Shown piece after piece: positions 1 through 64,000 of a DNA stretch of 64,000 bases. Position numbers and translations under genes: made by a program. The stretch lies in the NCBI RefSeq assembly GCF_003033925.1, contig NZ_CP028365.1, positions 1,178,001 to 1,242,000 on the forward strand, written 5' to 3'. Positions within the stretch are counted from its first letter, which is position 1. Every line of letters begins with the position of its first letter. The notes under the pieces were generated by a model. It was not told the origin of the DNA and did not search any database. It saw nothing but the letters and a program-made list of their open reading frames with translations. This stretch comes from Tannerella serpentiformis. GTDB taxonomy: Bacteria; Bacteroidota; Bacteroidia; Bacteroidales; Tannerellaceae.

Positions 1-1
1 G

Positions 2-256
2 GCGAAGGTCTGCTACATCTCGCTCGACGAGAAGAGCGGGATGGAGAAACGCACCACCGTCCAGATGCTGGCCCAAGCCTCATCGGTAAGGGAAGCGTTA
101 GACACGATCGATGAGGGCATGAAGGGCTCTATGGCTGACTATGAAGTAGCCTCCATCACGGAGAGTCCGCTGATAGACGTCTTCCCATTCTCTGAAGGCG
201 CAAAGGCGCGGCAAGGTGAAGCACCGAAAAAAAGCTCTGCGGAGGACGAGGCATGA
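2..256 (+). CDS. DUF4494 domain protein (5' truncated by window)
   Basis: This is the C-terminal part of a reading frame that is already open at the left edge, so the true start lies outside the window; the ATG at 41 is internal. The visible residues (a YISLDEKSG stretch, then an acidic region ending in SPLIDVFPF) resemble DUF4494, a small Bacteroidetes protein of unknown function. The polar tail after residue 65 is low complexity. The stop codon overlaps the yggS start by 4 nt (ATGA), so the two genes are probably translationally coupled. Family assignment is from recalled sequence features only. Confidence 0.75.
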   Translation, partial: AKVCYISLDEKSGMEKRTTVQMLAQASSVREALDTIDEGMKGSMADYEVASITESPLIDVFPFSEGAKARQGEAPKKSSAEDEA

Positions 257-927
257 GCACGGTAGCAGAACGTCTGGAAGCCATCCGGAGAACGTTGCCC
301 AAAGACGTGGAGTTGGTGGCAGTATCGAAGTTCCACCCTGCCGAAGTGGTGCGCGAGGCCTACGATGCCGGGCAACGCTTATTCGGTGAGAGCCGTGTAC
401 AGGAGCTTGTAGCCAAGCAGCCTCTACTTCCCAACGATATCGAGTGGCACTTCATCGGATCGCTACAGACCAACAAAGTGAAATACCTCGCTCCCTTCAT
501 CCACACCATTCAAAGCATTGACTCGCTAAAGTTGCTGACCGAGGTGGATCGGGCAGCAGAGCGCGTGGGGCGACAGATCCGCGTACTGATCGAGGTGCAT
601 ATCGCCGAAGAAGACTCGAAGCACGGATTCAGCGTGGACAAGTGTCGCAAACTGTTTGCTGACGGTGCACTCTCGGCCTACAAACACGTCAAGATCGCAG
701 GCCTAATGGGCATGGCTACATTCACGGACGATACCGAGCATGTGCGTCGTGAATTTGATCGGCTCCGCACACTCTTCGACGAGGTGCGGGCGATGCCCGG
801 AGCCGTCGACTCATGCTTCACGGAGCTGTCGATGGGTATGAGCGACGATTATCCGACGGCCATCGAGGCCGGTAGCACGATGGTCCGCGTGGGCACGAAG
901 ATCTTCGGGCCGCGACAGTACAGCTAA
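253..927 (+). CDS. yggS: YggS/PLPBP family pyridoxal-phosphate homeostasis protein
   Basis: The 224-residue protein has the family marks of the cytosolic PLP-binding protein that buffers pyridoxal phosphate and affects amino-acid homeostasis. The PLP lysine lies in AVSKFHP (about K26), followed by FGESRVQE, WHFIGSLQTNK and the C-terminal phosphate-binding segment LSMGMSDDYPTAIEAG and RVGTKIFG. Length matches the family (about 220-235). It is a single-domain fold-III protein without the second domain of alanine racemase, so it is not expected to be an enzyme. It overlaps the DUF4494 gene by 4 nt and is followed 46 nt later by the DHOD-like gene. Confidence 0.95.
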   Translation: MSTVAERLEAIRRTLPKDVELVAVSKFHPAEVVREAYDAGQRLFGESRVQELVAKQPLLPNDIEWHFIGSLQTNKVKYLAPFIHTIQSIDSLKLLTEVDRAAERVGRQIRVLIEVHIAEEDSKHGFSVDKCRKLFADGALSAYKHVKIAGLMGMATFTDDTEHVRREFDRLRTLFDEVRAMPGAVDSCFTELSMGMSDDYPTAIEAGSTMVRVGTKIFGPRQYS

Positions 928-973
928 GGGTCGGACATAGAAATTTGAATAGTAAACGAAAACAGCATAACCA

Positions 974-1963
974 ATGAGAAATTTAGAGACAAAATATGCC
1001 GGCTTGACGCTGCGTAACCCGTTGATCGTCGGCAGTTCGGGACTTACGAGCAAGGCTGATAAAAACGGCAAATGGGAAGAAGCAGGTGCGGGGGCCGTGG
1101 TCCTCAAATCGCTCTTCGAAGAGCAGATCGAGGCGCAAGGTGACCTATTAATGGCCGGCGCAAGCGACTACCCGGAGGCCGAAGATTATGTCCGCGCCTA
1201 CGTCCGCGCAAATGGACGCGAAGAGTATCTCCAGTTGATCCGCGATAGCAAAGCCGCCTGCCACGTGATCCCCGTGATCGCCAGCGTAAACTGCTACCGC
1301 GCGGACACCTGGGCCGACTTCGCCGCCGAGATCGAACGTGCGGGCGCCGACGCCCTCGAGCTCAACGTGTTCTACTTAGACACCGACATCCATTCCGACA
1401 GCCGCGAAGTGCTCCGGCACTACAGCTCGATTCTAAAAGACGTGCGCAGCCGCATCTCCATCCCCATCATCATGAAGATCGGCAAGGGCTTCAGCACTAT
1501 CCCCGCCTTCGTCAACCGTCTGCAAGGCTTCGGTGCCAATGCCGTGGTGCTCTTCAATCGCTACTACCGGCCGGACATCGACATCGAGCGCTGCCGCATC
1601 GTCGCTGCGCCGCCCTTCAGCGACCCGTCCGAGCTGGGCGACACGCTCCGCTGGACGGCCATCGTCTCGGGCGCGCTGCCGGACATGCCCATCGCCGCAT
1701 CCACCGGGGTGCATACGTGGCAGGACGCCATCAAATGTATCTTGGCCGGAGCCTCAGCCGTGCAGCTTTGCAGCACACTTTACAAGCACGGCGCGAAGGT
1801 GATACCTGAGATGATCACGCAGATCGCCGACTGGATGGAGCGCACGAAGTACGAATCTGTCGAGGAGTTCCGCGGCCGCCTCAGCCTCTCGAATGCCGCC
1901 GACGCATCGATGTACGAGCGGACGCAATTCATGAAATATATCTCCAGCCGCGAGACCATCTGA
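974..1963 (+). CDS. dihydroorotate dehydrogenase-like protein
   Basis: This 329-residue protein has the TIM-barrel layout of class 1 dihydroorotate dehydrogenases: N-terminal YAGLTLRNPLIVGSSGLT, a central VIPVIASVNC strand, IIMKIGKG (the FMN-contact lysine strand) and a C-terminal GASAVQLCSTLYKHG phosphate-binding segment. The usual catalytic-loop motif (N-x-S/C-C-P-N) is replaced by LNVFYLDTD, so orotate production cannot be assumed. Bacteroidetes genomes commonly carry this paralogue beside a true PyrD. It probably binds FMN; the substrate is unknown. A hairpin terminator follows the stop codon. Confidence 0.85.
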   Translation: MRNLETKYAGLTLRNPLIVGSSGLTSKADKNGKWEEAGAGAVVLKSLFEEQIEAQGDLLMAGASDYPEAEDYVRAYVRANGREEYLQLIRDSKAACHVIPVIASVNCYRADTWADFAAEIERAGADALELNVFYLDTDIHSDSREVLRHYSSILKDVRSRISIPIIMKIGKGFSTIPAFVNRLQGFGANAVVLFNRYYRPDIDIERCRIVAAPPFSDPSELGDTLRWTAIVSGALPDMPIAASTGVHTWQDAIKCILAGASAVQLCSTLYKHGAKVIPEMITQIADWMERTKYESVEEFRGRLSLSNAADASMYERTQFMKYISSRETI

Positions 1964-1990
1964 CCGGCCTCCGCGCTACATGTCATCAGA

Positions 1991-2027
1991 AAAAAGGGGA
2001 AGCCCGCACGGGTTGCCCCTTTCTTTT
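1991..2027 (+). terminator. rho-independent terminator
   Basis: A run of A residues and GGGGAAGCCC pairs imperfectly with GGGTTGCCCC across a 4-nt loop and is followed by TTTCTTTTG. It sits 27 nt after the DHOD-like stop codon. It should end the DUF4494-yggS-DHOD transcript. Confidence 0.75.
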
Positions 2028-2164
2028 GCTCTTTTGTCGCCCTGCGCCCACTCCGCGCGATAACTTTCTATTTCCATTCCGACGATTATCCCTACGGATT
2101 GGATCAAAAAAATGGCGTTCACAGTCATCTCCCCCTATTCTTTACTCTTAGTTTTTCGTTTTCT

Positions 2165-5128
2165 ATGACTCCCTTCCTTCAGCAGATTGCCAAATGTTTT
2201 TACGATGCCTATGGTGCTGACGTGCAGCAGATGGCCTTCATCTTCCCCAACCGTCGTGCAGGTCTCTTCTTTCGCAAATACCTCTCGCAGACCGTAGGCC
2301 GACCGATTTTCTCCCCTACCATCCTCACCCTCAACGGCCTCTTCGAGCAACTCAGCACGCTCCAACCTGCGGATCACTTGCAGATGCTCTTCCTCCTCTA
2401 CCATATCTATGTCAGACGCAGCCAGCGACAGGAAACGTTCGACGATTTCGTCCACTGGGGCGAAATGCTGCTCAGCGACTTCAACGATGTCGACAACTAT
2501 CTCGTTGACGCACGCCAACTCTTCACCAACGCCAGCCATCTCCACGAGTTCGAGAAGGATCTCTCTTATCTCGAGCCTGAACAAGTCGAAGCCATCCGCA
2601 GCTTCTGGGCCGCCTTCCGTCCCGACACCGAGGACGATGGCAACCGCCGATCCTTCCTCGGCGTCTGGGACATCCTGCACGACATCTACCTCGATTTCCG
2701 CGCCGAGCTCACCAACCGGGGGCGCGGCTACGAGGGTATGATCGCGCGCGACGTCGTGGAGCGTATCCGACGCGAAGGGGGCGCCGATTTGTCCTATAGC
2801 CGCGTCGTCTTCGTGGGCTTCAATGCGCTCTCGCGCGCCGAGGAGGCACTCTTGGTGGAGCTTCAAAAACAAGGCATCGCCGACTTCTATTGGGACGCCG
2901 GAACGATCAACGCCGACGCGGGCGAAGACGGTTTCCGACGCGTGCTCGACAAAGACAACCGCGCCGCGCATTTCCTCCGAGACTATCTCCGCCGCTTCCC
3001 CTCCGACCTGTTTCTACCCCCGGAGGAGCCTAACGAGCCCGTAATCACCCTGACCGGCCTGCCTTCGCGCATCGGACAAACGAAACACGTCCATGAGTTG
3101 CTCCTGCGCATGGCCGACGGACGCCTCCGCATGATGGAGGACGAGGCGCTCCGAACGGCCGTCGTCTTGCCTGACGAACAGCTGCTTATCCCCATCCTTA
3201 ACGCCATCCCCCACACTGTGCCGCACATCAATATCACCCTGGGATACCCCCTCTCCGGCACTCCCGTAGCCTCGCTTATCGAGGACGTTTTGGCTTTGCA
3301 GAAGAACCTCCGCACGACTTCCGGCGGCGGCGTGGAATACTACCACCGCGAGGTGACAGCCATCCTCAACCACCGCTATGTCCGCCGTGCTGCGCCGCGC
3401 ATCGTGACCGACTTACTCTGCAATATCATCGCCAATAACCGCATCTATATCCCTGCGGAAGATTTGGCCCAGACGGACCTCCTCCGACTCATTTTCCGAC
3501 GCGTCCGCTCCGCAGCCGACCTCTCGCGCTATCTCATCGACCTACTCAAAGGGCTCAACGGCCTCTTCCCTGACAGGATCGATGAAACGGCCGACGATGA
3601 CGCCACCGACCCGGTCGGTATGGACGCCGTCGAAGGTGAGTTCACCTACGCCTACTACACCACCTTAACGCGCATGAACGACCTCATCGCCGAGGCCCAA
3701 ATCTCCATGTCGGTCGATACCTATACCCGCCTCTTGGCTCGCCTTATCGAAAGCGTATCCATCCCCTTCCGCGGCGAACCGCTGGCCGGACTCCAGATCA
3801 TGGGCGTGCTCGAAACGCGCGTCCTCGACTTCGACCGACTCATCATCCTCTCCATGAACGAGGGCCTCTTCCCTGCGCGCGGCGCCACCCCGTCGTTCAT
3901 CCCGCACACCCTTCGCCACGGCTTCGGTCTGCCTACCTTCGAGCTGCGCGATAGTGTTTTTGCCTACTATTTCTATCGTATGATCTCGCGGGCCCGCAGC
4001 GTAAACCTCCTCTATGACACCCGCACGGATGGCTTTCGCACCACGGGTGAAGTCAGCCGCTTCATCCACCAACTCCGCTACCATTACGAAGTGTCTATGA
4101 AAGACGAGGCCCCGGCATTCGCTATCGCTTCGTCTGACGACCTCCGTCTACGGATAGACAAAACGGGCGATGTGCTCCATCAGTTAGAATCGTTCCTCGG
4201 GGAGGGTGAAAAAGCACTCTCTGCGAGTACGATTAACAGCTACATCGATTGCCCTCTGCGTTTCTGCCTTTCCTCCGTCATGGGCCTACAGGAAGAGGAT
4301 GAAATCACCGAAAGCGTTGAGAACCGCCTCTTCGGCAGCATCCTCCACCGCGTCATGGAGGGGATCTACAAGCCGCTCTGCAACGCCACCGTCAACAAGG
4401 CATGGTTAGGCTCCGTCATAGCCAATCGCGAAAACCTGCGGCATAAGATCGGCGAAGCCTTCGCTGAACTTTTCTTCCACACCCCGGGCGACGTCCGCCC
4501 CCTCACCGGCCAAAACAGCTTAACCGCCGCCATGATCGAAAAATATATACTCCGCATCCTTCGTTACGACCAGAGTCTGGCCCCCTTCGTCTATGTCGGT
4601 TCCGAGCGACGCATCCTGTCGGCCTTTCCCCTCTCCGACGGCCGCCGCGTCCGGCTCAAGGGCTACATTGACCGACTCGACGAGGTCGACCGCTCGCTCC
4701 GCATCGTAGATTATAAGACAGGTACAGAGAAAAAGATGCAGTTCGCCACTCCCGCCGACCTCTTCGACCGGGACAAGGGGATGAATCGCCAGTCTGCCGT
4801 CATGCAAGTACTTATCTACGCATGGATGCTGCACGCCGAAAACCTCACCCGAAGCCTGCCCCTTCGGCCGTCCATCTATTATGTGCGCAGTCTTTTCAAA
4901 GACGTCTTCGACCCCTCGATCTACACCAAAGAAGAAGGCCAAAGAACATACGGCCTCCTCATTGATGACTTTGTCGGCCAGTGCCTACCCGACTTCGAGA
5001 TCGCTATGCACCATGTGCTTGATGAACTCTTCGACCCACGCATTCCCTTCATACAGACCAACGAGGAAAAATCTTGCGGTTACTGCACCTTCCGCGAGCT
5101 CTGCGGGCGCAAAAAAGCTGTATCGTAA
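2165..5128 (+). CDS. AddB-like PD-(D/E)XK nuclease family protein
   Basis: This 987-residue protein resembles the AddB/RexB side of a helicase-nuclease for double-strand break processing. The N-terminus has a degenerate helicase-type segment (FIFPNRRAGLFFRKYL). The C-terminal nuclease domain shows LKGYIDRLDEVD and IVDYKTGTEKK, the D...DxK core. A cysteine in SYIDCPLRFC and the terminal CGYCTFRELC match the four-cysteine iron-sulfur staple of AddB. The frame is open from a TTG at 2099, but ATG 2165 gives the usual N-terminus (MTPFLQQIA). No addA helicase gene is in the window. A strand-exchange partner, recA, lies nearby on the other strand. Confidence 0.85.
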   Translation: MTPFLQQIAKCFYDAYGADVQQMAFIFPNRRAGLFFRKYLSQTVGRPIFSPTILTLNGLFEQLSTLQPADHLQMLFLLYHIYVRRSQRQETFDDFVHWGEMLLSDFNDVDNYLVDARQLFTNASHLHEFEKDLSYLEPEQVEAIRSFWAAFRPDTEDDGNRRSFLGVWDILHDIYLDFRAELTNRGRGYEGMIARDVVERIRREGGADLSYSRVVFVGFNALSRAEEALLVELQKQGIADFYWDAGTINADAGEDGFRRVLDKDNRAAHFLRDYLRRFPSDLFLPPEEPNEPVITLTGLPSRIGQTKHVHELLLRMADGRLRMMEDEALRTAVVLPDEQLLIPILNAIPHTVPHINITLGYPLSGTPVASLIEDVLALQKNLRTTSGGGVEYYHREVTAILNHRYVRRAAPRIVTDLLCNIIANNRIYIPAEDLAQTDLLRLIFRRVRSAADLSRYLIDLLKGLNGLFPDRIDETADDDATDPVGMDAVEGEFTYAYYTTLTRMNDLIAEAQISMSVDTYTRLLARLIESVSIPFRGEPLAGLQIMGVLETRVLDFDRLIILSMNEGLFPARGATPSFIPHTLRHGFGLPTFELRDSVFAYYFYRMISRARSVNLLYDTRTDGFRTTGEVSRFIHQLRYHYEVSMKDEAPAFAIASSDDLRLRIDKTGDVLHQLESFLGEGEKALSASTINSYIDCPLRFCLSSVMGLQEEDEITESVENRLFGSILHRVMEGIYKPLCNATVNKAWLGSVIANRENLRHKIGEAFAELFFHTPGDVRPLTGQNSLTAAMIEKYILRILRYDQSLAPFVYVGSERRILSAFPLSDGRRVRLKGYIDRLDEVDRSLRIVDYKTGTEKKMQFATPADLFDRDKGMNRQSAVMQVLIYAWMLHAENLTRSLPLRPSIYYVRSLFKDVFDPSIYTKEEGQRTYGLLIDDFVGQCLPDFEIAMHHVLDELFDPRIPFIQTNEEKSCGYCTFRELCGRKKAVS

Positions 5129-5173
5129 CTCTACTTTATTGAAGACGGGAGATATTCTTAGATGGTCACACCC

Positions 5174-5509
5174 GTTTGCAATGCAGATAGGCCCGCTCCC
5201 GCGATGAGCACACCCGATTGCAATGCAGATAGGTATGCTCCTGTGAGGAGCACCGCCGATTGCAACGTCAATAGTCATGTTCCCGCGAGGAGCATACCCG
5301 ATTGCAACGTCAATAGCCATGCTCCCGTAAGAAGCACCACCGATTACAGCGTCAACAGCCATGCTCCCGCGAGGAGCACTCCAGATTGCAACGTCAATAG
5401 CCGTGTTACCGTGAGGGACGCTACCGATTGCAACGTCAATAGCCATGTCTCTGTGAGGAGCATCTCCGATTGCAGCGTTTCTGATTATACTTCCTCAAGA
5501 TACGCGATT
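5174..5509. repeat. 42-nt tandem array, 8 units
   Basis: Eight units recur every 42 nt, with anchors at 5174, 5216, 5258, 5300, 5342, 5384, 5426 and 5468. Units contain GATTGCAACGTCAATAG and a hairpin-forming segment ATGCTCCCGTGAGGAGCAT (7-bp arms, 5-nt loop). The array fills the gap between the convergent nuclease (+) and deacetylase-like (-) genes. Because 42 is a multiple of 3, frames stay open on both strands, but codon content is just the repeat, so no protein is called. Bases 5510-5673 hold nothing recognisable. Confidence 0.95.
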
Positions 5510-5673
5510 ATTTAGGCATGAAATAGTGCCCATTCAAGCAGATTGACGCTTATTTTTTCATGTAATGGGGATCCATCGAAACAAATGGCCACTTTTTTCG
5601 CCCGCATATCTTTAGGATCATATAGCAGACTCACTCTCTACGTTTTCAATAGAAACGAATGCGCACGAATAAA

Positions 5674-5705
5674 GCGCAGAGACGAATAAAAAATCGTCCC
5701 TGCGC
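5674..5705. terminator. hairpin between convergent genes
   Basis: GCGCAGAGACGA and TCGTCCCTGCGC form a 12-nt stem with one mismatch around an A-rich 8-nt loop. It lies 46 nt beyond the stop of the minus-strand deacetylase-like gene, where a terminator is expected. The T-tract is weak on both sides, so the call is moderate. Confidence 0.5.
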
Positions 5706-5750
5706 TATGAAGAATAGCCGAAAAACAAATGATTACCCCTACCCCCTCGG

Positions 5751-7094
5751 TTACCTTCTCAGCGATTCATAGGCGCTATCGGCCAGCAACACCAACGTAC
5801 GGCTGTAGAGGTTTTTGAGGTAACCCGCGCGGGGTGTGGCGGAGGTGTTGTGCCAGAGGAGGGTCAGGCTGCCGTGGGCGCGACGCGTCTCGTCGGCCAA
5901 TTCGATGATGAGTCGGAGGGCATCACGCTCGTCGAGGTGCATGTAGCGCTCCGCGGAGAGGGTGCACTCCATGACGGTCAGCGGATGGAGAGTGAGCCTG
6001 TGCGAAAGGTGGCGCGTGGCAGGGTAAATGCAGCGGACGGGGCGCGCGGTGCCGAGGCGGAAACCGACTTGATCGGCGTATCCCATCGTGTAGTCGTCCG
6101 TGATGCCGGCGTCCTCGAGGGCCTCCATGTGCTGCGGCTCGCGGAGGCCGAGAAAGTGGTGGCGATTCAAGGTGACAGGCCTGTCGATGGCATTTTCCAA
6201 GGCCGCCTTCTCTCGGGCGATCAGCTCAGGCCGGCGACCCGCCTCGTGGCTGGCATGCAGGCCGATCTCAACGTCGTAATCGCGGCAGAGTTGGAGCAGG
6301 CGGCCGATGTCGCGCCCGTGAAGGTCGTAGTGCGGGCGATCCTCCACGTCGTTTCCACCGGCGCGAAAGAAGAGGATCGGCCGACAGTGGTCAGCGCCGA
6401 AGATGGTGCGCATGCGGTCGTCCTGCTGCAGCATCCAGGGAAAAGTGTAGTAAGGGTCATCCTCCAGTCGGCCGAAATGACCGCGGAAAGCGCTGATGAA
6501 ATGGCCCTGGAGCAGCTCGCGCGCCATGCTGCGCAGGGTGCGGCAGAAGAAGGGTGCGTCAACGTCGTGCGTGAGGTTGATCTGGCTGAATGTGGCATGC
6601 GGTTCGGGGGCTACGCAGCCGACCTCGCGCAGCAGCCGACGCAGCAAGCGGCCATAATCGTCGACGAGCGGGCGGCGGAGGAAGCCGGCGCGATGGGCGA
6701 TCGACTCCCTGCCCGGGAAACGGCCGTGGATATCGCGCACATCCGGCCGCATCCACTCCTCGTACCGGCTGAGCAGAAAGTAAGCGCCGGCGATGACGTC
6801 GGCGTGCAAGACGATGGTATGTCCGCGCCGCGTGATCTCCGGCCGGCCAAAGAGGATCGGCAGGTCGCCATCTACCGCCTCCCCTGCGCCGCCCTTGAGC
6901 ATCGGTAAGGGGAGCATGGGCATCGAGCGGGCCGTGCCGTAGACGTCCTCATCGAAGAAGCCCGAGGGGAGGATGACGAGGCGGAAAGTGTGAAAGGCTT
7001 GCGCGTCGGCGGTATAGCCCACAGCGCGGCAGGCATCCTCGGGGACGCTGTCGCCCAGCAAGAAGCGGAGGATGTAGGCTTGTATCTCGTTCAT
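5751..7094 (-). CDS. polysaccharide deacetylase-like family protein
   Basis: The 447-residue protein resembles the Bacteroidetes polysaccharide deacetylase-type family found with surface-polysaccharide genes. A metal-site THDVD motif lies mid-protein (INLTHDVDAP), followed by RPILFFRAGGND, EIGLHASHEAG (an H-x-x-H pair) and a terminal LLWHN. The first 150 residues are a poorly conserved extra domain. The substrate is unknown, probably an N-acetylated sugar in an envelope glycan. It starts one base after the stop of the upstream FemAB/GNAT-like gene, so both belong to one transcript with recA. There is no signal peptide, so action at the cytoplasmic side is likely. Confidence 0.7.
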   Translation of the reverse strand: MNEIQAYILRFLLGDSVPEDACRAVGYTADAQAFHTFRLVILPSGFFDEDVYGTARSMPMLPLPMLKGGAGEAVDGDLPILFGRPEITRRGHTIVLHADVIAGAYFLLSRYEEWMRPDVRDIHGRFPGRESIAHRAGFLRRPLVDDYGRLLRRLLREVGCVAPEPHATFSQINLTHDVDAPFFCRTLRSMARELLQGHFISAFRGHFGRLEDDPYYTFPWMLQQDDRMRTIFGADHCRPILFFRAGGNDVEDRPHYDLHGRDIGRLLQLCRDYDVEIGLHASHEAGRRPELIAREKAALENAIDRPVTLNRHHFLGLREPQHMEALEDAGITDDYTMGYADQVGFRLGTARPVRCIYPATRHLSHRLTLHPLTVMECTLSAERYMHLDERDALRLIIELADETRRAHGSLTLLWHNTSATPRAGYLKNLYSRTLVLLADSAYESLRR

Positions 7095-8048
7095 TTATCC
7101 CCTCCATTTCATCCGTGCGCGATCCCACAAGCTGAGCTGCCCACGGCGGACGCAGAAGTAAGGCGTCTGCACGCCGCCAAACTCACGAAAGAAGCGCTCT
7201 ACGCCGCGAAGCATGGAGCCTTCCAGATCGAAGATGTCAGTGTATTGGGCCGTGTGGCAGACGGCCTCCCAAAGGGTGAGCGCGTGAGCGCCAGAGGCGC
7301 GTAGGGCGGGATCGCTACCGCCGGCGATGTAGCTCGCACCACTCGGTTGCCACACGACAAAGACGGCCGCATGCAGCTGGCCCTCGGCGTCGTAACCGCC
7401 GAAGATTTCGCCTTGGCCGCGGCTGCGCGCTGCCTCTACGAGGCGACGAAGTGCGCGTGGATCTTGTTTGTTGGCGACACCCTGCCGTTCAAATGTTTGC
7501 TCCTGCACGGTGAGGAGGGCGTCGGTGGAGAGGCCTGCGCGGACAGTGATGCCGTGTCGGTCACGGGCCTTGATGAGGTTGCGGCGAATGTTTTGGCTCA
7601 TCCGTTCGCGCAATGCGTCTGTATCGTGGATGGTGTGCAGGAGGTAGGTATAGCGTGTGGTTTGTGTGTAGCCCGCCCAGTAGAAGGGCAGCCAATCGGT
7701 GACCGCGTGATGAAAGTTTTGCAGGAAGGCACGGCGACCGTCGATTCGTTCCAGCAGCATCGTCATAAGCTCCTGGCGGCGCGCCAACGCAGAGGCATAC
7801 TTCGTGTCCGCGGCCAAGGGAGCGATCCAAGGACCCATCGTCTGCGTGTAGGACGGCATACTGACGACGCCCGCGAGGGGCTGGTAGAGGGGCATGGCCG
7901 CGGCGATGCGTCCGCGATCCTCGATGATCAGCGCGTCCCAGTGATCCTCGCCACAGGCGGCGTCGAGCCACCAGTCGCGAGAGAAGAGGGGGAGACCGTC
8001 TTCCGTGCGGCAGAGTGCGCGGTAGATCTCTTTTTCAGATAAAGCCAC
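7095..8048 (-). CDS. FemAB/GNAT-like acyltransferase
   Basis: The 317-residue protein looks like the BioF2/FemAB-like acetyltransferase group: a long N-terminal half rich in aromatic residues (DWWLDAACGEDHWDA, MPLYQPLAGVVSMPSYTQTMGPW), then SQNIRRNLIKARDRHG and a C-terminal GNAT core containing AAVFVVWQPSGASYIAGGSD. Family members transfer acyl or aminoacyl groups to cell-wall or polysaccharide precursors. It abuts the deacetylase-like gene without a gap, suggesting a joint role in modifying a surface glycan. The exact donor and acceptor cannot be read from the sequence. Confidence 0.65.
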   Translation of the reverse strand: MALSEKEIYRALCRTEDGLPLFSRDWWLDAACGEDHWDALIIEDRGRIAAAMPLYQPLAGVVSMPSYTQTMGPWIAPLAADTKYASALARRQELMTMLLERIDGRRAFLQNFHHAVTDWLPFYWAGYTQTTRYTYLLHTIHDTDALRERMSQNIRRNLIKARDRHGITVRAGLSTDALLTVQEQTFERQGVANKQDPRALRRLVEAARSRGQGEIFGGYDAEGQLHAAVFVVWQPSGASYIAGGSDPALRASGAHALTLWEAVCHTAQYTDIFDLEGSMLRGVERFFREFGGVQTPYFCVRRGQLSLWDRARMKWRG

Positions 8049-8072
8049 GGCGGTACGGCTCCCCTCCTTCTG

Positions 8073-9104
8073 TTATTGGTTCTTCATCTTCTCCGAGATC
8101 TTTGCCTCCAGATCGGCGGCAGCCTCGGGGTTATCCTTGAAGAACTGCTTCGCCGAATCGCGACCTTGACCGAGGCGTATCTCGCCGAAGTTGAACCATG
8201 AGCCATTCTTGGCGATCAGTCCCAGCTCGACGCCCATGTCGACGAGCTCGCCGGTGTGAGAGATGCCCTCACCGTAGATCATGTCAAACTCTGCTTTGCG
8301 GAAGGGCGGCGCCACCTTGTTCTTGACCACTTTGACGCGCGTCAGGTTGCCGATGATGACATCGCCATCCTTGATCGGTGTGCTGCGGCGGATGTCCAGG
8401 CGGACAGAGGCGTAGAACTTCAGCGCGTTGCCACCCGTCGTCGTTTCGGGAGGGCCACTGCCATACGACGGCGCACCGATCTTCTCTCTCAGCTGGTTGA
8501 TGAAGACGCAGACCGTGCGCGTCTTGCTGATCGCACCCGTCATCTTGCGCAGGGCCTGCGACATGAGCCTAGCCTGAACGCCCATCTGACTCTCGCCCAT
8601 GTTGCCCTCCAGCTCAGACTTCGGCGTGAGGGCGGCCACGGAGTCGATGACGATGATGTCTACCGCAGCCGAGCGGATCAGTTGCTCGGCGATTTCGAGC
8701 GCCTGTTCACCGTTGTCGGGCTGCGAGATGAGCAGGTTGTCCGTATCGACGCCTAACTTCTTGGCGTAGATGCTGTCGAAGGCGTGTTCGGCGTCAATGA
8801 AAGCGGCGATACCGCCTCCCTTCTGTGCCTCGGCGATCATATGTAGCGCGATGGTCGTCTTACCGGACGATTCGGGGCCGAAGACCTCCACGATGCGTCC
8901 GCGGGGTACGCCTCCGACGCCCAGCGCGACGTTCAGCCCGACGGATCCGGTGGGGATCACCTCGATGTTCTCCTCCACCTGCCGGTCGCCCAGTGCCATG
9001 ATCGAACCCTTACCGAAGTTCTTTTCGATCTTATCCATTGCCGCCTTTAGGGCCGACAGCTTGTCCGACCCGCCCGTGGCGGCTTCTTTTTTCTCTTTTG
9101 CCAT
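8073..9104 (-). CDS. recA: recombinase RecA
   Basis: This 343-residue protein is a full-length RecA. The Walker A box is GPESSGKT, Walker B is in [12 protein letters not shown], and loop L2 contains the invariant [23 protein letters not shown] region, present here as consecutive blocks. It forms the ATP-dependent filament for homologous recombination and SOS induction. The acidic C-terminal tail is short. It lies 31 nt downstream of bcp and 24 nt upstream of the FemAB-like gene on the same strand. No SOS operator is evident, and no own -7 box was seen, so it may be read from the promoter at 10.85 kb. Confidence 0.99.
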
Positions 9105-9135
9105 GTATGTGTTTGCTTATTGTAAATGTGTGGGG

Positions 9136-9594
9136 TTATGCCTCCTCTGAGAGGATCTGGCGGGCGTGATCTTTCGTATTCACACGCTCGATCACGCGCT
9201 CCACCACACCCTCGGCGTTGATGAGAAACGTCTGGCGGAGGGTACCCATGTAGGTGCGTCCGTAGAGCTTCTTCTCGGCCCAGACACCGAACTGCTGCTG
9301 CAGCGTGGTGTCTGTGTCGGCGATGAGCCGGAAGGGCAGGCTTTGCTTTTCGATGAATCCGCGGTGCGAGCGGGCACTGTCTTTGCTGACGCCGATCACG
9401 TCGTAGCCGGCCGCTTGCAGATCGGCATAGCCGTCGCGCAAGCTACAGGCCTCGGCAGTGCATCCGCTGGTGTTGTCCTTGGGGTAGAAGTAAAGTGCGA
9501 CGCGACGACCGCGATAATCGCTCATGCGCACTTCCTTTCCGTCTTGATCCGTCCCGAGCAGGTCGGGCACGCGATCGCCTACTTGTATAGCCAT
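9136..9594 (-). CDS. bcp: thioredoxin-dependent thiol peroxidase (Bcp/PrxQ)
   Basis: The 152-residue peroxiredoxin has the PrxQ signature DNTSGCTAEACSLRD, giving peroxidatic Cys45 and a resolving cysteine five residues later (Cys50), the typical spacing for this subfamily. It reduces H2O2 and organic peroxides using thioredoxin. The frame is open to 9645, but ATG 9594 (MAIQVGDRVPDLLG) gives the normal family N-terminus; the longer version would be an arginine-rich extension overlapping the upstream gene. It lies 14 nt downstream of the carboxynorspermidine synthase homologue and upstream of recA, in one operon. Confidence 0.95.
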   Translation of the reverse strand: MAIQVGDRVPDLLGTDQDGKEVRMSDYRGRRVALYFYPKDNTSGCTAEACSLRDGYADLQAAGYDVIGVSKDSARSHRGFIEKQSLPFRLIADTDTTLQQQFGVWAEKKLYGRTYMGTLRQTFLINAEGVVERVIERVNTKDHARQILSEEA

Positions 9595-9608
9595 AAAACG
9601 ACGGGGGG

Positions 9609-10802
9609 TTAGAGTTCCAAATCGCCACCGAAGATCTCGTGCCACGGCAGACCCTGCACGTTGAGCTCCTTCATGAAGGGATCAGGATCGAACTCCTCCA
9701 CATTCCACACGCCCGGCCGACGCCACTGCCCCTCGAGAAACATCTTGGCGCCAATCATGGCGGGCACGCCCGTGGTGTAGCTCACGCCCTGCGCACCGGT
9801 CTCTTCGTAGGCGGCGCGGTGGCTACAGTTGTTGTAGACGTAGTACGTCTGCTCGCGACCGTCCTTCAACCCGCGGATGCGGCAGCCGATCGACGTCTCG
9901 CCCGTGTAGTTCTCTCCCAGCTCGCCGGGATCGGGCAGGACGGCCTTGAGGAACTGGATGGGCACAATCTCCACGCCTTTGTAGAGGATCGGCTTGATGC
10001 TCGTCATGCCGATGTTTTGCATCACGCGCAGATGCGTCAGGTATTCCTGCCCGAAGGTCATCCAGAAGCGTGCACGGCGCAGCGTGGGGTAGTTCTTGAC
10101 GAGGCTCTCCAGCTCTTCGTGATACATGAGATACGACTCACGCGGCCCAACATTCGGGTAGTTCAGCGCCTGATGTACGGAGAGCGGCTCCGTCTCGTGC
10201 CACTTTCCATCTTCATAATAGCGGCCCTTTTGGGTGATCTCGCGGATGTTGATCTCCGGGTTGAAGTTGGTGGCGAAAGCCTTGTGATGGTCGCCGGCGT
10301 TGCAGTCGACGATGTCGAGCGTGTGCAGCTCGTCGAAGTGGTGCTTGGCGGCGTAGGCCGTGAAGACGCCCGTCACGCCGGGGTCGAAGCCGCAACCGAG
10401 GATGGCGGTCAGGCCGGCCTCGCGGAAGCGATCCTTGTAGGCCCACTGCCAACTGTACTCGTATTTGGCTTCGTCGAGCGGCTCATAGTTGGCCGTGTCG
10501 AGGTAGCTGACGCCGTACTTGAGGCAGGCGTTCATGATGTGGAGATCCTGATAAGGCAGGGCGAGGTTGACCACCAGCTCGGGGCGGAAGTCCTCGAAGA
10601 GGCGCACCAGTTCGTCCTCGTTGTCGGCGTCCACCTGAGCCGTGCGCACGCGTACGTTCTTAATATCCTCCGCGATGCGATCGCATCTGCTTTTCGTGCG
10701 GCTGGCCAGCATGATGTCAGTAAACACATCGGCATTCATAGCCATTTTCTTCACGGCAACGGTGCTCACGCCCCCGGCGCCGATCACTAATATCTTCCCC
10801 AT
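9609..10802 (-). CDS. carboxynorspermidine synthase / saccharopine dehydrogenase family
   Basis: The 397-residue protein begins with an NAD(P)-binding Rossmann motif (MGKILVIGAGGVSTVAVKK) and continues with GCGFDPGVTGVFTAYAAKHH, typical of carboxynorspermidine/carboxyspermidine dehydrogenases that condense a diamine with aspartate semialdehyde in an alternative polyamine pathway. The C-terminal half contains NYPNVGPRESYLMYHEEL and YNNCSHRAAYEE. The decarboxylase partner is not in the window. An upstream frame stays open through the 11-kb repeat array, but the start at 10802 is correct by homology and lies 44 nt downstream of a minus-strand -7 box. It heads the bcp-recA operon. Confidence 0.9.
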   Translation of the reverse strand: MGKILVIGAGGVSTVAVKKMAMNADVFTDIMLASRTKSRCDRIAEDIKNVRVRTAQVDADNEDELVRLFEDFRPELVVNLALPYQDLHIMNACLKYGVSYLDTANYEPLDEAKYEYSWQWAYKDRFREAGLTAILGCGFDPGVTGVFTAYAAKHHFDELHTLDIVDCNAGDHHKAFATNFNPEINIREITQKGRYYEDGKWHETEPLSVHQALNYPNVGPRESYLMYHEELESLVKNYPTLRRARFWMTFGQEYLTHLRVMQNIGMTSIKPILYKGVEIVPIQFLKAVLPDPGELGENYTGETSIGCRIRGLKDGREQTYYVYNNCSHRAAYEETGAQGVSYTTGVPAMIGAKMFLEGQWRRPGVWNVEEFDPDPFMKELNVQGLPWHEIFGGDLEL

Positions 10803-10845
10803 AAAATCGATGTTATTAATTGTCTGAGTGTGGTTTTGTATAGGG

Positions 10846-10853
10846 CAAAAGTA
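10846..10853 (-). promoter_or_regulatory. -7 element TACTTTTG for carboxynorspermidine synthase operon
   Basis: Read on the minus strand, TACTTTTG fits the Bacteroidetes -7 consensus TAnnTTTG and lies 44 nt upstream of the start codon at 10802. No convincing -33 TTTG was found. The repeat array begins about 100 nt further upstream. Confidence 0.6.
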
Positions 10854-10955
10854 GACCATTTCCAGCGATGCGGCCGGCCTGTCGGCGTTAGGGCCACGGT
10901 CGCAACCCCCTGTTCTCACCATGCAAGAGGGGATAAGTCCTGCCAAATAATAAGG

Positions 10956-11235
10956 CGCAAAATTGCGAGTGAACGATATAGTACAACGACGGCAACTCAC
11001 AACTTTGTGAGTTAACGACATTGTACAACGATGGCAACTCACAACTTTGTGAGTTAACGATATAGTACAACGACGGCAACTCACAATTTTGTGAGTTAAC
11101 GATGTAGTACAGCGACGATAACTCACAATTTTTCATCTTAATTATACAGCACAGCGACGTTAACTTACAATTTTGCGGCTTAATCATACAGCACAGCGAC
11201 GTTAACTTACAATTTTGCGGCTTAATCATATAGTA
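10956..11235. repeat. 42-nt tandem array, about 6.5 units
   Basis: Units repeat every 42 nt (anchors 10994, 11036, 11078, 11120). The first copies contain the near-perfect palindrome AACTCACAACTTTGTGAGTT with 9-bp arms. The last two copies drift together to ACTTACAATTTTGCGGCTT. The array lies between the upstream promoter of the carboxynorspermidine synthase gene and the 3' end of the symporter gene. Frames remain open across it, but the peptide is only the repeat. Confidence 0.95.
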
Positions 11236-11239
11236 CGAT

Positions 11240-11272
11240 AATGCCTCCAACCGAGAGTGGGCTGGAGGCATT
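11240..11272. terminator. terminator hairpin downstream of symporter
   Basis: AATGCCTCCA and TGGAGGCATT form a perfect 10-bp stem around a 13-nt loop, located between the symporter stop codon (11358, minus strand) and the 42-nt array. It is probably the symporter terminator, though the U-tract on the minus strand is poor. Confidence 0.55.
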
Positions 11273-11303
11273 GATTCGATAGCAGTCGCCATTTCATCCC
11301 GCT

Positions 11304-11321
11304 GGGGATCTGCAGATCCCC
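11304..11321. other. 18-bp perfect palindrome
   Basis: GGGGATCTGCAGATCCCC is self-complementary with no loop. It lies between the symporter stop codon and the terminator hairpin. It could be a protein-binding site or part of a longer termination structure; sequence alone does not decide. Confidence 0.6.
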
Positions 11322-11357
11322 GCAAGGCTATGGCCAGATGCGGCCACGGCGTCGGGC

Positions 11358-12551
11358 TTATGCGTTTTGTGGCTCGCCGGGGCGCTGGCCAGCGATGCGG
11401 TCGACGATGACGGCAATGGCGCCGTCGCCCGTCACGTTGCAGGCCGTGCCGAAGCTGTCCATGGCGATGTAAAGGGCGATCATGAGCGCTTGGAGGGTCT
11501 CGTCGAAGCCGAGCATGGTGCCCAAGAGTCCGAGGGCCGCCATGATGGCGCCGCCGGGCACACCGGGCGCAGCAACCATCGTAATGCCGAGCATGAGGAT
11601 GAAGCCACTGAATGCGGCCGGGTCGATCGCTTGACCGGACATGAGGAGGATGGCCATTGCGCAGGCGGTGATCTTCATCGTGCTACCGGCCAGGTGGATC
11701 GTGGCGCAGAGTGGGACGGTGAAGACGGCGATGCTCTCCCGGACGCCATTCCGGAGCGTCTGCTTGAGCGTCACGGGGATGGTGGCGGCCGACGACTGTG
11801 TGCCAAGGGCGGTGGCGTAAGCCGGCAGCATGTTCTTCAAGAGCCGGAGCGGATTCTTGCCCGCTATGACACCGGCTATGCTGAACTGGATGAGCAGCAG
11901 CACGACGTGCAGCACGAAGATGACGAGGATGACCCGAAGGAACATGGACATGATGCCGGCCACCTGTCCGCTAACGGTGATGTTGAGGAAGATGCCGAAG
12001 ATGTGGAGCGGCAAGAGGGGCACGATGACGGTCTCGATGAGGCGCGAGACGATGTCACGAAAGTCTACGCAGCCCTTTTGGAGCGTGTCGCCGGGGATGG
12101 AGGCGAGGCCGAGACCGACGACGAAGGAGAGCAGAAGGGCGGTCATAATGTCCATCACGGGCGGCATGGCAACGGTAAAATAGGGCGTGAGCATGGCCGA
12201 TTCGGGGTTCTGCAACGCCTCGAGCGACTGGGTGCCAACGGTGAGGAGGTGGGGGAAAACCGCCACACCGGTGAAGTAGGTGAAGAAGCCGGAGAAGATG
12301 GTCGATCCGTAGGCGATGAGCGCCGTGATGAGTAGCAGCCTCCCTGCGCCCTTGCCTAACTCGCCGATGGCGGGGGCCACGAGGCCGAGGATGATGAGCG
12401 GAATGGCGAACGAGAGGAAGTTGCCAAAGAGACTGTTGAACGTGACGAAGATTCGGACGATGGCCGTGGGCAGGAATTGCCCCAATAGGATGCCGCCTAC
12501 GATGGCTATGGCCACCCATCCGAGGAGTGAAATGCGGAAGGGGATTTTCAT
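11358..12551 (-). CDS. dicarboxylate/amino acid:cation symporter (SDF family)
   Basis: The 397-residue polytopic membrane protein has about eight hydrophobic helices and the SDF-family landmarks: SFAIPLIILGLVAPAI near the N-terminus, a serine-rich GTQSSAATIPVT hairpin (re-entrant loop 1), HLAGSTMKITA (the NMDGT-like substrate/Na+ site) and APGVPGGAIMAALG (re-entrant loop 2). It should import a dicarboxylate or a small amino acid with Na+ or H+ across the inner membrane. The STMKITA variant is closer to the serine/threonine or uncharacterised branch than to DctA (inference). It appears monocistronic, with a terminator at 11240. Confidence 0.9.
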   Translation of the reverse strand: MKIPFRISLLGWVAIAIVGGILLGQFLPTAIVRIFVTFNSLFGNFLSFAIPLIILGLVAPAIGELGKGAGRLLLITALIAYGSTIFSGFFTYFTGVAVFPHLLTVGTQSLEALQNPESAMLTPYFTVAMPPVMDIMTALLLSFVVGLGLASIPGDTLQKGCVDFRDIVSRLIETVIVPLLPLHIFGIFLNITVSGQVAGIMSMFLRVILVIFVLHVVLLLIQFSIAGVIAGKNPLRLLKNMLPAYATALGTQSSAATIPVTLKQTLRNGVRESIAVFTVPLCATIHLAGSTMKITACAMAILLMSGQAIDPAAFSGFILMLGITMVAAPGVPGGAIMAALGLLGTMLGFDETLQALMIALYIAMDSFGTACNVTGDGAIAVIVDRIAGQRPGEPQNA

Positions 12552-12572
12552 AAGGATAAAGGATGTGTTTAT

Positions 12573-12698
12573 GCGGCGTCGCCGCGGGAGTGAAGGCTTT
12601 GCCTCCTAACTACTTTCGGACTACCGGGCGGCCACTATGGCCGCCCCTACTACCGCGGCGAAGCCGCATGACTACCGGGAGCCCGCAGGGCGTCCCTA
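12573..12698. repeat. series of four GC hairpins separated by CTACTAC-type linkers
   Basis: Four short hairpins follow each other: GCGGCGTCGCCGC (12573), GGGCGGCCACTATGGCCGCCC arms at 12626-12633/12639-12646, GCGGCGAAGCCGC (12655) and GGGAGCCCGCAGGGCGTCCC (12677). The linkers contain CTACC or CTACTACC. The series occupies the gap between the HAD stop codon and the symporter start on the minus strand and touches the HAD 3' end. A related taccGCGACagaGTCGC hairpin occurs twice at 32.2 kb. Confidence 0.75.
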
Positions 12699-13325
12699 CT
12701 ACTTGTTTTCGCTGAGGAACCGGTCGACGTCTGGACGCCAGTCACCGCCGTTGGTGGCGAGGAGGGTGTGGAAGCCAAGCGATCGGGCGGTGACGAGATG
12801 ATGGGCGCCGTCGTCGATGAAGAGTGTCTCGGCGGGCACCATGCCGCTGTCCTCGATCATGCGTTGGAAGATCTCGGGCTCGGGCTTCATGCAGTGCATC
12901 TCGTAGGAGATGTAGAGGCGGTCGAAGTAGTCCGTGACGGGCCGACCGGCAGCGGAAAACTCGCTCGTGCGCGCCCAACCGGTGACGATGGGATTGTTGT
13001 TGCTGAGCACATAGAGGCGGTAGCGGGGCCGGAGACGGAGGATGTAGTCGAGCTTCTCGACCTCCGCGGGGTTGGCTATGCTGAGCCATGCGCGGCGGAC
13101 GTCCTCCGGGTTGAGCTCGTGGCCACAATGGGCGGAGAGTTGGCGGACGAACTCGTCCGTGTCGATCGTTCCGCGCTCCAAGTCGCCGAAGAGTCCGCTG
13201 TGGTTATAGGGGTTGATGAGGTCTGCGGCGTCGGATACACCGATGGCCTCGAAGCTGCGTATGGCGCGTTCCGGATGGATCTTAGCCAGCACGCCGCCCA
13301 TGTCGAATACGATGTTGTTGATCAT
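12699..13325 (-). CDS. HAD-IA family hydrolase (YihX-like phosphatase)
   Basis: The 208-residue protein carries HAD motif I in NNIVFDMGGVLAKIHP (nucleophile Asp), motif II in YVLSNNNP, motif III lysine in HCMKPEPEIFQRM and motif IV in LFIDDGAHHL. The helical cap lies between motifs I and II, as in the YihX/epoxide-hydrolase-N subgroup that dephosphorylates sugar phosphates and other metabolites. The position normally occupied by the acid/base Asp two residues after the nucleophile is Gly, as in several YihX-type proteins. Its substrate is not predictable. It is the last gene before the symporter, separated by GC hairpins. Confidence 0.85.
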   Translation of the reverse strand: MINNIVFDMGGVLAKIHPERAIRSFEAIGVSDAADLINPYNHSGLFGDLERGTIDTDEFVRQLSAHCGHELNPEDVRRAWLSIANPAEVEKLDYILRLRPRYRLYVLSNNNPIVTGWARTSEFSAAGRPVTDYFDRLYISYEMHCMKPEPEIFQRMIEDSGMVPAETLFIDDGAHHLVTARSLGFHTLLATNGGDWRPDVDRFLSENK

Positions 13326-13348
13326 TATGATGTGGGGAGAGATGAGAA

Positions 13349-13395
13349 GGACACGGGGTGGAGAACAGGTTAGTGTTCGTCGCGGCCCCGTGTCC
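13349..13395. terminator. GGACACGGGG / CCCCGTGTCC hairpin
   Basis: A perfect 10-bp inverted repeat with a 27-nt loop lies between the DUF1015 stop codon and the HAD start. A T-run follows it only on the plus strand, so as a minus-strand terminator it is uncertain; a structural or regulatory role is also possible. Confidence 0.45.
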
Positions 13396-13444
13396 TCTCT
13401 TTTTTGGCGGTTGATTGGTGTGGTTTCTCTTTCGAGAATGAGGG

Positions 13445-14689
13445 TTAGCTCAGCTTATGGATGACTAATCCCGAACGAAGCTTGGGTTCAAACCAGGTTG
13501 TCTTAGGCGGCATGATGTTGCCCGTGTCGGCGATGTCGATCAGCTGTTTCATGGAGACGGGGTAGAGCGCGAGGGCCACCTTCATCTCTCCGCTGTCGAC
13601 GCGCTTCTTAAGCTCGCCCAGTCCGCGGATGCCACCGACGAAGTCGATGCGCTTATCACTGCGGAGGTCTTTAATGCCGAGGATCTTGTCGAGGATCAGG
13701 TTCGAAGAGATCGTCACGTCGAGCACCCCGATCGGATCGTTGTCGTTGTACGTGCCCGGTTTAGCTACCAACGAGTACCAGTTGCCACCGAGGTAGAGCG
13801 AGAACTCATGCAAGCGCGAGGGCTTGAAGATCTCCGTGCCCTTCTTCTCCACGATGAAGTCGTCGGACAGCTTCTTGAGGAACTCCTCGTCGGAGAGTCC
13901 GTTGAGGTCCTTCACCACGCGGTTGTAGTCGATGATCGTAAGCTGGTTGGCGGGGAAGCAAACGGCCATGAAGAAGTTGTATTCCTCATCGCCACGGTGG
14001 TTCGGGTTCTGCTTAGCCTTCTCTGCGCCAACGAGTGCAGCGGCGGCGGAGCGATGGTGCCCGTCAGCAATATACATAGCGGGCATGGCGGCAAACAGCT
14101 CCGTGATACGCTGGATGTCGGCGTCGTCGTCGATGATCCAGAACGTGTGGCGGAAACCGTCAAGCTCGGCCGTGTAGTCATACTCGGGCGTGCCCTTGGT
14201 GTATTTGGCTACGATAGCGTCCACGTCCTTGTTGTCGGGGTAGGCAAAGAACACTGGCTCGATGTTGGCGTTGTTCACGCGCACATGCTTCATGCGGTCT
14301 TCCTCTTTGTCGCGGCGGGTCAGCTCGTGCTTCTTGATCTTGCCCGTCATGTAGTCGTCGACATAGGCGCAGACCACGAGGCCGTATTGCGTCTTGCCGT
14401 TCATCGTCTGGGCGTAGATGTAGTAGCGTTCCTTGCCGTCCTGCACAAGCCAGCCTTTGTCCTGAAACATTTGGAAGTTCTGTGCGGCCTTCTCGTAGAC
14501 TTTCGGATCGTGTTCGTCCGTGCCTTCGGGGAAGTCGATCTCCGGCTTGATGATGTGGTAGAGCGATTTCTCGTTCCCTTCCGCTTCGGCGCGTGCCTCG
14601 GCAGAGTTCAGCACGTCGTATGGGCGCGACTGCACCTGCTCAACGTATTCCTTCGGTGGGCGGACGCCTTTGAATGGTTTGATCTTCAT
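13445..14689 (-). CDS. DUF1015 family protein
   Basis: The 414-residue protein contains the DUF1015 hallmark YIADGHHRSAAAALVGAEKAK region (split here as ADGHHR plus an Ala-rich helix), an N-terminal KPFKGVRPPKEYVEQV and a C-terminal KTTWFEPKLRSGLVIHKL. DUF1015 genes often adjoin serA/serC in Bacteroidetes and firmicutes, which suggests a role connected with serine metabolism, but no activity is established to my knowledge. Its ATG overlaps the stop of the small membrane protein gene by 4 nt, making it the fourth cistron of the serC operon. Confidence 0.92.
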   Translation of the reverse strand: MKIKPFKGVRPPKEYVEQVQSRPYDVLNSAEARAEAEGNEKSLYHIIKPEIDFPEGTDEHDPKVYEKAAQNFQMFQDKGWLVQDGKERYYIYAQTMNGKTQYGLVVCAYVDDYMTGKIKKHELTRRDKEEDRMKHVRVNNANIEPVFFAYPDNKDVDAIVAKYTKGTPEYDYTAELDGFRHTFWIIDDDADIQRITELFAAMPAMYIADGHHRSAAAALVGAEKAKQNPNHRGDEEYNFFMAVCFPANQLTIIDYNRVVKDLNGLSDEEFLKKLSDDFIVEKKGTEIFKPSRLHEFSLYLGGNWYSLVAKPGTYNDNDPIGVLDVTISSNLILDKILGIKDLRSDKRIDFVGGIRGLGELKKRVDSGEMKVALALYPVSMKQLIDIADTGNIMPPKTTWFEPKLRSGLVIHKLS

Positions 14690-14880
14690 GATTGATTCGA
14701 ATCCTTTTTCTTGTTTTTATGATTGAGGGAGATCATCCATACCGAAGCAACCAATACGATTACGCAGAGGATTAAGATGATCCAATCCCAAAACGAAGGA
14801 ACTCCCGATCGTGCCACACCCACACCCGACAAAATGGATGAAAGGGATATGAGCACAAACGGGAGATCCTTTCGATTCAT
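14686..14880 (-). CDS. small two-helix membrane protein in the serCA operon
   Basis: This 64-residue reading frame encodes two hydrophobic segments, roughly residues 6-24 and 31-51, then a lysine-rich tail ending KNKKKDSNQS. Its ATG (14878-14880) shares one base with the serA stop codon, and its own stop overlaps the DUF1015 ATG by 4 nt. Such double overlap argues that it is translated. The lysine tail after helix 2 suggests that the C-terminus faces the cytoplasm. I recognise no family. Composition is more AT-rich than its neighbours. Confidence 0.7.
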   Translation of the reverse strand: MNRKDLPFVLISLSSILSGVGVARSGVPSFWDWIILILCVIVLVASVWMISLNHKNKKKDSNQS

Positions 14881-15800
14881 TACTTATTCACTTGGAACTT
14901 GCGGTTGCCGTTCTTCAGGAAGTCTACAATCTGATTGGCAGCAGCGATACCGGCGTTGATGTTAGCCTCAGCCGTCTGCGCACCCATCTTCTTGGGTGTG
15001 CTGAAGTAGCGGGCAGCAAACTTCTCAGCCAGCTCGGCGTGGTTACCGGGCATGATGTCCGTCAGGTACTTGAAGTCCGGACGTTCCTCCAGCACCTTCA
15101 CCAGTTCCGGCTCATTGATCACCTCCTTGCGGGCGGTGTTGATCAGCACGGCTCCCTTTGGCATGCTCGACAGCAGGGCGTGACCGATGGAGTTCTTTGT
15201 CTCCTTCGTGGCCGGGATGTGCAGCGAGATGTACTGGCAGGTCTTGTACAGCTCCTCAGCTGATGCGACGGGCTTCACACCGTCTGCCTCGATCACTTCG
15301 GAGGGGCAGAATGCGTCGTAGGCATAGATCTCCATACCGAAGCCTTTGGCGATGCGGGCCACGTTGCGACCTACGTTGCCATAGGCGTGGATACCCAGCT
15401 TCTTGCCCTTCAGCTCCGTGCCTGACGTGCCGTTATAGAGGTTACGTGCACCGTAAACCATCAGACCCAGCGCAAGCTCGGCCACGGCGTTCGAGTTCTG
15501 ACCCGGCGTGTTCATCACGCACACGTTGTGTGCCGTAGCAGCTTCCAGGTCTACGTTGTCGTAGCCAGCGCCTGCGCGAACTACGATCTTCAGCTGTTTG
15601 GCTGCGTCGAGCACTTCGGCGTCTACTTTATCGCTACGGATGATGATCGCGTCAGCATCCTTCACGGCGTCCAGCAACTGTGCCTTCTCGGTGTATTTTT
15701 CCAACAATGCCAATTCCAAGCCGCCCTTCTCGACAGCTTCACGAATGCCATTCACAGCAACGGCTGCAAAGGGCTTCTCTGTTGCAACGAGTACCTTCAT
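14880..15800 (-). CDS. serA: D-3-phosphoglycerate dehydrogenase (short form)
   Basis: The 306-residue protein is a D-2-hydroxyacid dehydrogenase acting on 3-phosphoglycerate, the first step of serine synthesis. Seen are VVRAGAGYDNVDLEAA (substrate Arg), NTPGQNSNAVAELALG, the NAD-binding LGIHAYGNVGRNVARIA with an A-Y-G-N-V-G variant, LINTARKEVINEPEL and the catalytic His region DIMPGNHAELAEKF. It lacks the C-terminal ACT domain that mediates serine feedback, as is usual for the short type. serC lies upstream on the same strand (148 nt gap) and the small membrane protein gene overlaps its stop. Confidence 0.95.
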   Translation of the reverse strand: MKVLVATEKPFAAVAVNGIREAVEKGGLELALLEKYTEKAQLLDAVKDADAIIIRSDKVDAEVLDAAKQLKIVVRAGAGYDNVDLEAATAHNVCVMNTPGQNSNAVAELALGLMVYGARNLYNGTSGTELKGKKLGIHAYGNVGRNVARIAKGFGMEIYAYDAFCPSEVIEADGVKPVASAEELYKTCQYISLHIPATKETKNSIGHALLSSMPKGAVLINTARKEVINEPELVKVLEERPDFKYLTDIMPGNHAELAEKFAARYFSTPKKMGAQTAEANINAGIAAANQIVDFLKNGNRKFQVNK

Positions 15801-15948
15801 GTCTCTAATTGTTTATCTGTTTATTCGTTTGTTGTTGAATCTCGCTTCGCCTGATCTGACTCTGCTTTAGCGCATTCAGCTTATTCGATCATACAAGTGC
15901 ATCAGTCAAACAAACAACTCAACGATTCAACAACCAAACAACTCAACA

Positions 15949-17016
15949 TCAGTGCTTCTTTTCGAATTCCTGCATCGTTTGAACCAGTGCCTTCACGCTT
16001 TCGATCGGCATAGCGTTGTAGAGCGAAGCGCGGAAACCGCCCACCGAACGGTGGCCCTTGATGCCGACCATGCCAGCAGCAGCGGCAAAGTCTGCGAACT
16101 CTTTCTCCAGCTCCTTGTACTCGTCGTTCATCACGAAGCAAACGTTCATCAGCGAGCGGTCTTCGACAGCCACCGTTCCGCGGAACAGCTTGTTGCGGTC
16201 GATCTCGTCATACAGCACGGCAGCCTTCTCCTGGTTCTTCTTCTGAAGCACCTTGATGCCGCCCTGCTCCTTATACCACTTCAGGGTCTGCAGCGCAGAG
16301 AAGATAGGCAGTACGGGAGGCGTGTTGAACATCGAATCCTTCTTGATGTGTGTGCGATAGTCCAGCATCGTGGGGAGCGGACGGTCTACGTGGCCCAGCG
16401 CGTCTTTGCGAACGATGATGATCGTCACGCCGGCCGGAGCCAGGTTCTTCTGTGCACCGGCATAAACGGCGTTGTACTTCGAGAAGTCAACCGGGAAGGA
16501 GAAGATGTCTGACGACATATCAGCCACCAGCGGGATGTTCACTTCCGGGATCTTGTGCAACTCCGTGCCGTAGATCGTGTTGTTGGTCGTGATGTGGAAG
16601 TACTCCGAATCCGGTGCGATGGTGTAGTTCTTCGGGATGTATGTGTAGTTCTTGTCCGCTGACGAAGCCACAACGTCCACCTCACCAACGAACTTGGCTT
16701 CCTTGATGGCGTTGGATGCCCACGTACCTGTATCGAGATACGAGGCCTTTTTCTTCATCAGGTTGAAGGGGATCATGTAGAACTGGAGGCTGGCGCCACC
16801 GCCGAGGAAGATCACCTCGTGCGTTTCGGGCACATCCAGCAGCTCCTTCACCAGCGCGCGAGCCTCGTCGTTTACGGCAACGAACTCTTTTCCGCGGTGG
16901 GAGACTTCCAGCAGCGACAGGCCTGTGCCTGCGAAATTCAGTACGGCGTCGGCCGTGTTCTTGATCGTGTACTCACTCAAAATAGAGGGTCCTGCATAAA
17001 AATTGTGCTTCTTCAT
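15949..17016 (-). CDS. serC: phosphoserine aminotransferase
   Basis: The 355-residue fold-type I PLP enzyme converts 3-phosphohydroxypyruvate and glutamate to phosphoserine (and also acts in PLP synthesis in some bacteria). Key segments are the N-terminal [29 protein letters not shown], the PLP lysine in [18 protein letters not shown] and the phosphate-binding C-terminus [17 protein letters not shown]. Length is normal. It is the first gene of serC-serA-small protein-DUF1015. A promoter with a -7 box at 17067-17074 lies about 50 nt upstream. Confidence 0.97.
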
Positions 17017-17066
17017 AAGATCGAAAAAATAATACTATCAAATGTGTTGCGTGTTAAAACCGCGGG

Positions 17067-17097
17067 CAAATGTAGGCGCAAAAACCATGTGCCAAAA
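17067..17097 (-). promoter_or_regulatory. serC operon promoter
   Basis: On the minus strand, TTTTGGC (17092-17098) lies 18 nt before TACATTTG (17067-17074), matching the Bacteroidetes -33/-7 pair. The -7 box is about 50 nt upstream of the serC start. Bases 17100-17353 beyond it show no gene or repeat that I recognise. Confidence 0.65.
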
Positions 17098-17353
17098 GAA
17101 AAGTGCAAGGATTGTGAAGGAATAACCAGATGTGGCTTCAAAACGGCAAAGTTGGGCCATCAAAAGCCCCTCTGCGGGACACCTCCAACCCGTGGGGGAC
17201 GGGCCGAGGCTACCGTGCGGGAAACTCCGTCGCAGTCTATCCATCGCTACCGGTGTGACGTACGATGAAAGGCTTCGACTGACGATCCTCCATCTATTGC
17301 CGAGAAACATCTCCCACCCGGGTTGATCGCCATGCAACCGGTTTCCGATCAAA

Positions 17354-17775
17354 CTCCGCGTTACTTTATCGCAGTGCAGTTGCATGGCGACAAATTACCG
17401 CAGTAAATAATCGCAAAGCAGTTGCACTGTAATCAAGTAACGAGTTCGATGATTACAAATCACTCGCATTGTGATAAATTACCGCGGTAAATAATCGCAA
17501 ATCATTTGCATTGTAATCAAGTAACGAGTTCGATAATTACAAATCACTTGCATTATGACAAATTACCGCGGTAAATAATCGCAAAGCAGTTGCATTGCAA
17601 TAAATTACTCAAGTAAGTAGTCGAAAAGCAATCGCATTGTAATAAATTACTCGGGTAAGTAGTCGAAAAGCAATTGCATTGCAATGAATGACCGCAGTAA
17701 GTAGTCTTAAAGCAGTTGATTTCCGATAAATTACCGCAGTACTTTTTCTCTATGCACTTGATTTGAGGCTAAACA
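17354..17775. repeat. 42-nt tandem array, about 10 units
   Basis: Anchors recur exactly every 42 nt at 17396, 17438, 17480, 17522, 17564, 17606, 17648, 17690 and 17732, with partial units at both ends. Two unit types alternate early on: one with the palindrome TTACCGCGGTAA, the other with AAGTAACGAGTTCGAT. Later units contain AAATTACTC(A/G)(A/G)GTAAGTAG. The array lies between the divergent serC and rarA promoters. Its sequence is related to the array at 43 kb (GCAATTGCATTGCAATAAAT type). Confidence 0.95.
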
Positions 17776-17889
17776 CCTCGGAAGAAAAGCCTCGGAAGAA
17801 GGTCGGGGGATGTCCGCCGAGGGCTGATCGTCTGAGGCCATATCATATACGTATAGCGCGGGACGGCGGCGAGGGCCAGCAGGCGCGGC

Positions 17890-17897
17890 TATCTTTG
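17890..17897 (+). promoter_or_regulatory. -7 element TATCTTTG for rarA, leaderless arrangement
   Basis: TATCTTTG ends 4 nt before the rarA ATG at 17902. With the usual distance between this box and the transcription start, the mRNA would begin at or within a few bases of the start codon, so rarA is probably leaderless. Confidence 0.65.
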
Positions 17898-17901
17898 CGG
17901 C

Positions 17902-19176
17902 ATGAGTCAGCCACTTGCAGAACGATTGAGACCGAAGACGCTCGATGAGTACATCGGGCAACGCCACCTGACGGGGCCCACAGCGGCGCTACGCCGCATG
18001 ATCGAGGCCGGACGTGTGCCGTCATTCATCCTTTGGGGGCCGCCCGGGGTGGGCAAAACGACGCTTGCGCGCATCGTGGCGTCGCGGCTGGAGGCGCCGT
18101 TTTATACCCTGAGCGCCGTCAGCTCGGGGGTGAAGGAGGTGCGCGAGGTGATCGACCGGGCGCGTAACCAGCCGCTGTTTCGCACGGGCACGGTCGCGCC
18201 CATCCTCTTCATCGACGAGATACACCGCTTCAGCAAATCGCAGCAGGATTCGCTGCTGAACGCCGTCGAGACGGGCGTGGTGACGCTCATCGGGGCCACG
18301 ACGGAGAACCCCTCGTTCGAGGTGATCCGTCCGCTGCTTTCGCGCTGTCAGGTCTATGTCTTGAAGCCGTTGGAAGAGGAAGACCTGTTGACGCTCATCC
18401 GTCGGGCGGTCAGCGAGGACGTGGTGCTGCGCGAGCGAACGATCGAGGTCCGGGAGACCGACGCGCTGGTGCGCTACTCCGGTGGGGACGCGCGGAAGCT
18501 GCTCAACATCCTCGACTTGGTCATCGCGGCCGAGCCTGAGGGGCCGATCGAGATCACGGATCAAAAGGTCGTGGAGCGTTTGCAGGAGAACCCCGTAGCC
18601 TACGATAAGGGGGGCGAGATGCATTACGACATCATCTCGGCCTTCATCAAGTCGATCCGCGGCAGCGACCCGGACGCGGCCGTCTACTGGCTGGCGAGGA
18701 TGGTCGAGGGGGGCGAGGATCCGGAGTTCATCGCCCGTCGGCTGGTCATCTCTGCGGCGGAGGACATCGGGCTGGCCAACCCCAACGCGCTGCTGCTGGC
18801 CAACGCCTGCTTCGATGCGCTGAAGAAGATCGGGTGGCCGGAGGGGCGCATCATCCTGGCCGAGGCGACGGTCTATTTGGCGTGCAGCCCGAAGAGCAAC
18901 TCGGCTTATCTGTCCATCGACCGTGCGCTGGCGTTGGTGCGTGAGACGGGCAACCTGCCCGTGCCGCTTCACCTCCGTAACGCCCCCACGAAGCTGATGA
19001 AGGAGCTGGACTACGGCAAGAATTACAAGTATGCGCACGACTACGAGGGGCATTTCGTGAAGCAAGACTTCCTGCCCGAGGAGCTGCTCCAAACGCGCAT
19101 CTGGGAGGGGCAACCGAACGCCGCTGAGGATAAGCTGGTCGAACGCATGCGACGGCTGTGGGGGGAGCGGTATTAG
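17902..19176 (+). CDS. rarA: replication-associated recombination protein A (RarA/MgsA)
   Basis: This 424-residue AAA+ ATPase acts at stalled replication forks. Visible are PLAERLRPKTLDEYIGQRHL near the N-terminus (given here as the family start), Walker A in WGPPGVGKTTLARI, Walker B in ILFIDEIHRF, sensor 1 in LIGATTENPSFEV and the clamp-loader-like C-terminal tetramerisation domain (YDKGGEMHYDIISAFIKS, then SAAEDIGLANPNAL). Length is normal. The start follows its -7 box by only 4 nt. It is read away from the serC operon, across the 17.4-kb array. Confidence 0.97.
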   Translation: MSQPLAERLRPKTLDEYIGQRHLTGPTAALRRMIEAGRVPSFILWGPPGVGKTTLARIVASRLEAPFYTLSAVSSGVKEVREVIDRARNQPLFRTGTVAPILFIDEIHRFSKSQQDSLLNAVETGVVTLIGATTENPSFEVIRPLLSRCQVYVLKPLEEEDLLTLIRRAVSEDVVLRERTIEVRETDALVRYSGGDARKLLNILDLVIAAEPEGPIEITDQKVVERLQENPVAYDKGGEMHYDIISAFIKSIRGSDPDAAVYWLARMVEGGEDPEFIARRLVISAAEDIGLANPNALLLANACFDALKKIGWPEGRIILAEATVYLACSPKSNSAYLSIDRALALVRETGNLPVPLHLRNAPTKLMKELDYGKNYKYAHDYEGHFVKQDFLPEELLQTRIWEGQPNAAEDKLVERMRRLWGERY

Positions 19177-19238
19177 CGGGGAACTCTTACGGTCTTTGAA
19201 GCCCTCCCCACGCCTCGGAGCCTTTCTCGAAGCGCGTC

Positions 19239-19246
19239 TATCTTTG
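19239..19246 (+). promoter_or_regulatory. -7 element TATCTTTG for the toxin-antitoxin operon
   Basis: TATCTTTG lies 50 nt upstream of the antitoxin ATG and 62 nt after the rarA stop codon. No clear -33 element was found. Confidence 0.6.
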
Positions 19247-19296
19247 CCCCCGATCATAATAAATAAGAACAAGACACGGATAGAAAGGGAAAAGCC

Positions 19297-19533
19297 ATGC
19301 AAGTGATTACAGCAAAGGAGTTCAGCGATAACCAGCAGAAATATTTTGATATGGCAGAGCAAGAGCCGGTGTTTGTCACACGTGAAAACGCGCGCCCGAT
19401 AGTCATAGACATTGCCGATGATGATCTTACGGAAAAGGAAATACGTGCTATACAGAAAGGCTACGAGGACATCCAAGCAGGGCGGACAACGCGGATCAAA
19501 GACATTCATAACATATGGGAAAGTATACTGTAG
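19297..19533 (+). CDS. Phd/YefM-family antitoxin
   Basis: The 78-residue protein starts MQVITAKEFSDNQQKYFDMA and continues with EPVFVTRENARPIVI, the beta-hairpin and dimer core of the Phd/YefM antitoxins that bind DNA at their own promoter. The C-terminal part (about residue 45 onward) is charged and should fold on the toxin. Its last 19 nt overlap the toxin start, as usual for this class. It should repress the operon and neutralise the YoeB-like toxin. Confidence 0.9.
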   Translation: MQVITAKEFSDNQQKYFDMAEQEPVFVTRENARPIVIDIADDDLTEKEIRAIQKGYEDIQAGRTTRIKDIHNIWESIL

Positions 19534-19793
19534 AACTCGTAGGTGATTCCAAAGATGACCTACGGAGACTCTACCGTTTGGGGGATAAGACGATCATAAA
19601 GAAGATCGAAAAGCTGTTCGTGGAATTATCGGAACACCCTTACACCGGAACAGGGAAGCCCAAACTCTTGAAACATCGCGCCAAGACATGGTCAAGACGA
19701 ATTGATGGAAAGAACAGGATGCTTTATACAGTGGATAACGACATTGTTTCCGTGTATGTGATTTCCCTGTTGGGGCATTATGATGACAAATAG
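19515..19793 (+). CDS. Txe/YoeB-family toxin (mRNA interferase)
   Basis: The 92-residue protein has the YoeB core: SEHPYTGTGKPKLLKH, then WSRRIDGKNRMLYTV and a C-terminal GHYDDK that supplies the catalytic histidine-tyrosine pair. YoeB proteins cut mRNA in the ribosomal A site. All expected catalytic elements (Glu of the helix region, Arg pair, His near the C-terminus) appear present, so the toxin is probably functional. The gene ends 55 nt before the start chosen for the Ig-like lipoprotein. Confidence 0.92.
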   Translation: MGKYTVELVGDSKDDLRRLYRLGDKTIIKKIEKLFVELSEHPYTGTGKPKLLKHRAKTWSRRIDGKNRMLYTVDNDIVSVYVISLLGHYDDK

Positions 19794-19847
19794 CATAAGA
19801 TCGATTTGCGGATGAATGAACGAATGAAGGCGTGCGTGCCATACGTG

Positions 19848-21722
19848 ATGAAAAGACTGGGGTTGGGATTGCTGATCGGGGGCGCTGTGGCGTGCGCCAA
19901 TATGGCGGGACCGAACGGTGGGCCGTATGACGAGAAGCCGCCCAGGTTTGTCAGCAGTACACCGCCACCGCAGCAAACGAACTACAAGGGGCGACGCGTG
20001 GAGATCGTTTTCGATGAACTGATTCAGGTCGAGAAGCCGTCGCAAAACGTGGTCATCGCCCCGCCACAGAAGGAGCTGCCGAGCATTCAAATCGTCGGGC
20101 GGAAGATCCGCGTCGAGCTTAAAGACACGCTGAAGCCCAACACGACGTACACCATCGACTTTGGTCACGCCATCTCCGACAATAACGAGAAGAACCCCAT
20201 CGGCCATTTCAGCTTTGCCTTCTCCACGGGCGATGTAATCGACTCGCTCGAGGTGGGCGGCGTGCTACTCAACGCCGAAAACTTGGAGCCGATGCCTGAC
20301 GTCGTCGTCGGGCTGCACACTAATCCGGCCGACACGGCTTTTACCCGTCTGTCCTTCGATCGAACCTCAAAGACGGACGACCGCGGACGATTCACGATCC
20401 GCAACATCGCCACCGGTACGTATCGCCTCTACGCCCTGGCCGACGCCAATCGGGATTATCGCTTCGATCAGCCCGGCGAGGCCATCGCCTTCCTCGACTC
20501 CACCGTGACGCCCACCTTCCGCTTCGCCACCCGACAGGACACGACGTGGAAAGATTCCGTCACCGTCGATACGATCCGCACCGTCCACTACACGCACTTC
20601 CTGCCTGACGACGTCACCCTGCGGCTCTTCAAAGAGGTCACCCAGCGCCAATACATGCTCCGCCCCGGTCGCGACCGCGCCGACCTCTTCACGTTGCACT
20701 TCAACGCGCCGCTGGACTCGCTGCCCGTCGTCTCGTTGCTCGATGGTGCGCGACGCAACGCTCCGTGGTTCCTCACCCAAACGATGGCGGGTCGCACGGC
20801 TGTCCGTTACTGGATCACCGACTCGGCCGTTTGGGCGCGCGACACGGTGCATCTGCGCGTGGATTACCTCAAAAGCGACTCTACGAACACACTCCGCCCG
20901 CAGACAGACACGCTCCATTTAGTCTGGCGAAAGCCACGCACACGGCGTAAACCGAAAGACAGCGAAAACAAACCAGAGCGCCGTCCCCTCGTCTTCCAGT
21001 CGAACGCCTCGGGCATGGTGGAGGTGACGGATACGGTGTCCTTCCTTTTCGAGGAGCCCATGACCGACCTCCGCCGTGAAGATTTCCGCCTGGAGCAACA
21101 GGTGGACACGGTCTGGACACCCGTTGAGTTTGTCTTGGAGCAAGACAGTTTGGATCTGCTGAAGTACAACCTGCGCCACGCTTGGGCCTACGGTGCCAAC
21201 TATCGCTTGGCCGTCGATTCTGCACGCCTCCGCAGCATTTACGGACATACGAATGACGCCTACGAGTCGGCCTTCAGTATCCGCAAGCGTGAGGACTACG
21301 GCCACCTGTACATCAACATCGACGGTATCGACACGACGGCCTTCGTGGAGCTACTCAACACCTCCGACGAGCCTCTGCGACGCGTCCGAGTGAAGGATGG
21401 CGGTGTGCTCTTTGCCAACCTGCAACCCGCCACCTACTACGCCCGCCTCACGGTCGACACCAACGCCAACGACCGCTGGGATACGGGCGATTACGCCACC
21501 CATCGGCAGCCCGAGATGGTCTACTATTCCCCAAAGGAATATGTCATCCGTGCCAATTGGGAGATCGAGGAAACGTGGGCGCCCAGAGCGTTGCCCCTCG
21601 ACCGACAGAAGCCTATCGCAATCACAAAAAATAAACCCAAAGATGAGACTCCGAAGAAACGTAACTACAAAGACGAAGGTCGCTCCGGTGATCGCAACCG
21701 AAGCGGCGGCTTCCCGTTCTGA
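19848..21722 (+). CDS. Ig-like domain lipoprotein
   Basis: The start at 19848 gives a short lipoprotein signal (MKRLGLGLLIGGAVAC) followed by NMAGPNGGPYDEKPPRFV; in-frame starts at 19806 (TTG), 19812 and 19824 are possible. Residues after the signal form a Big_5-type Ig-like domain (YKGRRVEIVFDELIQV, TYTIDFGHAISDNNE), then a carboxypeptidase-regulatory-like segment (DRGRFTIRNIATGTYRLYAL) and several beta-rich repeats. The C-terminus is basic. Such proteins are widespread surface or periplasmic lipoproteins of Bacteroidetes with no fixed function. It overlaps the longer possible version of the DUF3108 gene, suggesting co-transcription. Confidence 0.8.
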   Translation: MKRLGLGLLIGGAVACANMAGPNGGPYDEKPPRFVSSTPPPQQTNYKGRRVEIVFDELIQVEKPSQNVVIAPPQKELPSIQIVGRKIRVELKDTLKPNTTYTIDFGHAISDNNEKNPIGHFSFAFSTGDVIDSLEVGGVLLNAENLEPMPDVVVGLHTNPADTAFTRLSFDRTSKTDDRGRFTIRNIATGTYRLYALADANRDYRFDQPGEAIAFLDSTVTPTFRFATRQDTTWKDSVTVDTIRTVHYTHFLPDDVTLRLFKEVTQRQYMLRPGRDRADLFTLHFNAPLDSLPVVSLLDGARRNAPWFLTQTMAGRTAVRYWITDSAVWARDTVHLRVDYLKSDSTNTLRPQTDTLHLVWRKPRTRRKPKDSENKPERRPLVFQSNASGMVEVTDTVSFLFEEPMTDLRREDFRLEQQVDTVWTPVEFVLEQDSLDLLKYNLRHAWAYGANYRLAVDSARLRSIYGHTNDAYESAFSIRKREDYGHLYINIDGIDTTAFVELLNTSDEPLRRVRVKDGGVLFANLQPATYYARLTVDTNANDRWDTGDYATHRQPEMVYYSPKEYVIRANWEIEETWAPRALPLDRQKPIAITKNKPKDETPKKRNYKDEGRSGDRNRSGGFPF

Positions 21723-21747
21723 CCGAGGCCTACGCCGCGCCGCCGCC

Positions 21748-22551
21748 ATGATGTGCGCACTGCTGTTGGTGTTCGCCGCGGCCCGTGCACAGTGCCCCCC
21801 GGCCAACATCCCGCTGAACGTGGGCGAGTCGGTCAATTACGACCTCTACTTCAAGTGGGGCGTGATCATGTCGCGCGCTGGTGAGGCCACAATCTCATAC
21901 AACACGACGAAGTTTCGCGGTGCCACGGCCCGTCGCTATCGCATGCTCTTCCGCACGATCAAAATCTTTGAGTCGGTCTACCGTATGCGCGACACCCTCG
22001 ACTGTTACTACACGCCCGAAGGCGCCTTGCTCTACAGCGTCAAGCGATCGAACGAAAACGACTACCGCCTGACGGACGAGCTCACCTTTTATTATCCCGC
22101 CAAGAGCCGAACCACCATCCGCTCGCGCCGCTACACACCCACGGAGATGAAGATCGACACCACGCTCTACGTCCGCTCCGGCTGCGCTTTCGACATGCTC
22201 GGGGCCACCTACTTCCTGCGTACGATCAACCGGACAAGCCTTCGGGCGGGCGACGTCTTTCCGGCCGTCATTGCCGTGGGGCACGATCTGGTGAAGGTGA
22301 ACTTGCGCTATCACGGCCCCGCCGTTGTGGAGCGCGACAAAGCGCGCTATCGCACGCACCACTTCTCGATCGACATTCATGACGACGCCTTCACACAGAC
22401 GCGTTCGGCTGCGGAGCTGTGGGTGGGCGACGACGAGAACTTCCTGCCGATCAAGATCCGCGCGAAGCTGAAGATCGGTTACGCTGAGGTCTACTTCCGC
22501 AGCGCCGCCCGCCTCAAGGCGCCCCTGAGCTGTCGGACGGAGATCAAGTAG
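21748..22551 (+). CDS. DUF3108 domain protein, exported
   Basis: The chosen start at 21748 gives a signal peptide (MMCALLLVFAAARAQC) and a 267-residue protein. Another ATG at 21643 would add 35 basic residues and overlap the lipoprotein gene by 80 nt; I prefer the signal-peptide version. The mature part begins LNVGESVNYDLYFKWGVIMSRAGEATISY, the DUF3108 hallmark, and is all-beta. DUF3108 proteins are predicted periplasmic or outer-membrane-associated beta-barrel-like or lipid-binding proteins of unknown function. It is probably co-expressed with the Ig-like lipoprotein. Confidence 0.8.
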   Translation: MMCALLLVFAAARAQCPPANIPLNVGESVNYDLYFKWGVIMSRAGEATISYNTTKFRGATARRYRMLFRTIKIFESVYRMRDTLDCYYTPEGALLYSVKRSNENDYRLTDELTFYYPAKSRTTIRSRRYTPTEMKIDTTLYVRSGCAFDMLGATYFLRTINRTSLRAGDVFPAVIAVGHDLVKVNLRYHGPAVVERDKARYRTHHFSIDIHDDAFTQTRSAAELWVGDDENFLPIKIRAKLKIGYAEVYFRSAARLKAPLSCRTEIK

Positions 22552-22562
22552 GGGAGGGCCGG

Positions 22563-22685
22563 TCAAACTTCCTCGATCCAGTCGTCTACCGGCAACGCCT
22601 GTCGCTGGCAAAAGTTATTGATCTCAAACCGCTGATTTTCCACCGTCTGTCGGTCGCTGCTCACCCTGATGTATCCGTATATCAT
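22563..22685 (-). pseudogene. 5' fragment of a master DNA invertase (Mpi-type serine recombinase)
   Basis: Read from 22685, the frame encodes MIYGYIRVSSDRQTVENQ, the start of a small serine recombinase with the catalytic Ser in YIRVSSDRQ. It ends after about 40 residues at WIEEV followed by a stop, whereas intact Mpi proteins are about 190 residues. The rest of the catalytic domain and the helix-turn-helix are missing, so it cannot recombine DNA. An intact relative in Bacteroides controls phase-variable promoters. This is probably a deletion remnant. Confidence 0.8.
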
Positions 22686-22713
22686 AAGTCGTACAATTGA
22701 AAAAAATGGGATG

Positions 22714-22745
22714 ATAGATAGGTAAACCCTATCATACCTATCTAT
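22714..22745. other. 11-bp inverted repeat upstream of invertase remnant
   Basis: ATAGATAGGTA and TACCTATCTAT are perfect inverted copies separated by 10 nt. They lie 28 nt upstream of the recombinase remnant start. This could be its old operator, a recombination half-site pair, or a small hairpin. Confidence 0.55.
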
Positions 22746-22752
22746 AACGCCC

Positions 22753-22791
22753 AACAGCCCCCACCCGATAAGATTCGGATGGGGGCTGTTT
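22753..22791. terminator. strong terminator hairpin
   Basis: AACAGCCCCCA and TGGGGGCTGTT form an 11-bp perfect stem that continues by CCG/CGG toward an A-rich loop. It lies 31 nt downstream of the minus-strand DUF6249-like gene and can serve as its terminator. Confidence 0.75.
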
Positions 22792-22822
22792 CACATACGT
22801 AGCAGGGCGGGGACGGAAGGGC

Positions 22823-23233
22823 TTACGGTCGCTCGCTCCGTTGCTTGTCGTCGGTCGATAGCCGACGCTCCAACAGGTAGGAACACAGCAGGCCAAGGCC
22901 TCCGAAGATGAGCACCGGCGCTCCGTAAGCCACCTCGAAGAGTTGCTCCTCGGACCATTTGTTCATGCTGTATCCACCGTGCGCCAGGGCCGTGTTGATG
23001 ATCAGCCCGACCAGCAGACCCAGTCCGACGCCAATCAACAGGCAGCCCAACCGGAGCCCACTGAACGACCGCTTGGGTAGGTCTGTACTCAACAGATTCG
23101 GCACCGTGCCGTTCGTACGGCCCATCCGCTCGATCATCATCTCTCGCTCTCTACGCCGCGAAGGCAATTCGATCATCTTATACGTGAAGTAAAACACGAT
23201 CCCTACAACACCTATAGGCACTAATTCATGCAT
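22823..23233 (-). CDS. DUF6249-like membrane protein
   Basis: The 136-residue protein has an N-terminal hydrophobic helix (residues 3-20, PIGVVGIVFYFTY), a charged stretch with RRREREMMIERMG, and two further hydrophobic helices (about 63-84 and 105-122). This layout resembles DUF6249 proteins, which in Bacteroidetes often sit beside an ECF sigma factor. Here the sigma factor is divergent, across the 23.3-24.2 kb inverted-repeat element. A role in the same envelope-signalling module is inference. The C-terminus is polar (STDDKQRSERP). Confidence 0.65.
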   Translation of the reverse strand: MHELVPIGVVGIVFYFTYKMIELPSRRREREMMIERMGRTNGTVPNLLSTDLPKRSFSGLRLGCLLIGVGLGLLVGLIINTALAHGGYSMNKWSEEQLFEVAYGAPVLIFGGLGLLCSYLLERRLSTDDKQRSERP

Positions 23234-23280
23234 AACGCTATCCTTTCAATTAAACGCTGATTAAATACGGTTTGAAATCT

Positions 23281-24212
23281 CTCTCGTTTCTGTTTGCCCT
23301 ATGGACGCAAGGGATGGACGCAGGTTACAATCGGCGCCTCCATGCCTGCGCCGGGCCAAACCTCGCCGCCCTCCGCAGCCACCCCGACCAGTGCGATGCC
23401 AATCAGACCTCGTTTGCCTATCCGACACGCCTGCAAGCTCCGAAAAGTGCCTCGTTTATCGATCCGACACCGATGTCAGCTCCAAAAAGTGCCTCGTTTC
23501 CCCGGCCGACACGCTTGCAAGCCCTAAAAAGAGCCGTTTGTGTGAATCGCTTTATAGAAACGGATCATTTATACATCGTACATGTAAATCACTCCATAGA
23601 ATCGCATCAAATAAACCGCCTGTATTTCTGTCGCACTATTCAAGCGAATCGAATAAACACAGTGTATTTAACTCAGCTCTTAGAATCGGGTTAAATATAC
23701 ACTGTGAATATAAGCCGCTTTATATAAGCGACAGGTCTATACGGCGTATATCTGAACCGATTTGTTCACTTGATTCTGATATACGATGAATATGAGATCC
23801 GATTTATACAGTGGATGAATCTATACGACGTATATTTGGTCCGATTTGATGGTGCGGATCCGATATACTACGTATATAAGCACGAACTGATAGATGGCTT
23901 TTCCAAAAACGCCTCTTTTTGGGGCGTGCAGGCGTGTTGGCTGGGTAAACGGGGCACTTTTCGGAACTAACAGCGGTGTCGGATAGGTAAACGAGGCACT
24001 TTTTGGAGCTGACATCGGTGTCGGGTAGGGAAACGAGGCACTTTTCGGGGCTGACACCGGCGTCGGATAGGTAAACGGGGCCTGATAGGCGTCGCACTGG
24101 TCGGGGTGGCTGCGGAGGCTGGTGCGGTTTGGCCCGTCGCAGGCGTGGGAGTGCGCCGATTGTAACCTGCGGCACGCCTTTGCGTCATATCCTTGCACGA
24201 CAAAAACGAGAC
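23281..24212. repeat. about 930-bp palindromic element built of 42-nt units
   Basis: The left arm (23281-23545) and right arm (23893-24212) are inverted copies; for example CAGGTTACAATCGGCGC at the left recurs inverted as GCGCCGATTGTAACCTG near 24155-24171. In the left arm CCTCGTTT recurs at 23408, 23450 and 23492. In the right arm TAAACG-type anchors recur at 23946, 23988, 24030 and 24072. The AT-rich centre has no obvious homology to the arms, yet its TGTATTT/CGTATAT motifs recur at 23621, 23663, 23705, 23745, 23787, 23829 and 23871, again 42 nt apart with one 40. No protein gene is supported. The element separates the divergent DUF6249-like and sigma-factor genes. Confidence 0.9.
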
Positions 24213-24218
24213 TTAGGG

Positions 24219-24773
24219 ATGATCGACGATGAAGCATACATCAACCGCGTTCTGGACGGCGATACGGCCGGCTTCGCCCCACTCATGGAGCGTTACAGCC
24301 GACCCGTCTTTGCCCTCTTGGTGGGCATGACGGGCAACCGCGCCGACGCCGAAGAGCTGGCTCAGGACGCCTTCCTGAAGGCCTTCCGTTCGCTCCGCTC
24401 CTTCCGACGCGATTGCAGCTTCGCCACCTGGATCTACCGCATCGCCTACAACACGGCCCTCTCCGCCCTGCGCAAAAAGCGCCCCGACCGGCCGGCCTCG
24501 ATGGACGACGACACGGCCATCGAGCGCCTGCCCGACCCCATCGACGACGAGGCCGACGAGGCGGAGGCCAACGAGGAGCGTTTCCGCCGCCTCGACCGTG
24601 CCTTGGCGCAGCTCCGAGCCGACGATCGTGCCCTCGTACATATGTTCTATAAGCAAGAAAAGACGGTCGACGAGCTGGCTGCCATCACGGGGCTGAGCCT
24701 CTCCAACGTGAAGGTCAGGCTCCACCGCACCCGTAAGAAATTGATGAGTTTAATGCAAGCTATGGAGGATTGA
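24219..24773 (+). CDS. ECF-type RNA polymerase sigma factor
   Basis: The 184-residue protein begins MIDDEAYINRVLDGDTAGFAPLMERY and has sigma region 2 with EELAQDAFLKAFRSLRSF and FATWIYRIAYNTALSALRK, an acidic linker rich in Asp and Glu (DEADEAEANEE) and region 4 with TVDELAAITGLSLSNVKVRLHRTRKKL. An upstream in-frame start at 24129 lies inside the inverted-repeat element and is rejected. It is followed three bases later by a small membrane protein gene, the usual place for an anti-sigma factor. The trigger is not evident. Confidence 0.93.
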   Translation: MIDDEAYINRVLDGDTAGFAPLMERYSRPVFALLVGMTGNRADAEELAQDAFLKAFRSLRSFRRDCSFATWIYRIAYNTALSALRKKRPDRPASMDDDTAIERLPDPIDDEADEAEANEERFRRLDRALAQLRADDRALVHMFYKQEKTVDELAAITGLSLSNVKVRLHRTRKKLMSLMQAMED

Positions 24774-24776
24774 CCC

Positions 24777-25124
24777 ATGATAGAAGAGAAGGAAAAAGAC
24801 CCCTTGCGCGAGCTGTTCGCCCAGCGGCCTGAGGCCGATCTGCCCGACGGATTCGCCGCCCGCACGATGGAGCACATCTACCGAGAGGCCCAACTGGCGG
24901 AGGCGCGGTGGCGCCGCTGGGAACGCATCGGTATGGCCCTCCTGTTCGCCCTGCCGATCGTGACGCTCATCGTCGTCACCCAAGTGCTGAAGGTCGCCCT
25001 GCCGTGGCCCGATCTGCACATCACGTGGCCCGACCTGGCAGCCTGCCGATTCTATTTCCAGATCGGCGCACTCGTCTTCCTGCTCTGGACGGTCGACGCC
25101 CTCTTCCGCCGCATACGACGTTGA
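24777..25124 (+). CDS. small membrane protein, possible anti-sigma partner
   Basis: The 115-residue protein has a charged cytoplasmic-type N-terminus (residues 1-48, with PLRELFAQRPEADLPDGFA) and two hydrophobic helices (about 52-70 and 90-107) joined by an aromatic-rich loop containing PWPDLHITWPDL. It starts 3 nt after the sigma-factor stop codon. Position and topology suggest an anti-sigma factor, but no zinc-finger HxxxCxxC motif is present and no family is recognised, so the role is inferred. Confidence 0.7.
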   Translation: MIEEKEKDPLRELFAQRPEADLPDGFAARTMEHIYREAQLAEARWRRWERIGMALLFALPIVTLIVVTQVLKVALPWPDLHITWPDLAACRFYFQIGALVFLLWTVDALFRRIRR

Positions 25125-25170
25125 GTGCCGGAAGATGGCCCCCGGTACGTGCATTCGAGCGCCCGCGTCC

Positions 25171-25178
25171 TATCTTTG
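25171..25178 (+). promoter_or_regulatory. -7 element TATCTTTG for dapB
   Basis: TATCTTTG lies 30 nt upstream of the dapB ATG at 25209 and 46 nt after the preceding stop codon. This separates dapB from the sigma operon. Confidence 0.65.
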
Positions 25179-25208
25179 CGCCATTCATTTACACAGATTT
25201 CACGCCCG

Positions 25209-25934
25209 ATGAACATAGCATTGATAGGCCACGGCAAGATGGGCCACACCATCGAACGCCTCGCACCCACCCGGGGACACCGCATCGTCTCCCTCATCGA
25301 CATCGATAATTACCGCACCGCTTTCGACTCCGACGCCTTCCGTCGGGCCGACGTGGCCATCGAGTTCACCGGCCCCCAGACGGCCTATGACAACATCACC
25401 CGCTGCATCGACGCGGGCCTACCCGTAGTGAGCGGATCCACCGGATGGACCGCCCGCATGGACGAACTGAAGGAGCACTGCCTCGCGGCGGGGGGCGCCT
25501 TTTTTTATGCCTCCAACTTCAGCCTCGGTGTGAACCTCTTCTTTGCCCTGAGCGACCATCTGGCCAAGCTGATGAACGCCTACCCAGACTACGACGTCCG
25601 CCTCTCAGAGACGCACCACATACACAAGCTCGACGCCCCGAGCGGCACGGCCGTGACCCTGGCCGAGGCCATCGTCCGCCGGATAGACCGCAAGACGCGG
25701 TGGGTGCGCGGCCAGGCGCAGCAGGCCGACGAGATCGGCATCGAGTCCGTCCGTGAGGGCGAAGTGCCGGGCACTCACGAGGTCACGTACGACTCCCCTG
25801 TCGACACCATCTGCCTCATCCACGAGGCCAAGAGCCGCGATGGCTTCGCGCTCGGAGCCCTTCTGGCGGCCGAGTTCATCGTCGGGCGAAGGGGCGTCTT
25901 TGGTATGAATGATTTACTCCGGGTGAACGCCTAA
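25209..25934 (+). CDS. dapB: 4-hydroxy-tetrahydrodipicolinate reductase
   Basis: The 241-residue enzyme reduces dehydrated HTPA in the diaminopimelate/lysine pathway. It has an N-terminal Rossmann motif (MNIALIGHGKMGHTIERLA), the substrate-binding LSETHHIHKLDAPSGTAVTLAE with the catalytic His pair and Lys, and the C-terminal FALGALLAAEFIVGRRGVF. The frame is open upstream to 25125 but the -7 box at 25171 lies inside that extension, so 25209 is the start. It leads a dapB-lepB-lepB-paralogue cluster, an order I recall from other Bacteroidales. Confidence 0.96.
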   Translation: MNIALIGHGKMGHTIERLAPTRGHRIVSLIDIDNYRTAFDSDAFRRADVAIEFTGPQTAYDNITRCIDAGLPVVSGSTGWTARMDELKEHCLAAGGAFFYASNFSLGVNLFFALSDHLAKLMNAYPDYDVRLSETHHIHKLDAPSGTAVTLAEAIVRRIDRKTRWVRGQAQQADEIGIESVREGEVPGTHEVTYDSPVDTICLIHEAKSRDGFALGALLAAEFIVGRRGVFGMNDLLRVNA

Positions 25935-25967
25935 GGCGGCCACCCACCCTACACACACAATAGCACA

Positions 25968-27383
25968 ATGAAGAAGATTTCAAGAAGACAATGGATCGGC
26001 TTCGGCATCTGGGCCACGCTGTACGTCCTGTTTTGCATTTGGATGGAAAACCTCTGGCTGCTGCTCGGGCTGTTCGTTTTGGCGGACATATTCCTCACCC
26101 GGTTTGTCCCCTGGGGCGCATGGAAACGCTCGAAAAACAAGCACGTACGCGAGGCGCTGGAATGGGTGGACGACATCCTCTTTGCGCTCATCGCCGTGTA
26201 TTTCATCAACCTGTTCGTGTTTCAGAACTACCAAATCCCCACGGCCTCGCTCGAGAAAACGCTCCTCGTGGGCGACTACCTTTTCGTCAGCAAACTGAGC
26301 TATGGGCCGCGTGTACCCAACACGCCCCTCTCCTTCCCGCTGGTGCAAAACACGATGCCATTCTTCAACTGCAAGTCCTACCTCGACTGGCCGCATTGGG
26401 GCTACAAGCGGGTCAAAGGCCTGGGACATGTGCAGCGCAACGACATCGTGGTCTTCAACCTCCCCACGGGCGACACCGTGGCCCTGCTCCAGCAGAACCC
26501 GGACTACTACTGGCTCACGCAAGAGAACGGGTACGACGTCGTCAACACCCGCCGCGACATCTTCGGCAAGATCGTCTACCGGCCTGTCGATAAGCGTGAG
26601 AACTACGTCAAGCGTTGCGTCGGACTGCCCGGTGACACCCTGATGCTGCGCAACAACAAGCTCTACATCAACGGTCGCCTCCAGAAAGACCCCGTCTGCA
26701 TGCAGCTCTGCTACTTCGTCGAGACCAACGGCACACTCCTCACCGAGGAGCAGTTCCGCAAGATGAACATCAGCCGCGAAGACCGCCGACTGGTCTCCGC
26801 CGGGCAGCATAACGAAGACCTATACTACTACGAAGCCCTGGCTTACCTCGGCTTCACCACCAATGCGGACGGACGCTACAACCCCGTCTATCGCCTCCCA
26901 TTGACCGCCGAAGCGTTGGCCTATCTGCGTAAGCTCCCCTTCGTGCGTACCATTAAGGTGGAGCCCGCTGAGCTCGGCGGAGCGACCTATCCCCCGGGGT
27001 ACGTCACCGGTTGGACACGCGACGACTTCGGCCCCATCTGGATCCCACGCAAAGGCGCCACCATCGATCTCAACGAGCGCAATCTGGCCCTCTACCGCCG
27101 CTGCATCGTCAACTACGAAGGCAACCGCATGGAGCGTCGCCCGGACGGCACCCTCCTCATCAACGGACAGCCAGCCACGACCTACACCTTTAAGTACGAC
27201 TACTACTGGATGATGGGCGACAACCGCCACAACAGCGCCGACAGTCGCTCGTGGGGCTTTGTGCCGGAGGATCACATCATCGGCAAACCCATCCTCATCT
27301 GGCTCTCCATCGACAAGGATCGCAGCCTCTTCAACGGCGGCATCCGATGGAACCGCATGTTCCGACGCGTCCGCTCGGATTGA
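25968..27383 (+). CDS. lepB: signal peptidase I
   Basis: The 471-residue protein is a long-form type I signal peptidase. Hydrophobic segments near residues 10-45 and 66-86 anchor it in the inner membrane. The nucleophile is Ser94 in QIPTASLEKTLLVGD, the general base Lys215 in ENYVKRCVGLPGDTL, and box E is MMGDNRHNSADSRSWG. Between residues 110 and 205, and again from 230 to 400, there are insertions relative to the 320-residue E. coli enzyme, common in Bacteroidetes. It cleaves exported preproteins at the periplasmic face. A catalytically altered paralogue follows 22 nt downstream. Confidence 0.96.
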   Translation: MKKISRRQWIGFGIWATLYVLFCIWMENLWLLLGLFVLADIFLTRFVPWGAWKRSKNKHVREALEWVDDILFALIAVYFINLFVFQNYQIPTASLEKTLLVGDYLFVSKLSYGPRVPNTPLSFPLVQNTMPFFNCKSYLDWPHWGYKRVKGLGHVQRNDIVVFNLPTGDTVALLQQNPDYYWLTQENGYDVVNTRRDIFGKIVYRPVDKRENYVKRCVGLPGDTLMLRNNKLYINGRLQKDPVCMQLCYFVETNGTLLTEEQFRKMNISREDRRLVSAGQHNEDLYYYEALAYLGFTTNADGRYNPVYRLPLTAEALAYLRKLPFVRTIKVEPAELGGATYPPGYVTGWTRDDFGPIWIPRKGATIDLNERNLALYRRCIVNYEGNRMERRPDGTLLINGQPATTYTFKYDYYWMMGDNRHNSADSRSWGFVPEDHIIGKPILIWLSIDKDRSLFNGGIRWNRMFRRVRSD

Positions 27384-27405
27384 TTCGCCTCGTCTACGCC
27401 TCCCC

Positions 27406-28197
27406 ATGAAACGCCCCCTCATCCGCTGCGTCGTCGTGCTATTAGCTGCCCTGCTGATAGCCCTCACCGTGGGGCGTTTCTGGGTTGGGCGTTACGCCGT
27501 AGCCACACGCGCCATGCAGCCTGCGCTCCGTCCGGGCGACCGTGTGGCGGTGGATAAACGCGGCACACCGATTCGTCGCGGGACCATTGTCCTCTATCGC
27601 AGTCCCCGACCACAGGATGGCGACGCCCTGCATTTCGGCCGCTGTGTGGGCCTGCCCGGCGACACCGTCACCGTCACCCCCGACGGCTACCTCATCCACG
27701 GCCGCCTCTACCCCGCACCCGCAGACATCCTCGACACCTACCGCGTCCCACGCGACCTCCGACTCTCCCTCCTCAGCCTCCTCTTCTCGCTCGACATCCC
27801 TATCCGTCACCTATCCGACGACACGGCTCACTTCTGCCTCTGCCTCACCCCTACGGAGGCCCATCGTGTCCGCGAGCTTCTCCCCCGCATGCTCCTCCCC
27901 ACACCGCCCCCCCATGAGATACCTCGCCTCCGGTTCATCCTCCCCGCAGCCCGACAGAACTACGCCATCGATACCTACACCCTCCGCCTCTGTGGCGAGG
28001 CCTTGCTCCGCGAAGCACAGGGTCGGGCCACTCTCCGTGCCGGTCGTCTCTATCTCGACGGTCACCCCACCGACAGCTACCGCTTCCGCCACGACCACTA
28101 CTGGATCCTGGCCGACAATCCCGACGCCGCCATCGACTCCCGCCACCTCGGCCCCATCCCTCGAACGGCCATCATCGGCACCGTAGTCGGACGGTGA
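27406..28197 (+). CDS. signal peptidase I paralogue lacking catalytic Ser and Lys
   Basis: This 263-residue protein has one N-terminal membrane helix (residues 5-25) and aligns with LepB through ATRAMQPALRPGDRVAVDK, FGRCVGLPGDTVTV and the C-terminal HDHYWILADNPDAAIDSRHLG. The nucleophile position is Ala36 (T-R-A-M-Q) and the general-base position is Gly78 (F-G-R in place of V-K-R), so it should be proteolytically inactive. The frame extends upstream to 27259, but ATG 27406, just after the lepB stop, is the natural start. It may be a partner or inhibitor of LepB; a pseudogene in decay is less likely because the frame is intact. Confidence 0.85.
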   Translation: MKRPLIRCVVVLLAALLIALTVGRFWVGRYAVATRAMQPALRPGDRVAVDKRGTPIRRGTIVLYRSPRPQDGDALHFGRCVGLPGDTVTVTPDGYLIHGRLYPAPADILDTYRVPRDLRLSLLSLLFSLDIPIRHLSDDTAHFCLCLTPTEAHRVRELLPRMLLPTPPPHEIPRLRFILPAARQNYAIDTYTLRLCGEALLREAQGRATLRAGRLYLDGHPTDSYRFRHDHYWILADNPDAAIDSRHLGPIPRTAIIGTVVGR

Positions 28198-28243
28198 TTG
28201 ATCCGGAAAAAACACGCGTTTCAGGATCATCTCAATAGCGCGC

Positions 28244-28604
28244 TGCAACGGTCATAGTGCTTTTGGAAATGCTTGCGGGACTCCCGCAAACGCCAAAAGG
28301 TTTTCCGAGAGACTTGCGGAACTTCCGCAAACGCCAAAAAGTACTCCGAGGCACTTGCGGGACTCCCGCAAGCACCAAAAAGTTTCTCGAGAGACTTGCG
28401 GGACTCCCGCAAACGCCAAAAAGTTTTCCGAGGCACTTGCGGGACTCCCGCAAACACCAAAAAGTTTCTCGAGAGACTTGCGGGACTCCCGCAAACGCCG
28501 AAAAGTTTTCCGAGGCACTTGCGGGACTCCCGCAAACGCCAAAAAGTTTCTCGAGAGACTTGCGGGACTCCCGCAAGCATTTCCAAAAGCACTTTGGCCG
28601 TTGC
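28244..28604. repeat. TIR-bounded 41-nt palindromic array
   Basis: Seven to eight units recur at 41 nt (for example 28272 and 28313). Each has the palindrome TTGCGGGACTCCCGCAA (8-bp arms) followed by AAAAAGTTT, with TCTCGAGA in alternate units. The outer ends are inverted: AGTGCTTTTGGAAATGCTTG at 28256 is matched exactly by the complement ending at 28593 (25 bp perfect, 28256-28280 and 28569-28593), and similarity extends to GCAACGG at both edges. It sits between lepB paralogue and the histidine kinase. All frames are open over short runs, but nothing suggests coding. Confidence 0.95.
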
Positions 28605-28675
28605 ATCCCTCCCTGTCGCAGCAATATTCACCCCCTTCCTCCGTTGGATTGAGGTGTTTTTAGAACGACCAAGTC

Positions 28676-29845
28676 ATGAACATCCTCTATGAATCGCGAC
28701 AGCAACTGAAATACGTCTTCATCATCGTAGCGATCCTCATTGCGCTGGCCTCAGTGGCCGTATCGGACTCCCTCATCAAGAAGCTCGCGCAGGAAGAACG
28801 CTCGCGCATGGAGATATGGACCGAGGCCTACCGCGTCCTAACCACAGAAGACACCGACCAGAACCTCATGGTCATCCTTCGCATCATTGAGGGAAACACC
28901 TCCATCCCTGTCATCCTCTGCGATGATCATGGGAATATCCTTAGCCACCGCAACATCCCCGTCCCCACCGAGGGAGACAGCGTCTTTCTCAAGAGGAAAG
29001 TGCGCGAGTTTCAAGCCAAACACACGCCTATCGTTGTCGACATCGGCAACAACTCCTACCAGTATCTCTTCTACGACGACTCCATTCTCCTCAAGCGGCT
29101 ACTCATCTACCCCTACGTACAGCTCTCCGTCGTTTTCGTCTTCATCCTCATTGCCTTCTTAGCCCTGGCCAGCACCAAGCGCGCCGAGCAAAACAAGGTT
29201 TGGGTGGGACTAACCAAAGAAACCGCACACCAACTCGGCACACCTATCTCGTCGCTCATCGCCTGGGTGGAATACCTCAAGACCAAAGATGTCGAGGCCA
29301 CCTACCTCAACGAGATGGAGAAGGACGTAAAGCGGCTCGAAGTCATAGCCGACCGGTTCTCTAAGGTGGGCTCTGTCCCTACGCTCAAACTTCTCGATAT
29401 CAACGAGGCGGTACGTTCGTCGTGCAATTACATGAGCACACGCGTATCGGCCAAGGTTCGGATTGTCTATCAACCCGCCCCAGAACCACTCTATGTGCAG
29501 ATGAACGAATCCCTATTCTCGTGGGTCATAGAGAATCTGACCAAAAACGCCGTCGATGCCATGGAAGGTCGTGGCATGATCACCATCACCACCGGTCGCC
29601 GTAAGCGACACATTTGGATTGACGTGACCGACACGGGCAAAGGCATCCCCAAGTCACGCTTTAAGACCGTCTTCAGCCCCGGATACACCACCAAAAAACG
29701 TGGTTGGGGCCTCGGACTCTCCCTCGTGCGACGCATCGTAGAGACATCTCCCGGCGGCCGCATCTACGTTCGCTCCTCCGAACCCGGTAAAGGCACCACC
29801 TTCCGCATAGAATTAGACCCCGCATCGCAACCAAGCAACGGCTGA
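28676..29845 (+). CDS. sensor histidine kinase
   Basis: The 389-residue protein has a membrane helix near residues 13-31, an extracytoplasmic domain of about 110 residues and a second helix near 147-166. The H-box is GLTKETAHQLGTPISSL (His185), followed by the N-box NLTKNAVDAMEG, G1 box DTGKGIPKSRF and G2 box GWGLGLSLVRRI, so the catalytic core is complete. There is no HAMP or PAS domain. The signal is not known, and no response regulator is adjacent, so it is an orphan within this window. A strong terminator follows. Confidence 0.92.
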   Translation: MNILYESRQQLKYVFIIVAILIALASVAVSDSLIKKLAQEERSRMEIWTEAYRVLTTEDTDQNLMVILRIIEGNTSIPVILCDDHGNILSHRNIPVPTEGDSVFLKRKVREFQAKHTPIVVDIGNNSYQYLFYDDSILLKRLLIYPYVQLSVVFVFILIAFLALASTKRAEQNKVWVGLTKETAHQLGTPISSLIAWVEYLKTKDVEATYLNEMEKDVKRLEVIADRFSKVGSVPTLKLLDINEAVRSSCNYMSTRVSAKVRIVYQPAPEPLYVQMNESLFSWVIENLTKNAVDAMEGRGMITITTGRRKRHIWIDVTDTGKGIPKSRFKTVFSPGYTTKKRGWGLGLSLVRRIVETSPGGRIYVRSSEPGKGTTFRIELDPASQPSNG

Positions 29846-29871
29846 CCGTTGCGCGGACGGTTCCCTCGACG

Positions 29872-29923
29872 ATCAGGCCCAAGGACTTCTCGAATATGAG
29901 ACTCCTTGGGCCTGATTGTTTTT
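29872..29923 (+). terminator. rho-independent terminator after histidine kinase
   Basis: ATCAGGCCCAAGGA and TCCTTGGGCCTGAT form a perfect 14-bp stem with a 17-nt loop, followed by TGTTTTTG. It is 27 nt after the kinase stop codon. Bases 29924-30072 show nothing recognisable. Confidence 0.9.
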
Positions 29924-30072
29924 GTCCCACGCCTTTCCTGCCTCTCAAATCCCCAAGAGACCTCAAATTTCGCCTCGCTCCATCTCTCCTTACTTCATCG
30001 CAGTATCAAAACGCGGCTCGTTTAGCTTTTCCCTCCGAAAAATAGTCCCGTTTCTTTCCGTTTTCATTGACC

Positions 30073-30094
30073 TGTTTAACTTTGCAGTTAAACA
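30073..30094. promoter_or_regulatory. palindromic operator overlapping -7 box of the tetR operon
   Basis: TGTTTAACT and AGTTAAACA are perfect 9-bp inverted repeats around TTGC. The left arm and spacer overlap the -7 box TAACTTTG (30077-30084). The site is 13 nt upstream of the TetR-family start. Size and symmetry fit a TetR dimer site, so the regulator probably represses itself and the exporter genes here. Confidence 0.8.
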
Positions 30095-30106
30095 ACTCGA
30101 TTGATT

Positions 30107-30724
30107 ATGAAGATAGAGAAGCAAAACATGGAGCAAACCATCCTGAAAGCGGCAGAAGAACTGTTTATTGATCAGGGTTTCGTGAAGACGACGACAGTTC
30201 AAATCGCTAAGAAGGCGGGATGTAACTCGGCGATGGTACACTATTATTATCGGACTAAGGAACAGCTCTTCGAAAGGATATATGGCGAGAAAATTAAGCT
30301 CGTCATCGAGAGCCTTACGGCCATCAGTGGTTCGGGGAAGTCCCTGGAGGAGCGAGTCGCGGAGATCATAGATGTGTATTTCGACTTCCTCAGCCGAAAC
30401 CCGCGGCTACCCGCCTTTATGCTCTACGAGGCGCAGCAATCGCCGGCCGTCAATGAGCATATTACCAACCGACTGCGGGAGGCCTTGGGGAGCATTATTG
30501 CACCGATCGATGCGGAATTGCGCGCGGCAGCCTCCAATGGACAAATTCGTCCCATTCAGACCATCGATTTGTTCATGTCTGTCCTGACGTTGTGCCTCGG
30601 TACGTTTTTGATCATACCCGTTTTCCGAAATGTGTGGGAAATGAGCGACGCGGAGTACTCGGAACTCATCTGCCGTCGGCGGACGGAGATTAAAGAGACC
30701 ATCCTCAGCCGACTGAAGCCATGA
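30107..30724 (+). CDS. TetR/AcrR family transcriptional regulator
   Basis: The 205-residue protein has the N-terminal TetR helix-turn-helix: QTILKAAEELFIDQGFVKTT, then TVQIAKKAGCNSAMVHYYYRTKEQLFERIY. The C-terminal domain is a ligand-binding helical bundle; its part around FLSRNPRLPAFMLYEAQQSP resembles the CecR-type regulators. A TTG at 30101 could extend it by two residues. Its stop overlaps the TolC-like gene start by 4 nt, so it heads the exporter operon and likely controls it through the palindrome at 30073. Confidence 0.93.
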   Translation: MKIEKQNMEQTILKAAEELFIDQGFVKTTTVQIAKKAGCNSAMVHYYYRTKEQLFERIYGEKIKLVIESLTAISGSGKSLEERVAEIIDVYFDFLSRNPRLPAFMLYEAQQSPAVNEHITNRLREALGSIIAPIDAELRAAASNGQIRPIQTIDLFMSVLTLCLGTFLIIPVFRNVWEMSDAEYSELICRRRTEIKETILSRLKP

Positions 30725-32025
30725 CACGGACAGCTTATATCACGGTATCGAGGAGGCGTGCCTGTGCCGTGGCGATGGGAGCACTCCTCGCGGCGATGCA
30801 GCTCACAGCCCAGGATAGCCGGCCAACTCTTTCGCTCGACAGTTGTCAAGCGTGGGCAGCGGAGCACCATCCTACGGCGAAACGATACGCTATCGCGGCG
30901 GAGAACGGGGATGCCTCGGCGAGTAATGCCGCAAAAGGGCGGCTGCCGCAGCTTACGCTGGCGGGACAAGCCTCAATCCAGTCGGCGACGACGCATGTCC
31001 CGTTCACACTGCCCGGATTCGAGCCGCCGGAGGTGGCTAAAGATCAGTATCGAGTCTATGCCGAGGCGGTGCAACCGCTCACCGGACTCTTGACAGTGCG
31101 CGACAACGTGCGTTTGGCGCATGCTAACGCGGCGACAGAGCGCAGCCAGATCGATGTGGAGATGCATGCGCTGAAGGTGCGTGTAAACGCGCTCTTTTTC
31201 GGTATTCTCATGCTCGATGAGCAGGCGCGCATGGCCGAGTTGATGACTGAAGACTTGCGGGTAGGGATCGCCCGGGCGGATACGGCTGCTGCACATGGGG
31301 TGATGCTCCGAAGTGCGGCCGATGCGCTGAGAGCCGAGCTGATGGTGGCCGAACAACGACTCACGGAGGTGAGGGCTACGCGCGAGAACTACGTCAGCTC
31401 GCTCGGTTTGCTGGTTGGAAGGGAGTTGGAGGGCGACGTGGCGCTCAGTCGGCCGACGGCATGGCCGACGGAGCCGTCGGGCGAGATCCGTCGGCCGGAA
31501 CTGCGGTTGTTTGAAGCCCAAAAAGCGTCGATCGACGTCAATCGGCGGTTGTTGCATGACGTCAACTTGCCGCATATCAGCCTTTTTGTGCAGGGAGGGT
31601 ACGGTAGGCCGGCGCTGAACATGCTTGACAACAATTTTAAGCCCTATGCCGTAGGTGGGCTGCGACTAAGTTGGAACATAGCAGGCCTATACACGCTGCG
31701 GAAACAGAAACGTCAGCTGGAATTAAATGCTCGCGCGGTGGATGTGCAGCATGAAACGTTCTTACTGGAGACAAAATTGACGCTGAATAAACATGCCTCG
31801 GAGATGGAGAAGCTGCGCCGACTGATGGCGTCGGATGCGGAGGTGATTCGGCTCCGAGAGCGGGTGAAGGAGAGCACTCGAAATCAGTTGCAGTTCGGAA
31901 CGGCGACGGCGAACGACTATATCTTGCATGTGAATGCGGAAAATCGGGCGCGGCTCGGCCTTGCACAACATGAATTGCAGCTGCTCTGGGAAGCGTATAA
32001 CTATCAAATGACGTTAGGAGAGTAG
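30721..32025 (+). CDS. TolC-family outer membrane efflux protein
   Basis: The 434-residue protein has a signal peptide (ACAVAMGALLAAMQLTAQ) and the two-repeat outer-membrane efflux layout: TLSLDSCQAWAAEHHPTAKR near residue 37, coiled-coil helices rich in Ala and Glu, and a second repeat around ISLFVQGGYGRPALNM and GLRLSWNIAGLYTLRKQKRQLEL. It should form the trimeric outer-membrane channel of the exporter encoded downstream. It overlaps tetR by 4 nt. A run of five 42-nt modules separates it from the HlyD gene. Confidence 0.9.
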   Translation: MTRTAYITVSRRRACAVAMGALLAAMQLTAQDSRPTLSLDSCQAWAAEHHPTAKRYAIAAENGDASASNAAKGRLPQLTLAGQASIQSATTHVPFTLPGFEPPEVAKDQYRVYAEAVQPLTGLLTVRDNVRLAHANAATERSQIDVEMHALKVRVNALFFGILMLDEQARMAELMTEDLRVGIARADTAAAHGVMLRSAADALRAELMVAEQRLTEVRATRENYVSSLGLLVGRELEGDVALSRPTAWPTEPSGEIRRPELRLFEAQKASIDVNRRLLHDVNLPHISLFVQGGYGRPALNMLDNNFKPYAVGGLRLSWNIAGLYTLRKQKRQLELNARAVDVQHETFLLETKLTLNKHASEMEKLRRLMASDAEVIRLRERVKESTRNQLQFGTATANDYILHVNAENRARLGLAQHELQLLWEAYNYQMTLGE

Positions 32026-32047
32026 TTCTTACCGCGGCGATATCTTC

Positions 32048-32256
32048 TTTTCTTGGCTTGACCCAAGAAAAGAAGCAAAAGAAGGTCAAGGCCTCTGCCG
32101 AGGCCTGGGAAGCTGGCCGGGTACAACGCATTTTTTCGTCATAGAGGGGCCATCTGCCCTACATCTACCCCTTACTACCGCGACAGAGTCGCGTAACTAC
32201 TTCGATCTACCTCTCATTACCGCGACAGAGTCGCATAACCACTTACACCTATTGAT
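32048..32256. repeat. five contiguous 42-nt modules between tolC-like and hlyD-like genes
   Basis: Cut from 32048 the gap divides into modules of 42, 42, 42, 42 and 41 nt ending immediately before the HlyD ATG. The first (32048) contains TTTTCTTGG and CCAAGAAAAG as an inverted repeat; the second (32090) starts GGCCTCTGCCGAGGCC; the fourth and fifth each carry TACCGCGACAGAGTCGC (32176 and 32218, 42 nt apart). The first two modules match the dispersed element at 34.2, 36.0 and 52.9 kb. Confidence 0.85.
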
Positions 32257-33165
32257 ATGAAGAGATATTTTTCCCTCTTCCCGGCCTTGGCTCTGATGTG
32301 CATGGCGGGAGGATGCAAGAGCGAACAAACGTTTGACGCTTCCGGCGCCTTTGAAGCTGAAGAAACGGTCGTCTCGTCCCAGTCGCAGGGCGTTATACTG
32401 CGTCTCGACGTGGAGGAAGGGGCTGTGATCGACAGTGGAGCGATCGTCGGTTGCGTGGATACGACTGACCTCTCCCTGACGAGGGAGCAACTCGTCGCCC
32501 GCATCGAGGCCCTGACGGCCAGAAGGCCCGAGACGGCTGTGCAGCTGGCTGCCCTGGAGGAACAACTGGCTACGGCCGTGCGCGAACGGGAGCGCGTGGC
32601 CCATTTAGTGGCCGGCGACGCCGCGACGGGCAAGCAACTGGACGATGCAACGGCACAAGTGGCCGTGCTTCAGAAGCAAATCGCCGCACAGAGGTCCACC
32701 CTGCGCACCTCGACCGACGGCATCGACAAAGAAGCCCGCGCCCTGGCCGTGCAAGTGGAGCAAATGGACGACCGACTGCGCCGGTGTCACATCGTGAACC
32801 CCACGCGTGGAACCGTGATGACCCGCTACGTCCGCGCCAACGAGATGACTGCACCTGGGCAACCCCTTTATCGCATCGCCGACCTCTCGCACATGACACT
32901 GCGCGTCTATATCACCGGCGATCAGCTCTCGCAAGTCCGATTGGGTCAGCGGGTGAACGTCTTTACCGACTCCGGTGATCGACATAAGCCGATGCATCGC
33001 GACGAGGGCGTCATCTTTTGGATTAGCGACCGCGCGGAATTTACGCCGAAGACCATCCGCACACGAGATGAGCGTGCCGATTTGGTGTACGCCGTCAAGG
33101 TACGTGTACAGAACCCCGAGGGGCGCTACAAGATGGGCATGTATGGCGAAATCACCTTCCAATAA
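32257..33165 (+). CDS. HlyD/YbhG-type membrane fusion lipoprotein
   Basis: The 302-residue protein has a lipoprotein signal with Cys20 (ALALMCMAGGC). It has the biotinyl-lipoyl-like halves (VVSSQSQGVILRLDVEEGAVI and IVNPTRGTVMTRYVRANEM) flanking a coiled-coil hairpin (residues 75-150), then a beta-barrel part (LRVYITGDQLSQVRLGQRVNVF). It bridges inner-membrane permeases and the outer-membrane channel. Its order in the cluster corresponds to YbhG of the E. coli YbhGFSR exporter. The first ATPase gene follows 9 nt downstream. Confidence 0.92.
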   Translation: MKRYFSLFPALALMCMAGGCKSEQTFDASGAFEAEETVVSSQSQGVILRLDVEEGAVIDSGAIVGCVDTTDLSLTREQLVARIEALTARRPETAVQLAALEEQLATAVRERERVAHLVAGDAATGKQLDDATAQVAVLQKQIAAQRSTLRTSTDGIDKEARALAVQVEQMDDRLRRCHIVNPTRGTVMTRYVRANEMTAPGQPLYRIADLSHMTLRVYITGDQLSQVRLGQRVNVFTDSGDRHKPMHRDEGVIFWISDRAEFTPKTIRTRDERADLVYAVKVRVQNPEGRYKMGMYGEITFQ

Positions 33166-33174
33166 TTCCCGGCG

Positions 33175-34083
33175 ATGGACCTCATTGCAGCAGAAGGCAT
33201 CGAAAAGCGCTTCGGGCAGCTGACGGCACTCCGAGACATCTCCCTCCGCGTCCGCCGCGGGGAGTTGTACGGACTGATTGGCCCCGACGGCGCGGGCAAG
33301 ACGACCTTCTTTCGGATTTTAACGACCCTCATGCCTCCGGACGGCGGACGCGCCACGGTGGATGGCCTCGACATTGCCACGGATTACCGTCGCATCCGTG
33401 CGGCAGTCGGCTACATGCCCGGCCGCTTCTCACTCTATCCAGATTTAACCGTCAAAGAGAATCTGGAATTCTTTGCCACCCTGTTTGGGACACGTCTCGA
33501 AGACAATTACGACCTCATCCGCGACATTTATGTCCAGATCGAGCCGTTCCGCAGCCGACGCGCAGGCCGTTTATCTGGGGGCATGAAGCAAAAATTGGCC
33601 CTCTGTTGTGCATTGATCCACCGTCCGCGGGTGCTTTTTTTAGACGAACCGACGACGGGTGTCGATGTCGTTTCGCGACACGAGTTCTGGGACATGTTGA
33701 GCGGCCTCAAGCGGCAAGGGATCACGATGCTTGTTTCAACGCCTTACATGGACGAGGCTGTGCGCTGTGATCGCATCGCTTTGATCCAGTCCGGCCGGCT
33801 GCTGAGCATAGACACACCGCAAGGGATCATCGAAAATTATCCCGACGCCCTGTTCGAAGTACGAGCCGAGAACATGCGTCAGCTGACGGACGAGATCCGC
33901 AAGAGATGCAGTCCCCAAAGTTGCTTCGCCTTCGGGCGCTCGCTCCATGTATCCTTCAGCCGCGACGACGTCGAGGCCCCCCAGCGGATGAGAGCCGCCC
34001 TCACCGCCGCGGGCTGCACTAACCTCGAGATAGCGTCCATCACCCCCAGCATCGAAGACTGCTTTATCCAACAAATGAGATAG
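33175..34083 (+). CDS. ABC transporter ATPase 1 (N-terminal YbhF-like half)
   Basis: The 302-residue ATPase has Walker A GPDGAGKTTFFRI, signature RLSGGMKQKLALCCAL, Walker B VLFLDEPTTGVD and D-loop. The switch His is replaced by Pro (STPYMDEAVRCD), a variant I recall from the first half of YbhF/RbbA-type fused ATPases, as is the Asp in GPDGAGKT. A C-terminal domain of about 80 residues follows. With ATPase 2 it probably forms an asymmetric heterodimer in which one site hydrolyses poorly (inference). The gap to ATPase 2 is filled by repeat modules. Confidence 0.92.
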   Translation: MDLIAAEGIEKRFGQLTALRDISLRVRRGELYGLIGPDGAGKTTFFRILTTLMPPDGGRATVDGLDIATDYRRIRAAVGYMPGRFSLYPDLTVKENLEFFATLFGTRLEDNYDLIRDIYVQIEPFRSRRAGRLSGGMKQKLALCCALIHRPRVLFLDEPTTGVDVVSRHEFWDMLSGLKRQGITMLVSTPYMDEAVRCDRIALIQSGRLLSIDTPQGIIENYPDALFEVRAENMRQLTDEIRKRCSPQSCFAFGRSLHVSFSRDDVEAPQRMRAALTAAGCTNLEIASITPSIEDCFIQQMR

Positions 34084-34163
34084 TCTGATGAAAAAAGTAG
34101 GAGCTCTTTCCTTCTCCCTTTCCCCTCACGTACCCGGCAAAGAAAGGCCATCCGTGATGGCTT

Positions 34164-34373
34164 GATTTTCTTTTGCCTCTTTTCTTTCATCAAGGAAAGA
34201 AAAGGCCCTCTGCCGAGGGCGGGGAAGTCTGCCGGGTACATTAAGATCCTCTGAAAGTCCCGAAAAACTTGGCTGGCATCCCTGATGCCTTGATTTTCTT
34301 TTGCCTCTTTTCTTGCATCAAGGCAAGAAAAGAGGGTCAAGCCACGCAGTGGCACCCTTCTCAAGGAAAAAAA
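34164..34373. repeat. dispersed-element modules inside the exporter operon
   Basis: The sequence splits into 42-nt modules from 34164: module A (34164, TTGATTTTCTTTTGCC..., inverted repeat CTTTTCTTTCATC/GAAAGAAAAG), module B (34206, CCCTCTGCCGAGGGCGGGG), a third module, then a second copy of A at 34290, exactly 126 nt (3 x 42) after the first, and one more. The remaining bases of the gap (34084-34163 and 34374-34429) hold no gene; 34084-34163 includes a degenerate module B in reverse (CACGTACCCGGCAAAGAAAGG). Confidence 0.85.
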
Positions 34374-34429
34374 AGAGGGTCAAGACGAAAAAAGTACCCC
34401 CTCCTCACCACATAGAACCAGAGTAGATT

Positions 34430-35176
34430 ATGACAGAAGAACGAGTCATTGAAGTAGAGAAGCTCACGAAACGCTTCGGCGACTTCACCGCCGTAGATGA
34501 GATCACCTTCCACGTGCGCCGCGGAGAGATCTTTGGCTTTTTAGGGGCCAACGGCGCCGGAAAAACGACAGCCATGCGCATGCTATGCGGCCTGCTCAGC
34601 CCCACCGCGGGCCGCGCCGAGGTAGCAGGCTTCGACGTCTATCGCGAGGCCGACCGCATCAAACATCATATCGGCTACATGAGTCAGCGCTTCTCACTCT
34701 ATGAAGATTTAACCGTCGCCGAAAACATCCGACTCTTTGGTGGCATCTATGGACTCTCCAAACGGGCCATCCGAGAGCGTGGCGAGGAACTCATAAGCCG
34801 TCTCGAGCTGCAAGAAGAGGCTCACCACCGGGTGGGATCCCTCCCCCTGGGCTGGAAACAGAAGCTCGCCTTCTCCGTAGCCGTCATCCATCGCCCGCGC
34901 ATCGTCTTCCTCGACGAACCAACCGGTGGCGTCGACCCGATCACCCGCCGCCGCTTCTGGGACCTCATCATCCAGGCCGCCGACGCCGGCATCACCGTCT
35001 TTGTAACGACTCACTACATGGACGAAGCCGAGTATTGCGACCGTGTTTCTATGATGGTCGACGGCCGCATCGAGGCCCTCGACAGTCCAGCTGCCCTCAA
35101 GCGCCAATTTGAGGCTTCCACCATGGATGAAGTCTTCCTTCAGCTGGCCCGGAAGGCCACCCGCGGAGATGATTAG
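34430..35176 (+). CDS. ABC transporter ATPase 2 (C-terminal YbhF-like half)
   Basis: The 248-residue ATPase has Walker A GANGAGKTTAMRM, Q-loop GYMSQRFSLYEDL, Walker B IVFLDEPTGGVD and a normal switch His (VTTHYMDEAEYCD). The signature motif is degenerate: VGSLPLGWKQKLAFSVA replaces LSGGxxQ with LPLGWKQ, as in the second half of RbbA/YbhF-type proteins. It pairs with ATPase 1, whose switch His is missing but whose signature is intact, so the two are complementary half-sites. The stop codon lies directly at the edge of the 35.2-kb repeat array. Confidence 0.93.
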   Translation: MTEERVIEVEKLTKRFGDFTAVDEITFHVRRGEIFGFLGANGAGKTTAMRMLCGLLSPTAGRAEVAGFDVYREADRIKHHIGYMSQRFSLYEDLTVAENIRLFGGIYGLSKRAIRERGEELISRLELQEEAHHRVGSLPLGWKQKLAFSVAVIHRPRIVFLDEPTGGVDPITRRRFWDLIIQAADAGITVFVTTHYMDEAEYCDRVSMMVDGRIEALDSPAALKRQFEASTMDEVFLQLARKATRGDD

Positions 35177-35458
35177 TCGAAATGTGAAGCGATTGTTAAC
35201 GTCCATCTTAGATGGAACACTGAAACGTGGCGCGTTTTGCACCTCCACCTTAGATGGAACACCGAAACGCGGCGCGTTTTGCACTTCCACCTTAGATGGA
35301 ACACCGAAACGCGGCGCGTTTTGCACTTCCACCTTAGATGGAACACCGAAACGCGGCGCGTTTGGCACTTCCATCTTAGATGGAACACCGAAACGCGGCG
35401 CGTTTTATACTTCCACCTTAGATGGACGTTTGAAACGTGATGCGTTTTTATGTACCCG
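35177..35458. repeat. 42-nt array, first block (7 units)
   Basis: GAAACG-type anchors lie at 35179 (degenerate), 35222, 35264, 35306, 35348, 35390 and 35432. Each unit has two dyads: AAACGCGGCGCGTTT and CCATCTTAGATGG (or CCACCTTAGATGG). The edge units are degenerate (AAACGTGATGCGTTT). The array begins right after the ATPase 2 stop codon. Open frames of over 300 codons across this region are a result of the 42-nt period and are not considered genes. Confidence 0.95.
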
Positions 35459-35589
35459 GGTAGGGGCGTATTGCATACGCCCCACCAAACGTTCCCGCAA
35501 GGGGACGAGATCTGCAAAAGGCGACCAAACGCACGACTTTTTGTCCCCTACGGGGCCATTCGGTGGGGCGTATGCAATACGCCCCTACC
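35459..35589. repeat. 131-bp element with 28-bp perfect terminal inverted repeats
   Basis: The arms 35459-35486 and 35562-35589 are exact inverted copies; each contains GGGGCGTATTGCATACGCCCC, itself almost palindromic. The 75-bp interior includes CGTTCCCGCAAGGGGACG and CCCCTACGGGG hairpins. It separates the two halves of the 42-nt array, yet the array register continues across it: GAAACG anchors at 35432 and 35600 are 168 nt (4 x 42) apart. No open frame of note. Confidence 0.9.
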
Positions 35590-36010
35590 ATGCAACCTCG
35601 AAACGTGATGCGTTTTGCACTTCCTACCTAGTAGCAACACTGAAACGTGGCGCGTTTTGCACTTCCTACCTAGTAGCAACACTGAAACGCGGCGCGTTTT
35701 GCACTTCCTACCTAGTAGCAAGACCGAAACGCGGCGCGTTTTGCACTTCCTACCTAGTAGCAACACCGAAACGTGGCGCGTTTTGCACTTCCTACCTAGT
35801 AGCAACACTGAAACGCGGCGCGTTTTGCACTTCCTACCTAGTAGCAACACTGAAACGCGGCGCGTTTTGCACTTCCTACCTAGTAGCAACACTGAAACGC
35901 GGCGCGTTTTGCACTTCCTACCTAGTAGCAACACTGAAACGTGGCGCGTTTTGTACTTCCTACTTAGTAGGGAGTTTGAAACGTAATGCGTTTTGCCTCT
36001 TCTATTCTTC
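35590..36010. repeat. 42-nt array, second block (10 units)
   Basis: GAAACG anchors recur at 35600, 35642, 35684, 35726, 35768, 35810, 35852, 35894, 35936 and 35978, exactly 42 nt apart. The dyad AAACGCGGCGCGTTT is the same as in the first block, but the second dyad is CTACCTAGTAG instead of CCATCTTAGATGG; both arms have changed together. First and last units are degenerate. Confidence 0.95.
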
Positions 36011-36094
36011 TTTTCTTGCCTTGATGCAAGAAAAGAAGCAAAAGAAAATCAAGGCCTCTGCCGAGGCCGGGGAAGTTGGCCAGGTACATCATAA
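36011..36094. repeat. dispersed modules A and B
   Basis: Module A (36011-36052) contains TTTTCTTGCC...GCAAGAAAAG, and module B (36053-36094) starts GGCCTCTGCCGAGGCCGGGG. They match the pair at 32048. Bases 36095-36164 up to the permease start include AAAGCGGCGCGTTTGCC, a stray copy of the array dyad. Confidence 0.85.
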
Positions 36095-36164
36095 TGGTAT
36101 CCCCAAAAGCGGCGCGTTTGCCTCCTCTTTTTTCGATTGTTGTTTTTAGCTTATTCATTTTCTT

Positions 36165-37277
36165 ATGTCTCAGTTCTTTATTTTCGTTCGGAAGGAGTTC
36201 ATTCAGATGTTTCGTGATGTGCGCACCTTGATGATTCTTTTCGGATTGCCCATCACTCTCGTTGTCTTGCTCGGTTTTGCACTGACGAACGAGATCAAAG
36301 ACGCACGGATCGTTGTCTGCGACTACGCTCACGACACTTATTCCCGACAGATCGTCCAACTGCTCGCGGCGAACCCCAACTTTATTGTACAGGAGTCCCT
36401 CATGAGCCACGAAGAGATAGACCGAGCCTTTCGGAGTGGGCGCGTGAAGCTCGCCGTGGTCTTCCCAGCCGGATTTCGTGACCAACTGCTGCACACGCGG
36501 CGGGCGGAACTTCAAATTGTGGCCGATGCCTCCGACCCGAACACAGCTGATTTATTGACAGGGTACGTCGAGAGCGTCGTCCGCGGCTATGCCTCGAGCT
36601 TACAGTCCGAACGCGCCCCCACGGCGCCCCCTCTGATCGACCTCAATGTGCGCGCGCTGTACAATCCGGAGCTTCGTTCGGCCGTGAACTTCGTCCCCGG
36701 GGTGATTGCGTTCGTTCTGATGATGATTAGTGTGCTGATGACGTCCGTGTCGATCGTTCGTGAGAAGGAATTTGGCACCATGGAGGTCTTGCTGGTCTCT
36801 CCCATCGCCCCGATGACCCTCATCCTGTCCAAATTGACGCCTTACCTCGTCCTATCGCTCGTCAACCTGGCCATGATTCTCACCCTTAGCGCCACCGTGC
36901 TCCGTGTCCCCATCGCGGGAAGCCTTCCGCTGCTCATAGCAGAGAGTCTGCTGTTCATTTTGACGGCTCTCTCCCTCGGATTACTCATCTCCAGCTCCGT
37001 GCGCACCCAGCAAGACGCCATTTTATCCTCGCTCATCGGCCTCATGGTGCCTACGATGATCTTTACAGGCTTCGTCTTTCCGATCGAAAACATGCCTCTG
37101 CCCTTACAGCTCTTTGCCAACGTCGTGCCTTCGCGCTGGTTCTATATCATAGTCAAAAACGTGATGATCAAAGGCACTGGTTTCGCCGCCGTATGGCGTG
37201 AAACGCTCATCTTGGCCACTACTACACTCGTATTACTCCTCGCCGGCTACAAAAAATTCAATCTTCGACTCTCATGA
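36165..37277 (+). CDS. ABC-2 type permease (YbhS-like)
   Basis: The 370-residue permease has an N-terminal membrane helix (residues 20-41), a long extracytoplasmic domain to about residue 175, then five helices to the C-terminus. Typical ABC-2 segments are FVRKEFIQMFRDVRTL, SIVREKEFGTMEVLLVSP and FTGFVFPIENMPLPLQLFA. It is homologous to the adjacent permease; with it and the two ATPases it forms the inner-membrane complex. Its stop overlaps the next start by 4 nt. Confidence 0.92.
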   Translation: MSQFFIFVRKEFIQMFRDVRTLMILFGLPITLVVLLGFALTNEIKDARIVVCDYAHDTYSRQIVQLLAANPNFIVQESLMSHEEIDRAFRSGRVKLAVVFPAGFRDQLLHTRRAELQIVADASDPNTADLLTGYVESVVRGYASSLQSERAPTAPPLIDLNVRALYNPELRSAVNFVPGVIAFVLMMISVLMTSVSIVREKEFGTMEVLLVSPIAPMTLILSKLTPYLVLSLVNLAMILTLSATVLRVPIAGSLPLLIAESLLFILTALSLGLLISSSVRTQQDAILSSLIGLMVPTMIFTGFVFPIENMPLPLQLFANVVPSRWFYIIVKNVMIKGTGFAAVWRETLILATTTLVLLLAGYKKFNLRLS

Positions 37278-38395
37278 GAACCCTCTTTTTCCTGCTTCAG
37301 AAGGAATTTATCCAGATCTTCCGCAATCGCGCGCTCCTCCTCCCCATCTTTTTGATGCCTTTCATCCAACTCATCGTCCTGCCCTGGGCCGCAGATTATG
37401 AGATCAAGCATCTCGACATCGCGATCGTAGATGCAGATCATTCGAGCACCTCTCGGCGCCTCACGGAGAAGCTCACAGCGTCAGGATACTTCCGCCTCAC
37501 CGATTTTCCGGCCACCTACGACGATGCCTTCCCCCTCATCGAAAACGATCGGGCTGACATGATCCTCGAGATCCCCCGCCATTTCGAGCGCGACCTCTCC
37601 TCCGGTCGTGGATGCCAGCTCTTCGCCGCCGTGAACGCCATCAACGGCGTCAAAGCCAGTCTCGGCAGCGCCTATCTAACTCGTGTCGTCGCCTCTTTCG
37701 CCGACGATCTCCGGCTTGAGCACCGCCCCGAAGTAAGCATCGCCTCCACGCCCGTGATAGCCACCTCCTCCCTCCGCCGATTCAACTCCGCAGGCAATTA
37801 TCGCCACTTCATGGTGCCAGCCATCCTCACCCTGCTCGTGACGATGATCTCCGTCTACATGTGTGCCCTCAATCTGGTCAGCGAGAAGGAATCCGGCACG
37901 ATAGAGCAGATGAACGTCACCCCGGTAGGCAAGTTCACCTTCTTACTCTCCAAGACCATCCCCTTTCTGGCCATTGGTATCTTCATTTTTACCGTCGGAC
38001 TTTTCGCCATTGCCCGCCCTCTCTACGGCATAATCCCCGTCGGCAACGTCGCCCTCCTATACCTTTATTTATTTGTCTACCTCACCGCCATGCTCGGCCT
38101 GGGCCTACTCCTTTCTACCTCTTGCGAGACCCAGCAACAGGTCATGTTCGTTACATTTTTCTTCATGATGATCTTCATTTTGATGAGCGGACTCTTTACC
38201 CCTGTCGAAAGTATGCCCGCTTGGGCACGCGCCATCGCACGAGCTAACCCCGTGACGTATTTCATGGAGGTCTGCCGAATGATTATCCTCAAAGGCAGCG
38301 GCTGGAGCGACATCCGCAGACATTTAATGATCACCATCGGCTTTGCCATCCTCTTCCATCTCTCTGCCTTCCTCAATTATCGCAAGACGACGTAA
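37274..38395 (+). CDS. ABC-2 type permease (YbhR-like)
   Basis: The 373-residue permease repeats the fold of its neighbour: LLQKEFIQIFRNRALLLPIF at the N-terminus with one helix, a periplasmic domain to about residue 180, then MVPAILTLLVTMISVYMC, VSEKESGTIEQMNVTPVGK and MSGLFTPVESMPAWARAIA. It is the last gene of the exporter operon. The exported substrate is unknown; relatives in E. coli export cations and drugs (recalled). No clear terminator follows. Confidence 0.92.
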   Translation: MRTLFFLLQKEFIQIFRNRALLLPIFLMPFIQLIVLPWAADYEIKHLDIAIVDADHSSTSRRLTEKLTASGYFRLTDFPATYDDAFPLIENDRADMILEIPRHFERDLSSGRGCQLFAAVNAINGVKASLGSAYLTRVVASFADDLRLEHRPEVSIASTPVIATSSLRRFNSAGNYRHFMVPAILTLLVTMISVYMCALNLVSEKESGTIEQMNVTPVGKFTFLLSKTIPFLAIGIFIFTVGLFAIARPLYGIIPVGNVALLYLYLFVYLTAMLGLGLLLSTSCETQQQVMFVTFFFMMIFILMSGLFTPVESMPAWARAIARANPVTYFMEVCRMIILKGSGWSDIRRHLMITIGFAILFHLSAFLNYRKTT

Positions 38396-38486
38396 GTCCT
38401 CGATAGTGAGAAGAGTCCGATAGGCTCGTCTCGCCCCTTCCCATCGCCCGATAAGCCCTCCCGTCTCCATCCCCACCGAATGCCAC

Positions 38487-38494
38487 TACCTTTG
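38487..38494 (+). promoter_or_regulatory. -7 element TACCTTTG upstream of HigBA
   Basis: TACCTTTG lies 23 nt upstream of the ATG at 38518 and about 200 nt upstream of the toxin start. It should drive the short proline-rich frame and higBA. Confidence 0.6.
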
Positions 38495-38517
38495 CAGGGA
38501 CAGAATACGACACGATC

Positions 38518-38694
38518 ATGGATACAACGACGATACAGTCTCCGCCCCGCCCGCGTACGCCCCTCGGCACCCCCAATCGACCGCCAGCCGATTCGCCGCA
38601 CCCGCATCCCCCCTCGATGCCCCCTTTCGCCGCGTCCCCTCTCCGCCTCCATCACGACCCACCATCCCCCAACGCGCTGATGATGGGGCTATGA
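38518..38694 (+). CDS. 58-residue proline-rich frame upstream of higB
   Basis: The frame runs from the first ATG after a -7 box to a TGA that overlaps the higB ATG by 4 nt (ATGA). The product would be proline-rich (QSPPRPRTPLGTP, HPHPPSMPP) with no hydrophobic segment or recognised domain. Position between promoter and coupled toxin start favours translation; the unusual composition favours chance or a decayed gene. It may be a leader or the 3' remnant of a lost gene. Confidence 0.35.
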   Translation: MDTTTIQSPPRPRTPLGTPNRPPADSPHPHPPSMPPFAASPLRLHHDPPSPNALMMGL

Positions 38695-39035
38695 AGAGGA
38701 GACAGATACAGATCTATGGCGATTATTTCACTGACTTCTTCGAAAAACAGAACGAACAAGTCAGATTGAAGATATTGAAGGTGCTCGAGATTATCGAGAC
38801 CATAGATCGTATCCCTGAAACTTATCTAAAGCACCTGCGTAACGGACTGTTTGAGATACGTATTCAACTTGGAAGCAGCATTTTCCGGATCTTTTGCTTC
38901 TTTGACAATGGCAGACTGATCATCCTCTTGGGTGGGTTCCAAAAGAAAACGCAAAAGACCCCCGCAAAAGAGCTGGAGCGCGCACTACGACTCATGAAGA
39001 TCTATCATAACGAAAAGGAGAACAAACAAGAATGA
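38691..39035 (+). CDS. higB: RelE/ParE-superfamily toxin (HigB/Gp49-like)
   Basis: The 114-residue protein has the Gp49/HigB pattern: YGDYFTDFFEKQNEQVRLKI, then YLKHLRNGLFEIRIQLGSSIFRIFCFFDNGRLIILLGGFQKKTQKTP, with Arg and Lys residues expected for RNase action. It is followed with a 4-nt overlap by an HTH antitoxin, so toxin precedes antitoxin, the typical higBA order. It likely cleaves ribosome-bound mRNA. AT-rich codon use compared with neighbours suggests acquisition by transfer (inference). Confidence 0.9.
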   Translation: MKRRQIQIYGDYFTDFFEKQNEQVRLKILKVLEIIETIDRIPETYLKHLRNGLFEIRIQLGSSIFRIFCFFDNGRLIILLGGFQKKTQKTPAKELERALRLMKIYHNEKENKQE

Positions 39036-39319
39036 AGTTGCAAACACTAGACGAATTGAAAGATAGGTTCTACGGCCCGAAAGGTTCCGAGAAACGTGAT
39101 CAATTAGATCGTGAATTGGACGTTTTGAGGATAGGAATCCTGATTCGGAACGCCCGCAAGGAGTCTAAATTGACTCAAGCCGAGCTGGCTGAGCGCATTG
39201 GTAAGAAGCGAGCCTTCATTTCCCGTGTGGAAAACGATGGTTCTAACCTTACCATTGCCACTCTGCTGGATATTGTAGAAAAAGGATTGGGCAAAAAGCT
39301 CTCTTTCGATATTCAGTAA
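39032..39319 (+). CDS. higA: XRE-family antitoxin (HigA-like)
   Basis: The 95-residue protein has a helix-turn-helix of the Cro/CI type: LIRNARKESKLTQAELAERIG, then RAFISRVENDGSNLTIATLL. It overlaps higB by 4 nt. The first 30 residues (LDELKDRFYGPKGSEKRDQ) are probably the toxin-binding part. It should repress the operon. The cobD-like gene begins 20 nt downstream, so read-through into cobalamin genes is possible. Confidence 0.92.
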   Translation: MKLQTLDELKDRFYGPKGSEKRDQLDRELDVLRIGILIRNARKESKLTQAELAERIGKKRAFISRVENDGSNLTIATLLDIVEKGLGKKLSFDIQ

Positions 39320-39339
39320 CCCCCTCACCTCCTCCGATC

Positions 39340-40362
39340 ATGCTCCACGGCCACGGCGACGACCTACACACTTGCGGACAGACCATCCGCGCCAACTTCA
39401 GTTCGAACATCTTTGCTACAACCGACCTATCGGCGTTGCAGCAACACCTCTCGGCACACCTTGCCGTCATCGGCCACTACCCCGAACCCGAACCCTATGC
39501 GTTAGAGAGTCTCTGGGCCGACTCCCTCGGGCTACTCCCCGCAGAAATATGCGTCACCAACGGCGCCACCGAGGCCATCTATCTCACCGCACAGGCCTTC
39601 CGCGGTGCAACGAGCTACATCCGACAGCCGACCTTCAGCGAATACGCCGACGCCTGCCGCATGCACGGCCATAGCGTCCGCTCCCTCTTCACCGACGACG
39701 CCATCGATGACACGCCCGACCTCGTCTGGCTCTGCAATCCGAACAACCCGACGGGTGAGGTCCGCGACCGACACACATTGCTCCGACTCATCGACGCTCA
39801 CCCCTCCGTCTGCTTCGTCATCGACGAGAGCTATGGTGCTTTCACCCGCCAACCGTTGCCAACCGCAGCAGAAATGGCCGAACGGAGCAACGTGATCGTC
39901 ATCCGGTCGGCCACGAAACGTCACGCAGTCCCCGGTCTACGGCTTGGCTGCCTCACTGCAGCGGCCGAGATGATCGATCGAATCCGCGTGCAACGCATGC
40001 CGTGGTCGGTGAATGCGCTGGCCGTAGAAGCGGGGGAGTTCTTTCTCCGTGAGAATCCCCCTCTGCAACCGCCGATCGATGATCTTTTGGCCGAGCGAGA
40101 CCGACTCATGGCCGCGCTGGCGGATCTCAAGATCGCCGACCTCTGGCCGACAGAAACGCACTTCTTCCTCGTCCGACTGCGTATGGGTACAGCCGCGGCG
40201 CTGAAGCATTATCTCATACAGGAGCACGGCTTGCTCATCCGTGATGCGTCCAACTTCGAAGGCCTCGATGCCGCCTTCGTGCGCATCGCCACACAAAGTC
40301 GTGCCGATAACGATCTACTGATACAAACATTATCCCTATGGAAGCATACTTACTCTTCTTAA
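39340..40362 (+). CDS. cobD: threonine-phosphate decarboxylase-like aminotransferase (CobD)
   Basis: The 340-residue fold-type I PLP protein starts MLHGHGDDLHTCGQ, the HG-D start of CobD-type enzymes, with FSSNI, HYPEPEP, VTNGATEAIYL and the PLP lysine in RSATKRHAVPGLRLG. It is related to histidinol-phosphate aminotransferase. Because it overlaps cbiB by 25 nt and cobQ is adjacent, L-threonine-O-3-phosphate decarboxylation to the aminopropanol moiety of cobalamin is the likely reaction. The protein is slightly shorter than Salmonella CobD. Confidence 0.85.
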   Translation: MLHGHGDDLHTCGQTIRANFSSNIFATTDLSALQQHLSAHLAVIGHYPEPEPYALESLWADSLGLLPAEICVTNGATEAIYLTAQAFRGATSYIRQPTFSEYADACRMHGHSVRSLFTDDAIDDTPDLVWLCNPNNPTGEVRDRHTLLRLIDAHPSVCFVIDESYGAFTRQPLPTAAEMAERSNVIVIRSATKRHAVPGLRLGCLTAAAEMIDRIRVQRMPWSVNALAVEAGEFFLRENPPLQPPIDDLLAERDRLMAALADLKIADLWPTETHFFLVRLRMGTAAALKHYLIQEHGLLIRDASNFEGLDAAFVRIATQSRADNDLLIQTLSLWKHTYSS

Positions 40363-41288
40363 TCCCCCTCATTGGCGGATGGTTATTAGATAAACTATTG
40401 GGCGATCCGCGCTGGATGCCGCATCCCATCGTCCTCTTTGGGCGACTGATTGCGTGGGGCGACACATGGCTGAACCGCGGAAGACATCGCACGTTGAAAG
40501 GCGGTCTACTGGCAGTCGTGTTAATCGTCGGAACGTTCGCTGCCACATGGGCGCTAATCGTTGCCGGCTATCGCTACGGCGGACGCTGGGACATTGTGGT
40601 GCCGACGCTGCTTGTTTGGCTCGGTTTAGCGGGGCGGACATTGCTGCACGAGGTGCGCGAAGTGTTTTACGCTTGCAGCCGATCGACGAACGAAGGTCGG
40701 AGGCAGGTTGCCCGCATCGTAGGACGCGACACGAGTCAGCTCTCGGCCCGTGAAGTGCGTGCAGCTGCGCTCGAAACATTGGCCGAGAACCTCAGCGACG
40801 GTGTGGTTGCGCCCCTTTTTTGGTACGCCTTCCTCGGTGTGCCCGGCATGATGGCTTATAAGATGATCAACACGCTCGACTCGATGATTGGCTATCGCAA
40901 CGCACGCTATCTCCGCTTCGGACGTATCGCTGCACGCATCGACGACGTGGCCAACTACATCCCCGCCCGATTGACTGCCTACCTCATGCTGGCCGTCAGC
41001 GGTCGGCGCTCACTCATTCCTTTTGTGCGACGCTATGGGCGTTGCCACAAGAGTCCGAACTCGGGCTATCCGGAGGCTGCACTGGCGGGCATTCTCGATT
41101 GCCGATTCGGCGGCACGCACACCTACTTCGGTCAACCTGTGGAAAAGCCTTACATCGGCACCAACCCCCGACCGCTGACGATGGACGACTATCGCAACTC
41201 GGCCTTCGTAGCCCAACGCACCGAGGCGATGGCCGTCATGCTGACTGCGATTGCCGGCATCGTCTACCTCTTCTTCATCATCCCGTAG
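40338..41288 (+). CDS. cbiB: adenosylcobinamide-phosphate synthase
   Basis: The 316-residue membrane protein has several hydrophobic helices and the CbiB signature GWLLDKLLGDPRWMPHPIVLFG, AALETLAENLSDGVVAPLFW and KSPNSGYPEAALAGIL. It joins the aminopropanol phosphate to cobyric acid. It overlaps cobD at its start by 25 nt, and its 3' end overlaps the convergent cobQ gene by 25 nt. No cobalamin riboswitch is visible upstream of either transcript. Confidence 0.95.
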   Translation: MEAYLLFLIPLIGGWLLDKLLGDPRWMPHPIVLFGRLIAWGDTWLNRGRHRTLKGGLLAVVLIVGTFAATWALIVAGYRYGGRWDIVVPTLLVWLGLAGRTLLHEVREVFYACSRSTNEGRRQVARIVGRDTSQLSAREVRAAALETLAENLSDGVVAPLFWYAFLGVPGMMAYKMINTLDSMIGYRNARYLRFGRIAARIDDVANYIPARLTAYLMLAVSGRRSLIPFVRRYGRCHKSPNSGYPEAALAGILDCRFGGTHTYFGQPVEKPYIGTNPRPLTMDDYRNSAFVAQRTEAMAVMLTAIAGIVYLFFIIP

Positions 41289-42760
41289 ATCTGCGCCATG
41301 TCCACGTGACGGCGCACATGATCGGCCAGGCGGTCGTATTGCTCCTCTTTGAAGGCGGCGTAATCGAACGTGCGACGCGTATCGATGCGGCCGATAACGG
41401 GGCGCAGCAGGCAATCGATGGCCGGAGCGTTGTCGAGTATGCCGTGGATATATGAGCCCATGCAACGCTCGCCCACGCGCCAGCCCGTATCGACGCCATC
41501 ACCCTCAGTCAGCGGAAGCACATCCGATGCACCAGCCTCGAGGCGCGTTTCCCCCATATGAATCTCATAGCCGCGACACATACGCGGATCATTGACCATG
41601 CGGAAGCTGACCTGCCGCGTGGTCTTTTCTTTTGTTAGGCGGGTGGTGACGGGCAGGAGCCCGAGGCCGGGCAGACGCTCGATGTCGCCCTCCACGTGAT
41701 CCGGGTCACAGACTTCGCGCCCCATCATTTGGTAGCCGCCGCAGATGCCCATCACCACGGCGCCGTCTCGGTAGGCACGCTGGATGGCTCCGGCCGCACC
41801 GTTGCGACGCAGATCAGAGAGGTCGTCGAGCGTGTTCTTCGAGCCGGGCAGCAGGATGATGTCCGCCTTGCACAGCTCCTCGGTGTTGTTGGTGTAAAAA
41901 AGGTGCACCCGCTCGTCGCGCTCCAGGACGTCGAAGTCCGTGAAGTTGCTCATGTGGCGCAGCAGCACAACGGCTACGTTGATGCGCCCCTCGACGGCCT
42001 CGCGCTGCTTGGTGCGGAGCGTGACGCTGTCCTCCTCCTCAATATATATATCGGTGAAGTGCGGCACGACGCCAACGACAGGCACACCACAAAGCTCCTC
42101 GATCATCCGACGACCACTGCCGAAGAGGCTCATATCGCCGCGGAACTTGTTGATGAGTACGCCGCGGATACGCTGTCGATCCTCCGGAGTTTGGAGCATG
42201 ATGGAGCCATAGACGGAGGCAAAAACGCCGCCCCGATCGATGTCGGCCACGAGCAAGACGGAGGCGTCAGCATAACGCGCCATGGGGAGGTTGACGAGGT
42301 CTACATCGCGAAGATTCAGCTCAGAGATGCTGCCTGCACCCTCCATGACGATGGGGTTGTAACGGGCAGCGAGTCGGTCGAAAGCGGCATGCACCTCTCG
42401 CTCCAATTCGGCGCGGCCTTCGCGTCGAAAGTAGGCCGAGGCGTGTTGGTTGCCCGTCGGACGACCGTGCAGGACGACCTGCGAGGTGCTGTCGCCCGAA
42501 GGCTTGAGCAGGAGCGGATTCATGTCCGTATGGCAGGGCACGCCAGCGGCTTCGGCTTGCACCGCCTGCGCGCGGCCCAGCTCGAGACCGTCGGCGGTGA
42601 CGAAGGAGTTCAGCGCCATGTTTTGCGCCTTGAAGGGTGCGGGATGGTAGCCATCCTGGAGGAAGATGCGACAGAGTGCGGCGGCGATCACGCTCTTGCC
42701 GACGTCGCTGCCCGTACCCGCGAGCATGATGGGACGGAGGGGGGAATGCATTGGAATCAT
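41264..42760 (-). CDS. cobQ: cobyric acid synthase
   Basis: The 498-residue enzyme amidates adenosylcobyrinic acid diamide to cobyric acid. The N-terminal ATP-binding domain begins PIMLAGTGSDVGKSVIAAAL; the C-terminal glutamine amidotransferase domain has the nucleophile in GICGGYQMMG and the His in GSYIHGILDN. Start 42760 (MIPMHSPL) or 42751 both fit; the frame is open to 42811 but that would run toward the -7 box. Read toward cbiB, it is convergent with it and their 3' ends overlap. Confidence 0.95.
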   Translation of the reverse strand: MIPMHSPLRPIMLAGTGSDVGKSVIAAALCRIFLQDGYHPAPFKAQNMALNSFVTADGLELGRAQAVQAEAAGVPCHTDMNPLLLKPSGDSTSQVVLHGRPTGNQHASAYFRREGRAELEREVHAAFDRLAARYNPIVMEGAGSISELNLRDVDLVNLPMARYADASVLLVADIDRGGVFASVYGSIMLQTPEDRQRIRGVLINKFRGDMSLFGSGRRMIEELCGVPVVGVVPHFTDIYIEEEDSVTLRTKQREAVEGRINVAVVLLRHMSNFTDFDVLERDERVHLFYTNNTEELCKADIILLPGSKNTLDDLSDLRRNGAAGAIQRAYRDGAVVMGICGGYQMMGREVCDPDHVEGDIERLPGLGLLPVTTRLTKEKTTRQVSFRMVNDPRMCRGYEIHMGETRLEAGASDVLPLTEGDGVDTGWRVGERCMGSYIHGILDNAPAIDCLLRPVIGRIDTRRTFDYAAFKEEQYDRLADHVRRHVDMAQIYGMMKKR

Positions 42761-42785
42761 GTGTAGTGAAGCGTTTTGATGCGGG

Positions 42786-42793
42786 CAAAGGTA
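42786..42793 (-). promoter_or_regulatory. -7 element TACCTTTG for cobQ
   Basis: On the minus strand TACCTTTG lies 25 nt upstream of the cobQ start at 42760. Bases 42794-42974 beyond it contain no gene or repeat I can name. Confidence 0.65.
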
Positions 42794-42974
42794 GAGAACC
42801 GCCGTGCCCACACCATCGGGCTCCGATTATCTCCGCCCCATTCTCCGGTAAAGAAAGTCTTCGGTACATCATCCCACATCCTATGATTTACGATCAACCA
42901 GCAGGTTGATTTATCCTTTCTACATTGCAGAAAGAAAAACAACGGCAATGATTTACTCCATTTCATATGACGAA

Positions 42975-43330
42975 AGACAAATTACTTCGATGTTTTATTG
43001 CAATGCAAATGATCTGCGACAACTTAATAGAGTAATTTATTACCATGCAAGTGATTTGCGACAAATGACCTAAGTAATCTATTGCCATGCAGATGATTTG
43101 CAACAAATAACTCAAGTAATTTATTGCCATACAAGTGATTTGCAATAAATGATCCGAGTAATTTATTACAAAGCAATTGCCTTGCAATAAATGATCCAAG
43201 TAATTTATTATCATGCGAATGATTTGCGATAAATGACTAAAGTAATTTATTACCATGCAAACGATTTACAGCAAATGACTCGAGTAATTCATTACCATGC
43301 AAGTGATTTGTGATAAATGACCGCAGACGA
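42975..43330. repeat. 42-nt tandem array, about 8 units
   Basis: AGTAAT anchors recur every 42 nt at 43031, 43073, 43115, 43157, 43199, 43241 and 43283. Units contain GCAAATGATTTGC-type dyads (6-bp arms) and AAATGACTCGAGTAATT. The array resembles the 17.4-kb array in composition and motifs. It lies between the divergent cobQ and rpsA promoters. Bases 43331-43495 are unassigned. Confidence 0.95.
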
Positions 43331-43495
43331 AATTCTCCGGAAAAATGTTTCCGAATCTTGACTCAGTTGGGCGTCGAGCCGAAAACGTGGCGAGAGGCTC
43401 TCGCGGAGGCGATGAGGCGAAAACGGACTGCAGACGAACTTACAAACGCCCAGACCGTCACCTTGCACCCGACTTCCATCGTTCGAAAAGGCCTC

Positions 43496-43503
43496 TATCT
43501 TTG
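43496..43503 (+). promoter_or_regulatory. -7 element TATCTTTG for rpsA
   Basis: TATCTTTG lies 80 nt upstream of the rpsA ATG, giving a leader of about 75 nt. That leader could carry autogenous control by S1, but no specific structure was recognised. Confidence 0.65.
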
Positions 43504-43583
43504 CAGCCTCAATTTTTGAGATTCAGAGAGTAATAACAAGAATGGTCTAACTTTTTAAGCAAACAGAGTACTCACTTTTTAAG

Positions 43584-45407
43584 ATGGAAAATTTGAAAGA
43601 CATTGTCCCCGATGAGAGCTTCAACTGGGATTCGTATGAAAAAGGCGATTCAACACCGAACGTCAATCGGGACGAACTCGTCAAGACGTACGACGAGACA
43701 TTGGGAGCCATGAAGGACAAGGAAGTAGTGATGGGCACCGTCACAGCGATGAACAAGCGCGAAGTGGTGGTCAACATCGGCTACAAATCGGACGGCATCG
43801 TGCCCATGTCGGAATTCCGCTACAACCCCGATCTCAAGGTCGGCGATGAGGTGGAAGTCTACGTTGAGAATCAAGAAGACAGGAAGGGTCAGCTGATCCT
43901 CTCGCACAAGAAGGCCCGCTCGGCCCGCTCTTGGGAACGCATCACGGACGCTTTCGAGCGCGACGAGGTGCTCAAGGGCTATGTGCGCGGACGGACAAAG
44001 GGCGGCATGATCGTAGACATCTACGGCATCGACACCTTCCTTCCGGGCTCGCAGATCGATGTGAAGCCGATCCGCGATTACGATGTGTTCGTCGGCAAAA
44101 CGATGGAGTTCAAGGTAGTCAAGATCAACAAGGAATACCGCAACGTGGTGGTTTCGCACAAGGCCCTCATCGAGGCCGAGCTGGAACAGCAGAAGCGCGA
44201 GATCATCTCTCGACTGGAGAAGGGCCAAGTGCTCGAGGGTACGGTCAAGAACATCACCTCGTACGGCGTCTTCGTCGACCTGGGCGGTGTGGACGGTCTG
44301 GTGCACATCACGGATCTGTCTTGGGGACGCGTATCGCACCCGGACGAGGTGGTGCACATCGATCAGAAGCTCAACGTCGTGATCCTCGACTTCGACGACG
44401 AGAAGAAGCGCATTGCCCTCGGCCTGAAGCAGCTTACGCCGCACCCGTGGGATGCCCTCGACCCGAACCTCAAGGTGGGCGACCATGTGAAGGGCAAAGT
44501 GGTGGTGATGGCCGACTATGGCGCATTCCTGGAGATCGCTCCGGGCGTCGAGGGACTGATCCACGTCTCGGAGATGAGCTGGACGCAACACCTGCGCAGC
44601 GCTCAAGACTTCATGAAGGTAGGCGACGAGGTGGAAGCAGTCGTCCTGACGCTCGACCGCGAGGACCGCAAGATGTCACTCGGTGTGAAGCAGCTCCGCG
44701 AAGATCCGTGGGAGAAGATCGAGATCAAGTATCCGGTCGGATCGAAGCACACGGCTCGCGTACGCAACTTCACCAACTTCGGTGTCTTTGTGGAGATCGA
44801 AGAGGGCGTAGACGGATTGATCCACATCTCCGACCTCTCCTGGACGAAGAAGATCAAGCACCCGAGCGAGTTCACACAGATCGGCGCCAACATCGATGTA
44901 CAGGTGCTCGAGATCGACAAGGAGAACCGTCGCCTCAGCCTCGGCCACAAGCAGCTGGAGGAGAACCCGTGGGATGTGTTCGAGACGATCTTCACCGTCG
45001 GCTCCGTGCATGACGGCACGATCATCGAAATGCTGGACAAGGGCGCCGTGGTATCGCTGCCCTACGGTGTGGAAGGCTTCGCTACCCCGCGCCATCTGAC
45101 CAAGCAGGACGGATCGCCGGCTAAGCTCGACGAGAAGCTGCCCTTCAAGGTGATCGAGTTCAACAAGGATGCGAAGCGAATCATCCTCTCGCACAGCCGC
45201 ACCTTCGAGGACGAGCAGCGCAGCGCACGTGCAGCAGAGCGTCGTGCCCGTAACAACAGCAACAGTGGCGGCGGCAACAACGGTGGCGGTGGTCACCATG
45301 CTCCGGCACCCGAGATGGCAAACGCACCCGTGATCGAAAAGACCACACTGGGCGACATCGAGGAGCTGGCTGCACTGAAAGAGAAGCTGGAGAACGGCGA
45401 GGCATAA
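43584..45407 (+). CDS. rpsA: 30S ribosomal protein S1
   Basis: The 607-residue protein contains successive S1 RNA-binding domains, seen as recurring G-V/T-V-x-x-I segments: VVMGTVTAMNKREVVVNIGYKSDG (domain 1, given in part), VLKGYVRGRTKGGMIVDIYG, VLEGTVKNITSYGVFVDLGG, VKGKVVVMADYGAFLEIAPG, ARVRNFTNFGVFVEIEEG and VHDGTIIEMLDKGAVVSLPYG. That is six domains, ending with a Gly/Asn-rich tail (NNSNSGGGNNGGGGHH). It delivers mRNA to the ribosome. The low-complexity Gly/Asn tail is typical of Bacteroidetes S1. A terminator follows. Confidence 0.97.
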   Translation: MENLKDIVPDESFNWDSYEKGDSTPNVNRDELVKTYDETLGAMKDKEVVMGTVTAMNKREVVVNIGYKSDGIVPMSEFRYNPDLKVGDEVEVYVENQEDRKGQLILSHKKARSARSWERITDAFERDEVLKGYVRGRTKGGMIVDIYGIDTFLPGSQIDVKPIRDYDVFVGKTMEFKVVKINKEYRNVVVSHKALIEAELEQQKREIISRLEKGQVLEGTVKNITSYGVFVDLGGVDGLVHITDLSWGRVSHPDEVVHIDQKLNVVILDFDDEKKRIALGLKQLTPHPWDALDPNLKVGDHVKGKVVVMADYGAFLEIAPGVEGLIHVSEMSWTQHLRSAQDFMKVGDEVEAVVLTLDREDRKMSLGVKQLREDPWEKIEIKYPVGSKHTARVRNFTNFGVFVEIEEGVDGLIHISDLSWTKKIKHPSEFTQIGANIDVQVLEIDKENRRLSLGHKQLEENPWDVFETIFTVGSVHDGTIIEMLDKGAVVSLPYGVEGFATPRHLTKQDGSPAKLDEKLPFKVIEFNKDAKRIILSHSRTFEDEQRSARAAERRARNNSNSGGGNNGGGGHHAPAPEMANAPVIEKTTLGDIEELAALKEKLENGEA

Positions 45408-45452
45408 TCCGACACGGATAGGCCCCCTCGGCCTTCACTCATAGCACACGAA

Positions 45453-45495
45453 AAAGAGGGACGCGGATCAATCAGATCTGCGCCCCTCTTTCATT
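45453..45495 (+). terminator. rho-independent terminator of rpsA
   Basis: AAAGAGGGACGCGGAT and ATCTGCGCCCCTCTTT form a long stem with two mismatched positions and a 7-nt loop, followed by TCATTTTCC. It lies 46 nt after the rpsA stop codon. A reversed fragment of dispersed module B (GGGAAGGTTGGCCCGGTA) follows at 45519-45536. Confidence 0.8.
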
Positions 45496-45541
45496 TTCCC
45501 CTCACCGAGAGCGGGAAGGTTGGCCCGGTAAGTACAGGCGA

Positions 45542-46435
45542 TCAATCCGTACCGCGGAGCAGGAAGTCGGACACGACAGCGATGGCCTCGTGCGCGACAT
45601 CGGTGTCGGCGAAGAGTCCGCAGTGGCAGCCGAGGTCGACAACACGCGACATCTCCATGAACGGCACCACACGCCGCGCATGCTTCACCACCTCATCGCC
45701 CGGGAAGAGGCAGTCCGACTTGCAGGCCACGATGCCGACCGGTGCACGAAACTTATCCAGGCTTTTCTTCTTCACCTCGCGCCACTCCTCGGGCTCGGGT
45801 CGGAGGTAGAGATAAATGAGGCGTGCCATCTCAAGCAAATCGGGAGCTTCAAAGTTTAGGGCTGGCTCTAAGGCGCGTTGCACAGCCTGATCCGATAGCT
45901 GCAGACGGTCCAGATCGGGCGTTCGGGCGCTGAGCAGACGATCGGTGCGTGCCAGCGACGTGGAGGCGAACCCAGCGGGCTGCACCAACATGAGTCGGCT
46001 GACGCTCAGCACGGCCGTCTCACAGAGTTGCAGCGCAATGCGTGCCCCCTGCGACCAAGCCAGAACGGTGCACCCACGTAGTCCCAGCGCCTCCATCACT
46101 TGCAGCGCCCATCGCCCATACTCCCCCTTCGAGGCGCTCAATCGGCGCCCCAGACTGAAACCGACAGCCCCGGGCACATCGGGCACAAGAAGGCGCACCC
46201 GCTCCAGATCCAGCCCCTCGATGAAAGGGCGCATAGCCAGCGGGCCGGTGAGGTATTCGCCATGAAAACAAAGGATGGGCGTAGCGTCGTGTCGCCCATA
46301 AGTCACAACGTGCGTATCGCCCAGCTCCGTAGCCACCATGCATTCGGAGAGAGGCACGTCGAGCTCGGCCAGGTGTCGGCGGTATAAATCGTGTATAAGT
46401 CGGCGTCCGCCCGCCGACCGATAGATGTCATCCAT
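45542..46435 (-). CDS. alpha/beta hydrolase
   Basis: The 297-residue protein has an alpha/beta-hydrolase layout: TPILCFHGEYLTG (HG oxyanion segment), the nucleophile elbow in VLAWSQGARIALQLCE (G/A-x-S-x-G, with A-W-S-Q-G) and a C-terminal catalytic His region (GCHCGLFADTD). The acid may be in IVACKSDCLFPGDE. The first 60 residues (DIYRSAGGRRLIHDLYRRHLA) form an extra N-terminal part. Substrate is unknown. It has its own -7 box at 46496-46503 and no operon partner. Confidence 0.85.
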   Translation of the reverse strand: MDDIYRSAGGRRLIHDLYRRHLAELDVPLSECMVATELGDTHVVTYGRHDATPILCFHGEYLTGPLAMRPFIEGLDLERVRLLVPDVPGAVGFSLGRRLSASKGEYGRWALQVMEALGLRGCTVLAWSQGARIALQLCETAVLSVSRLMLVQPAGFASTSLARTDRLLSARTPDLDRLQLSDQAVQRALEPALNFEAPDLLEMARLIYLYLRPEPEEWREVKKKSLDKFRAPVGIVACKSDCLFPGDEVVKHARRVVPFMEMSRVVDLGCHCGLFADTDVAHEAIAVVSDFLLRGTD

Positions 46436-46495
46436 AATCAGTGAAAAATGAGAAACTAAAAACGGGCTGTCACCCCGCGTGGGGAGTCAGCGGCG

Positions 46496-46503
46496 CAAAT
46501 ATA
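46496..46503 (-). promoter_or_regulatory. -7 element TATATTTG for the hydrolase
   Basis: On the minus strand TATATTTG lies 60 nt upstream of the hydrolase start. The 21-nt array begins about 60 nt further upstream. Confidence 0.6.
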
Positions 46504-46564
46504 GACGCAGTGGGGAGCTCCGGTGGGGTGAAGTTTTTCGCCTCCGGCTGCATTGGGGGCCTGA

Positions 46565-46770
46565 GAGGTAAAATACCTGTCCGGAGACGTCTAGAACCTC
46601 TCGGGAGAGGTCCGGAACCTCTCGCGAGACATTTTTTACCTCTCACGACACGTCTAGAACCTCTCGGGAGAGGTCCGCAACCTCTCGGGAGACGCTTTTT
46701 ACCTCTCACGACACATAAAAAACCTCTCGCGAGAGGTTCTAGACGTGTCGCAAGAGGTTCAGAGCGTCTC
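46565..46770. repeat. 21-nt palindromic array with 16-bp inverted ends
   Basis: ACCTCTC-headed units recur every 21 nt. The core palindrome ACCTCTCGCGAGAGGT is complete in the last full unit and degenerate (ACCTCTCACGACACGT, ACCTCTCGGGAGACG) in others. ACGTCTAGAACCTCTC at 46587-46602 is exactly inverted at 46731-46746. The period is half of the 42 nt found elsewhere. It fills the gap between the hydrolase promoter and the ABC-F gene stop codon. Confidence 0.9.
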
Positions 46771-46807
46771 AGGCGGTTCTGGGCCTGAAAAACAGTGGTT
46801 TTACGCC

Positions 46808-48556
<1,749 letters not shown>

Positions 48557-48578
48557 CCGACGATTTAACGAAGAGATC

Positions 48579-48659
48579 ATGGGTCGATTTTACGCATACG
48601 GTTATTTTTTCTTTTACCTCGACAGCGAAGTAAAGGCAGGATCCGGTGCACGTAAGTAG
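48579..48659 (+). CDS. Phe/Tyr-rich leader peptide of the phe operon
   Basis: This 26-residue frame begins MGRFYAYGYFFFYL: four Phe and four Tyr codons occur within residues 4-13. It starts 22 nt after the promoter -7 box and ends with TAG, before the attenuator hairpin. Its end covers the segment that can pair with the terminator's 5' arm (48635-48643). This is the classical design of an amino-acid attenuation leader sensing charged tRNA-Phe and tRNA-Tyr, placed before genes for Phe and Tyr synthesis. Confidence 0.85.
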   Translation: MGRFYAYGYFFFYLDSEVKAGSGARK

Positions 48660-48727
48660 AAGAGACTTTTATGAAGGAAATAGAGAAAGATCCTGCCATT
48701 GTAAATGGTGGGATCTTTTCTTTTTCT
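48635..48727 (+). promoter_or_regulatory. transcription attenuator of the phe operon
   Basis: GATCCTGCC (48689-48697) can pair either with the upstream GGCAGGATC (48635-48643, inside the end of the leader frame) over 9 perfect base pairs, or with the downstream GGTGGGATC as part of a terminator (arms 48686-48700 and 48704-48718, then TTCTTTTTC). Stalling at the Phe/Tyr codons leaves the upstream arm free and prevents the terminator; completion of the leader frame covers it and allows termination. Confidence 0.85.
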
Positions 48728-48786
48728 ATGGGTTCCCCATTCGCAAAAAGGAGGATCGACCGGATATAAACGACGAACAAAAAGGA

Positions 48787-49626
48787 ATGAAGAAGAAAGT
48801 AGCCATACAAGGCATAGCGGGGTCGTATCACGACGTGGCAGCGCAACGCTATTTTGAAGGCGAGGCCGTGGAGCCAGTGCCCTGCGACACGTTTCGCGAA
48901 GTGATCGAACACGTATCCGCCGGCACCGTCGGCATGATGGCCATCGAGAACACCATCGCCGGCAGTCTGCTGCAAAACCATGAGCTGATCCGCGAGGGCA
49001 ATTGCCGCATTGTGGGAGAGTATAAACTGCGCATCATGCACTCCTTCGCCGCACTGCCGGGCACGCGGGCGGAGGACGTGACGGAGGTCAATTCGCACCC
49101 CATCGCACTGATGCAATGTCGCGACTTCCTGGACACACTGCCGGGCGCCAAGCTCGTAGAGTGTGACGATACGGCCGGCAGCGCCCGTTGGGTGGCCGAG
49201 AAACAAATGCACGGTCACGGCGTGATCTGTGCCCGACGTGCGGCCGAGATGTACGGCCTGGAGGTGTTGGCCGAGGGTGTGGAAACGAACAAACGCAACT
49301 ACACGCGCTTCCTCGTCATCGCCCGCCCCGACCTGGCCGAACACATGCAGCAAGACGCGGTGAGAAACAAGGCCTCGCTCGTCTTCGCCCTACCACACAC
49401 CTCCGGAAGCCTCTCGAAAGTGCTCACCATCCTCTCGTTTTACGACATGAACCTCTCCAAGATCCAGTCGCTACCCATCATCGGACGCGAGTGGGAGTAC
49501 ATGTTTTACGTCAATCTCACCTTCGAGGATTACACGCGCTATCGGCAGGCCTTGGAGGCCATCATCCCACTGACTAACGACTTGAAAATACTGGGCGAAT
49601 ATGAACAAGGAAAACAAAGCATTTAG
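48787..49626 (+). CDS. pheA: prephenate dehydratase
   Basis: The 279-residue enzyme makes phenylpyruvate. Its catalytic domain starts KKVAIQGIAGSYHDVAAQRYF, with MMAIENTIAGSLLQNHELI and NYTRFLVIARPDL; a C-terminal ACT domain (HTSGSLSKVLTILSFYDMNL, then SLPIIGREWEYMFYVNL) is expected to bind Phe for feedback. There is no chorismate mutase domain, which is instead fused to the DAHP synthase downstream. The frame extends upstream to 48646, but 48787 is the family start and lies after the attenuator. Its end overlaps the aminotransferase start by 26 nt. Confidence 0.95.
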   Translation: MKKKVAIQGIAGSYHDVAAQRYFEGEAVEPVPCDTFREVIEHVSAGTVGMMAIENTIAGSLLQNHELIREGNCRIVGEYKLRIMHSFAALPGTRAEDVTEVNSHPIALMQCRDFLDTLPGAKLVECDDTAGSARWVAEKQMHGHGVICARRAAEMYGLEVLAEGVETNKRNYTRFLVIARPDLAEHMQQDAVRNKASLVFALPHTSGSLSKVLTILSFYDMNLSKIQSLPIIGREWEYMFYVNLTFEDYTRYRQALEAIIPLTNDLKILGEYEQGKQSI

Positions 49627-50809
49627 CGTACGGCCGGCCCACCGCGTCGGCACGGTGCAGGAGTATTACTTCTCCAAGAAACTGAAGGAAGTGGCGGCCA
49701 TGAATGCCGCCGGTAAACGCGTGATCAGCCTCGGCATCGGCAGCCCCGACCTGCCACCGTCGGAGGTGGCCATTGAGACGTTCCAGCGCGAGGTGGCACG
49801 CCCCGATGTGCACGGCTATCAACCCTACACGGGCATGCCCGAACTACGCCGGGGCTACGCCGCGTGGTACGAACAATGGTATGGCGTCACGCTGGATGCG
49901 GACCGCGAGGTGCTGCCACTCATCGGATCGAAAGAGGGCATCCTGCACGTCTCTATGGCTTTCCTCAACCCCGGCGAAGGCGTCTTGGTGCCCAACCCGG
50001 GATACCCGACTTATAGCTCGGTGAGCCGTCTGGTGGGTGCGGAGCTGATTCCGTACACGCTTGAGGCGTCGCGCGGATGGCAGCCCGACTTTGAGGCGTT
50101 GGAGCGCCTCGTGGCCGAACGTGAGGCGGCGTTGCGCCCACCGATCAAGCTGATGTGGGCCAATTACCCGAACATGCCGACAGGTGCGGACGCGTCGGAC
50201 GAGCTGCTGGAGCGCTTGGTCGACTTTGGGCGTCGGCACGGCATCGTCATCTGTCACGACAACCCATACAGCTTCATTCTGAACGACCACCCGCGCAGCA
50301 TCCTCTCCGTGAAGGGCGCCAAGGAGGTGTGCATCGAGCTGAATTCGATGAGCAAAGCGCACAACATGCCGGGCTGGCGCATGGCCATGCTGGCCTCGAA
50401 TGCGCAGTTCGTGGAGTGGATCTTACGCGTGAAGAGCAATGTAGACTCGGGGCAGTTCCGCCCCATGCAGTCGGCCGTGGTGGAAGCGCTCAAAGCGCCG
50501 CGCGAATGGTACGACGGGATGAATGCCGTCTATCGCCGTCGGCGCGTCTTGGCGGAGCGCATCATGGACGCGCTCGGATGTCAATACGACCCGAGACAGG
50601 TGGGCCTGTTCCTCTGGGGACGGGTGCCGACATCGGCCAAGTGCGGCGAGGCGTTGGCCGACCGCGTACTCCAGCAGGCCCACGTATTCATCACGCCCGG
50701 CTTCATCTTCGGATCGGCCGGCGATCAGTACGTGCGCATCTCGCTTTGTTGTCCGGAGGACGCGCTCGAGGAGGCGCTGGAAAGGGTGAAAACGAAAATC
50801 GGAAAATGA
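49601..50809 (+). CDS. class I/II aminotransferase, probably aromatic
   Basis: The 402-residue fold-type I aminotransferase contains ISLGIGSPDLPPSEVAIE, GSKEGILHVSMAFLNPGEG, WANYPNMPTGADAS, the PLP lysine in ELNSMSKAHNMPGWRMAM and the carboxylate-binding Arg near the C-terminus (QYVRISLCCPED). It resembles LL-diaminopimelate/aspartate-type aminotransferases, but its place between pheA and the DAHP synthase gene indicates phenylpyruvate/4-hydroxyphenylpyruvate transamination. It overlaps pheA by 26 nt. Downstream lies a short duplicated segment. Confidence 0.9.
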   Translation: MNKENKAFSVRPAHRVGTVQEYYFSKKLKEVAAMNAAGKRVISLGIGSPDLPPSEVAIETFQREVARPDVHGYQPYTGMPELRRGYAAWYEQWYGVTLDADREVLPLIGSKEGILHVSMAFLNPGEGVLVPNPGYPTYSSVSRLVGAELIPYTLEASRGWQPDFEALERLVAEREAALRPPIKLMWANYPNMPTGADASDELLERLVDFGRRHGIVICHDNPYSFILNDHPRSILSVKGAKEVCIELNSMSKAHNMPGWRMAMLASNAQFVEWILRVKSNVDSGQFRPMQSAVVEALKAPREWYDGMNAVYRRRRVLAERIMDALGCQYDPRQVGLFLWGRVPTSAKCGEALADRVLQQAHVFITPGFIFGSAGDQYVRISLCCPEDALEEALERVKTKIGK

Positions 50810-50884
50810 AAGACGGGCACCCGGCCATACTTCCCCGGCCTCGGCAAAGGCCAGCGAGAATCGAAAAATGAAAGACGGGCGCCC
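50796..50884. repeat. module B fragment between two copies of the gene 3' end
   Basis: AAATGAAAGACGGGC occurs at 50805 and again 58 nt later (50863), with related ATCGGAAAA / ATCGAAAAA before each. The first copy includes the aminotransferase stop codon. Between them is a reverse copy of dispersed module B (CCCGGCCATACTTCCCCGGC, then CTCGGCAAAGGCC). Confidence 0.75.
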
Positions 50885-50921
50885 GACTAACAATGAATCA
50901 TACATCTACACATATATTACA

Positions 50922-52025
50922 ATGAGCAAGAAAATCGAGAATTTGGATTTGAAATCCATCGTATTACCGGGGGTCGACGAGAAGCGTCCGCTGGTGATTG
51001 CCGGCCCGTGCAGCGCGGAGACCGAAGAGCAAGTGATGACTACCGCCAACGCATTAGCAGCCGTGGGGGTGAAGATCTTTCGCGCGGGGATCTGGAAGCC
51101 ACGCACGCGGCCGGGGGGCTTCGAGGGCGTCGGCGCACCGGGCCTGAAGTGGCTCAAGCGCGTGAAGGAGGAGACGGGCATGTACGTAGCCACCGAAGTA
51201 GCCACACGCGACCACGTCTTTGAGGCGCTCAAGGCCGGCGTGGACGTGCTTTGGATCGGCGCCCGGACGGCCGTCAACCCCTTCGCCATGCAGGACGTGG
51301 CCGACGCGCTCTCGGGCGTGGACATCCCCGTACTGATCAAGAACCCCGTGAACCCCGACTTAGAGCTCTGGATCGGCGCCATCCAACGCGTCTACGGCGC
51401 CGGCATCCGACGCATCGCCGTCATCCACCGCGGCTTCAGCTCGTACGACAAGAAGCTCTACCGCAACTTGCCCCTCTGGCACATCCCCATCGAGCTTCGC
51501 CGACGCATCCCGAACCTGCCCATCATCTGCGACCCGAGCCACATCGGCGGAAAGCGTGAGCTGATCGCACCGCTCAGCCAGCAGGCGATGGACCTGAACT
51601 TCGACGGCCTGATCATCGAGTCGCACTGCTCGCCCGACGAGGCTTGGAGCGACGCCGCACAGCAGATCACGCCCGATGTGCTCGACTATGTGCTCAGCCT
51701 GCTCGTCATCCGTGACGCCACGCAAACGACGGAGAACCTCTCCGCCCTGCGCCGACAGATCGACGGTGTGGACGAGCAACTGCTCGAGCTTCTGGCCAAG
51801 CGCATGCGCATCTCGCGCGAGATCGGTGTCTACAAAAAGGAGCACAACATGCCCATCCTCCAGTCGCCACGCTACGGCGAGATCCTCGAGAACCGCGCCA
51901 AGGCCGGCGCCGCGATGGAGCTGAATCCGGACTTCGTGCAGGCCATCCTCAAGAACATCCACGAGGAGTCCGTGCGCCAGCAGATGATCGTGATGAACCA
52001 AGGCGAAAACGCAGCCGAGTCATGA
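50922..52025 (+). CDS. bifunctional DAHP synthase / chorismate mutase
   Basis: The 367-residue protein fuses a type Ibeta DAHP synthase (residues 1-270; VIAGPCSAETEEQVM, FRAGIWKPRTRPGGFEG, LWIGARTAVNPF, IICDPSHIGGKRELI and IIESHCSPDEAWSDA) to a C-terminal AroQ chorismate mutase (about 280-367; LRRQIDGVDEQLLELLAKRM, REIGVYKKEHNMP). It supplies entry to the shikimate pathway and the committed step to Phe/Tyr. The fused mutase may confer prephenate-responsive control of the synthase (known for some fusions). It overlaps the next gene by 4 nt. Confidence 0.95.
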   Translation: MSKKIENLDLKSIVLPGVDEKRPLVIAGPCSAETEEQVMTTANALAAVGVKIFRAGIWKPRTRPGGFEGVGAPGLKWLKRVKEETGMYVATEVATRDHVFEALKAGVDVLWIGARTAVNPFAMQDVADALSGVDIPVLIKNPVNPDLELWIGAIQRVYGAGIRRIAVIHRGFSSYDKKLYRNLPLWHIPIELRRRIPNLPIICDPSHIGGKRELIAPLSQQAMDLNFDGLIIESHCSPDEAWSDAAQQITPDVLDYVLSLLVIRDATQTTENLSALRRQIDGVDEQLLELLAKRMRISREIGVYKKEHNMPILQSPRYGEILENRAKAGAAMELNPDFVQAILKNIHEESVRQQMIVMNQGENAAES

Positions 52026-52795
52026 AGATCCTTATCCTCGGAGCGGGTCGGATGGGGTCGTTCTTCACCGACCTGCTCAGCTTCGATCACGAGGTGGCCG
52101 TCCTCGAGTCCGACCCGCGCCGCATGCGTTTCATCTATAACGCCCTCCGCCTCGCCTCGCCCGACGAGGTGGAGGCCTTCGCCCCCGAGCTGGTCATCAA
52201 CTGCGTCACGCTCAGCCGCACCCTCGAGGCCTTCGACGCCGTGCTGCCACACCTCCGGCCTGGCTGCATCATCTCGGACATCGCCTCGGTCAAGACCGGC
52301 CTGGCCGAATACTACGCCCGCTGCGGCTTTCCCTACGTCTCCACCCACCCCATGTTCGGCCCCACCTTCGCCAACCTCGGCAACCTGATGAACGAGAACG
52401 CCATCCTCATCTCCGAGGGCGACCACCTCGGGCGGGTCTTCTTCAAGGACCTCTACGGCCGGCTGAAGCTGAACATCTTCGAATACACCTTCGACGAGCA
52501 CGACCGCGTCGTGGCCCAGTCGCTCGGCATCCCCTTCGCCTCGACGTTCGTCTTCGTGGCCACGATGGAACATCAGGACGCGCCCGGAACCACCTTCCGG
52601 CGCCACATGAAGATCGCCCGCGGCGTACTCTCCGAAGACGACTACCTGCTCTCCGAGATCCTCTTCAACCCCCGCACGCCCGGTCAGATTGAGCGCATCC
52701 GCGAGGAGTTGGCCGAGCTCCAGCGCATCATCGCCCGCCACGACTCCGAAGCCATGCGCGCCTACCTCGCCCGCCTCCGCAAACGCATCGAATGA
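52022..52795 (+). CDS. prephenate dehydrogenase
   Basis: The 257-residue protein has an N-terminal NAD(P) motif (KILILGAGRMGSFFTDLL), DIASVKTGLAEYYARC and FPYVSTHPMFGPTFANL with the catalytic His, and a helical C-terminal domain. It lacks an ACT domain. It oxidises prephenate to 4-hydroxyphenylpyruvate for tyrosine. It overlaps the DAHP synthase/mutase gene by 4 nt, so all four cistrons should be under the Phe/Tyr attenuator. A repeat element follows. Confidence 0.92.
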   Translation: MKILILGAGRMGSFFTDLLSFDHEVAVLESDPRRMRFIYNALRLASPDEVEAFAPELVINCVTLSRTLEAFDAVLPHLRPGCIISDIASVKTGLAEYYARCGFPYVSTHPMFGPTFANLGNLMNENAILISEGDHLGRVFFKDLYGRLKLNIFEYTFDEHDRVVAQSLGIPFASTFVFVATMEHQDAPGTTFRRHMKIARGVLSEDDYLLSEILFNPRTPGQIERIREELAELQRIIARHDSEAMRAYLARLRKRIE

Positions 52796-52853
52796 GAAGC
52801 GGCCCCGGATACGGACCTGGTACCCGTCCAATTAGGCCAGCATCCCTGACGCC

Positions 52854-53172
52854 TTGATTTTCTTTTGCTCCTTTTCCCCACATCAAAGCAAGAAAAGGAG
52901 TGTCCTATCGCCACATTCCCCCCGCCAGATCCCTTTTGGAGGCGTTTCGCCGAGTAATTTCCTCCAACCGATCTCTTTTGAAGGCGTTTCTCCGAGTAAT
53001 TTCCTCCAACCGATCTCTTTTGAAGGAATTTCTCCGAGTAAATTCCTCCAACCGATCTCTTTTGAAGGAATTTCTCCGAGTAATTTCCTCCAACCGATCT
53101 CTTTTGGAGGAATTTCCTTGAGTAATTTTCACCGTTGGCATGTCGTCGGTGAAAATTACTCAAAGAAACGCC
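52854..53172. repeat. module A plus TIR-bounded 42-nt array
   Basis: Module A (52854-52896, 43 nt) is followed by five units with CGAGTAATT-type anchors at 52951, 52993, 53035, 53077 and 53119. Units contain the inverted pair CCTCCAA...TTGGAGG and AGGAATTT...AAATTCCT. The right end inverts the left: GGAGGCGTTTC near 52937 returns as GAAACGCCTCC near 53164. A 15-bp hairpin, GAGTAATTTTCACCG with CGGTGAAAATTACTC (53120-53134, 53147-53161), closes the array. Confidence 0.9.
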
Positions 53173-53282
53173 TCCCTTGATCCTTAGTTGGCCCTTGTCG
53201 CTCGACATTTTGCCCAATGTCGCGGGGCGAGACGCGGCCTTTTTCGTCAGGAAATCGTGCACCCCGGTAACCCCCACGCCCC

Positions 53283-53290
53283 TATCTTTG
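53283..53290 (+). promoter_or_regulatory. -7 element TATCTTTG for msrAB
   Basis: TATCTTTG lies 14 nt upstream of the msrAB ATG, so the leader is only about 10 nt. Confidence 0.65.
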
Positions 53291-53304
53291 CCCTACCATA
53301 TTAA

Positions 53305-54420
53305 ATGAATACGACAATGAGAAAGAAACAGATCCTACTGTGGGCATCGGCTGCGGCCGGTGTCGTTGCGCTCTTCTTCGCCGGAAGGAGCGCCGTGACA
53401 CGTGGGCGCGCCAATGCCGCCACCCTAACGAACAACGAGACGGGAACGAAGACCATTTGCTTTGCCGGCGGATGCTTCTGGGGCACGGAACACTTCTTCA
53501 AGCAGATCCGTGGCGTGATGAGCACCGAGGTCGGCTATGCGAACGGCAAGACGGACACGGCGCCGACCTACGAGGAGGTGTCGACCGAGACGACGGGCTT
53601 CGCCGAGACGGTCCGCGTGACCTACGATCCGGCGGTGATCACCCTCGACCAGCTCATCCAACTCTACTTCCAAACCATCGACCCGACGAGCCTCAATCGG
53701 CAGGGCAACGACCAGGGCACACGCTATCGCACGGGCATCTACTACACCGACGAAGCGGACGCCGAGACCATCCACCGCGCCATCGCCGCTCTGGCCGTGA
53801 AGCTGGGCAAGCCCGTGGCCGTGGAGGAGGGGAGGCTCCGGAACTTCTACCCCGCCGAGGAGTATCATCAGGACTACCTCGTCAAGCACCCGACCGGATA
53901 CTGCCACATCTCGCCGGCCCTCTTCGAGATGGCACGCAAGGCCAACCCCGCACCGCGTTACACCCGTAAGGACGACGCTACGCTCCGCCGCACGCTCACC
54001 GAAGAGCAGTACGACGTGACGCAAAACAGCGCCACCGAACGCCCCTTCACGAACGCCTACTGCGGCGAGTTCCGCCCCGGCATCTATGTGGACGTCACCA
54101 CGGGCGAACCGCTCTTCGTCTCGACCGACAAGTTCGAATCGGGCTGCGGCTGGCCAGCCTTCTCGAAGCCCATCGACAAGAGCCTCATCACGGAGCATGC
54201 CGACCATTCGCACGGCATGGAGCGCACCGAGGTGCGTAGCAAGACGGGCAACGCGCACCTGGGGCACGTCTTCACCGACGGCCCGAAGGATCGCGGCGGC
54301 CTGCGCTACTGCATCAACAGCGCCTCGCTGCGGTTCATCCCCCGCGACCGCATGGAAGCCGAGGGCTATGGTGAATACCTGAAGCTCGTGCCCGAAGCCG
54401 AGACCGAAAAGACGGAGTAA
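53305..54420 (+). CDS. msrAB: bifunctional methionine sulfoxide reductase MsrAB
   Basis: The 371-residue protein has an N-terminal hydrophobic segment ([17 protein letters not shown]) that probably exports or anchors it in the periplasm. MsrA follows with its catalytic motif [14 protein letters not shown] and YHQDYL; MsrB starts near residue 230 ([20 protein letters not shown]) with [22 protein letters not shown] and the catalytic Cys in [12 protein letters not shown]. Both stereoisomers of Met sulfoxide should be repaired. The MsrB domain lacks the two CxxC zinc pairs of the zinc type. It has its own promoter. Confidence 0.95.
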
Positions 54421-54436
54421 GCCAAGCAGAGTCAAA

Positions 54437-54467
54437 ATGGGGGATGGGCGTTGGGCTCGTCCCCCAT
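54437..54467 (+). terminator. hairpin after msrAB
   Basis: ATGGGGGA and TCCCCCAT form an 8-bp stem 17 nt after the msrAB stop codon. No T-tract follows, so efficiency is doubtful. Confidence 0.45.
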
Positions 54468-54522
54468 CACTAAACAGCAAGTAGCCCCCGCTTTCGTCCA
54501 ATAAAACGGCAAACCACTACAA

Positions 54523-54843
54523 ATGACGACGACGATGAAACACCCCGTATGTGCCCGCCCGATCCACCCTGGCGAACTGCTGAAGGAGGAGATCGAATAT
54601 CGTGGGATCCGTCAGGCCCAGCTGGCCAAGCAGATGGGCGTATCACCGACACTACTGAACGACATCCTCAACGAGCGTCGTGCACTAACCCCGACCACAG
54701 CCCTGCTCTTTGAGGCAGCTCTTGGCGTATCATCCGACCTTTTGATGGGTATGCAGACAGATTACGCGATGCGCTTAATCAAAGAAGACCGAAGCCTGGC
54801 CACACGCTTGGCACGGATACGTGAGTCGGCCGCACTGCTCTGA
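54523..54843 (+). CDS. HigA-family antitoxin-like regulator without adjacent toxin
   Basis: The 106-residue protein contains the HigA start motif RPIHPGELLKEEIEYRGI and the HTH RQAQLAKQMGVSPTLLNDIL, then LTPTTALLFEAALGVSSDLL. It belongs to the HigA/VapI branch of XRE regulators. No HigB-type frame precedes or follows it (msrAB lies upstream, a DUF2723 gene downstream), so it is an orphan antitoxin or an independent repressor. A second ATG at 54535 is an alternative start. Confidence 0.85.
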   Translation: MTTTMKHPVCARPIHPGELLKEEIEYRGIRQAQLAKQMGVSPTLLNDILNERRALTPTTALLFEAALGVSSDLLMGMQTDYAMRLIKEDRSLATRLARIRESAALL

Positions 54844-54899
54844 TCTCTCACCCAGTTCTGCACTCGGGGTCCGCGGTTTTCGTTTTCAGATCACGCATG

Positions 54900-54907
54900 T
54901 ACCTTTG
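54900..54907 (+). promoter_or_regulatory. -7 element TACCTTTG for the DUF2723 gene
   Basis: TACCTTTG lies 47 nt upstream of the DUF2723 ATG at 54955. Confidence 0.6.
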
Positions 54908-54954
54908 CGCGCGTTTTTTTAGACACATCTAAAAGCATACAATATCATCGTTTT

Positions 54955-57900
54955 ATGAAGCATTTCAAGCTAATCGACAACGTCACGGGATGGCTCGTTT
55001 TCCTCGTCGCGGCGTTCACGTATCTGTCGACCATCGAGCCGACGGGTAGTTTCTGGGATTGCGGCGAGTTCGTCTCGTCGGCCTTCAAGTTAGAAGTGGG
55101 ACACCCGCCCGGAGCCCCATTTTTTATGCTCATGGCTAACCTCTTCACGCAGCTAACCTCGGACACGGCTCAGGTGGCCAAGATGGTCAACTCGATGTCG
55201 GCCCTCTTCAGCGCCCTGACCATCCTCTTCCTCTTTTGGAGCATCACGCACATGGCGCGGCGCATAATCCTCAAGGAAGGGAAGCGCGAGCTGACGCTGG
55301 CGCGCACCGTGATGGTGATGGGCTGTGGCATTGTGGGCGCGCTGGCTTACACGTTCAGCGATACGTTCTGGTTTAGCGCCGTCGAGGGTGAGGTTTACGC
55401 CTCTTCGTCGCTCTTCACGGCCCTTGTCTTTTGGCTGATCCTGAAATGGGAAGAGGTGGCCGACCGTCCGCATGCCGATCGCTGGATCGTGCTCATCGCC
55501 TACTTCATGGGGGTCAGCGTTGGGGTGCACCTCCTGAACTTGCTCTGTATCCCCGCCATCGTACTCGTATATTATTATAGGAAGTACCCCAACCCCACGC
55601 TGAAGGGTACACTGGTGGCACTGCTTATCTCATTCGCCCTCGTGGCCGTGATGATGTACGGCGTGGTGCAGGGTCTGGTGGAAGTCTGCGGACTCTTCGA
55701 GCTGCTGTTCGTCAACGTGCTGGGCATGCCCTACAATACGGGTGTCTATGCCTATGTCATCATCGTGGCTGCCGTATTGGCTTGGGCCATCTGGGAGACC
55801 ATGCGACAGGATCCGAATCCGATGCGGGTGCGTGTATCGTTCCTGCTCTCGATCGTACTGCTGGGTATCCCCTTCATTGGCGAGGGCTACGTGCTCGGCG
55901 TGCTGCTGATCGCAGCGCTGGGTGTGGCCCTCTTCCGCATGAAACGACTCCATGTGGCTGCACTGAACACGACGCTCGTCTCGCTGCTCGTCATCGTGGT
56001 GGGTTATTCCTCCTACGCGTTGATCCTCATCCGCTCGACGGCTGACACGCCGATGAACCAGAATGCCCCGAGCGACATCTTCACCCTGCGCAGTTACTTG
56101 GCCCGCGAACAATACGGCGACAAGCCATTGTTCTACGGCCCGACGTACGTCTCCGAGGTGGCTCGCAACAGTGATGGCACGGCTGCATCGAAGGACGGCC
56201 CCAAGACCTGGAGCCGCGTGATCAAGAAAAGCCCCACGGAGAAGGATCGCTATTACGTCTCCTACGTCACCCCGGATTACGAATACGTCAGCGAGACCGA
56301 AATGCTTTTCCCCCGCATGTACAGCTCCGAGCCGCGCCACGTGGAGGCGTATAAGTCTTGGGGCAACGTGAAGGGTACGCCGATCAAATATCAGCTGATG
56401 GGCGAGACGAAGACGGCCATGAAGCCCACCTTCGCGGAGAACCTCGTCTTCTTCGTGCGCTACCAGCTGAACTTCATGTACTGGCGCTACTTCATGTGGA
56501 ACTTCTCCGGCCGACAGAATGACATCCAAGGCGCCGGCGAGATCCTGAACGGCAACTGGATCACAGGCATCAAACCCATCGACGCCCTCATGGTTGGCCC
56601 GCAGGATAATATGCCGAACGACATCATCAACAACAAGGGCCACAACGTCTACTACATGCTCCCGCTGCTGCTCGGTATCCTCGGTATCTTCTATCAGCTG
56701 GGCAGCGGACGCCGCGGCATGCAGTCGTTCTGGATCACCTTCCTACTCTTCTTCATGACCGGCATCGCCATCGTGCTTTATCTGAACCAGACGCCCTACC
56801 AGCCGCGTGAGCGCGACTACGCCTACGCCGGATCGTTCTATGCCTTCTGCATTTGGATCGGACTGGGCGTCGGAGCCATCGCACGGGCGATAGAGAAATA
56901 TGGCAAGCTGCCGGGCATTGCAGCCGGAGCGATCGCCACGGTGCTTTGCGTGCTCGTACCGTTGCAAATGGCCGGACAGAACTGGGACGACCACGACCGC
57001 TCGGGCCGCTACATGTGCCGCGACTTTGGCGCCAACTACCTCGAGTCGTGCGAGCCGAACGCCGTGATCTTCACCAACGGCGACAACGACACCTTCCCGC
57101 TTTGGTATGCCCAAGAGGTGGAAGGCATTCGCACCGATGTGCGCGTCTGCAACACCAGCTACCTGCAAACAGACTGGTACACGGATCAGATGAAGCGTCA
57201 GGCTTACAACTCCGATCCGCTGCCCATCACCTGGACGCGCGCCCAATACATCCAGGGTACCCGCGACCACGCCTACCTCATCAAGCGCGTGGAGCAGATG
57301 GACCTCAACCAGGCCCTCGAGTGGCTCCGCAGCGACGACCCACGCACGAAGACCGTCCCCGGCGTCAATGAGCCGATCGACTATCTGCCGGCCGAGAAGT
57401 TCGTCTACCCGATCGACTCCAATGCTGTGCGCCAGAACAACGCCATCGATCCGCAAGACGCCCCGATGATGGCCCGAGAGCTCCTCATCGACCTCTCCGG
57501 CAAGCAAGCCATCGGTAAGGAAGCCATCACCATCCTCGACATGGTGGTGACCAACAACTGGAAGCGCCCCATCTACTTCGCCATCACCGTCGACCCGAAC
57601 CAGTTCGTCCGCCTCGACCCCTACTTCCAAAAGACCGGCCTGGCCTACCGCCTCGTGCCCTTCTCGACACGTGCCGAGGGTGCCCGCCCGATCAACACGG
57701 AAAAGATGTACGACAACGTCATGAACCGCTTCAAGTGGGGCGGTGCCGACAAGCCCGGTGTTTACCTCGAGGAGAACACGATGCGCATGTGCAAGAGCTA
57801 CCGTATGTACGTCTTCGGCGAGCTGGCCCAAGCCCTCATCCGCGAAGGCAAACGCGACAAGGCACTGGCCGTAGCGGACAAGGCCATGAAGGTGCTCCCG

Positions 57901-58212
57901 GCCGTCAACGTCCCGCTTGACTACAGCGCCATCGCCATCGGCGAGACCTACATGGCGCTCGGCAAGAAGGACAAGGGCGAACCCATCCTCGACGCCATCG
58001 TTGAGAACTCCCTGCGCAACATCCGCTGGTACGTCCGCCTCAAACCGGCTCAGTTCGCCAGCATACGCGAAGATCTCCAGCGCGACATGGCCATCGTGCA
58101 GAACGTCATCGGTGTCGGCAAGCACTACGACCCGAACTATGGCGCCAAGTACGTCGACGAGTTCACCAAGTTCTACAACACCCTCGCCCCGCAGCTGGGC
58201 AATAAGCAATGA
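54955..58212 (+). CDS. DUF2723 (GT117) membrane protein
   Basis: The 1085-residue protein is the large Bacteroidetes DUF2723 family. The N-terminal catalytic-type region has IDNVTGWLVFLVAAFTYLST, SFWDCGEFVSSAFKLEVGHPPGAP (with the acidic D-C-G-E motif expected at a GT-C active site), followed by about ten hydrophobic helices to residue 370, a long loop, four more helices (about 560-670) and a soluble C-terminal domain with TPR-like helices (about 950-1060). GT-C enzymes of this type transfer sugars from lipid-linked donors at the periplasmic face; glycosylation of surface proteins is a plausible role. Confidence 0.9.
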   Translation: MKHFKLIDNVTGWLVFLVAAFTYLSTIEPTGSFWDCGEFVSSAFKLEVGHPPGAPFFMLMANLFTQLTSDTAQVAKMVNSMSALFSALTILFLFWSITHMARRIILKEGKRELTLARTVMVMGCGIVGALAYTFSDTFWFSAVEGEVYASSSLFTALVFWLILKWEEVADRPHADRWIVLIAYFMGVSVGVHLLNLLCIPAIVLVYYYRKYPNPTLKGTLVALLISFALVAVMMYGVVQGLVEVCGLFELLFVNVLGMPYNTGVYAYVIIVAAVLAWAIWETMRQDPNPMRVRVSFLLSIVLLGIPFIGEGYVLGVLLIAALGVALFRMKRLHVAALNTTLVSLLVIVVGYSSYALILIRSTADTPMNQNAPSDIFTLRSYLAREQYGDKPLFYGPTYVSEVARNSDGTAASKDGPKTWSRVIKKSPTEKDRYYVSYVTPDYEYVSETEMLFPRMYSSEPRHVEAYKSWGNVKGTPIKYQLMGETKTAMKPTFAENLVFFVRYQLNFMYWRYFMWNFSGRQNDIQGAGEILNGNWITGIKPIDALMVGPQDNMPNDIINNKGHNVYYMLPLLLGILGIFYQLGSGRRGMQSFWITFLLFFMTGIAIVLYLNQTPYQPRERDYAYAGSFYAFCIWIGLGVGAIARAIEKYGKLPGIAAGAIATVLCVLVPLQMAGQNWDDHDRSGRYMCRDFGANYLESCEPNAVIFTNGDNDTFPLWYAQEVEGIRTDVRVCNTSYLQTDWYTDQMKRQAYNSDPLPITWTRAQYIQGTRDHAYLIKRVEQMDLNQALEWLRSDDPRTKTVPGVNEPIDYLPAEKFVYPIDSNAVRQNNAIDPQDAPMMARELLIDLSGKQAIGKEAITILDMVVTNNWKRPIYFAITVDPNQFVRLDPYFQKTGLAYRLVPFSTRAEGARPINTEKMYDNVMNRFKWGGADKPGVYLEENTMRMCKSYRMYVFGELAQALIREGKRDKALAVADKAMKVLPAVNVPLDYSAIAIGETYMALGKKDKGEPILDAIVENSLRNIRWYVRLKPAQFASIREDLQRDMAIVQNVIGVGKHYDPNYGAKYVDEFTKFYNTLAPQLGNKQ

Positions 58213-58218
58213 ACCAAG

Positions 58219-58259
58219 TAGACTTCGCAGCGTAGTGCAGATGCGCTGCTCTGCGGAGT
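58219..58259 (+). terminator. hairpin between DUF2723 and deacetylase genes
   Basis: GACTTCGCAGCG pairs with the downstream CGCTGCTCTGCGGAGTC region, allowing bulges, in the 55-nt gap. No T-tract follows. It may attenuate rather than end transcription. Confidence 0.4.
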
Positions 58260-58267
58260 CGTAGGGT

Positions 58268-58918
58268 ATGTTCATCGAGCGCCCCCCTTGGTTTTACAGG
58301 AAGCTCTTCCCCGGGTCAGTCTGGCGACTGCCCGCGGAAGAGCCCTGTGTTTATATCACCTTCGACGACGGCCCCAACGCTGCCACCACCCCCCGCCTGC
58401 TCCGCGTGCTGGACCAGCTCGCCGTCCCCGCCACCTTCTTCTGCGTCGGCGACAACGTCCGCCGTTACCCCGAAGCCTACCGCGCCATCCTCGCCTCCGG
58501 ACACACCGTCGGCAATCACACCCATCACCACATCCGCGGCTTCCGTCTGCCCGCCTCAGACTACATGGCCGACGTCCGCCTGGCCGCCAAGCTGATCGAC
58601 AGCCCCCTCTTCCGCCCCCCGCACGGTCGACTCACCCCCGCTCAACAGGCAGCCCTCCGCGCGGCTGGCTACCGACTCATCATGTTCGACGTCGTCACCC
58701 GCGACTACAGCCCCCGCCTCACCCCCGACGACGTCTTCCATAACGCCACCCATTACGCCCGCAACGGCTCCCTCATCGTCTTCCACGACTCCCCCAAGGC
58801 CGCCCCGCGGATGTTCGACGCCCTGCCCCGCGTCGTCACGTGGCTCCGCACCGCTGGATACACCTTTCGGCGCCTCGAAGCTCCCCCGCCGTTTTCACCG
58901 CGCACCCAAGAACTGTGA
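58268..58918 (+). CDS. polysaccharide deacetylase (NodB-type)
   Basis: The 216-residue protein has the NodB motifs: motif 1 YITFDDGPNAATT (catalytic base and metal Asp), motif 2 VGNHTHHHIRG (H-x-x-x-H metal ligands), motif 3 FRPPHGRLTP, motif 4 MFDVVTRDYSP and motif 5 IVFHDSPKA. It should deacetylate a GlcNAc-type sugar. No signal peptide. The last residues (FSPRTQEL) and the stop codon lie inside the first unit of the 59-kb repeat array, so the native C-terminus may have been replaced. Confidence 0.92.
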   Translation: MFIERPPWFYRKLFPGSVWRLPAEEPCVYITFDDGPNAATTPRLLRVLDQLAVPATFFCVGDNVRRYPEAYRAILASGHTVGNHTHHHIRGFRLPASDYMADVRLAAKLIDSPLFRPPHGRLTPAQQAALRAAGYRLIMFDVVTRDYSPRLTPDDVFHNATHYARNGSLIVFHDSPKAAPRMFDALPRVVTWLRTAGYTFRRLEAPPPFSPRTQEL

Positions 58919-59410
58919 AAAACGGGGCGCCGTTTTCACCGCGCACCCAAGAACTGTGAAAAACAGCCCGCCGTTTTCACCGCGCACCCAAGAACTGTAA
59001 AAAACGGGCCGCCGTTTTCACCGCGCAGGCTGTCGGCATGAAAAAGGCGGCCCGTTTTAGACCGCGCACCCCGTCGCGGTGTAAAAGGCGGCCCGTTTTG
59101 GACCGCGCACCCCGTAGCCATGCAAAAGGCGGCCCGTTTTGGACCGCGCACCCCGTAGCCATGCAAAAGGCGGTCCGTTTTGGGCCCCGACACCCCGTAG
59201 CCATGAAAAAGGCAGCCCGTTTTGGACCCCAACACCCCGTAGCCATGCAAAAGGCGGCACGTTATGGACCCCGACACCCCGTAGCCATGAAAAAGGCGGC
59301 CCGTTTTGGGCCCCGACACCCCGTAGCCATACAAAAGGCGGCCCGTTTTGGGCCCCAACACCCCGTAGCCATACAAAAGGCGGCACGTTTTTGACCCCGA
59401 CACCCCGTAG
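58891..59410. repeat. 41/42-nt tandem array, 13 units, overlapping a gene 3' end
   Basis: GTTTT-type anchors are at 58891, 58932, 58973, 59014 (41 nt apart), 59054, 59095, 59136, 59177 (40-41) and 59219, 59261, 59303, 59345, 59387 (42 apart). The first four units contain CACCGCGCACCCAAGAACTG; later ones contain CCCCGTAGCCATG and AAGGCGGCCCGTTTTGG. The step from 41 to 42 coincides with CGCAC becoming CGACAC. The array starts inside the deacetylase coding end. Bases 59411-59525 hold no gene. Confidence 0.95.
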
Positions 59411-59525
59411 CCATGCTTTGAGAGCACCGACAAGCGAGCTGCCCAAATGATTCGACGCTAAACACAGCCCCGACAGGTCTGTTCCGCCAAGCCTCCACCC
59501 ATTACGGAAATATTTCCCTAAACAG

Positions 59526-59555
59526 TTGTGAATGCCCGGCCTTATCGTACTTTTG
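59526..59555 (+). promoter_or_regulatory. sdhCAB promoter
   Basis: TTG at 59526-59528 and TACTTTTG at 59548-59555 are 19 nt apart, matching the Bacteroidetes -33/-7 pair. The -7 box is 43 nt upstream of the first sdh gene. Confidence 0.75.
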
Positions 59556-59598
59556 CACCACAAAGAATGAACAGAGAAAACAATTAAATTATTTACTT

Positions 59599-60288
59599 AT
59601 GTGGTTAGTCAAATCTTCCGTCGGGAAAAAGTTGGTGATGAGTATCTCCGGGCTTTTCTTGATCTTCTTTCTGTTGTTCCACTTATCGATGAACGTGGCG
59701 GCCGTCTTCTCAACGGACGCCTATAACATGATCTGTGGACTGTTGGGCGCGAATTGGTACGCTGTGGCCGCAACCGTTGTATTGGGCGGCTTCGTGGTGC
59801 TCCATTTCGTTTATGCAACGATGCTGACGCTGCAAAATCGCAAGGCACGTGGCAACGATCGCTATGCGGTCAACACCCGTCCGGCGGGCGTAAGCTGGGC
59901 ATCGCAAAACATGTTCGCCATCGGCGTGGTTGTGATCGGCTTCATGTGCCTTCACCTGTGTCAGTTCTGGCACAAGATGATGTTCGCTGAACTCACCGGA
60001 CACCATGAAGTGGCGTTGGGCGGCCAGATGGTCTCTCCGCAAGACGGAGCCGCCTTCATCCGCTACTACTTCAGCCAGCCCCTCGTGGTTCTGGGCTATC
60101 TGATCTGGTACGTAGCCCTGTGGTTCCACCTCACGCACGGCTTCTGGAGCGCCATCCACACCATCGGCTGGAACAACCAACAATGGTTCAACCGCTGGAA
60201 ATGTATCTCCACCATCGTGGCTACGCTCATCTGCGTAGGCTTCGCCTTCGTAACCCTTTTCTTCTACGCGCAAAGCCTCAGCAACTAA
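59599..60288 (+). CDS. sdhC: succinate dehydrogenase/fumarate reductase cytochrome b subunit
   Basis: The 229-residue integral membrane protein has five hydrophobic helices, as in the single-subunit anchor (type B) of Wolinella- and Bacteroidetes-type enzymes. Histidines expected to bind two hemes b are spread over the helices (LLFHLSMNVA, VVLHFVYATM, MCLHLCQFWHKM, LWFHLTHGFWSA). It passes electrons between quinone and the iron-sulfur subunit. It starts the sdhCAB operon; the flavoprotein gene follows 78 nt later. Confidence 0.95.
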   Translation: MWLVKSSVGKKLVMSISGLFLIFFLLFHLSMNVAAVFSTDAYNMICGLLGANWYAVAATVVLGGFVVLHFVYATMLTLQNRKARGNDRYAVNTRPAGVSWASQNMFAIGVVVIGFMCLHLCQFWHKMMFAELTGHHEVALGGQMVSPQDGAAFIRYYFSQPLVVLGYLIWYVALWFHLTHGFWSAIHTIGWNNQQWFNRWKCISTIVATLICVGFAFVTLFFYAQSLSN

Positions 60289-60366
60289 CAAGAGAGAGAA
60301 AGACAAGCATTACTTATGTGTAGGTGTGACGCATAGAAACACCTCATTTATTATTCGGAAATCATC

Positions 60367-62310
60367 ATGGCAGAAATCAATTCCAAAATACCGGAAGGTC
60401 CATTAGCCGACAAATGGACCAATTATAAAGACCATCAGAAGTTAGTCAACCCCGCCAACAAGCGCCGCCTCGACGTCATCATCGTCGGCACCGGACTGGC
60501 CGGTGCTTCAGCCGCCTCATCACTGGCAGAGATGGGCTTCAACGTCCTCAACTTCTGTATTCAGGACTCACCGCGCCGCGCACACTCCATCGCCGCCCAA
60601 GGCGGTATCAACGCGGCCAAGAACTATCAGAACGACGGCGACTCCGTCTATCGCCTCTTCTACGACACTATCAAAGGCGGTGACTATCGTGCCCGCGAAG
60701 CCAACGTCTATCGTCTGGCTGAAGTCTCGAACGCCATCATCGACCAATGCGTAGCGCAAGGCGTACCCTTCGCCCGCGAATACGGCGGCTTGCTCGACAA
60801 CCGCTCCTTCGGTGGCGCACAGGTATCGCGAACCTTTTATGCCCGCGGCCAAACGGGTCAGCAGCTCCTTCTGGGCGCCTATTCGGCCCTCAGCCGTCAG
60901 GTGGGCAAAGGCAAAGTGAAGATGTTTACGCGCCACGAAATGCTCGACCTCGTTATCGTTGACGGCCGTGCACGCGGCATCATCGTCCGCAACCTCGTCA
61001 CCGGCGCCATCGAGCGTTACGCTGCCCACGCCGTAGTGATCGCCACGGGCGGTTACGCCAACGTCTTCTTCCTTTCTACGAACGCCATGGCCTCGAACGG
61101 TTCGGCCGCATGGCAGTGCTACAAGAAGGGCGCCTACTTCGCCAACCCCTGTATGGCGCAGATCCACCCGACCTGTATCCCCGTTCACGGCGAGTTCCAG
61201 TCGAAACTGACGCTGATGTCCGAGTCGCTCCGTAACGATGGTCGTATCTGGGTGCCTAAAAAGCTCGAGGATGCACAAGCCATCCGCGCAGGCAAGCTGA
61301 AACCGACGCAGATCAAAGAGGAAGACCGCGACTACTACCTCGAGCGCCGCTATCCGGCCTTCGGTAACCTCGTACCGCGTGACGTAGCTTCACGTGCCGC
61401 CAAGGAACGTTGCGATGCAGGCTTCGGCGTGAACAACACGGGCCTCGCCGTCTACCTCGACTTCGCGGACGCCATCAAGCGCCTCGGTCGTGACGTAGTA
61501 GAGCAGAAATACGGCAACCTCTTCCAGATGTATGAGAAGATCGTCGACGAGAATCCCTACGAGACGCCGATGATGATCTTCCCCGCGCTCCATTACACCA
61601 TGGGCGGCATTTGGGTTGACTACGAACTGATGACCAGCATTCCGGGACTCTTCGCCATCGGCGAGGCCAACTTCTCCGACCACGGAGCCAATCGCCTCGG
61701 CGCCTCGGCGCTGATGCAAGGCTTGGCCGACGGATACTTCGTGCTCCCCTACACGATCCAGAACTATCTGGCCGACCAAATTCAAGTGCCCCACTTCCAC
61801 ACTGATCTGCCCGAGTTTGAAGAAGCAGAGAAACAGGTGCGCCACCGCATCGAGACACTGATGAACATCAAGGGCAAGCGCTCCGTGGACAGCATCCACA
61901 AGGAGCTGGGCCACATCATGTGGGAACATGTCGGTATGGCGCGCGATGCTGCCGGCTTGAAGGAAGCTATCGAGATGCTGAAAGAGCTGAAGAAAGAATT
62001 TTGGTCGAACGTCCGTATCCCGGGTAAGCCTTACGACCTGAACGTAGAGCTCGAGAAAGCTCTCCGTCTGGCCGACTTCATCGAGACGGGTGCCCTTATG
62101 GCGCACGATGCGCTCGACCGCGAGGAGTCTTGCGGCGGACACTTCCGCAGCGAACACCAGACAGAGGAAGGTGAGGCTCTGCGTCACGACGACAAATTCA
62201 TGTACGTCTCCTGCTGGGAATACCGCGGCGAGGACAAGGATCCCGTCATGCAGAAAGAGATGCTGAACTATCAGTTTGTGGTACCGCAGACACGTAACTA
62301 CAAGAAGTAA
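60367..62310 (+). CDS. sdhA: succinate dehydrogenase/fumarate reductase flavoprotein
   Basis: The 647-residue subunit has the FAD-binding Rossmann motif [21 protein letters not shown], the flavin-linking His region in [18 protein letters not shown], the substrate loops (HPTCIP, with the catalytic Arg in the central part) and GGIWVDYE...[15 protein letters not shown]. Type B enzymes in Bacteroidetes usually act as fumarate reductase in anaerobic succinate formation; direction cannot be read from sequence. It lies 26 nt upstream of the iron-sulfur subunit gene. Confidence 0.96.
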
Positions 62311-62336
62311 CCCCCCTACTCAAATACGACCGAATC

Positions 62337-63092
62337 ATGGATAAGAATATCAATATAACATTGAAAGTCTGGCGCCAGAAAGGACCGAAAGAGAAGGGCG
62401 CCTTTGAAACCTACCAACTGAAGGACATCTCGCAGGGCAGCTCGTTCCTCGAGATGCTCGACGTACTTAACGAGCAACTTGTCAACGAAGGCCGCGAGCC
62501 TGTCTTCTTCGATCACGATTGCCGTGAGGGTATCTGCGGCATGTGCTCGCTCTACATCAACGGCCACCCGCACGGCCCCGACAGCGCCATCACCACCTGC
62601 CAGCTCCACATGCGCAAATTCCACGACGGCGAAACGATCACCATCGAGCCATGGCGCTCGGCCGGCTTCCCCATCATTCGCGACCTCACGGTGGATCGTC
62701 AAGCGTACGACAAGATTATGCAGGCTGGCGGTTTCGTATCAGTCAACACTGGCGGCGTCCCTGACGCCAACGCCATACCGATCCCGAAGAAGGATGCCGA
62801 CCTCGCAATGGATGCCGCCGCTTGTATCGGCTGTGGCGCCTGCGCTGCCGCTTGTAAGAACGGCTCGGCGATGCTCTTCGTATCGGCCAAAGTCAGTCAG
62901 TTGGCACTCCTCCCACAGGGAAGAGTTGAGGCTACACGCCGCGCTAAGGCGATGGTGGCCAAGATGGACGAGCTCGGCTTCGGTAACTGTACGAATACGC
63001 GTGCCTGTGAGGCCGAATGTCCGAAGAGTATCTCTGTCCTGAACATCGCACGCCTCAACCGCGAGTTCATCTCAGCAAAGCTCAAAGACTGA
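62337..63092 (+). CDS. sdhB: succinate dehydrogenase/fumarate reductase iron-sulfur subunit
   Basis: The 251-residue subunit carries three clusters: [2Fe-2S] ligands in [16 protein letters not shown] and TTCQL, the [4Fe-4S] motif [17 protein letters not shown], and the third set in [16 protein letters not shown]. The N-terminus ([16 protein letters not shown]) is a ferredoxin-like fold. The operon order C-A-B and the cluster motifs fit the type B enzyme. A terminator follows 45 nt after the stop codon. Confidence 0.96.
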
Positions 63093-63137
63093 TCCCTACG
63101 TTGCACTCGGATTCCGAGTCGCACGACTATACGCACT

Positions 63138-63172
63138 GAGGGCGTCGGAACTTGTTTTCGACGCCCTCTTCT
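63138..63172 (+). terminator. sdhCAB terminator
   Basis: GAGGGCGTCG and CGACGCCCTC form a perfect 10-bp stem with an 11-nt loop, followed by TTCTCAT. Confidence 0.8.
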
Positions 63173-63201
63173 CATATCCATCTGGGATCAGACGTAATCT
63201 T

Positions 63202-63209
63202 TACCTTTG
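63202..63209 (+). promoter_or_regulatory. -7 element TACCTTTG for dprA
   Basis: TACCTTTG lies 26 nt upstream of the dprA ATG. Confidence 0.65.
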
Positions 63210-63235
63210 TCCACATCACACAAAAACCAAAAGAC

Positions 63236-64000
63236 ATGATTGACAATGAACGAATCTGCATGATGGCTCTGGCGATGACAGAAGGCATCAACAACGCCAA
63301 GGCGCACATACTATTAGATCATTTTGGAACGGCAACTGAAGTCTTTGCGGCCCGCAGTCATCCGTGGGAGATTGCGCGTGGATTGGGCAGCGGATATCCT
63401 GCATCGCGGATTGTTAGTCGGATGGAGGAAGCGCTGAGGCGTGCTGAGCAAGAAGCGCGGTTTATCGAGCAGCATCGCATACGTCTCTACACCATCACGG
63501 ATCCGGACTATCCGCGCCGTTTGGCTGAATATGACAATCCGCCCATCGTATGTTACTACCGAGGAACTGCCGATCTTAATGCGCCGAAGGTGATCGGCGT
63601 GGTGGGGACTCGGCGTGCTACCCCTTACGGACTACGGCTTGCAGAGAAATTACTTCGAGATGTGGCTAAAGTTTTTCCAGAGATGCTTGTGATCAGTGGG
63701 TTAGCGTATGGTATCGACGTATGTGCTCACCGCACAGCATTGCAACTCGGGCTTCCGACGGTCGGGGTATTTGCTCACGGACTCGACAATTGCTATCCGA
63801 AGAGCCACTGCGAGATCGCGCGGAGGATGATCGAGCGGGGCGGATTATTTACCGATTACCCGTCCGAGACACCCATCGCAGGTGAGAACTTCTTAAAGCG
63901 CAACCGTTTGATTGCCGGTCTCTCCGATGCAATCGTTGTCGTCGAATCGTTTGAGCGGGGTGGGGCACTCTCCACGGCCACCCACGCCTTCGCCAATAGC
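63236..64000 (+). CDS. dprA: DNA-processing protein DprA (3' truncated by window)
   Basis: The frame starts at ATG 63236 and is still open at the right edge (255 codons visible). The N-terminal helical part (MIDNERICMMALAMTEGINN) resembles the helix-hairpin-helix/SAM-like region of DprA, and the Rossmann-like core starts YPRRLAEYDNPPIVCYYRG, then VIGVVGTRRATPYG, ISGLAYGIDVCAH and TDYPSETPIAGENFLKRNRLI. DprA loads RecA on incoming single strands during transformation. It has its own -7 box. The end of the protein cannot be judged. Confidence 0.95.
   Translation, partial: MIDNERICMMALAMTEGINNAKAHILLDHFGTATEVFAARSHPWEIARGLGSGYPASRIVSRMEEALRRAEQEARFIEQHRIRLYTITDPDYPRRLAEYDNPPIVCYYRGTADLNAPKVIGVVGTRRATPYGLRLAEKLLRDVAKVFPEMLVISGLAYGIDVCAHRTALQLGLPTVGVFAHGLDNCYPKSHCEIARRMIERGGLFTDYPSETPIAGENFLKRNRLIAGLSDAIVVVESFERGGALSTATHAFANS

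What the first reader, a model, noticed from the sequence alone, without database searches (positions are those of the whole stretch)
5174..59410. A common 42-nt ruler underlies unrelated intergenic repeats at a dozen loci
Arrays at about 5.2, 11.0, 17.4, 23.3-24.2, 35.2-36.0, 43.1, 52.9 and 59.2 kb have different sequences but the same 42-nt period, measured from anchor positions (for example nine successive anchors at 17396-17732 and ten at 35600-35978, all exactly 42 apart). The 28.3-kb array and the first part of the 59-kb array use 41, and the 46.6-kb array uses 21. They occur in divergent, convergent and tandem gaps and stop short of the promoters or genes. A shared period without shared sequence implies a common generating mechanism or a physical constraint: 42 bp is four helical turns, 21 is two. 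From memory, Porphyromonas gingivalis carries modular MITEs with short tandem bricks (BrickBuilt), which may be relatives.
Basis: partly seen in the sequence, partly recalled or inferred. Interest (0 to 1): 0.92.

Follow-up and report, generated by a model that had tools for sequence, protein, structure and literature searches.

The report
Hairpin repeats with quantised unit length
The gaps between genes in this bacterium are full of short tandem repeats that differ in sequence but mostly share a unit of 41-42 letters (21-23 in two relatives); the units carry DNA hairpins, some sit inside small jumping elements, and what fixes the length is an open, testable question.

Summary
In a 464-kb sample, 82 of 93 intergenic tandem arrays have a period of 20-24 or 40-44 nt, mostly 42 and 41; 58 arrays of 40-44 nt form 30-42 sequence groups, depending on the clustering. 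Three other genomes show the same two bands with different modes: 41 in G041, 23 and 21 in G004, 21 in G010; a fourth, G014, has 4 of 7. Units carry hairpins, and two dyads often lie exactly half a period apart (20.5, 21.0 or 21.5 nt). The 28.2-kb array belongs to an IS982-related MITE family whose end matches the first 12 nt of the P. gingivalis MITE239 end. Twelve of 23 such sites examined carry arrays of 40-42 nt; the same end bounds 23-nt arrays in G004. So the period follows neither sequence nor transposon end. Strict helical phasing is disfavoured: 20, 21 and 23, or 41 and 42, coexist in one genome. Best reading: minisatellites of close-packed DNA hairpins, one or two per unit, grown by local slippage and partly spread in MITEs, like P. 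gingivalis BrickBuilt and PgRS in kind. What sets the length is unknown.

The parts
5167..5478 (.). array, period 42, convergent gap; unit carries hairpin GCTCCCGTGAGGAGC
10963..11236 (.). array, period 42, tandem gap
17376..17741 (.). array, period 42, divergent gap; two dyads per unit 21.0 apart; same family as 42994-43321 and arrays in L010, L015, L020
23304..24186 (.). composite repeat; as a whole an imperfect palindrome (self minus-strand match of 932 columns, 66%); 42-nt arrays in both arms and a degenerate 42-nt array in the middle
28244..28605 (+). array, period 41, with inverted flanks; belongs by unit and inner flanks to the IS982-related MITE family (no outer end found here); unit = 17-nt hairpin + 24-nt linker
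35202..35970 (.). two 42-nt arrays (35202-35426, 35610-35970) separated by a dispersed hairpin module (GGTAGGGGCGTATTGCATACGCCCC); related arrays in L026 11955-12981
42994..43321 (.). array, period 42, upstream of rpsA (43584), divergent gap
46575..46737 (.). array, period 21 (63 higher order), palindromic unit
52928..53128 (.). array, period 42, followed by an inverted partial unit
58886..59027 (.). array, period 41, starts in the last 33 nt of ORF 58268-58918; the 42-nt array follows it
59037..59416 (.). array, period 42

Best explanation
The arrays are intergenic minisatellites made of close-packed DNA hairpins. One hairpin with its spacer takes about 20-23 nt; a unit holds one (periods 20-24) or two (periods 40-44), and in part of the two-hairpin families the two dyads lie exactly half a period apart. 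Arrays grow and turn over locally by slippage or unequal exchange, so sequence drifts quickly while unit size persists. Some travel inside IS982-related MITEs or other leader-tail elements. Shown: the two-band period distribution in four genomes, their different modes, the hairpins and half-period dyads, residence of some arrays in MITEs, local unit similarity and decayed edges. Inferred: that hairpin size fixes the unit length, that amplification goes through folded-back single strands, and that the arrays are mostly tolerated passengers rather than regulators.
For: Two bands: 82/93 intergenic arrays in this genome's sample, 64/69 in G041, 35/36 in G004, 27/29 in G010; 1, 1, 0 and 0 arrays at 25-39 nt. 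Best stem per unit above shuffled units in all nine sets tested, e.g. 5.96 v 4.13 (G000, 40-44), 5.23 v 3.57 (G004, 20-24). Dyad pairs at exactly p/2: profile 68 v null 1 for p=41, 124 v null 1 for p=42; within 1 nt of p/2 in 18 of 58 arrays v 8.5% in the null. In the MITE family the first stem is 94% paired and 6 of its 7 pairs change on both sides; over both stems the covariation score is 0.421 v 0.151 shuffled and at most 0.202 slid. Adjacent units 0.806 identical, units seven apart 0.705; edge units 0.749 to consensus, inner units 0.868. MITE residence: 12 of 23 end sites examined plus L016 and L023. Same end with 23-nt arrays in G004 and a 21-nt array in G010.
Against: The second stem is weak in general (D2 3.90 v 3.16 in the null), so 'two hairpins per unit' is clear only in part of the families; reverse-complement symmetry of the unit passes p<0.05 in 25 of 58 arrays. 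In one search one of five measures (further pair types, 26) is reached by 155 of 500 shuffles, and the second stem is only 57% paired. Within arrays, changes in stems are not clearly compensatory (G000 40-44: 21 double Watson-Crick changes and 238 mismatches; slid control 11 and 249). Hairpins alone do not obviously forbid 30-nt units. Most arrays show no detectable terminal inverted repeat (12 of 54 in G000 score 11 or more).
Confidence: 0.55

Rival explanations
1. Common descent only: the arrays descend from a few ancestral 41-nt units; sequence diverged but length was inherited.
For: In the MITE family, units with quite different hairpins (GGG/CCC, AAC/GTT, ACC/GGT, GCA/TGC) keep the 41-nt frame and part of the linker; L228 holds two hairpin types in one array. 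Pairwise unit similarity has an excess over shuffles (10.8% v 3.1% of equal-length pairs at 50% identity or more, true family members included).
Against: Thirty to 42 groups among 58 arrays; the same MITE end carries 23-nt arrays in G004 and a 21-nt array in G010; two bands recur in four genomes, and 21-22 is the commonest class in 79 other Bacteroidales loci.
Confidence: 0.2
2. Helical ruler: dyads must face the same side of the helix (every one or two turns), for a nucleoid or structural protein.
For: 21 and 42 are near two and four turns, and a dyad lattice with whole-turn spacing would allow 21 and 42 but not 31 or 52, as observed.
Against: 41 and 42 coexist in G000 (18 and 31 families) and 41 leads in G041 (19 v 10); 20, 21 and 23 coexist in G004; dyad spacing follows p/2 for p = 41, 42 and one array of 43. 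I saw no common motif, but ran no motif search.
Confidence: 0.1
3. Functional RNA or transcription signals: arrays are structured leaders, trailers or two-way terminators.
For: Folding energies of arrays (consensus unit repeated four times) beat dinucleotide-shuffled ones (mean z -1.57; 27 of 58 below -1.65).
Against: No Rfam match at gathering scores in the window. Terminator-like sites in 28000-47999 are at the chance level (22 found, 20.3 expected), and only one (46719-46740) overlaps an array. Arrays occur in all gap types (20 ++, 18 --, 11 -+, 7 +-, 3 undetermined; bias not tested statistically). G-U pairs are rare in the covarying stem (3 of 191 paired cells), which points to DNA.
Confidence: 0.07

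Closest known systems
BrickBuilt (P. gingivalis minisatellite inside a MITE; PMC4596501)
   Same: Intergenic, tandem units without spacers, leader and tail, long predicted stem loops; 23-nt unit as in many G004 arrays.
   Different: 19 copies of one element there; here dozens of sequence groups. Its end GAGACCTTTGCA(AAA) gave 2 hits at up to 2 mismatches in the 464-kb sample, 1 of them within an array.
MITE464/PgRS, MITE239 and MITE700 of P. gingivalis (as described in PMC4596501)
   Same: PgRS has a 41-nt tandem repeat; the first 12 nt of the MITE239 left end (ACGTGAGTTCGA) and the MITE700 right end (TCGAACTCACGT) equal the end core found here.
   Different: PgRS ends differ; the paper reports no mini- or microsatellite inside the 239 and 700 types and matches their ends to ISPg3, listed as IS5, whereas the remnants here match the IS982 profile.
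IS982-derived MITE of Cardinium (PMC9769881)
   Same: Small non-autonomous element with IS982 ends in a Bacteroidota symbiont.
   Different: About 240 bp; the word 'tandem' does not occur in the text.
REP/BIME palindromic repeats
   Same: Palindromic intergenic units in arrays (recalled); one Y1_Tnp match is in the genome.
   Different: Unit sequence differs between families; a link of arrays to the Y1 gene was not examined.
Prokaryote satellites surveyed in PMC6749651
   Same: Tandem repeats of 10-200 nt, some transposed (Leptospira, Methanocella).
   Different: In its Table 1 the densest genome has 89 per Mb and the densest bacterial replicon 23 per Mb; here 190 per Mb with four or more copies (64 of those 76 intergenic), by a different detector. 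It reports mostly multiples of three among long repeats.

Membership tests
IS982-related MITE (28.2-kb array family) | terminal inverted repeats shared with an IS | tested here: met
   61 end sites at <=1 mismatch in the genome, reversed-pattern control 1; IS982 profile hits at 9 sites (2 of 14 hits over the cut-off), 8 sites within 1.3 kb of such an end. In the window no good copy of the end was found, so the window array is placed by unit and inner flanks.
IS982-related MITE (28.2-kb array family) | target site duplication | tested here: met
   Of 12 distinct two-ended elements, 5 have exact 6-7-nt duplications (L222, L225, L231, L233, L234), 2 have 6 of 7 (L224, L242), 5 have none; one of the 12 (L238) is the IS remnant.
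BrickBuilt | terminal repeat GAGACCTTTGCA around the array | tested here: not met
   2 hits of the 15-nt form at <=2 mismatches in 464 kb, 1 within an array
BrickBuilt | 23-nt unit of the published sequence | not tested
   the unit sequence was not compared; periods in this genome are mostly 41-42
MITE in general, for all 40-43-nt arrays | inverted repeats at both ends of the array | tested here: not met
   12 of 54 arrays score >=11 v 1.1% in mismatched-flank controls (G000), 10 of 31 v 6.6% (G041); some of these are internal palindromes
CRISPR | constant repeats separated by unique spacers | tested here: not met
   whole units repeat head to tail
Rho-independent terminator arrays | stem followed by T run in each unit | tested here: not met
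   region 28000-47999 only
REP/BIME with RAYT | tagged palindrome next to a RAYT gene | not tested
   one Y1_Tnp match in the genome; tag and neighbourhood not examined

The most novel reading that the evidence does not exclude
A host-encoded process in this clade makes or maintains tandem arrays from almost any intergenic hairpin, with a unit length measured in steps of one hairpin (about 21 nt), and different species run it in one-step or two-step mode. The arrays would be a genome-wide readout of that length-setting machinery, independent of sequence and of the transposon that carries them.
Probability: 0.25. Interest if true: 0.88.

Novelty: new variant of a known kind. Interest (0 to 1): 0.72.

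Why it matters
Bacterial minisatellites are usually treated as one-off oddities. Here dozens of arrays with different sequences in one genome obey a length rule, the rule differs between related genomes, and the same mobile element end is found with the local rule. That makes the origin of repeat unit length, an old question for minisatellites, directly testable in bacteria.

Tried and rejected
Indel depletion as a sign of selected spacing: inconclusive. With one scoring scheme arrays had as many indels per substitution as dispersed repeats (0.123 v 0.102); with matched scoring fewer (0.051 v 0.103). Detection favours arrays without indels, so I draw no conclusion.

Nascent two-copy duplications: too few to judge (6 intergenic in this genome's sample, 3 of them at 41-42, of which 2 lie at or within 60 nt of the start of a fetched stretch).

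Symmetric array ends (arrays cut at the same phase of the hairpin): at chance (8 of 37 v 6.2 expected).

42 as a direct dimer of 21: no residual similarity at half period (mean 0.26).

Within-array compensatory changes: not convincing.

A conserved array upstream of rpsA: none of the 19 same-genus loci shows a 40-43-nt array there; their flanks are at most 1.5 kb.

A control from other orders was asked for and could not be fetched, so I cannot say whether the 21-22 peak is special to Bacteroidales.
Full report
CHECK. The arrays are present as described. Lag 42 dominates the window, lag 41 comes through two arrays, and 21/63 appears at 46.6 kb. The window lies at 1178001-1242000 of a single-contig genome of 3,013,500 bases. 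Its rpsA matches Bacteroidales best (one search kept the best 80 of 594 relatives); several of the named loci are Tannerella or Tannerellaceae MAGs. That such MAGs come from termite guts is recalled, not taken from a call.

GENOME-WIDE. I took 20 stretches of 20 kb: 18 evenly spaced, two placed to include hits of the 17.4-kb family. With the window this is 464 kb. Ungapped autocorrelation finds 77 intergenic arrays, 35 at 42 and 21 at 41. A repeat finder that tolerates indels finds 93 intergenic arrays of at least 2.8 copies: 69 at 40-44, 13 at 20-24, 6 at 80-88, 5 others. Genes were called with a simple codon-usage script of my own, so gene ends are approximate. For the unit analyses I used 58 arrays with periods 40-44; two of them (L018 4581, L019 14449) lie mostly in called ORFs. 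They form 42 groups at 62% unit identity (which compares only units of equal length and so splits related 41- and 42-nt arrays) or 30 groups by blastn with flanks (where one group of 16 is chained partly by flanking repeats).

OTHER GENOMES. The same count gives 64 of 69 in the two bands for G041 (the genome of L053, named Tannerellaceae bacterium Pc512_bin25), 35 of 36 for G004, 27 of 29 for G010, and 4 of 7 for G014. The modes differ: 41 in G041 (32 arrays, 19 families), 23 and 21 in G004 (16 and 8 arrays), 21 in G010 (17 arrays). Other same-genus genomes were sampled thinly and show few arrays. G041, G004 and part of the G010 stretches came from contigs chosen for a repeat family or a MITE end, so their array counts are biased toward those; family counts less so. 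In 79 other Bacteroidales loci (1.39 Mb), 39 of 71 intergenic arrays are at 20-24, with 22 the commonest length, and none at 40-44. So a 21-22-nt class is widespread in these loci, and the 41-42 class stands out in G000 and G041. Arrays with four or more copies number 76 in the 400 kb of stretches (190 per Mb, 64 of them intergenic) against 51 in the control loci (37 per Mb, 19 intergenic). Fisher tests of band membership against the control give p from 1.6e-4 to 2.7e-7.

ANATOMY. The best stem exceeds shuffled units in each of nine sets, the control loci included. In 40-44-nt units, pairs of local dyads peak at half a period, and the spacing follows the period: 20.5 for 41, 21.0 for 42, 21.5 for one of two 43-nt arrays. 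The windows of two dyads that far apart do not overlap, so this is not built in. Thirteen of 58 arrays are exact, which by the grouping is nine groups of 42 (one of the nine is the mostly coding L018 4581); 18 of 58 are within 1 nt (null 8.5%). Reverse-complement symmetry of the unit passes p<0.05 in 25 of 58. The 23.3-24.2-kb composite is as a whole an imperfect palindrome of about 880 bp.

MOBILE ELEMENTS. Dispersed repeats beside arrays led to an end sequence, AACGTGAGTTCGA. It occurs 61 times at up to one mismatch in the genome, against 1 for the reversed pattern. I examined 30 of the 61 hits, which are 23 distinct sites: 12 carry an array on the inner side of the end (three of 40 nt, eight of 41, one of 42), the others none there. 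L016 and L023 add two more. Elements without a detected array exist (L010, L011, L021); L011 holds two hairpins 41 nt apart. The 28.2-kb window array shares the inner flanks and unit of this family, but no end was found beside it. Nine sites match the IS982 transposase profile, eight within 1.3 kb of such an end; the two strongest, the only ones over the cut-off, have stops inside. The 12-nt core equals the first 12 nt of the MITE239 left end in PMC4596501 (sections 5 and 8 and the first part of section 7 read). In G004, 5 of 13 fetched sites with this end carry 23-nt arrays inside the element, with at least two clearly different unit sequences; in a sixth the array lies outside the end. One G010 element holds a 21-nt array. 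In G041 a separate element carries 41-nt arrays: of 8 copies aligned (of 16 hits), 7 share the tail and 6 the leader. For one other family in this genome I looked at 5 loci: three have unrelated flanks and two share the region downstream of tRNA-Ala genes. In one search some further pairs match beyond the array (L014 with L025; the 35-kb pair with L026).

COVARIATION. I aligned 29 of the 67 units, from 11 loci with 41-nt units; L221, L224, L227, L231 and L023, with 40- or 42-nt units, were left out. The structure was drawn by me from these sequences. The first stem is 94% paired with double changes in six of seven pairs; the second is 57% paired. The covariation score is 0.421 against 0.151 shuffled and at most 0.202 when slid; the number of further pair types is not exceptional (155 of 500 shuffles reach it). 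Relatedness is not removed by the shuffles. G-U pairs are rare (3 of 191 paired cells of stem one), which suits a DNA structure or templated change better than RNA. Within arrays the same idea shows no clear compensation, so stems seem to change between elements rather than base by base within an array.

DYNAMICS. Unit identity falls with distance along the array, and edge units are decayed, as expected for slippage or unequal exchange.

HOW IT WORKS. My best account is a satellite of close-packed hairpins with one or two hairpins per unit. That would explain the two bands, the nearly empty range between them, the half-period dyads and the independence from sequence. It does not by itself explain why one genome uses two-hairpin units and another one-hairpin units, nor why the lengths are so exact; there a host factor or simple inheritance must enter. 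Helical phasing alone fits poorly because lengths that drift out of phase with each other coexist in one genome. Terminators and RNA elements are not supported.

LITERATURE. Eight searches listed P. gingivalis minisatellite MITEs (PMC4596501), an IS982 MITE in Cardinium (PMC9769881, passages seen), a P. gingivalis resequencing paper (PMC5771137, passages seen) and a survey of prokaryote satellites (PMC6749651, parts 1 and 2 of 5 read). No listed title or abstract start describes a shared period over many unrelated arrays; for most listed papers I saw no more than that, and only an open-access library was searched.

Noticed in passing
window 23304-24186: The composite repeat in this divergent gap is as a whole an imperfect palindrome of about 880 bp, with a degenerate 42-nt array in its middle.
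   Followed up: partly
window 36007-36087, 52830-52897, 32044-32124; L020 8086-8165: A dispersed repeat of about 80 nt (GTACCCGGC..CTTGATTTTCTTTTGCTTCTTTTCTTGCATCAAGGCAAGAAAAGAAG), depth up to 23 in the 464-kb sample, sometimes beside arrays.
   Followed up: partly
window 35461-35491; L011 1084-1110; L017 1516-1645: A second dispersed hairpin repeat (GGTAGGGGCGTATTGCATACGCCCCACC), which also separates the two arrays at 35 kb.
   Followed up: partly
L020 19511-19975, L022 1890-2438: Two tRNA-Ala genes with different anticodons share their downstream region followed by a 41-nt array of the same family.
   Followed up: partly
L238 489-1512; L251, L252: IS982-family transposase remnants; the two best matches have stop codons inside, so the partner of the MITEs may be inactive in this genome.
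   Followed up: partly
L084 9721-9971, L087 9766-9966, L086 927-1109, L133 1224-1456: Repeats just before the aligned part of ribosomal protein S1 in several Bacteroidales look by eye like coding repeats of a variable N-terminal extension.
   Followed up: no
79 Bacteroidales loci (L029-L108 without L053): Intergenic tandem repeats in these loci peak at 21-22 nt.
   Followed up: partly
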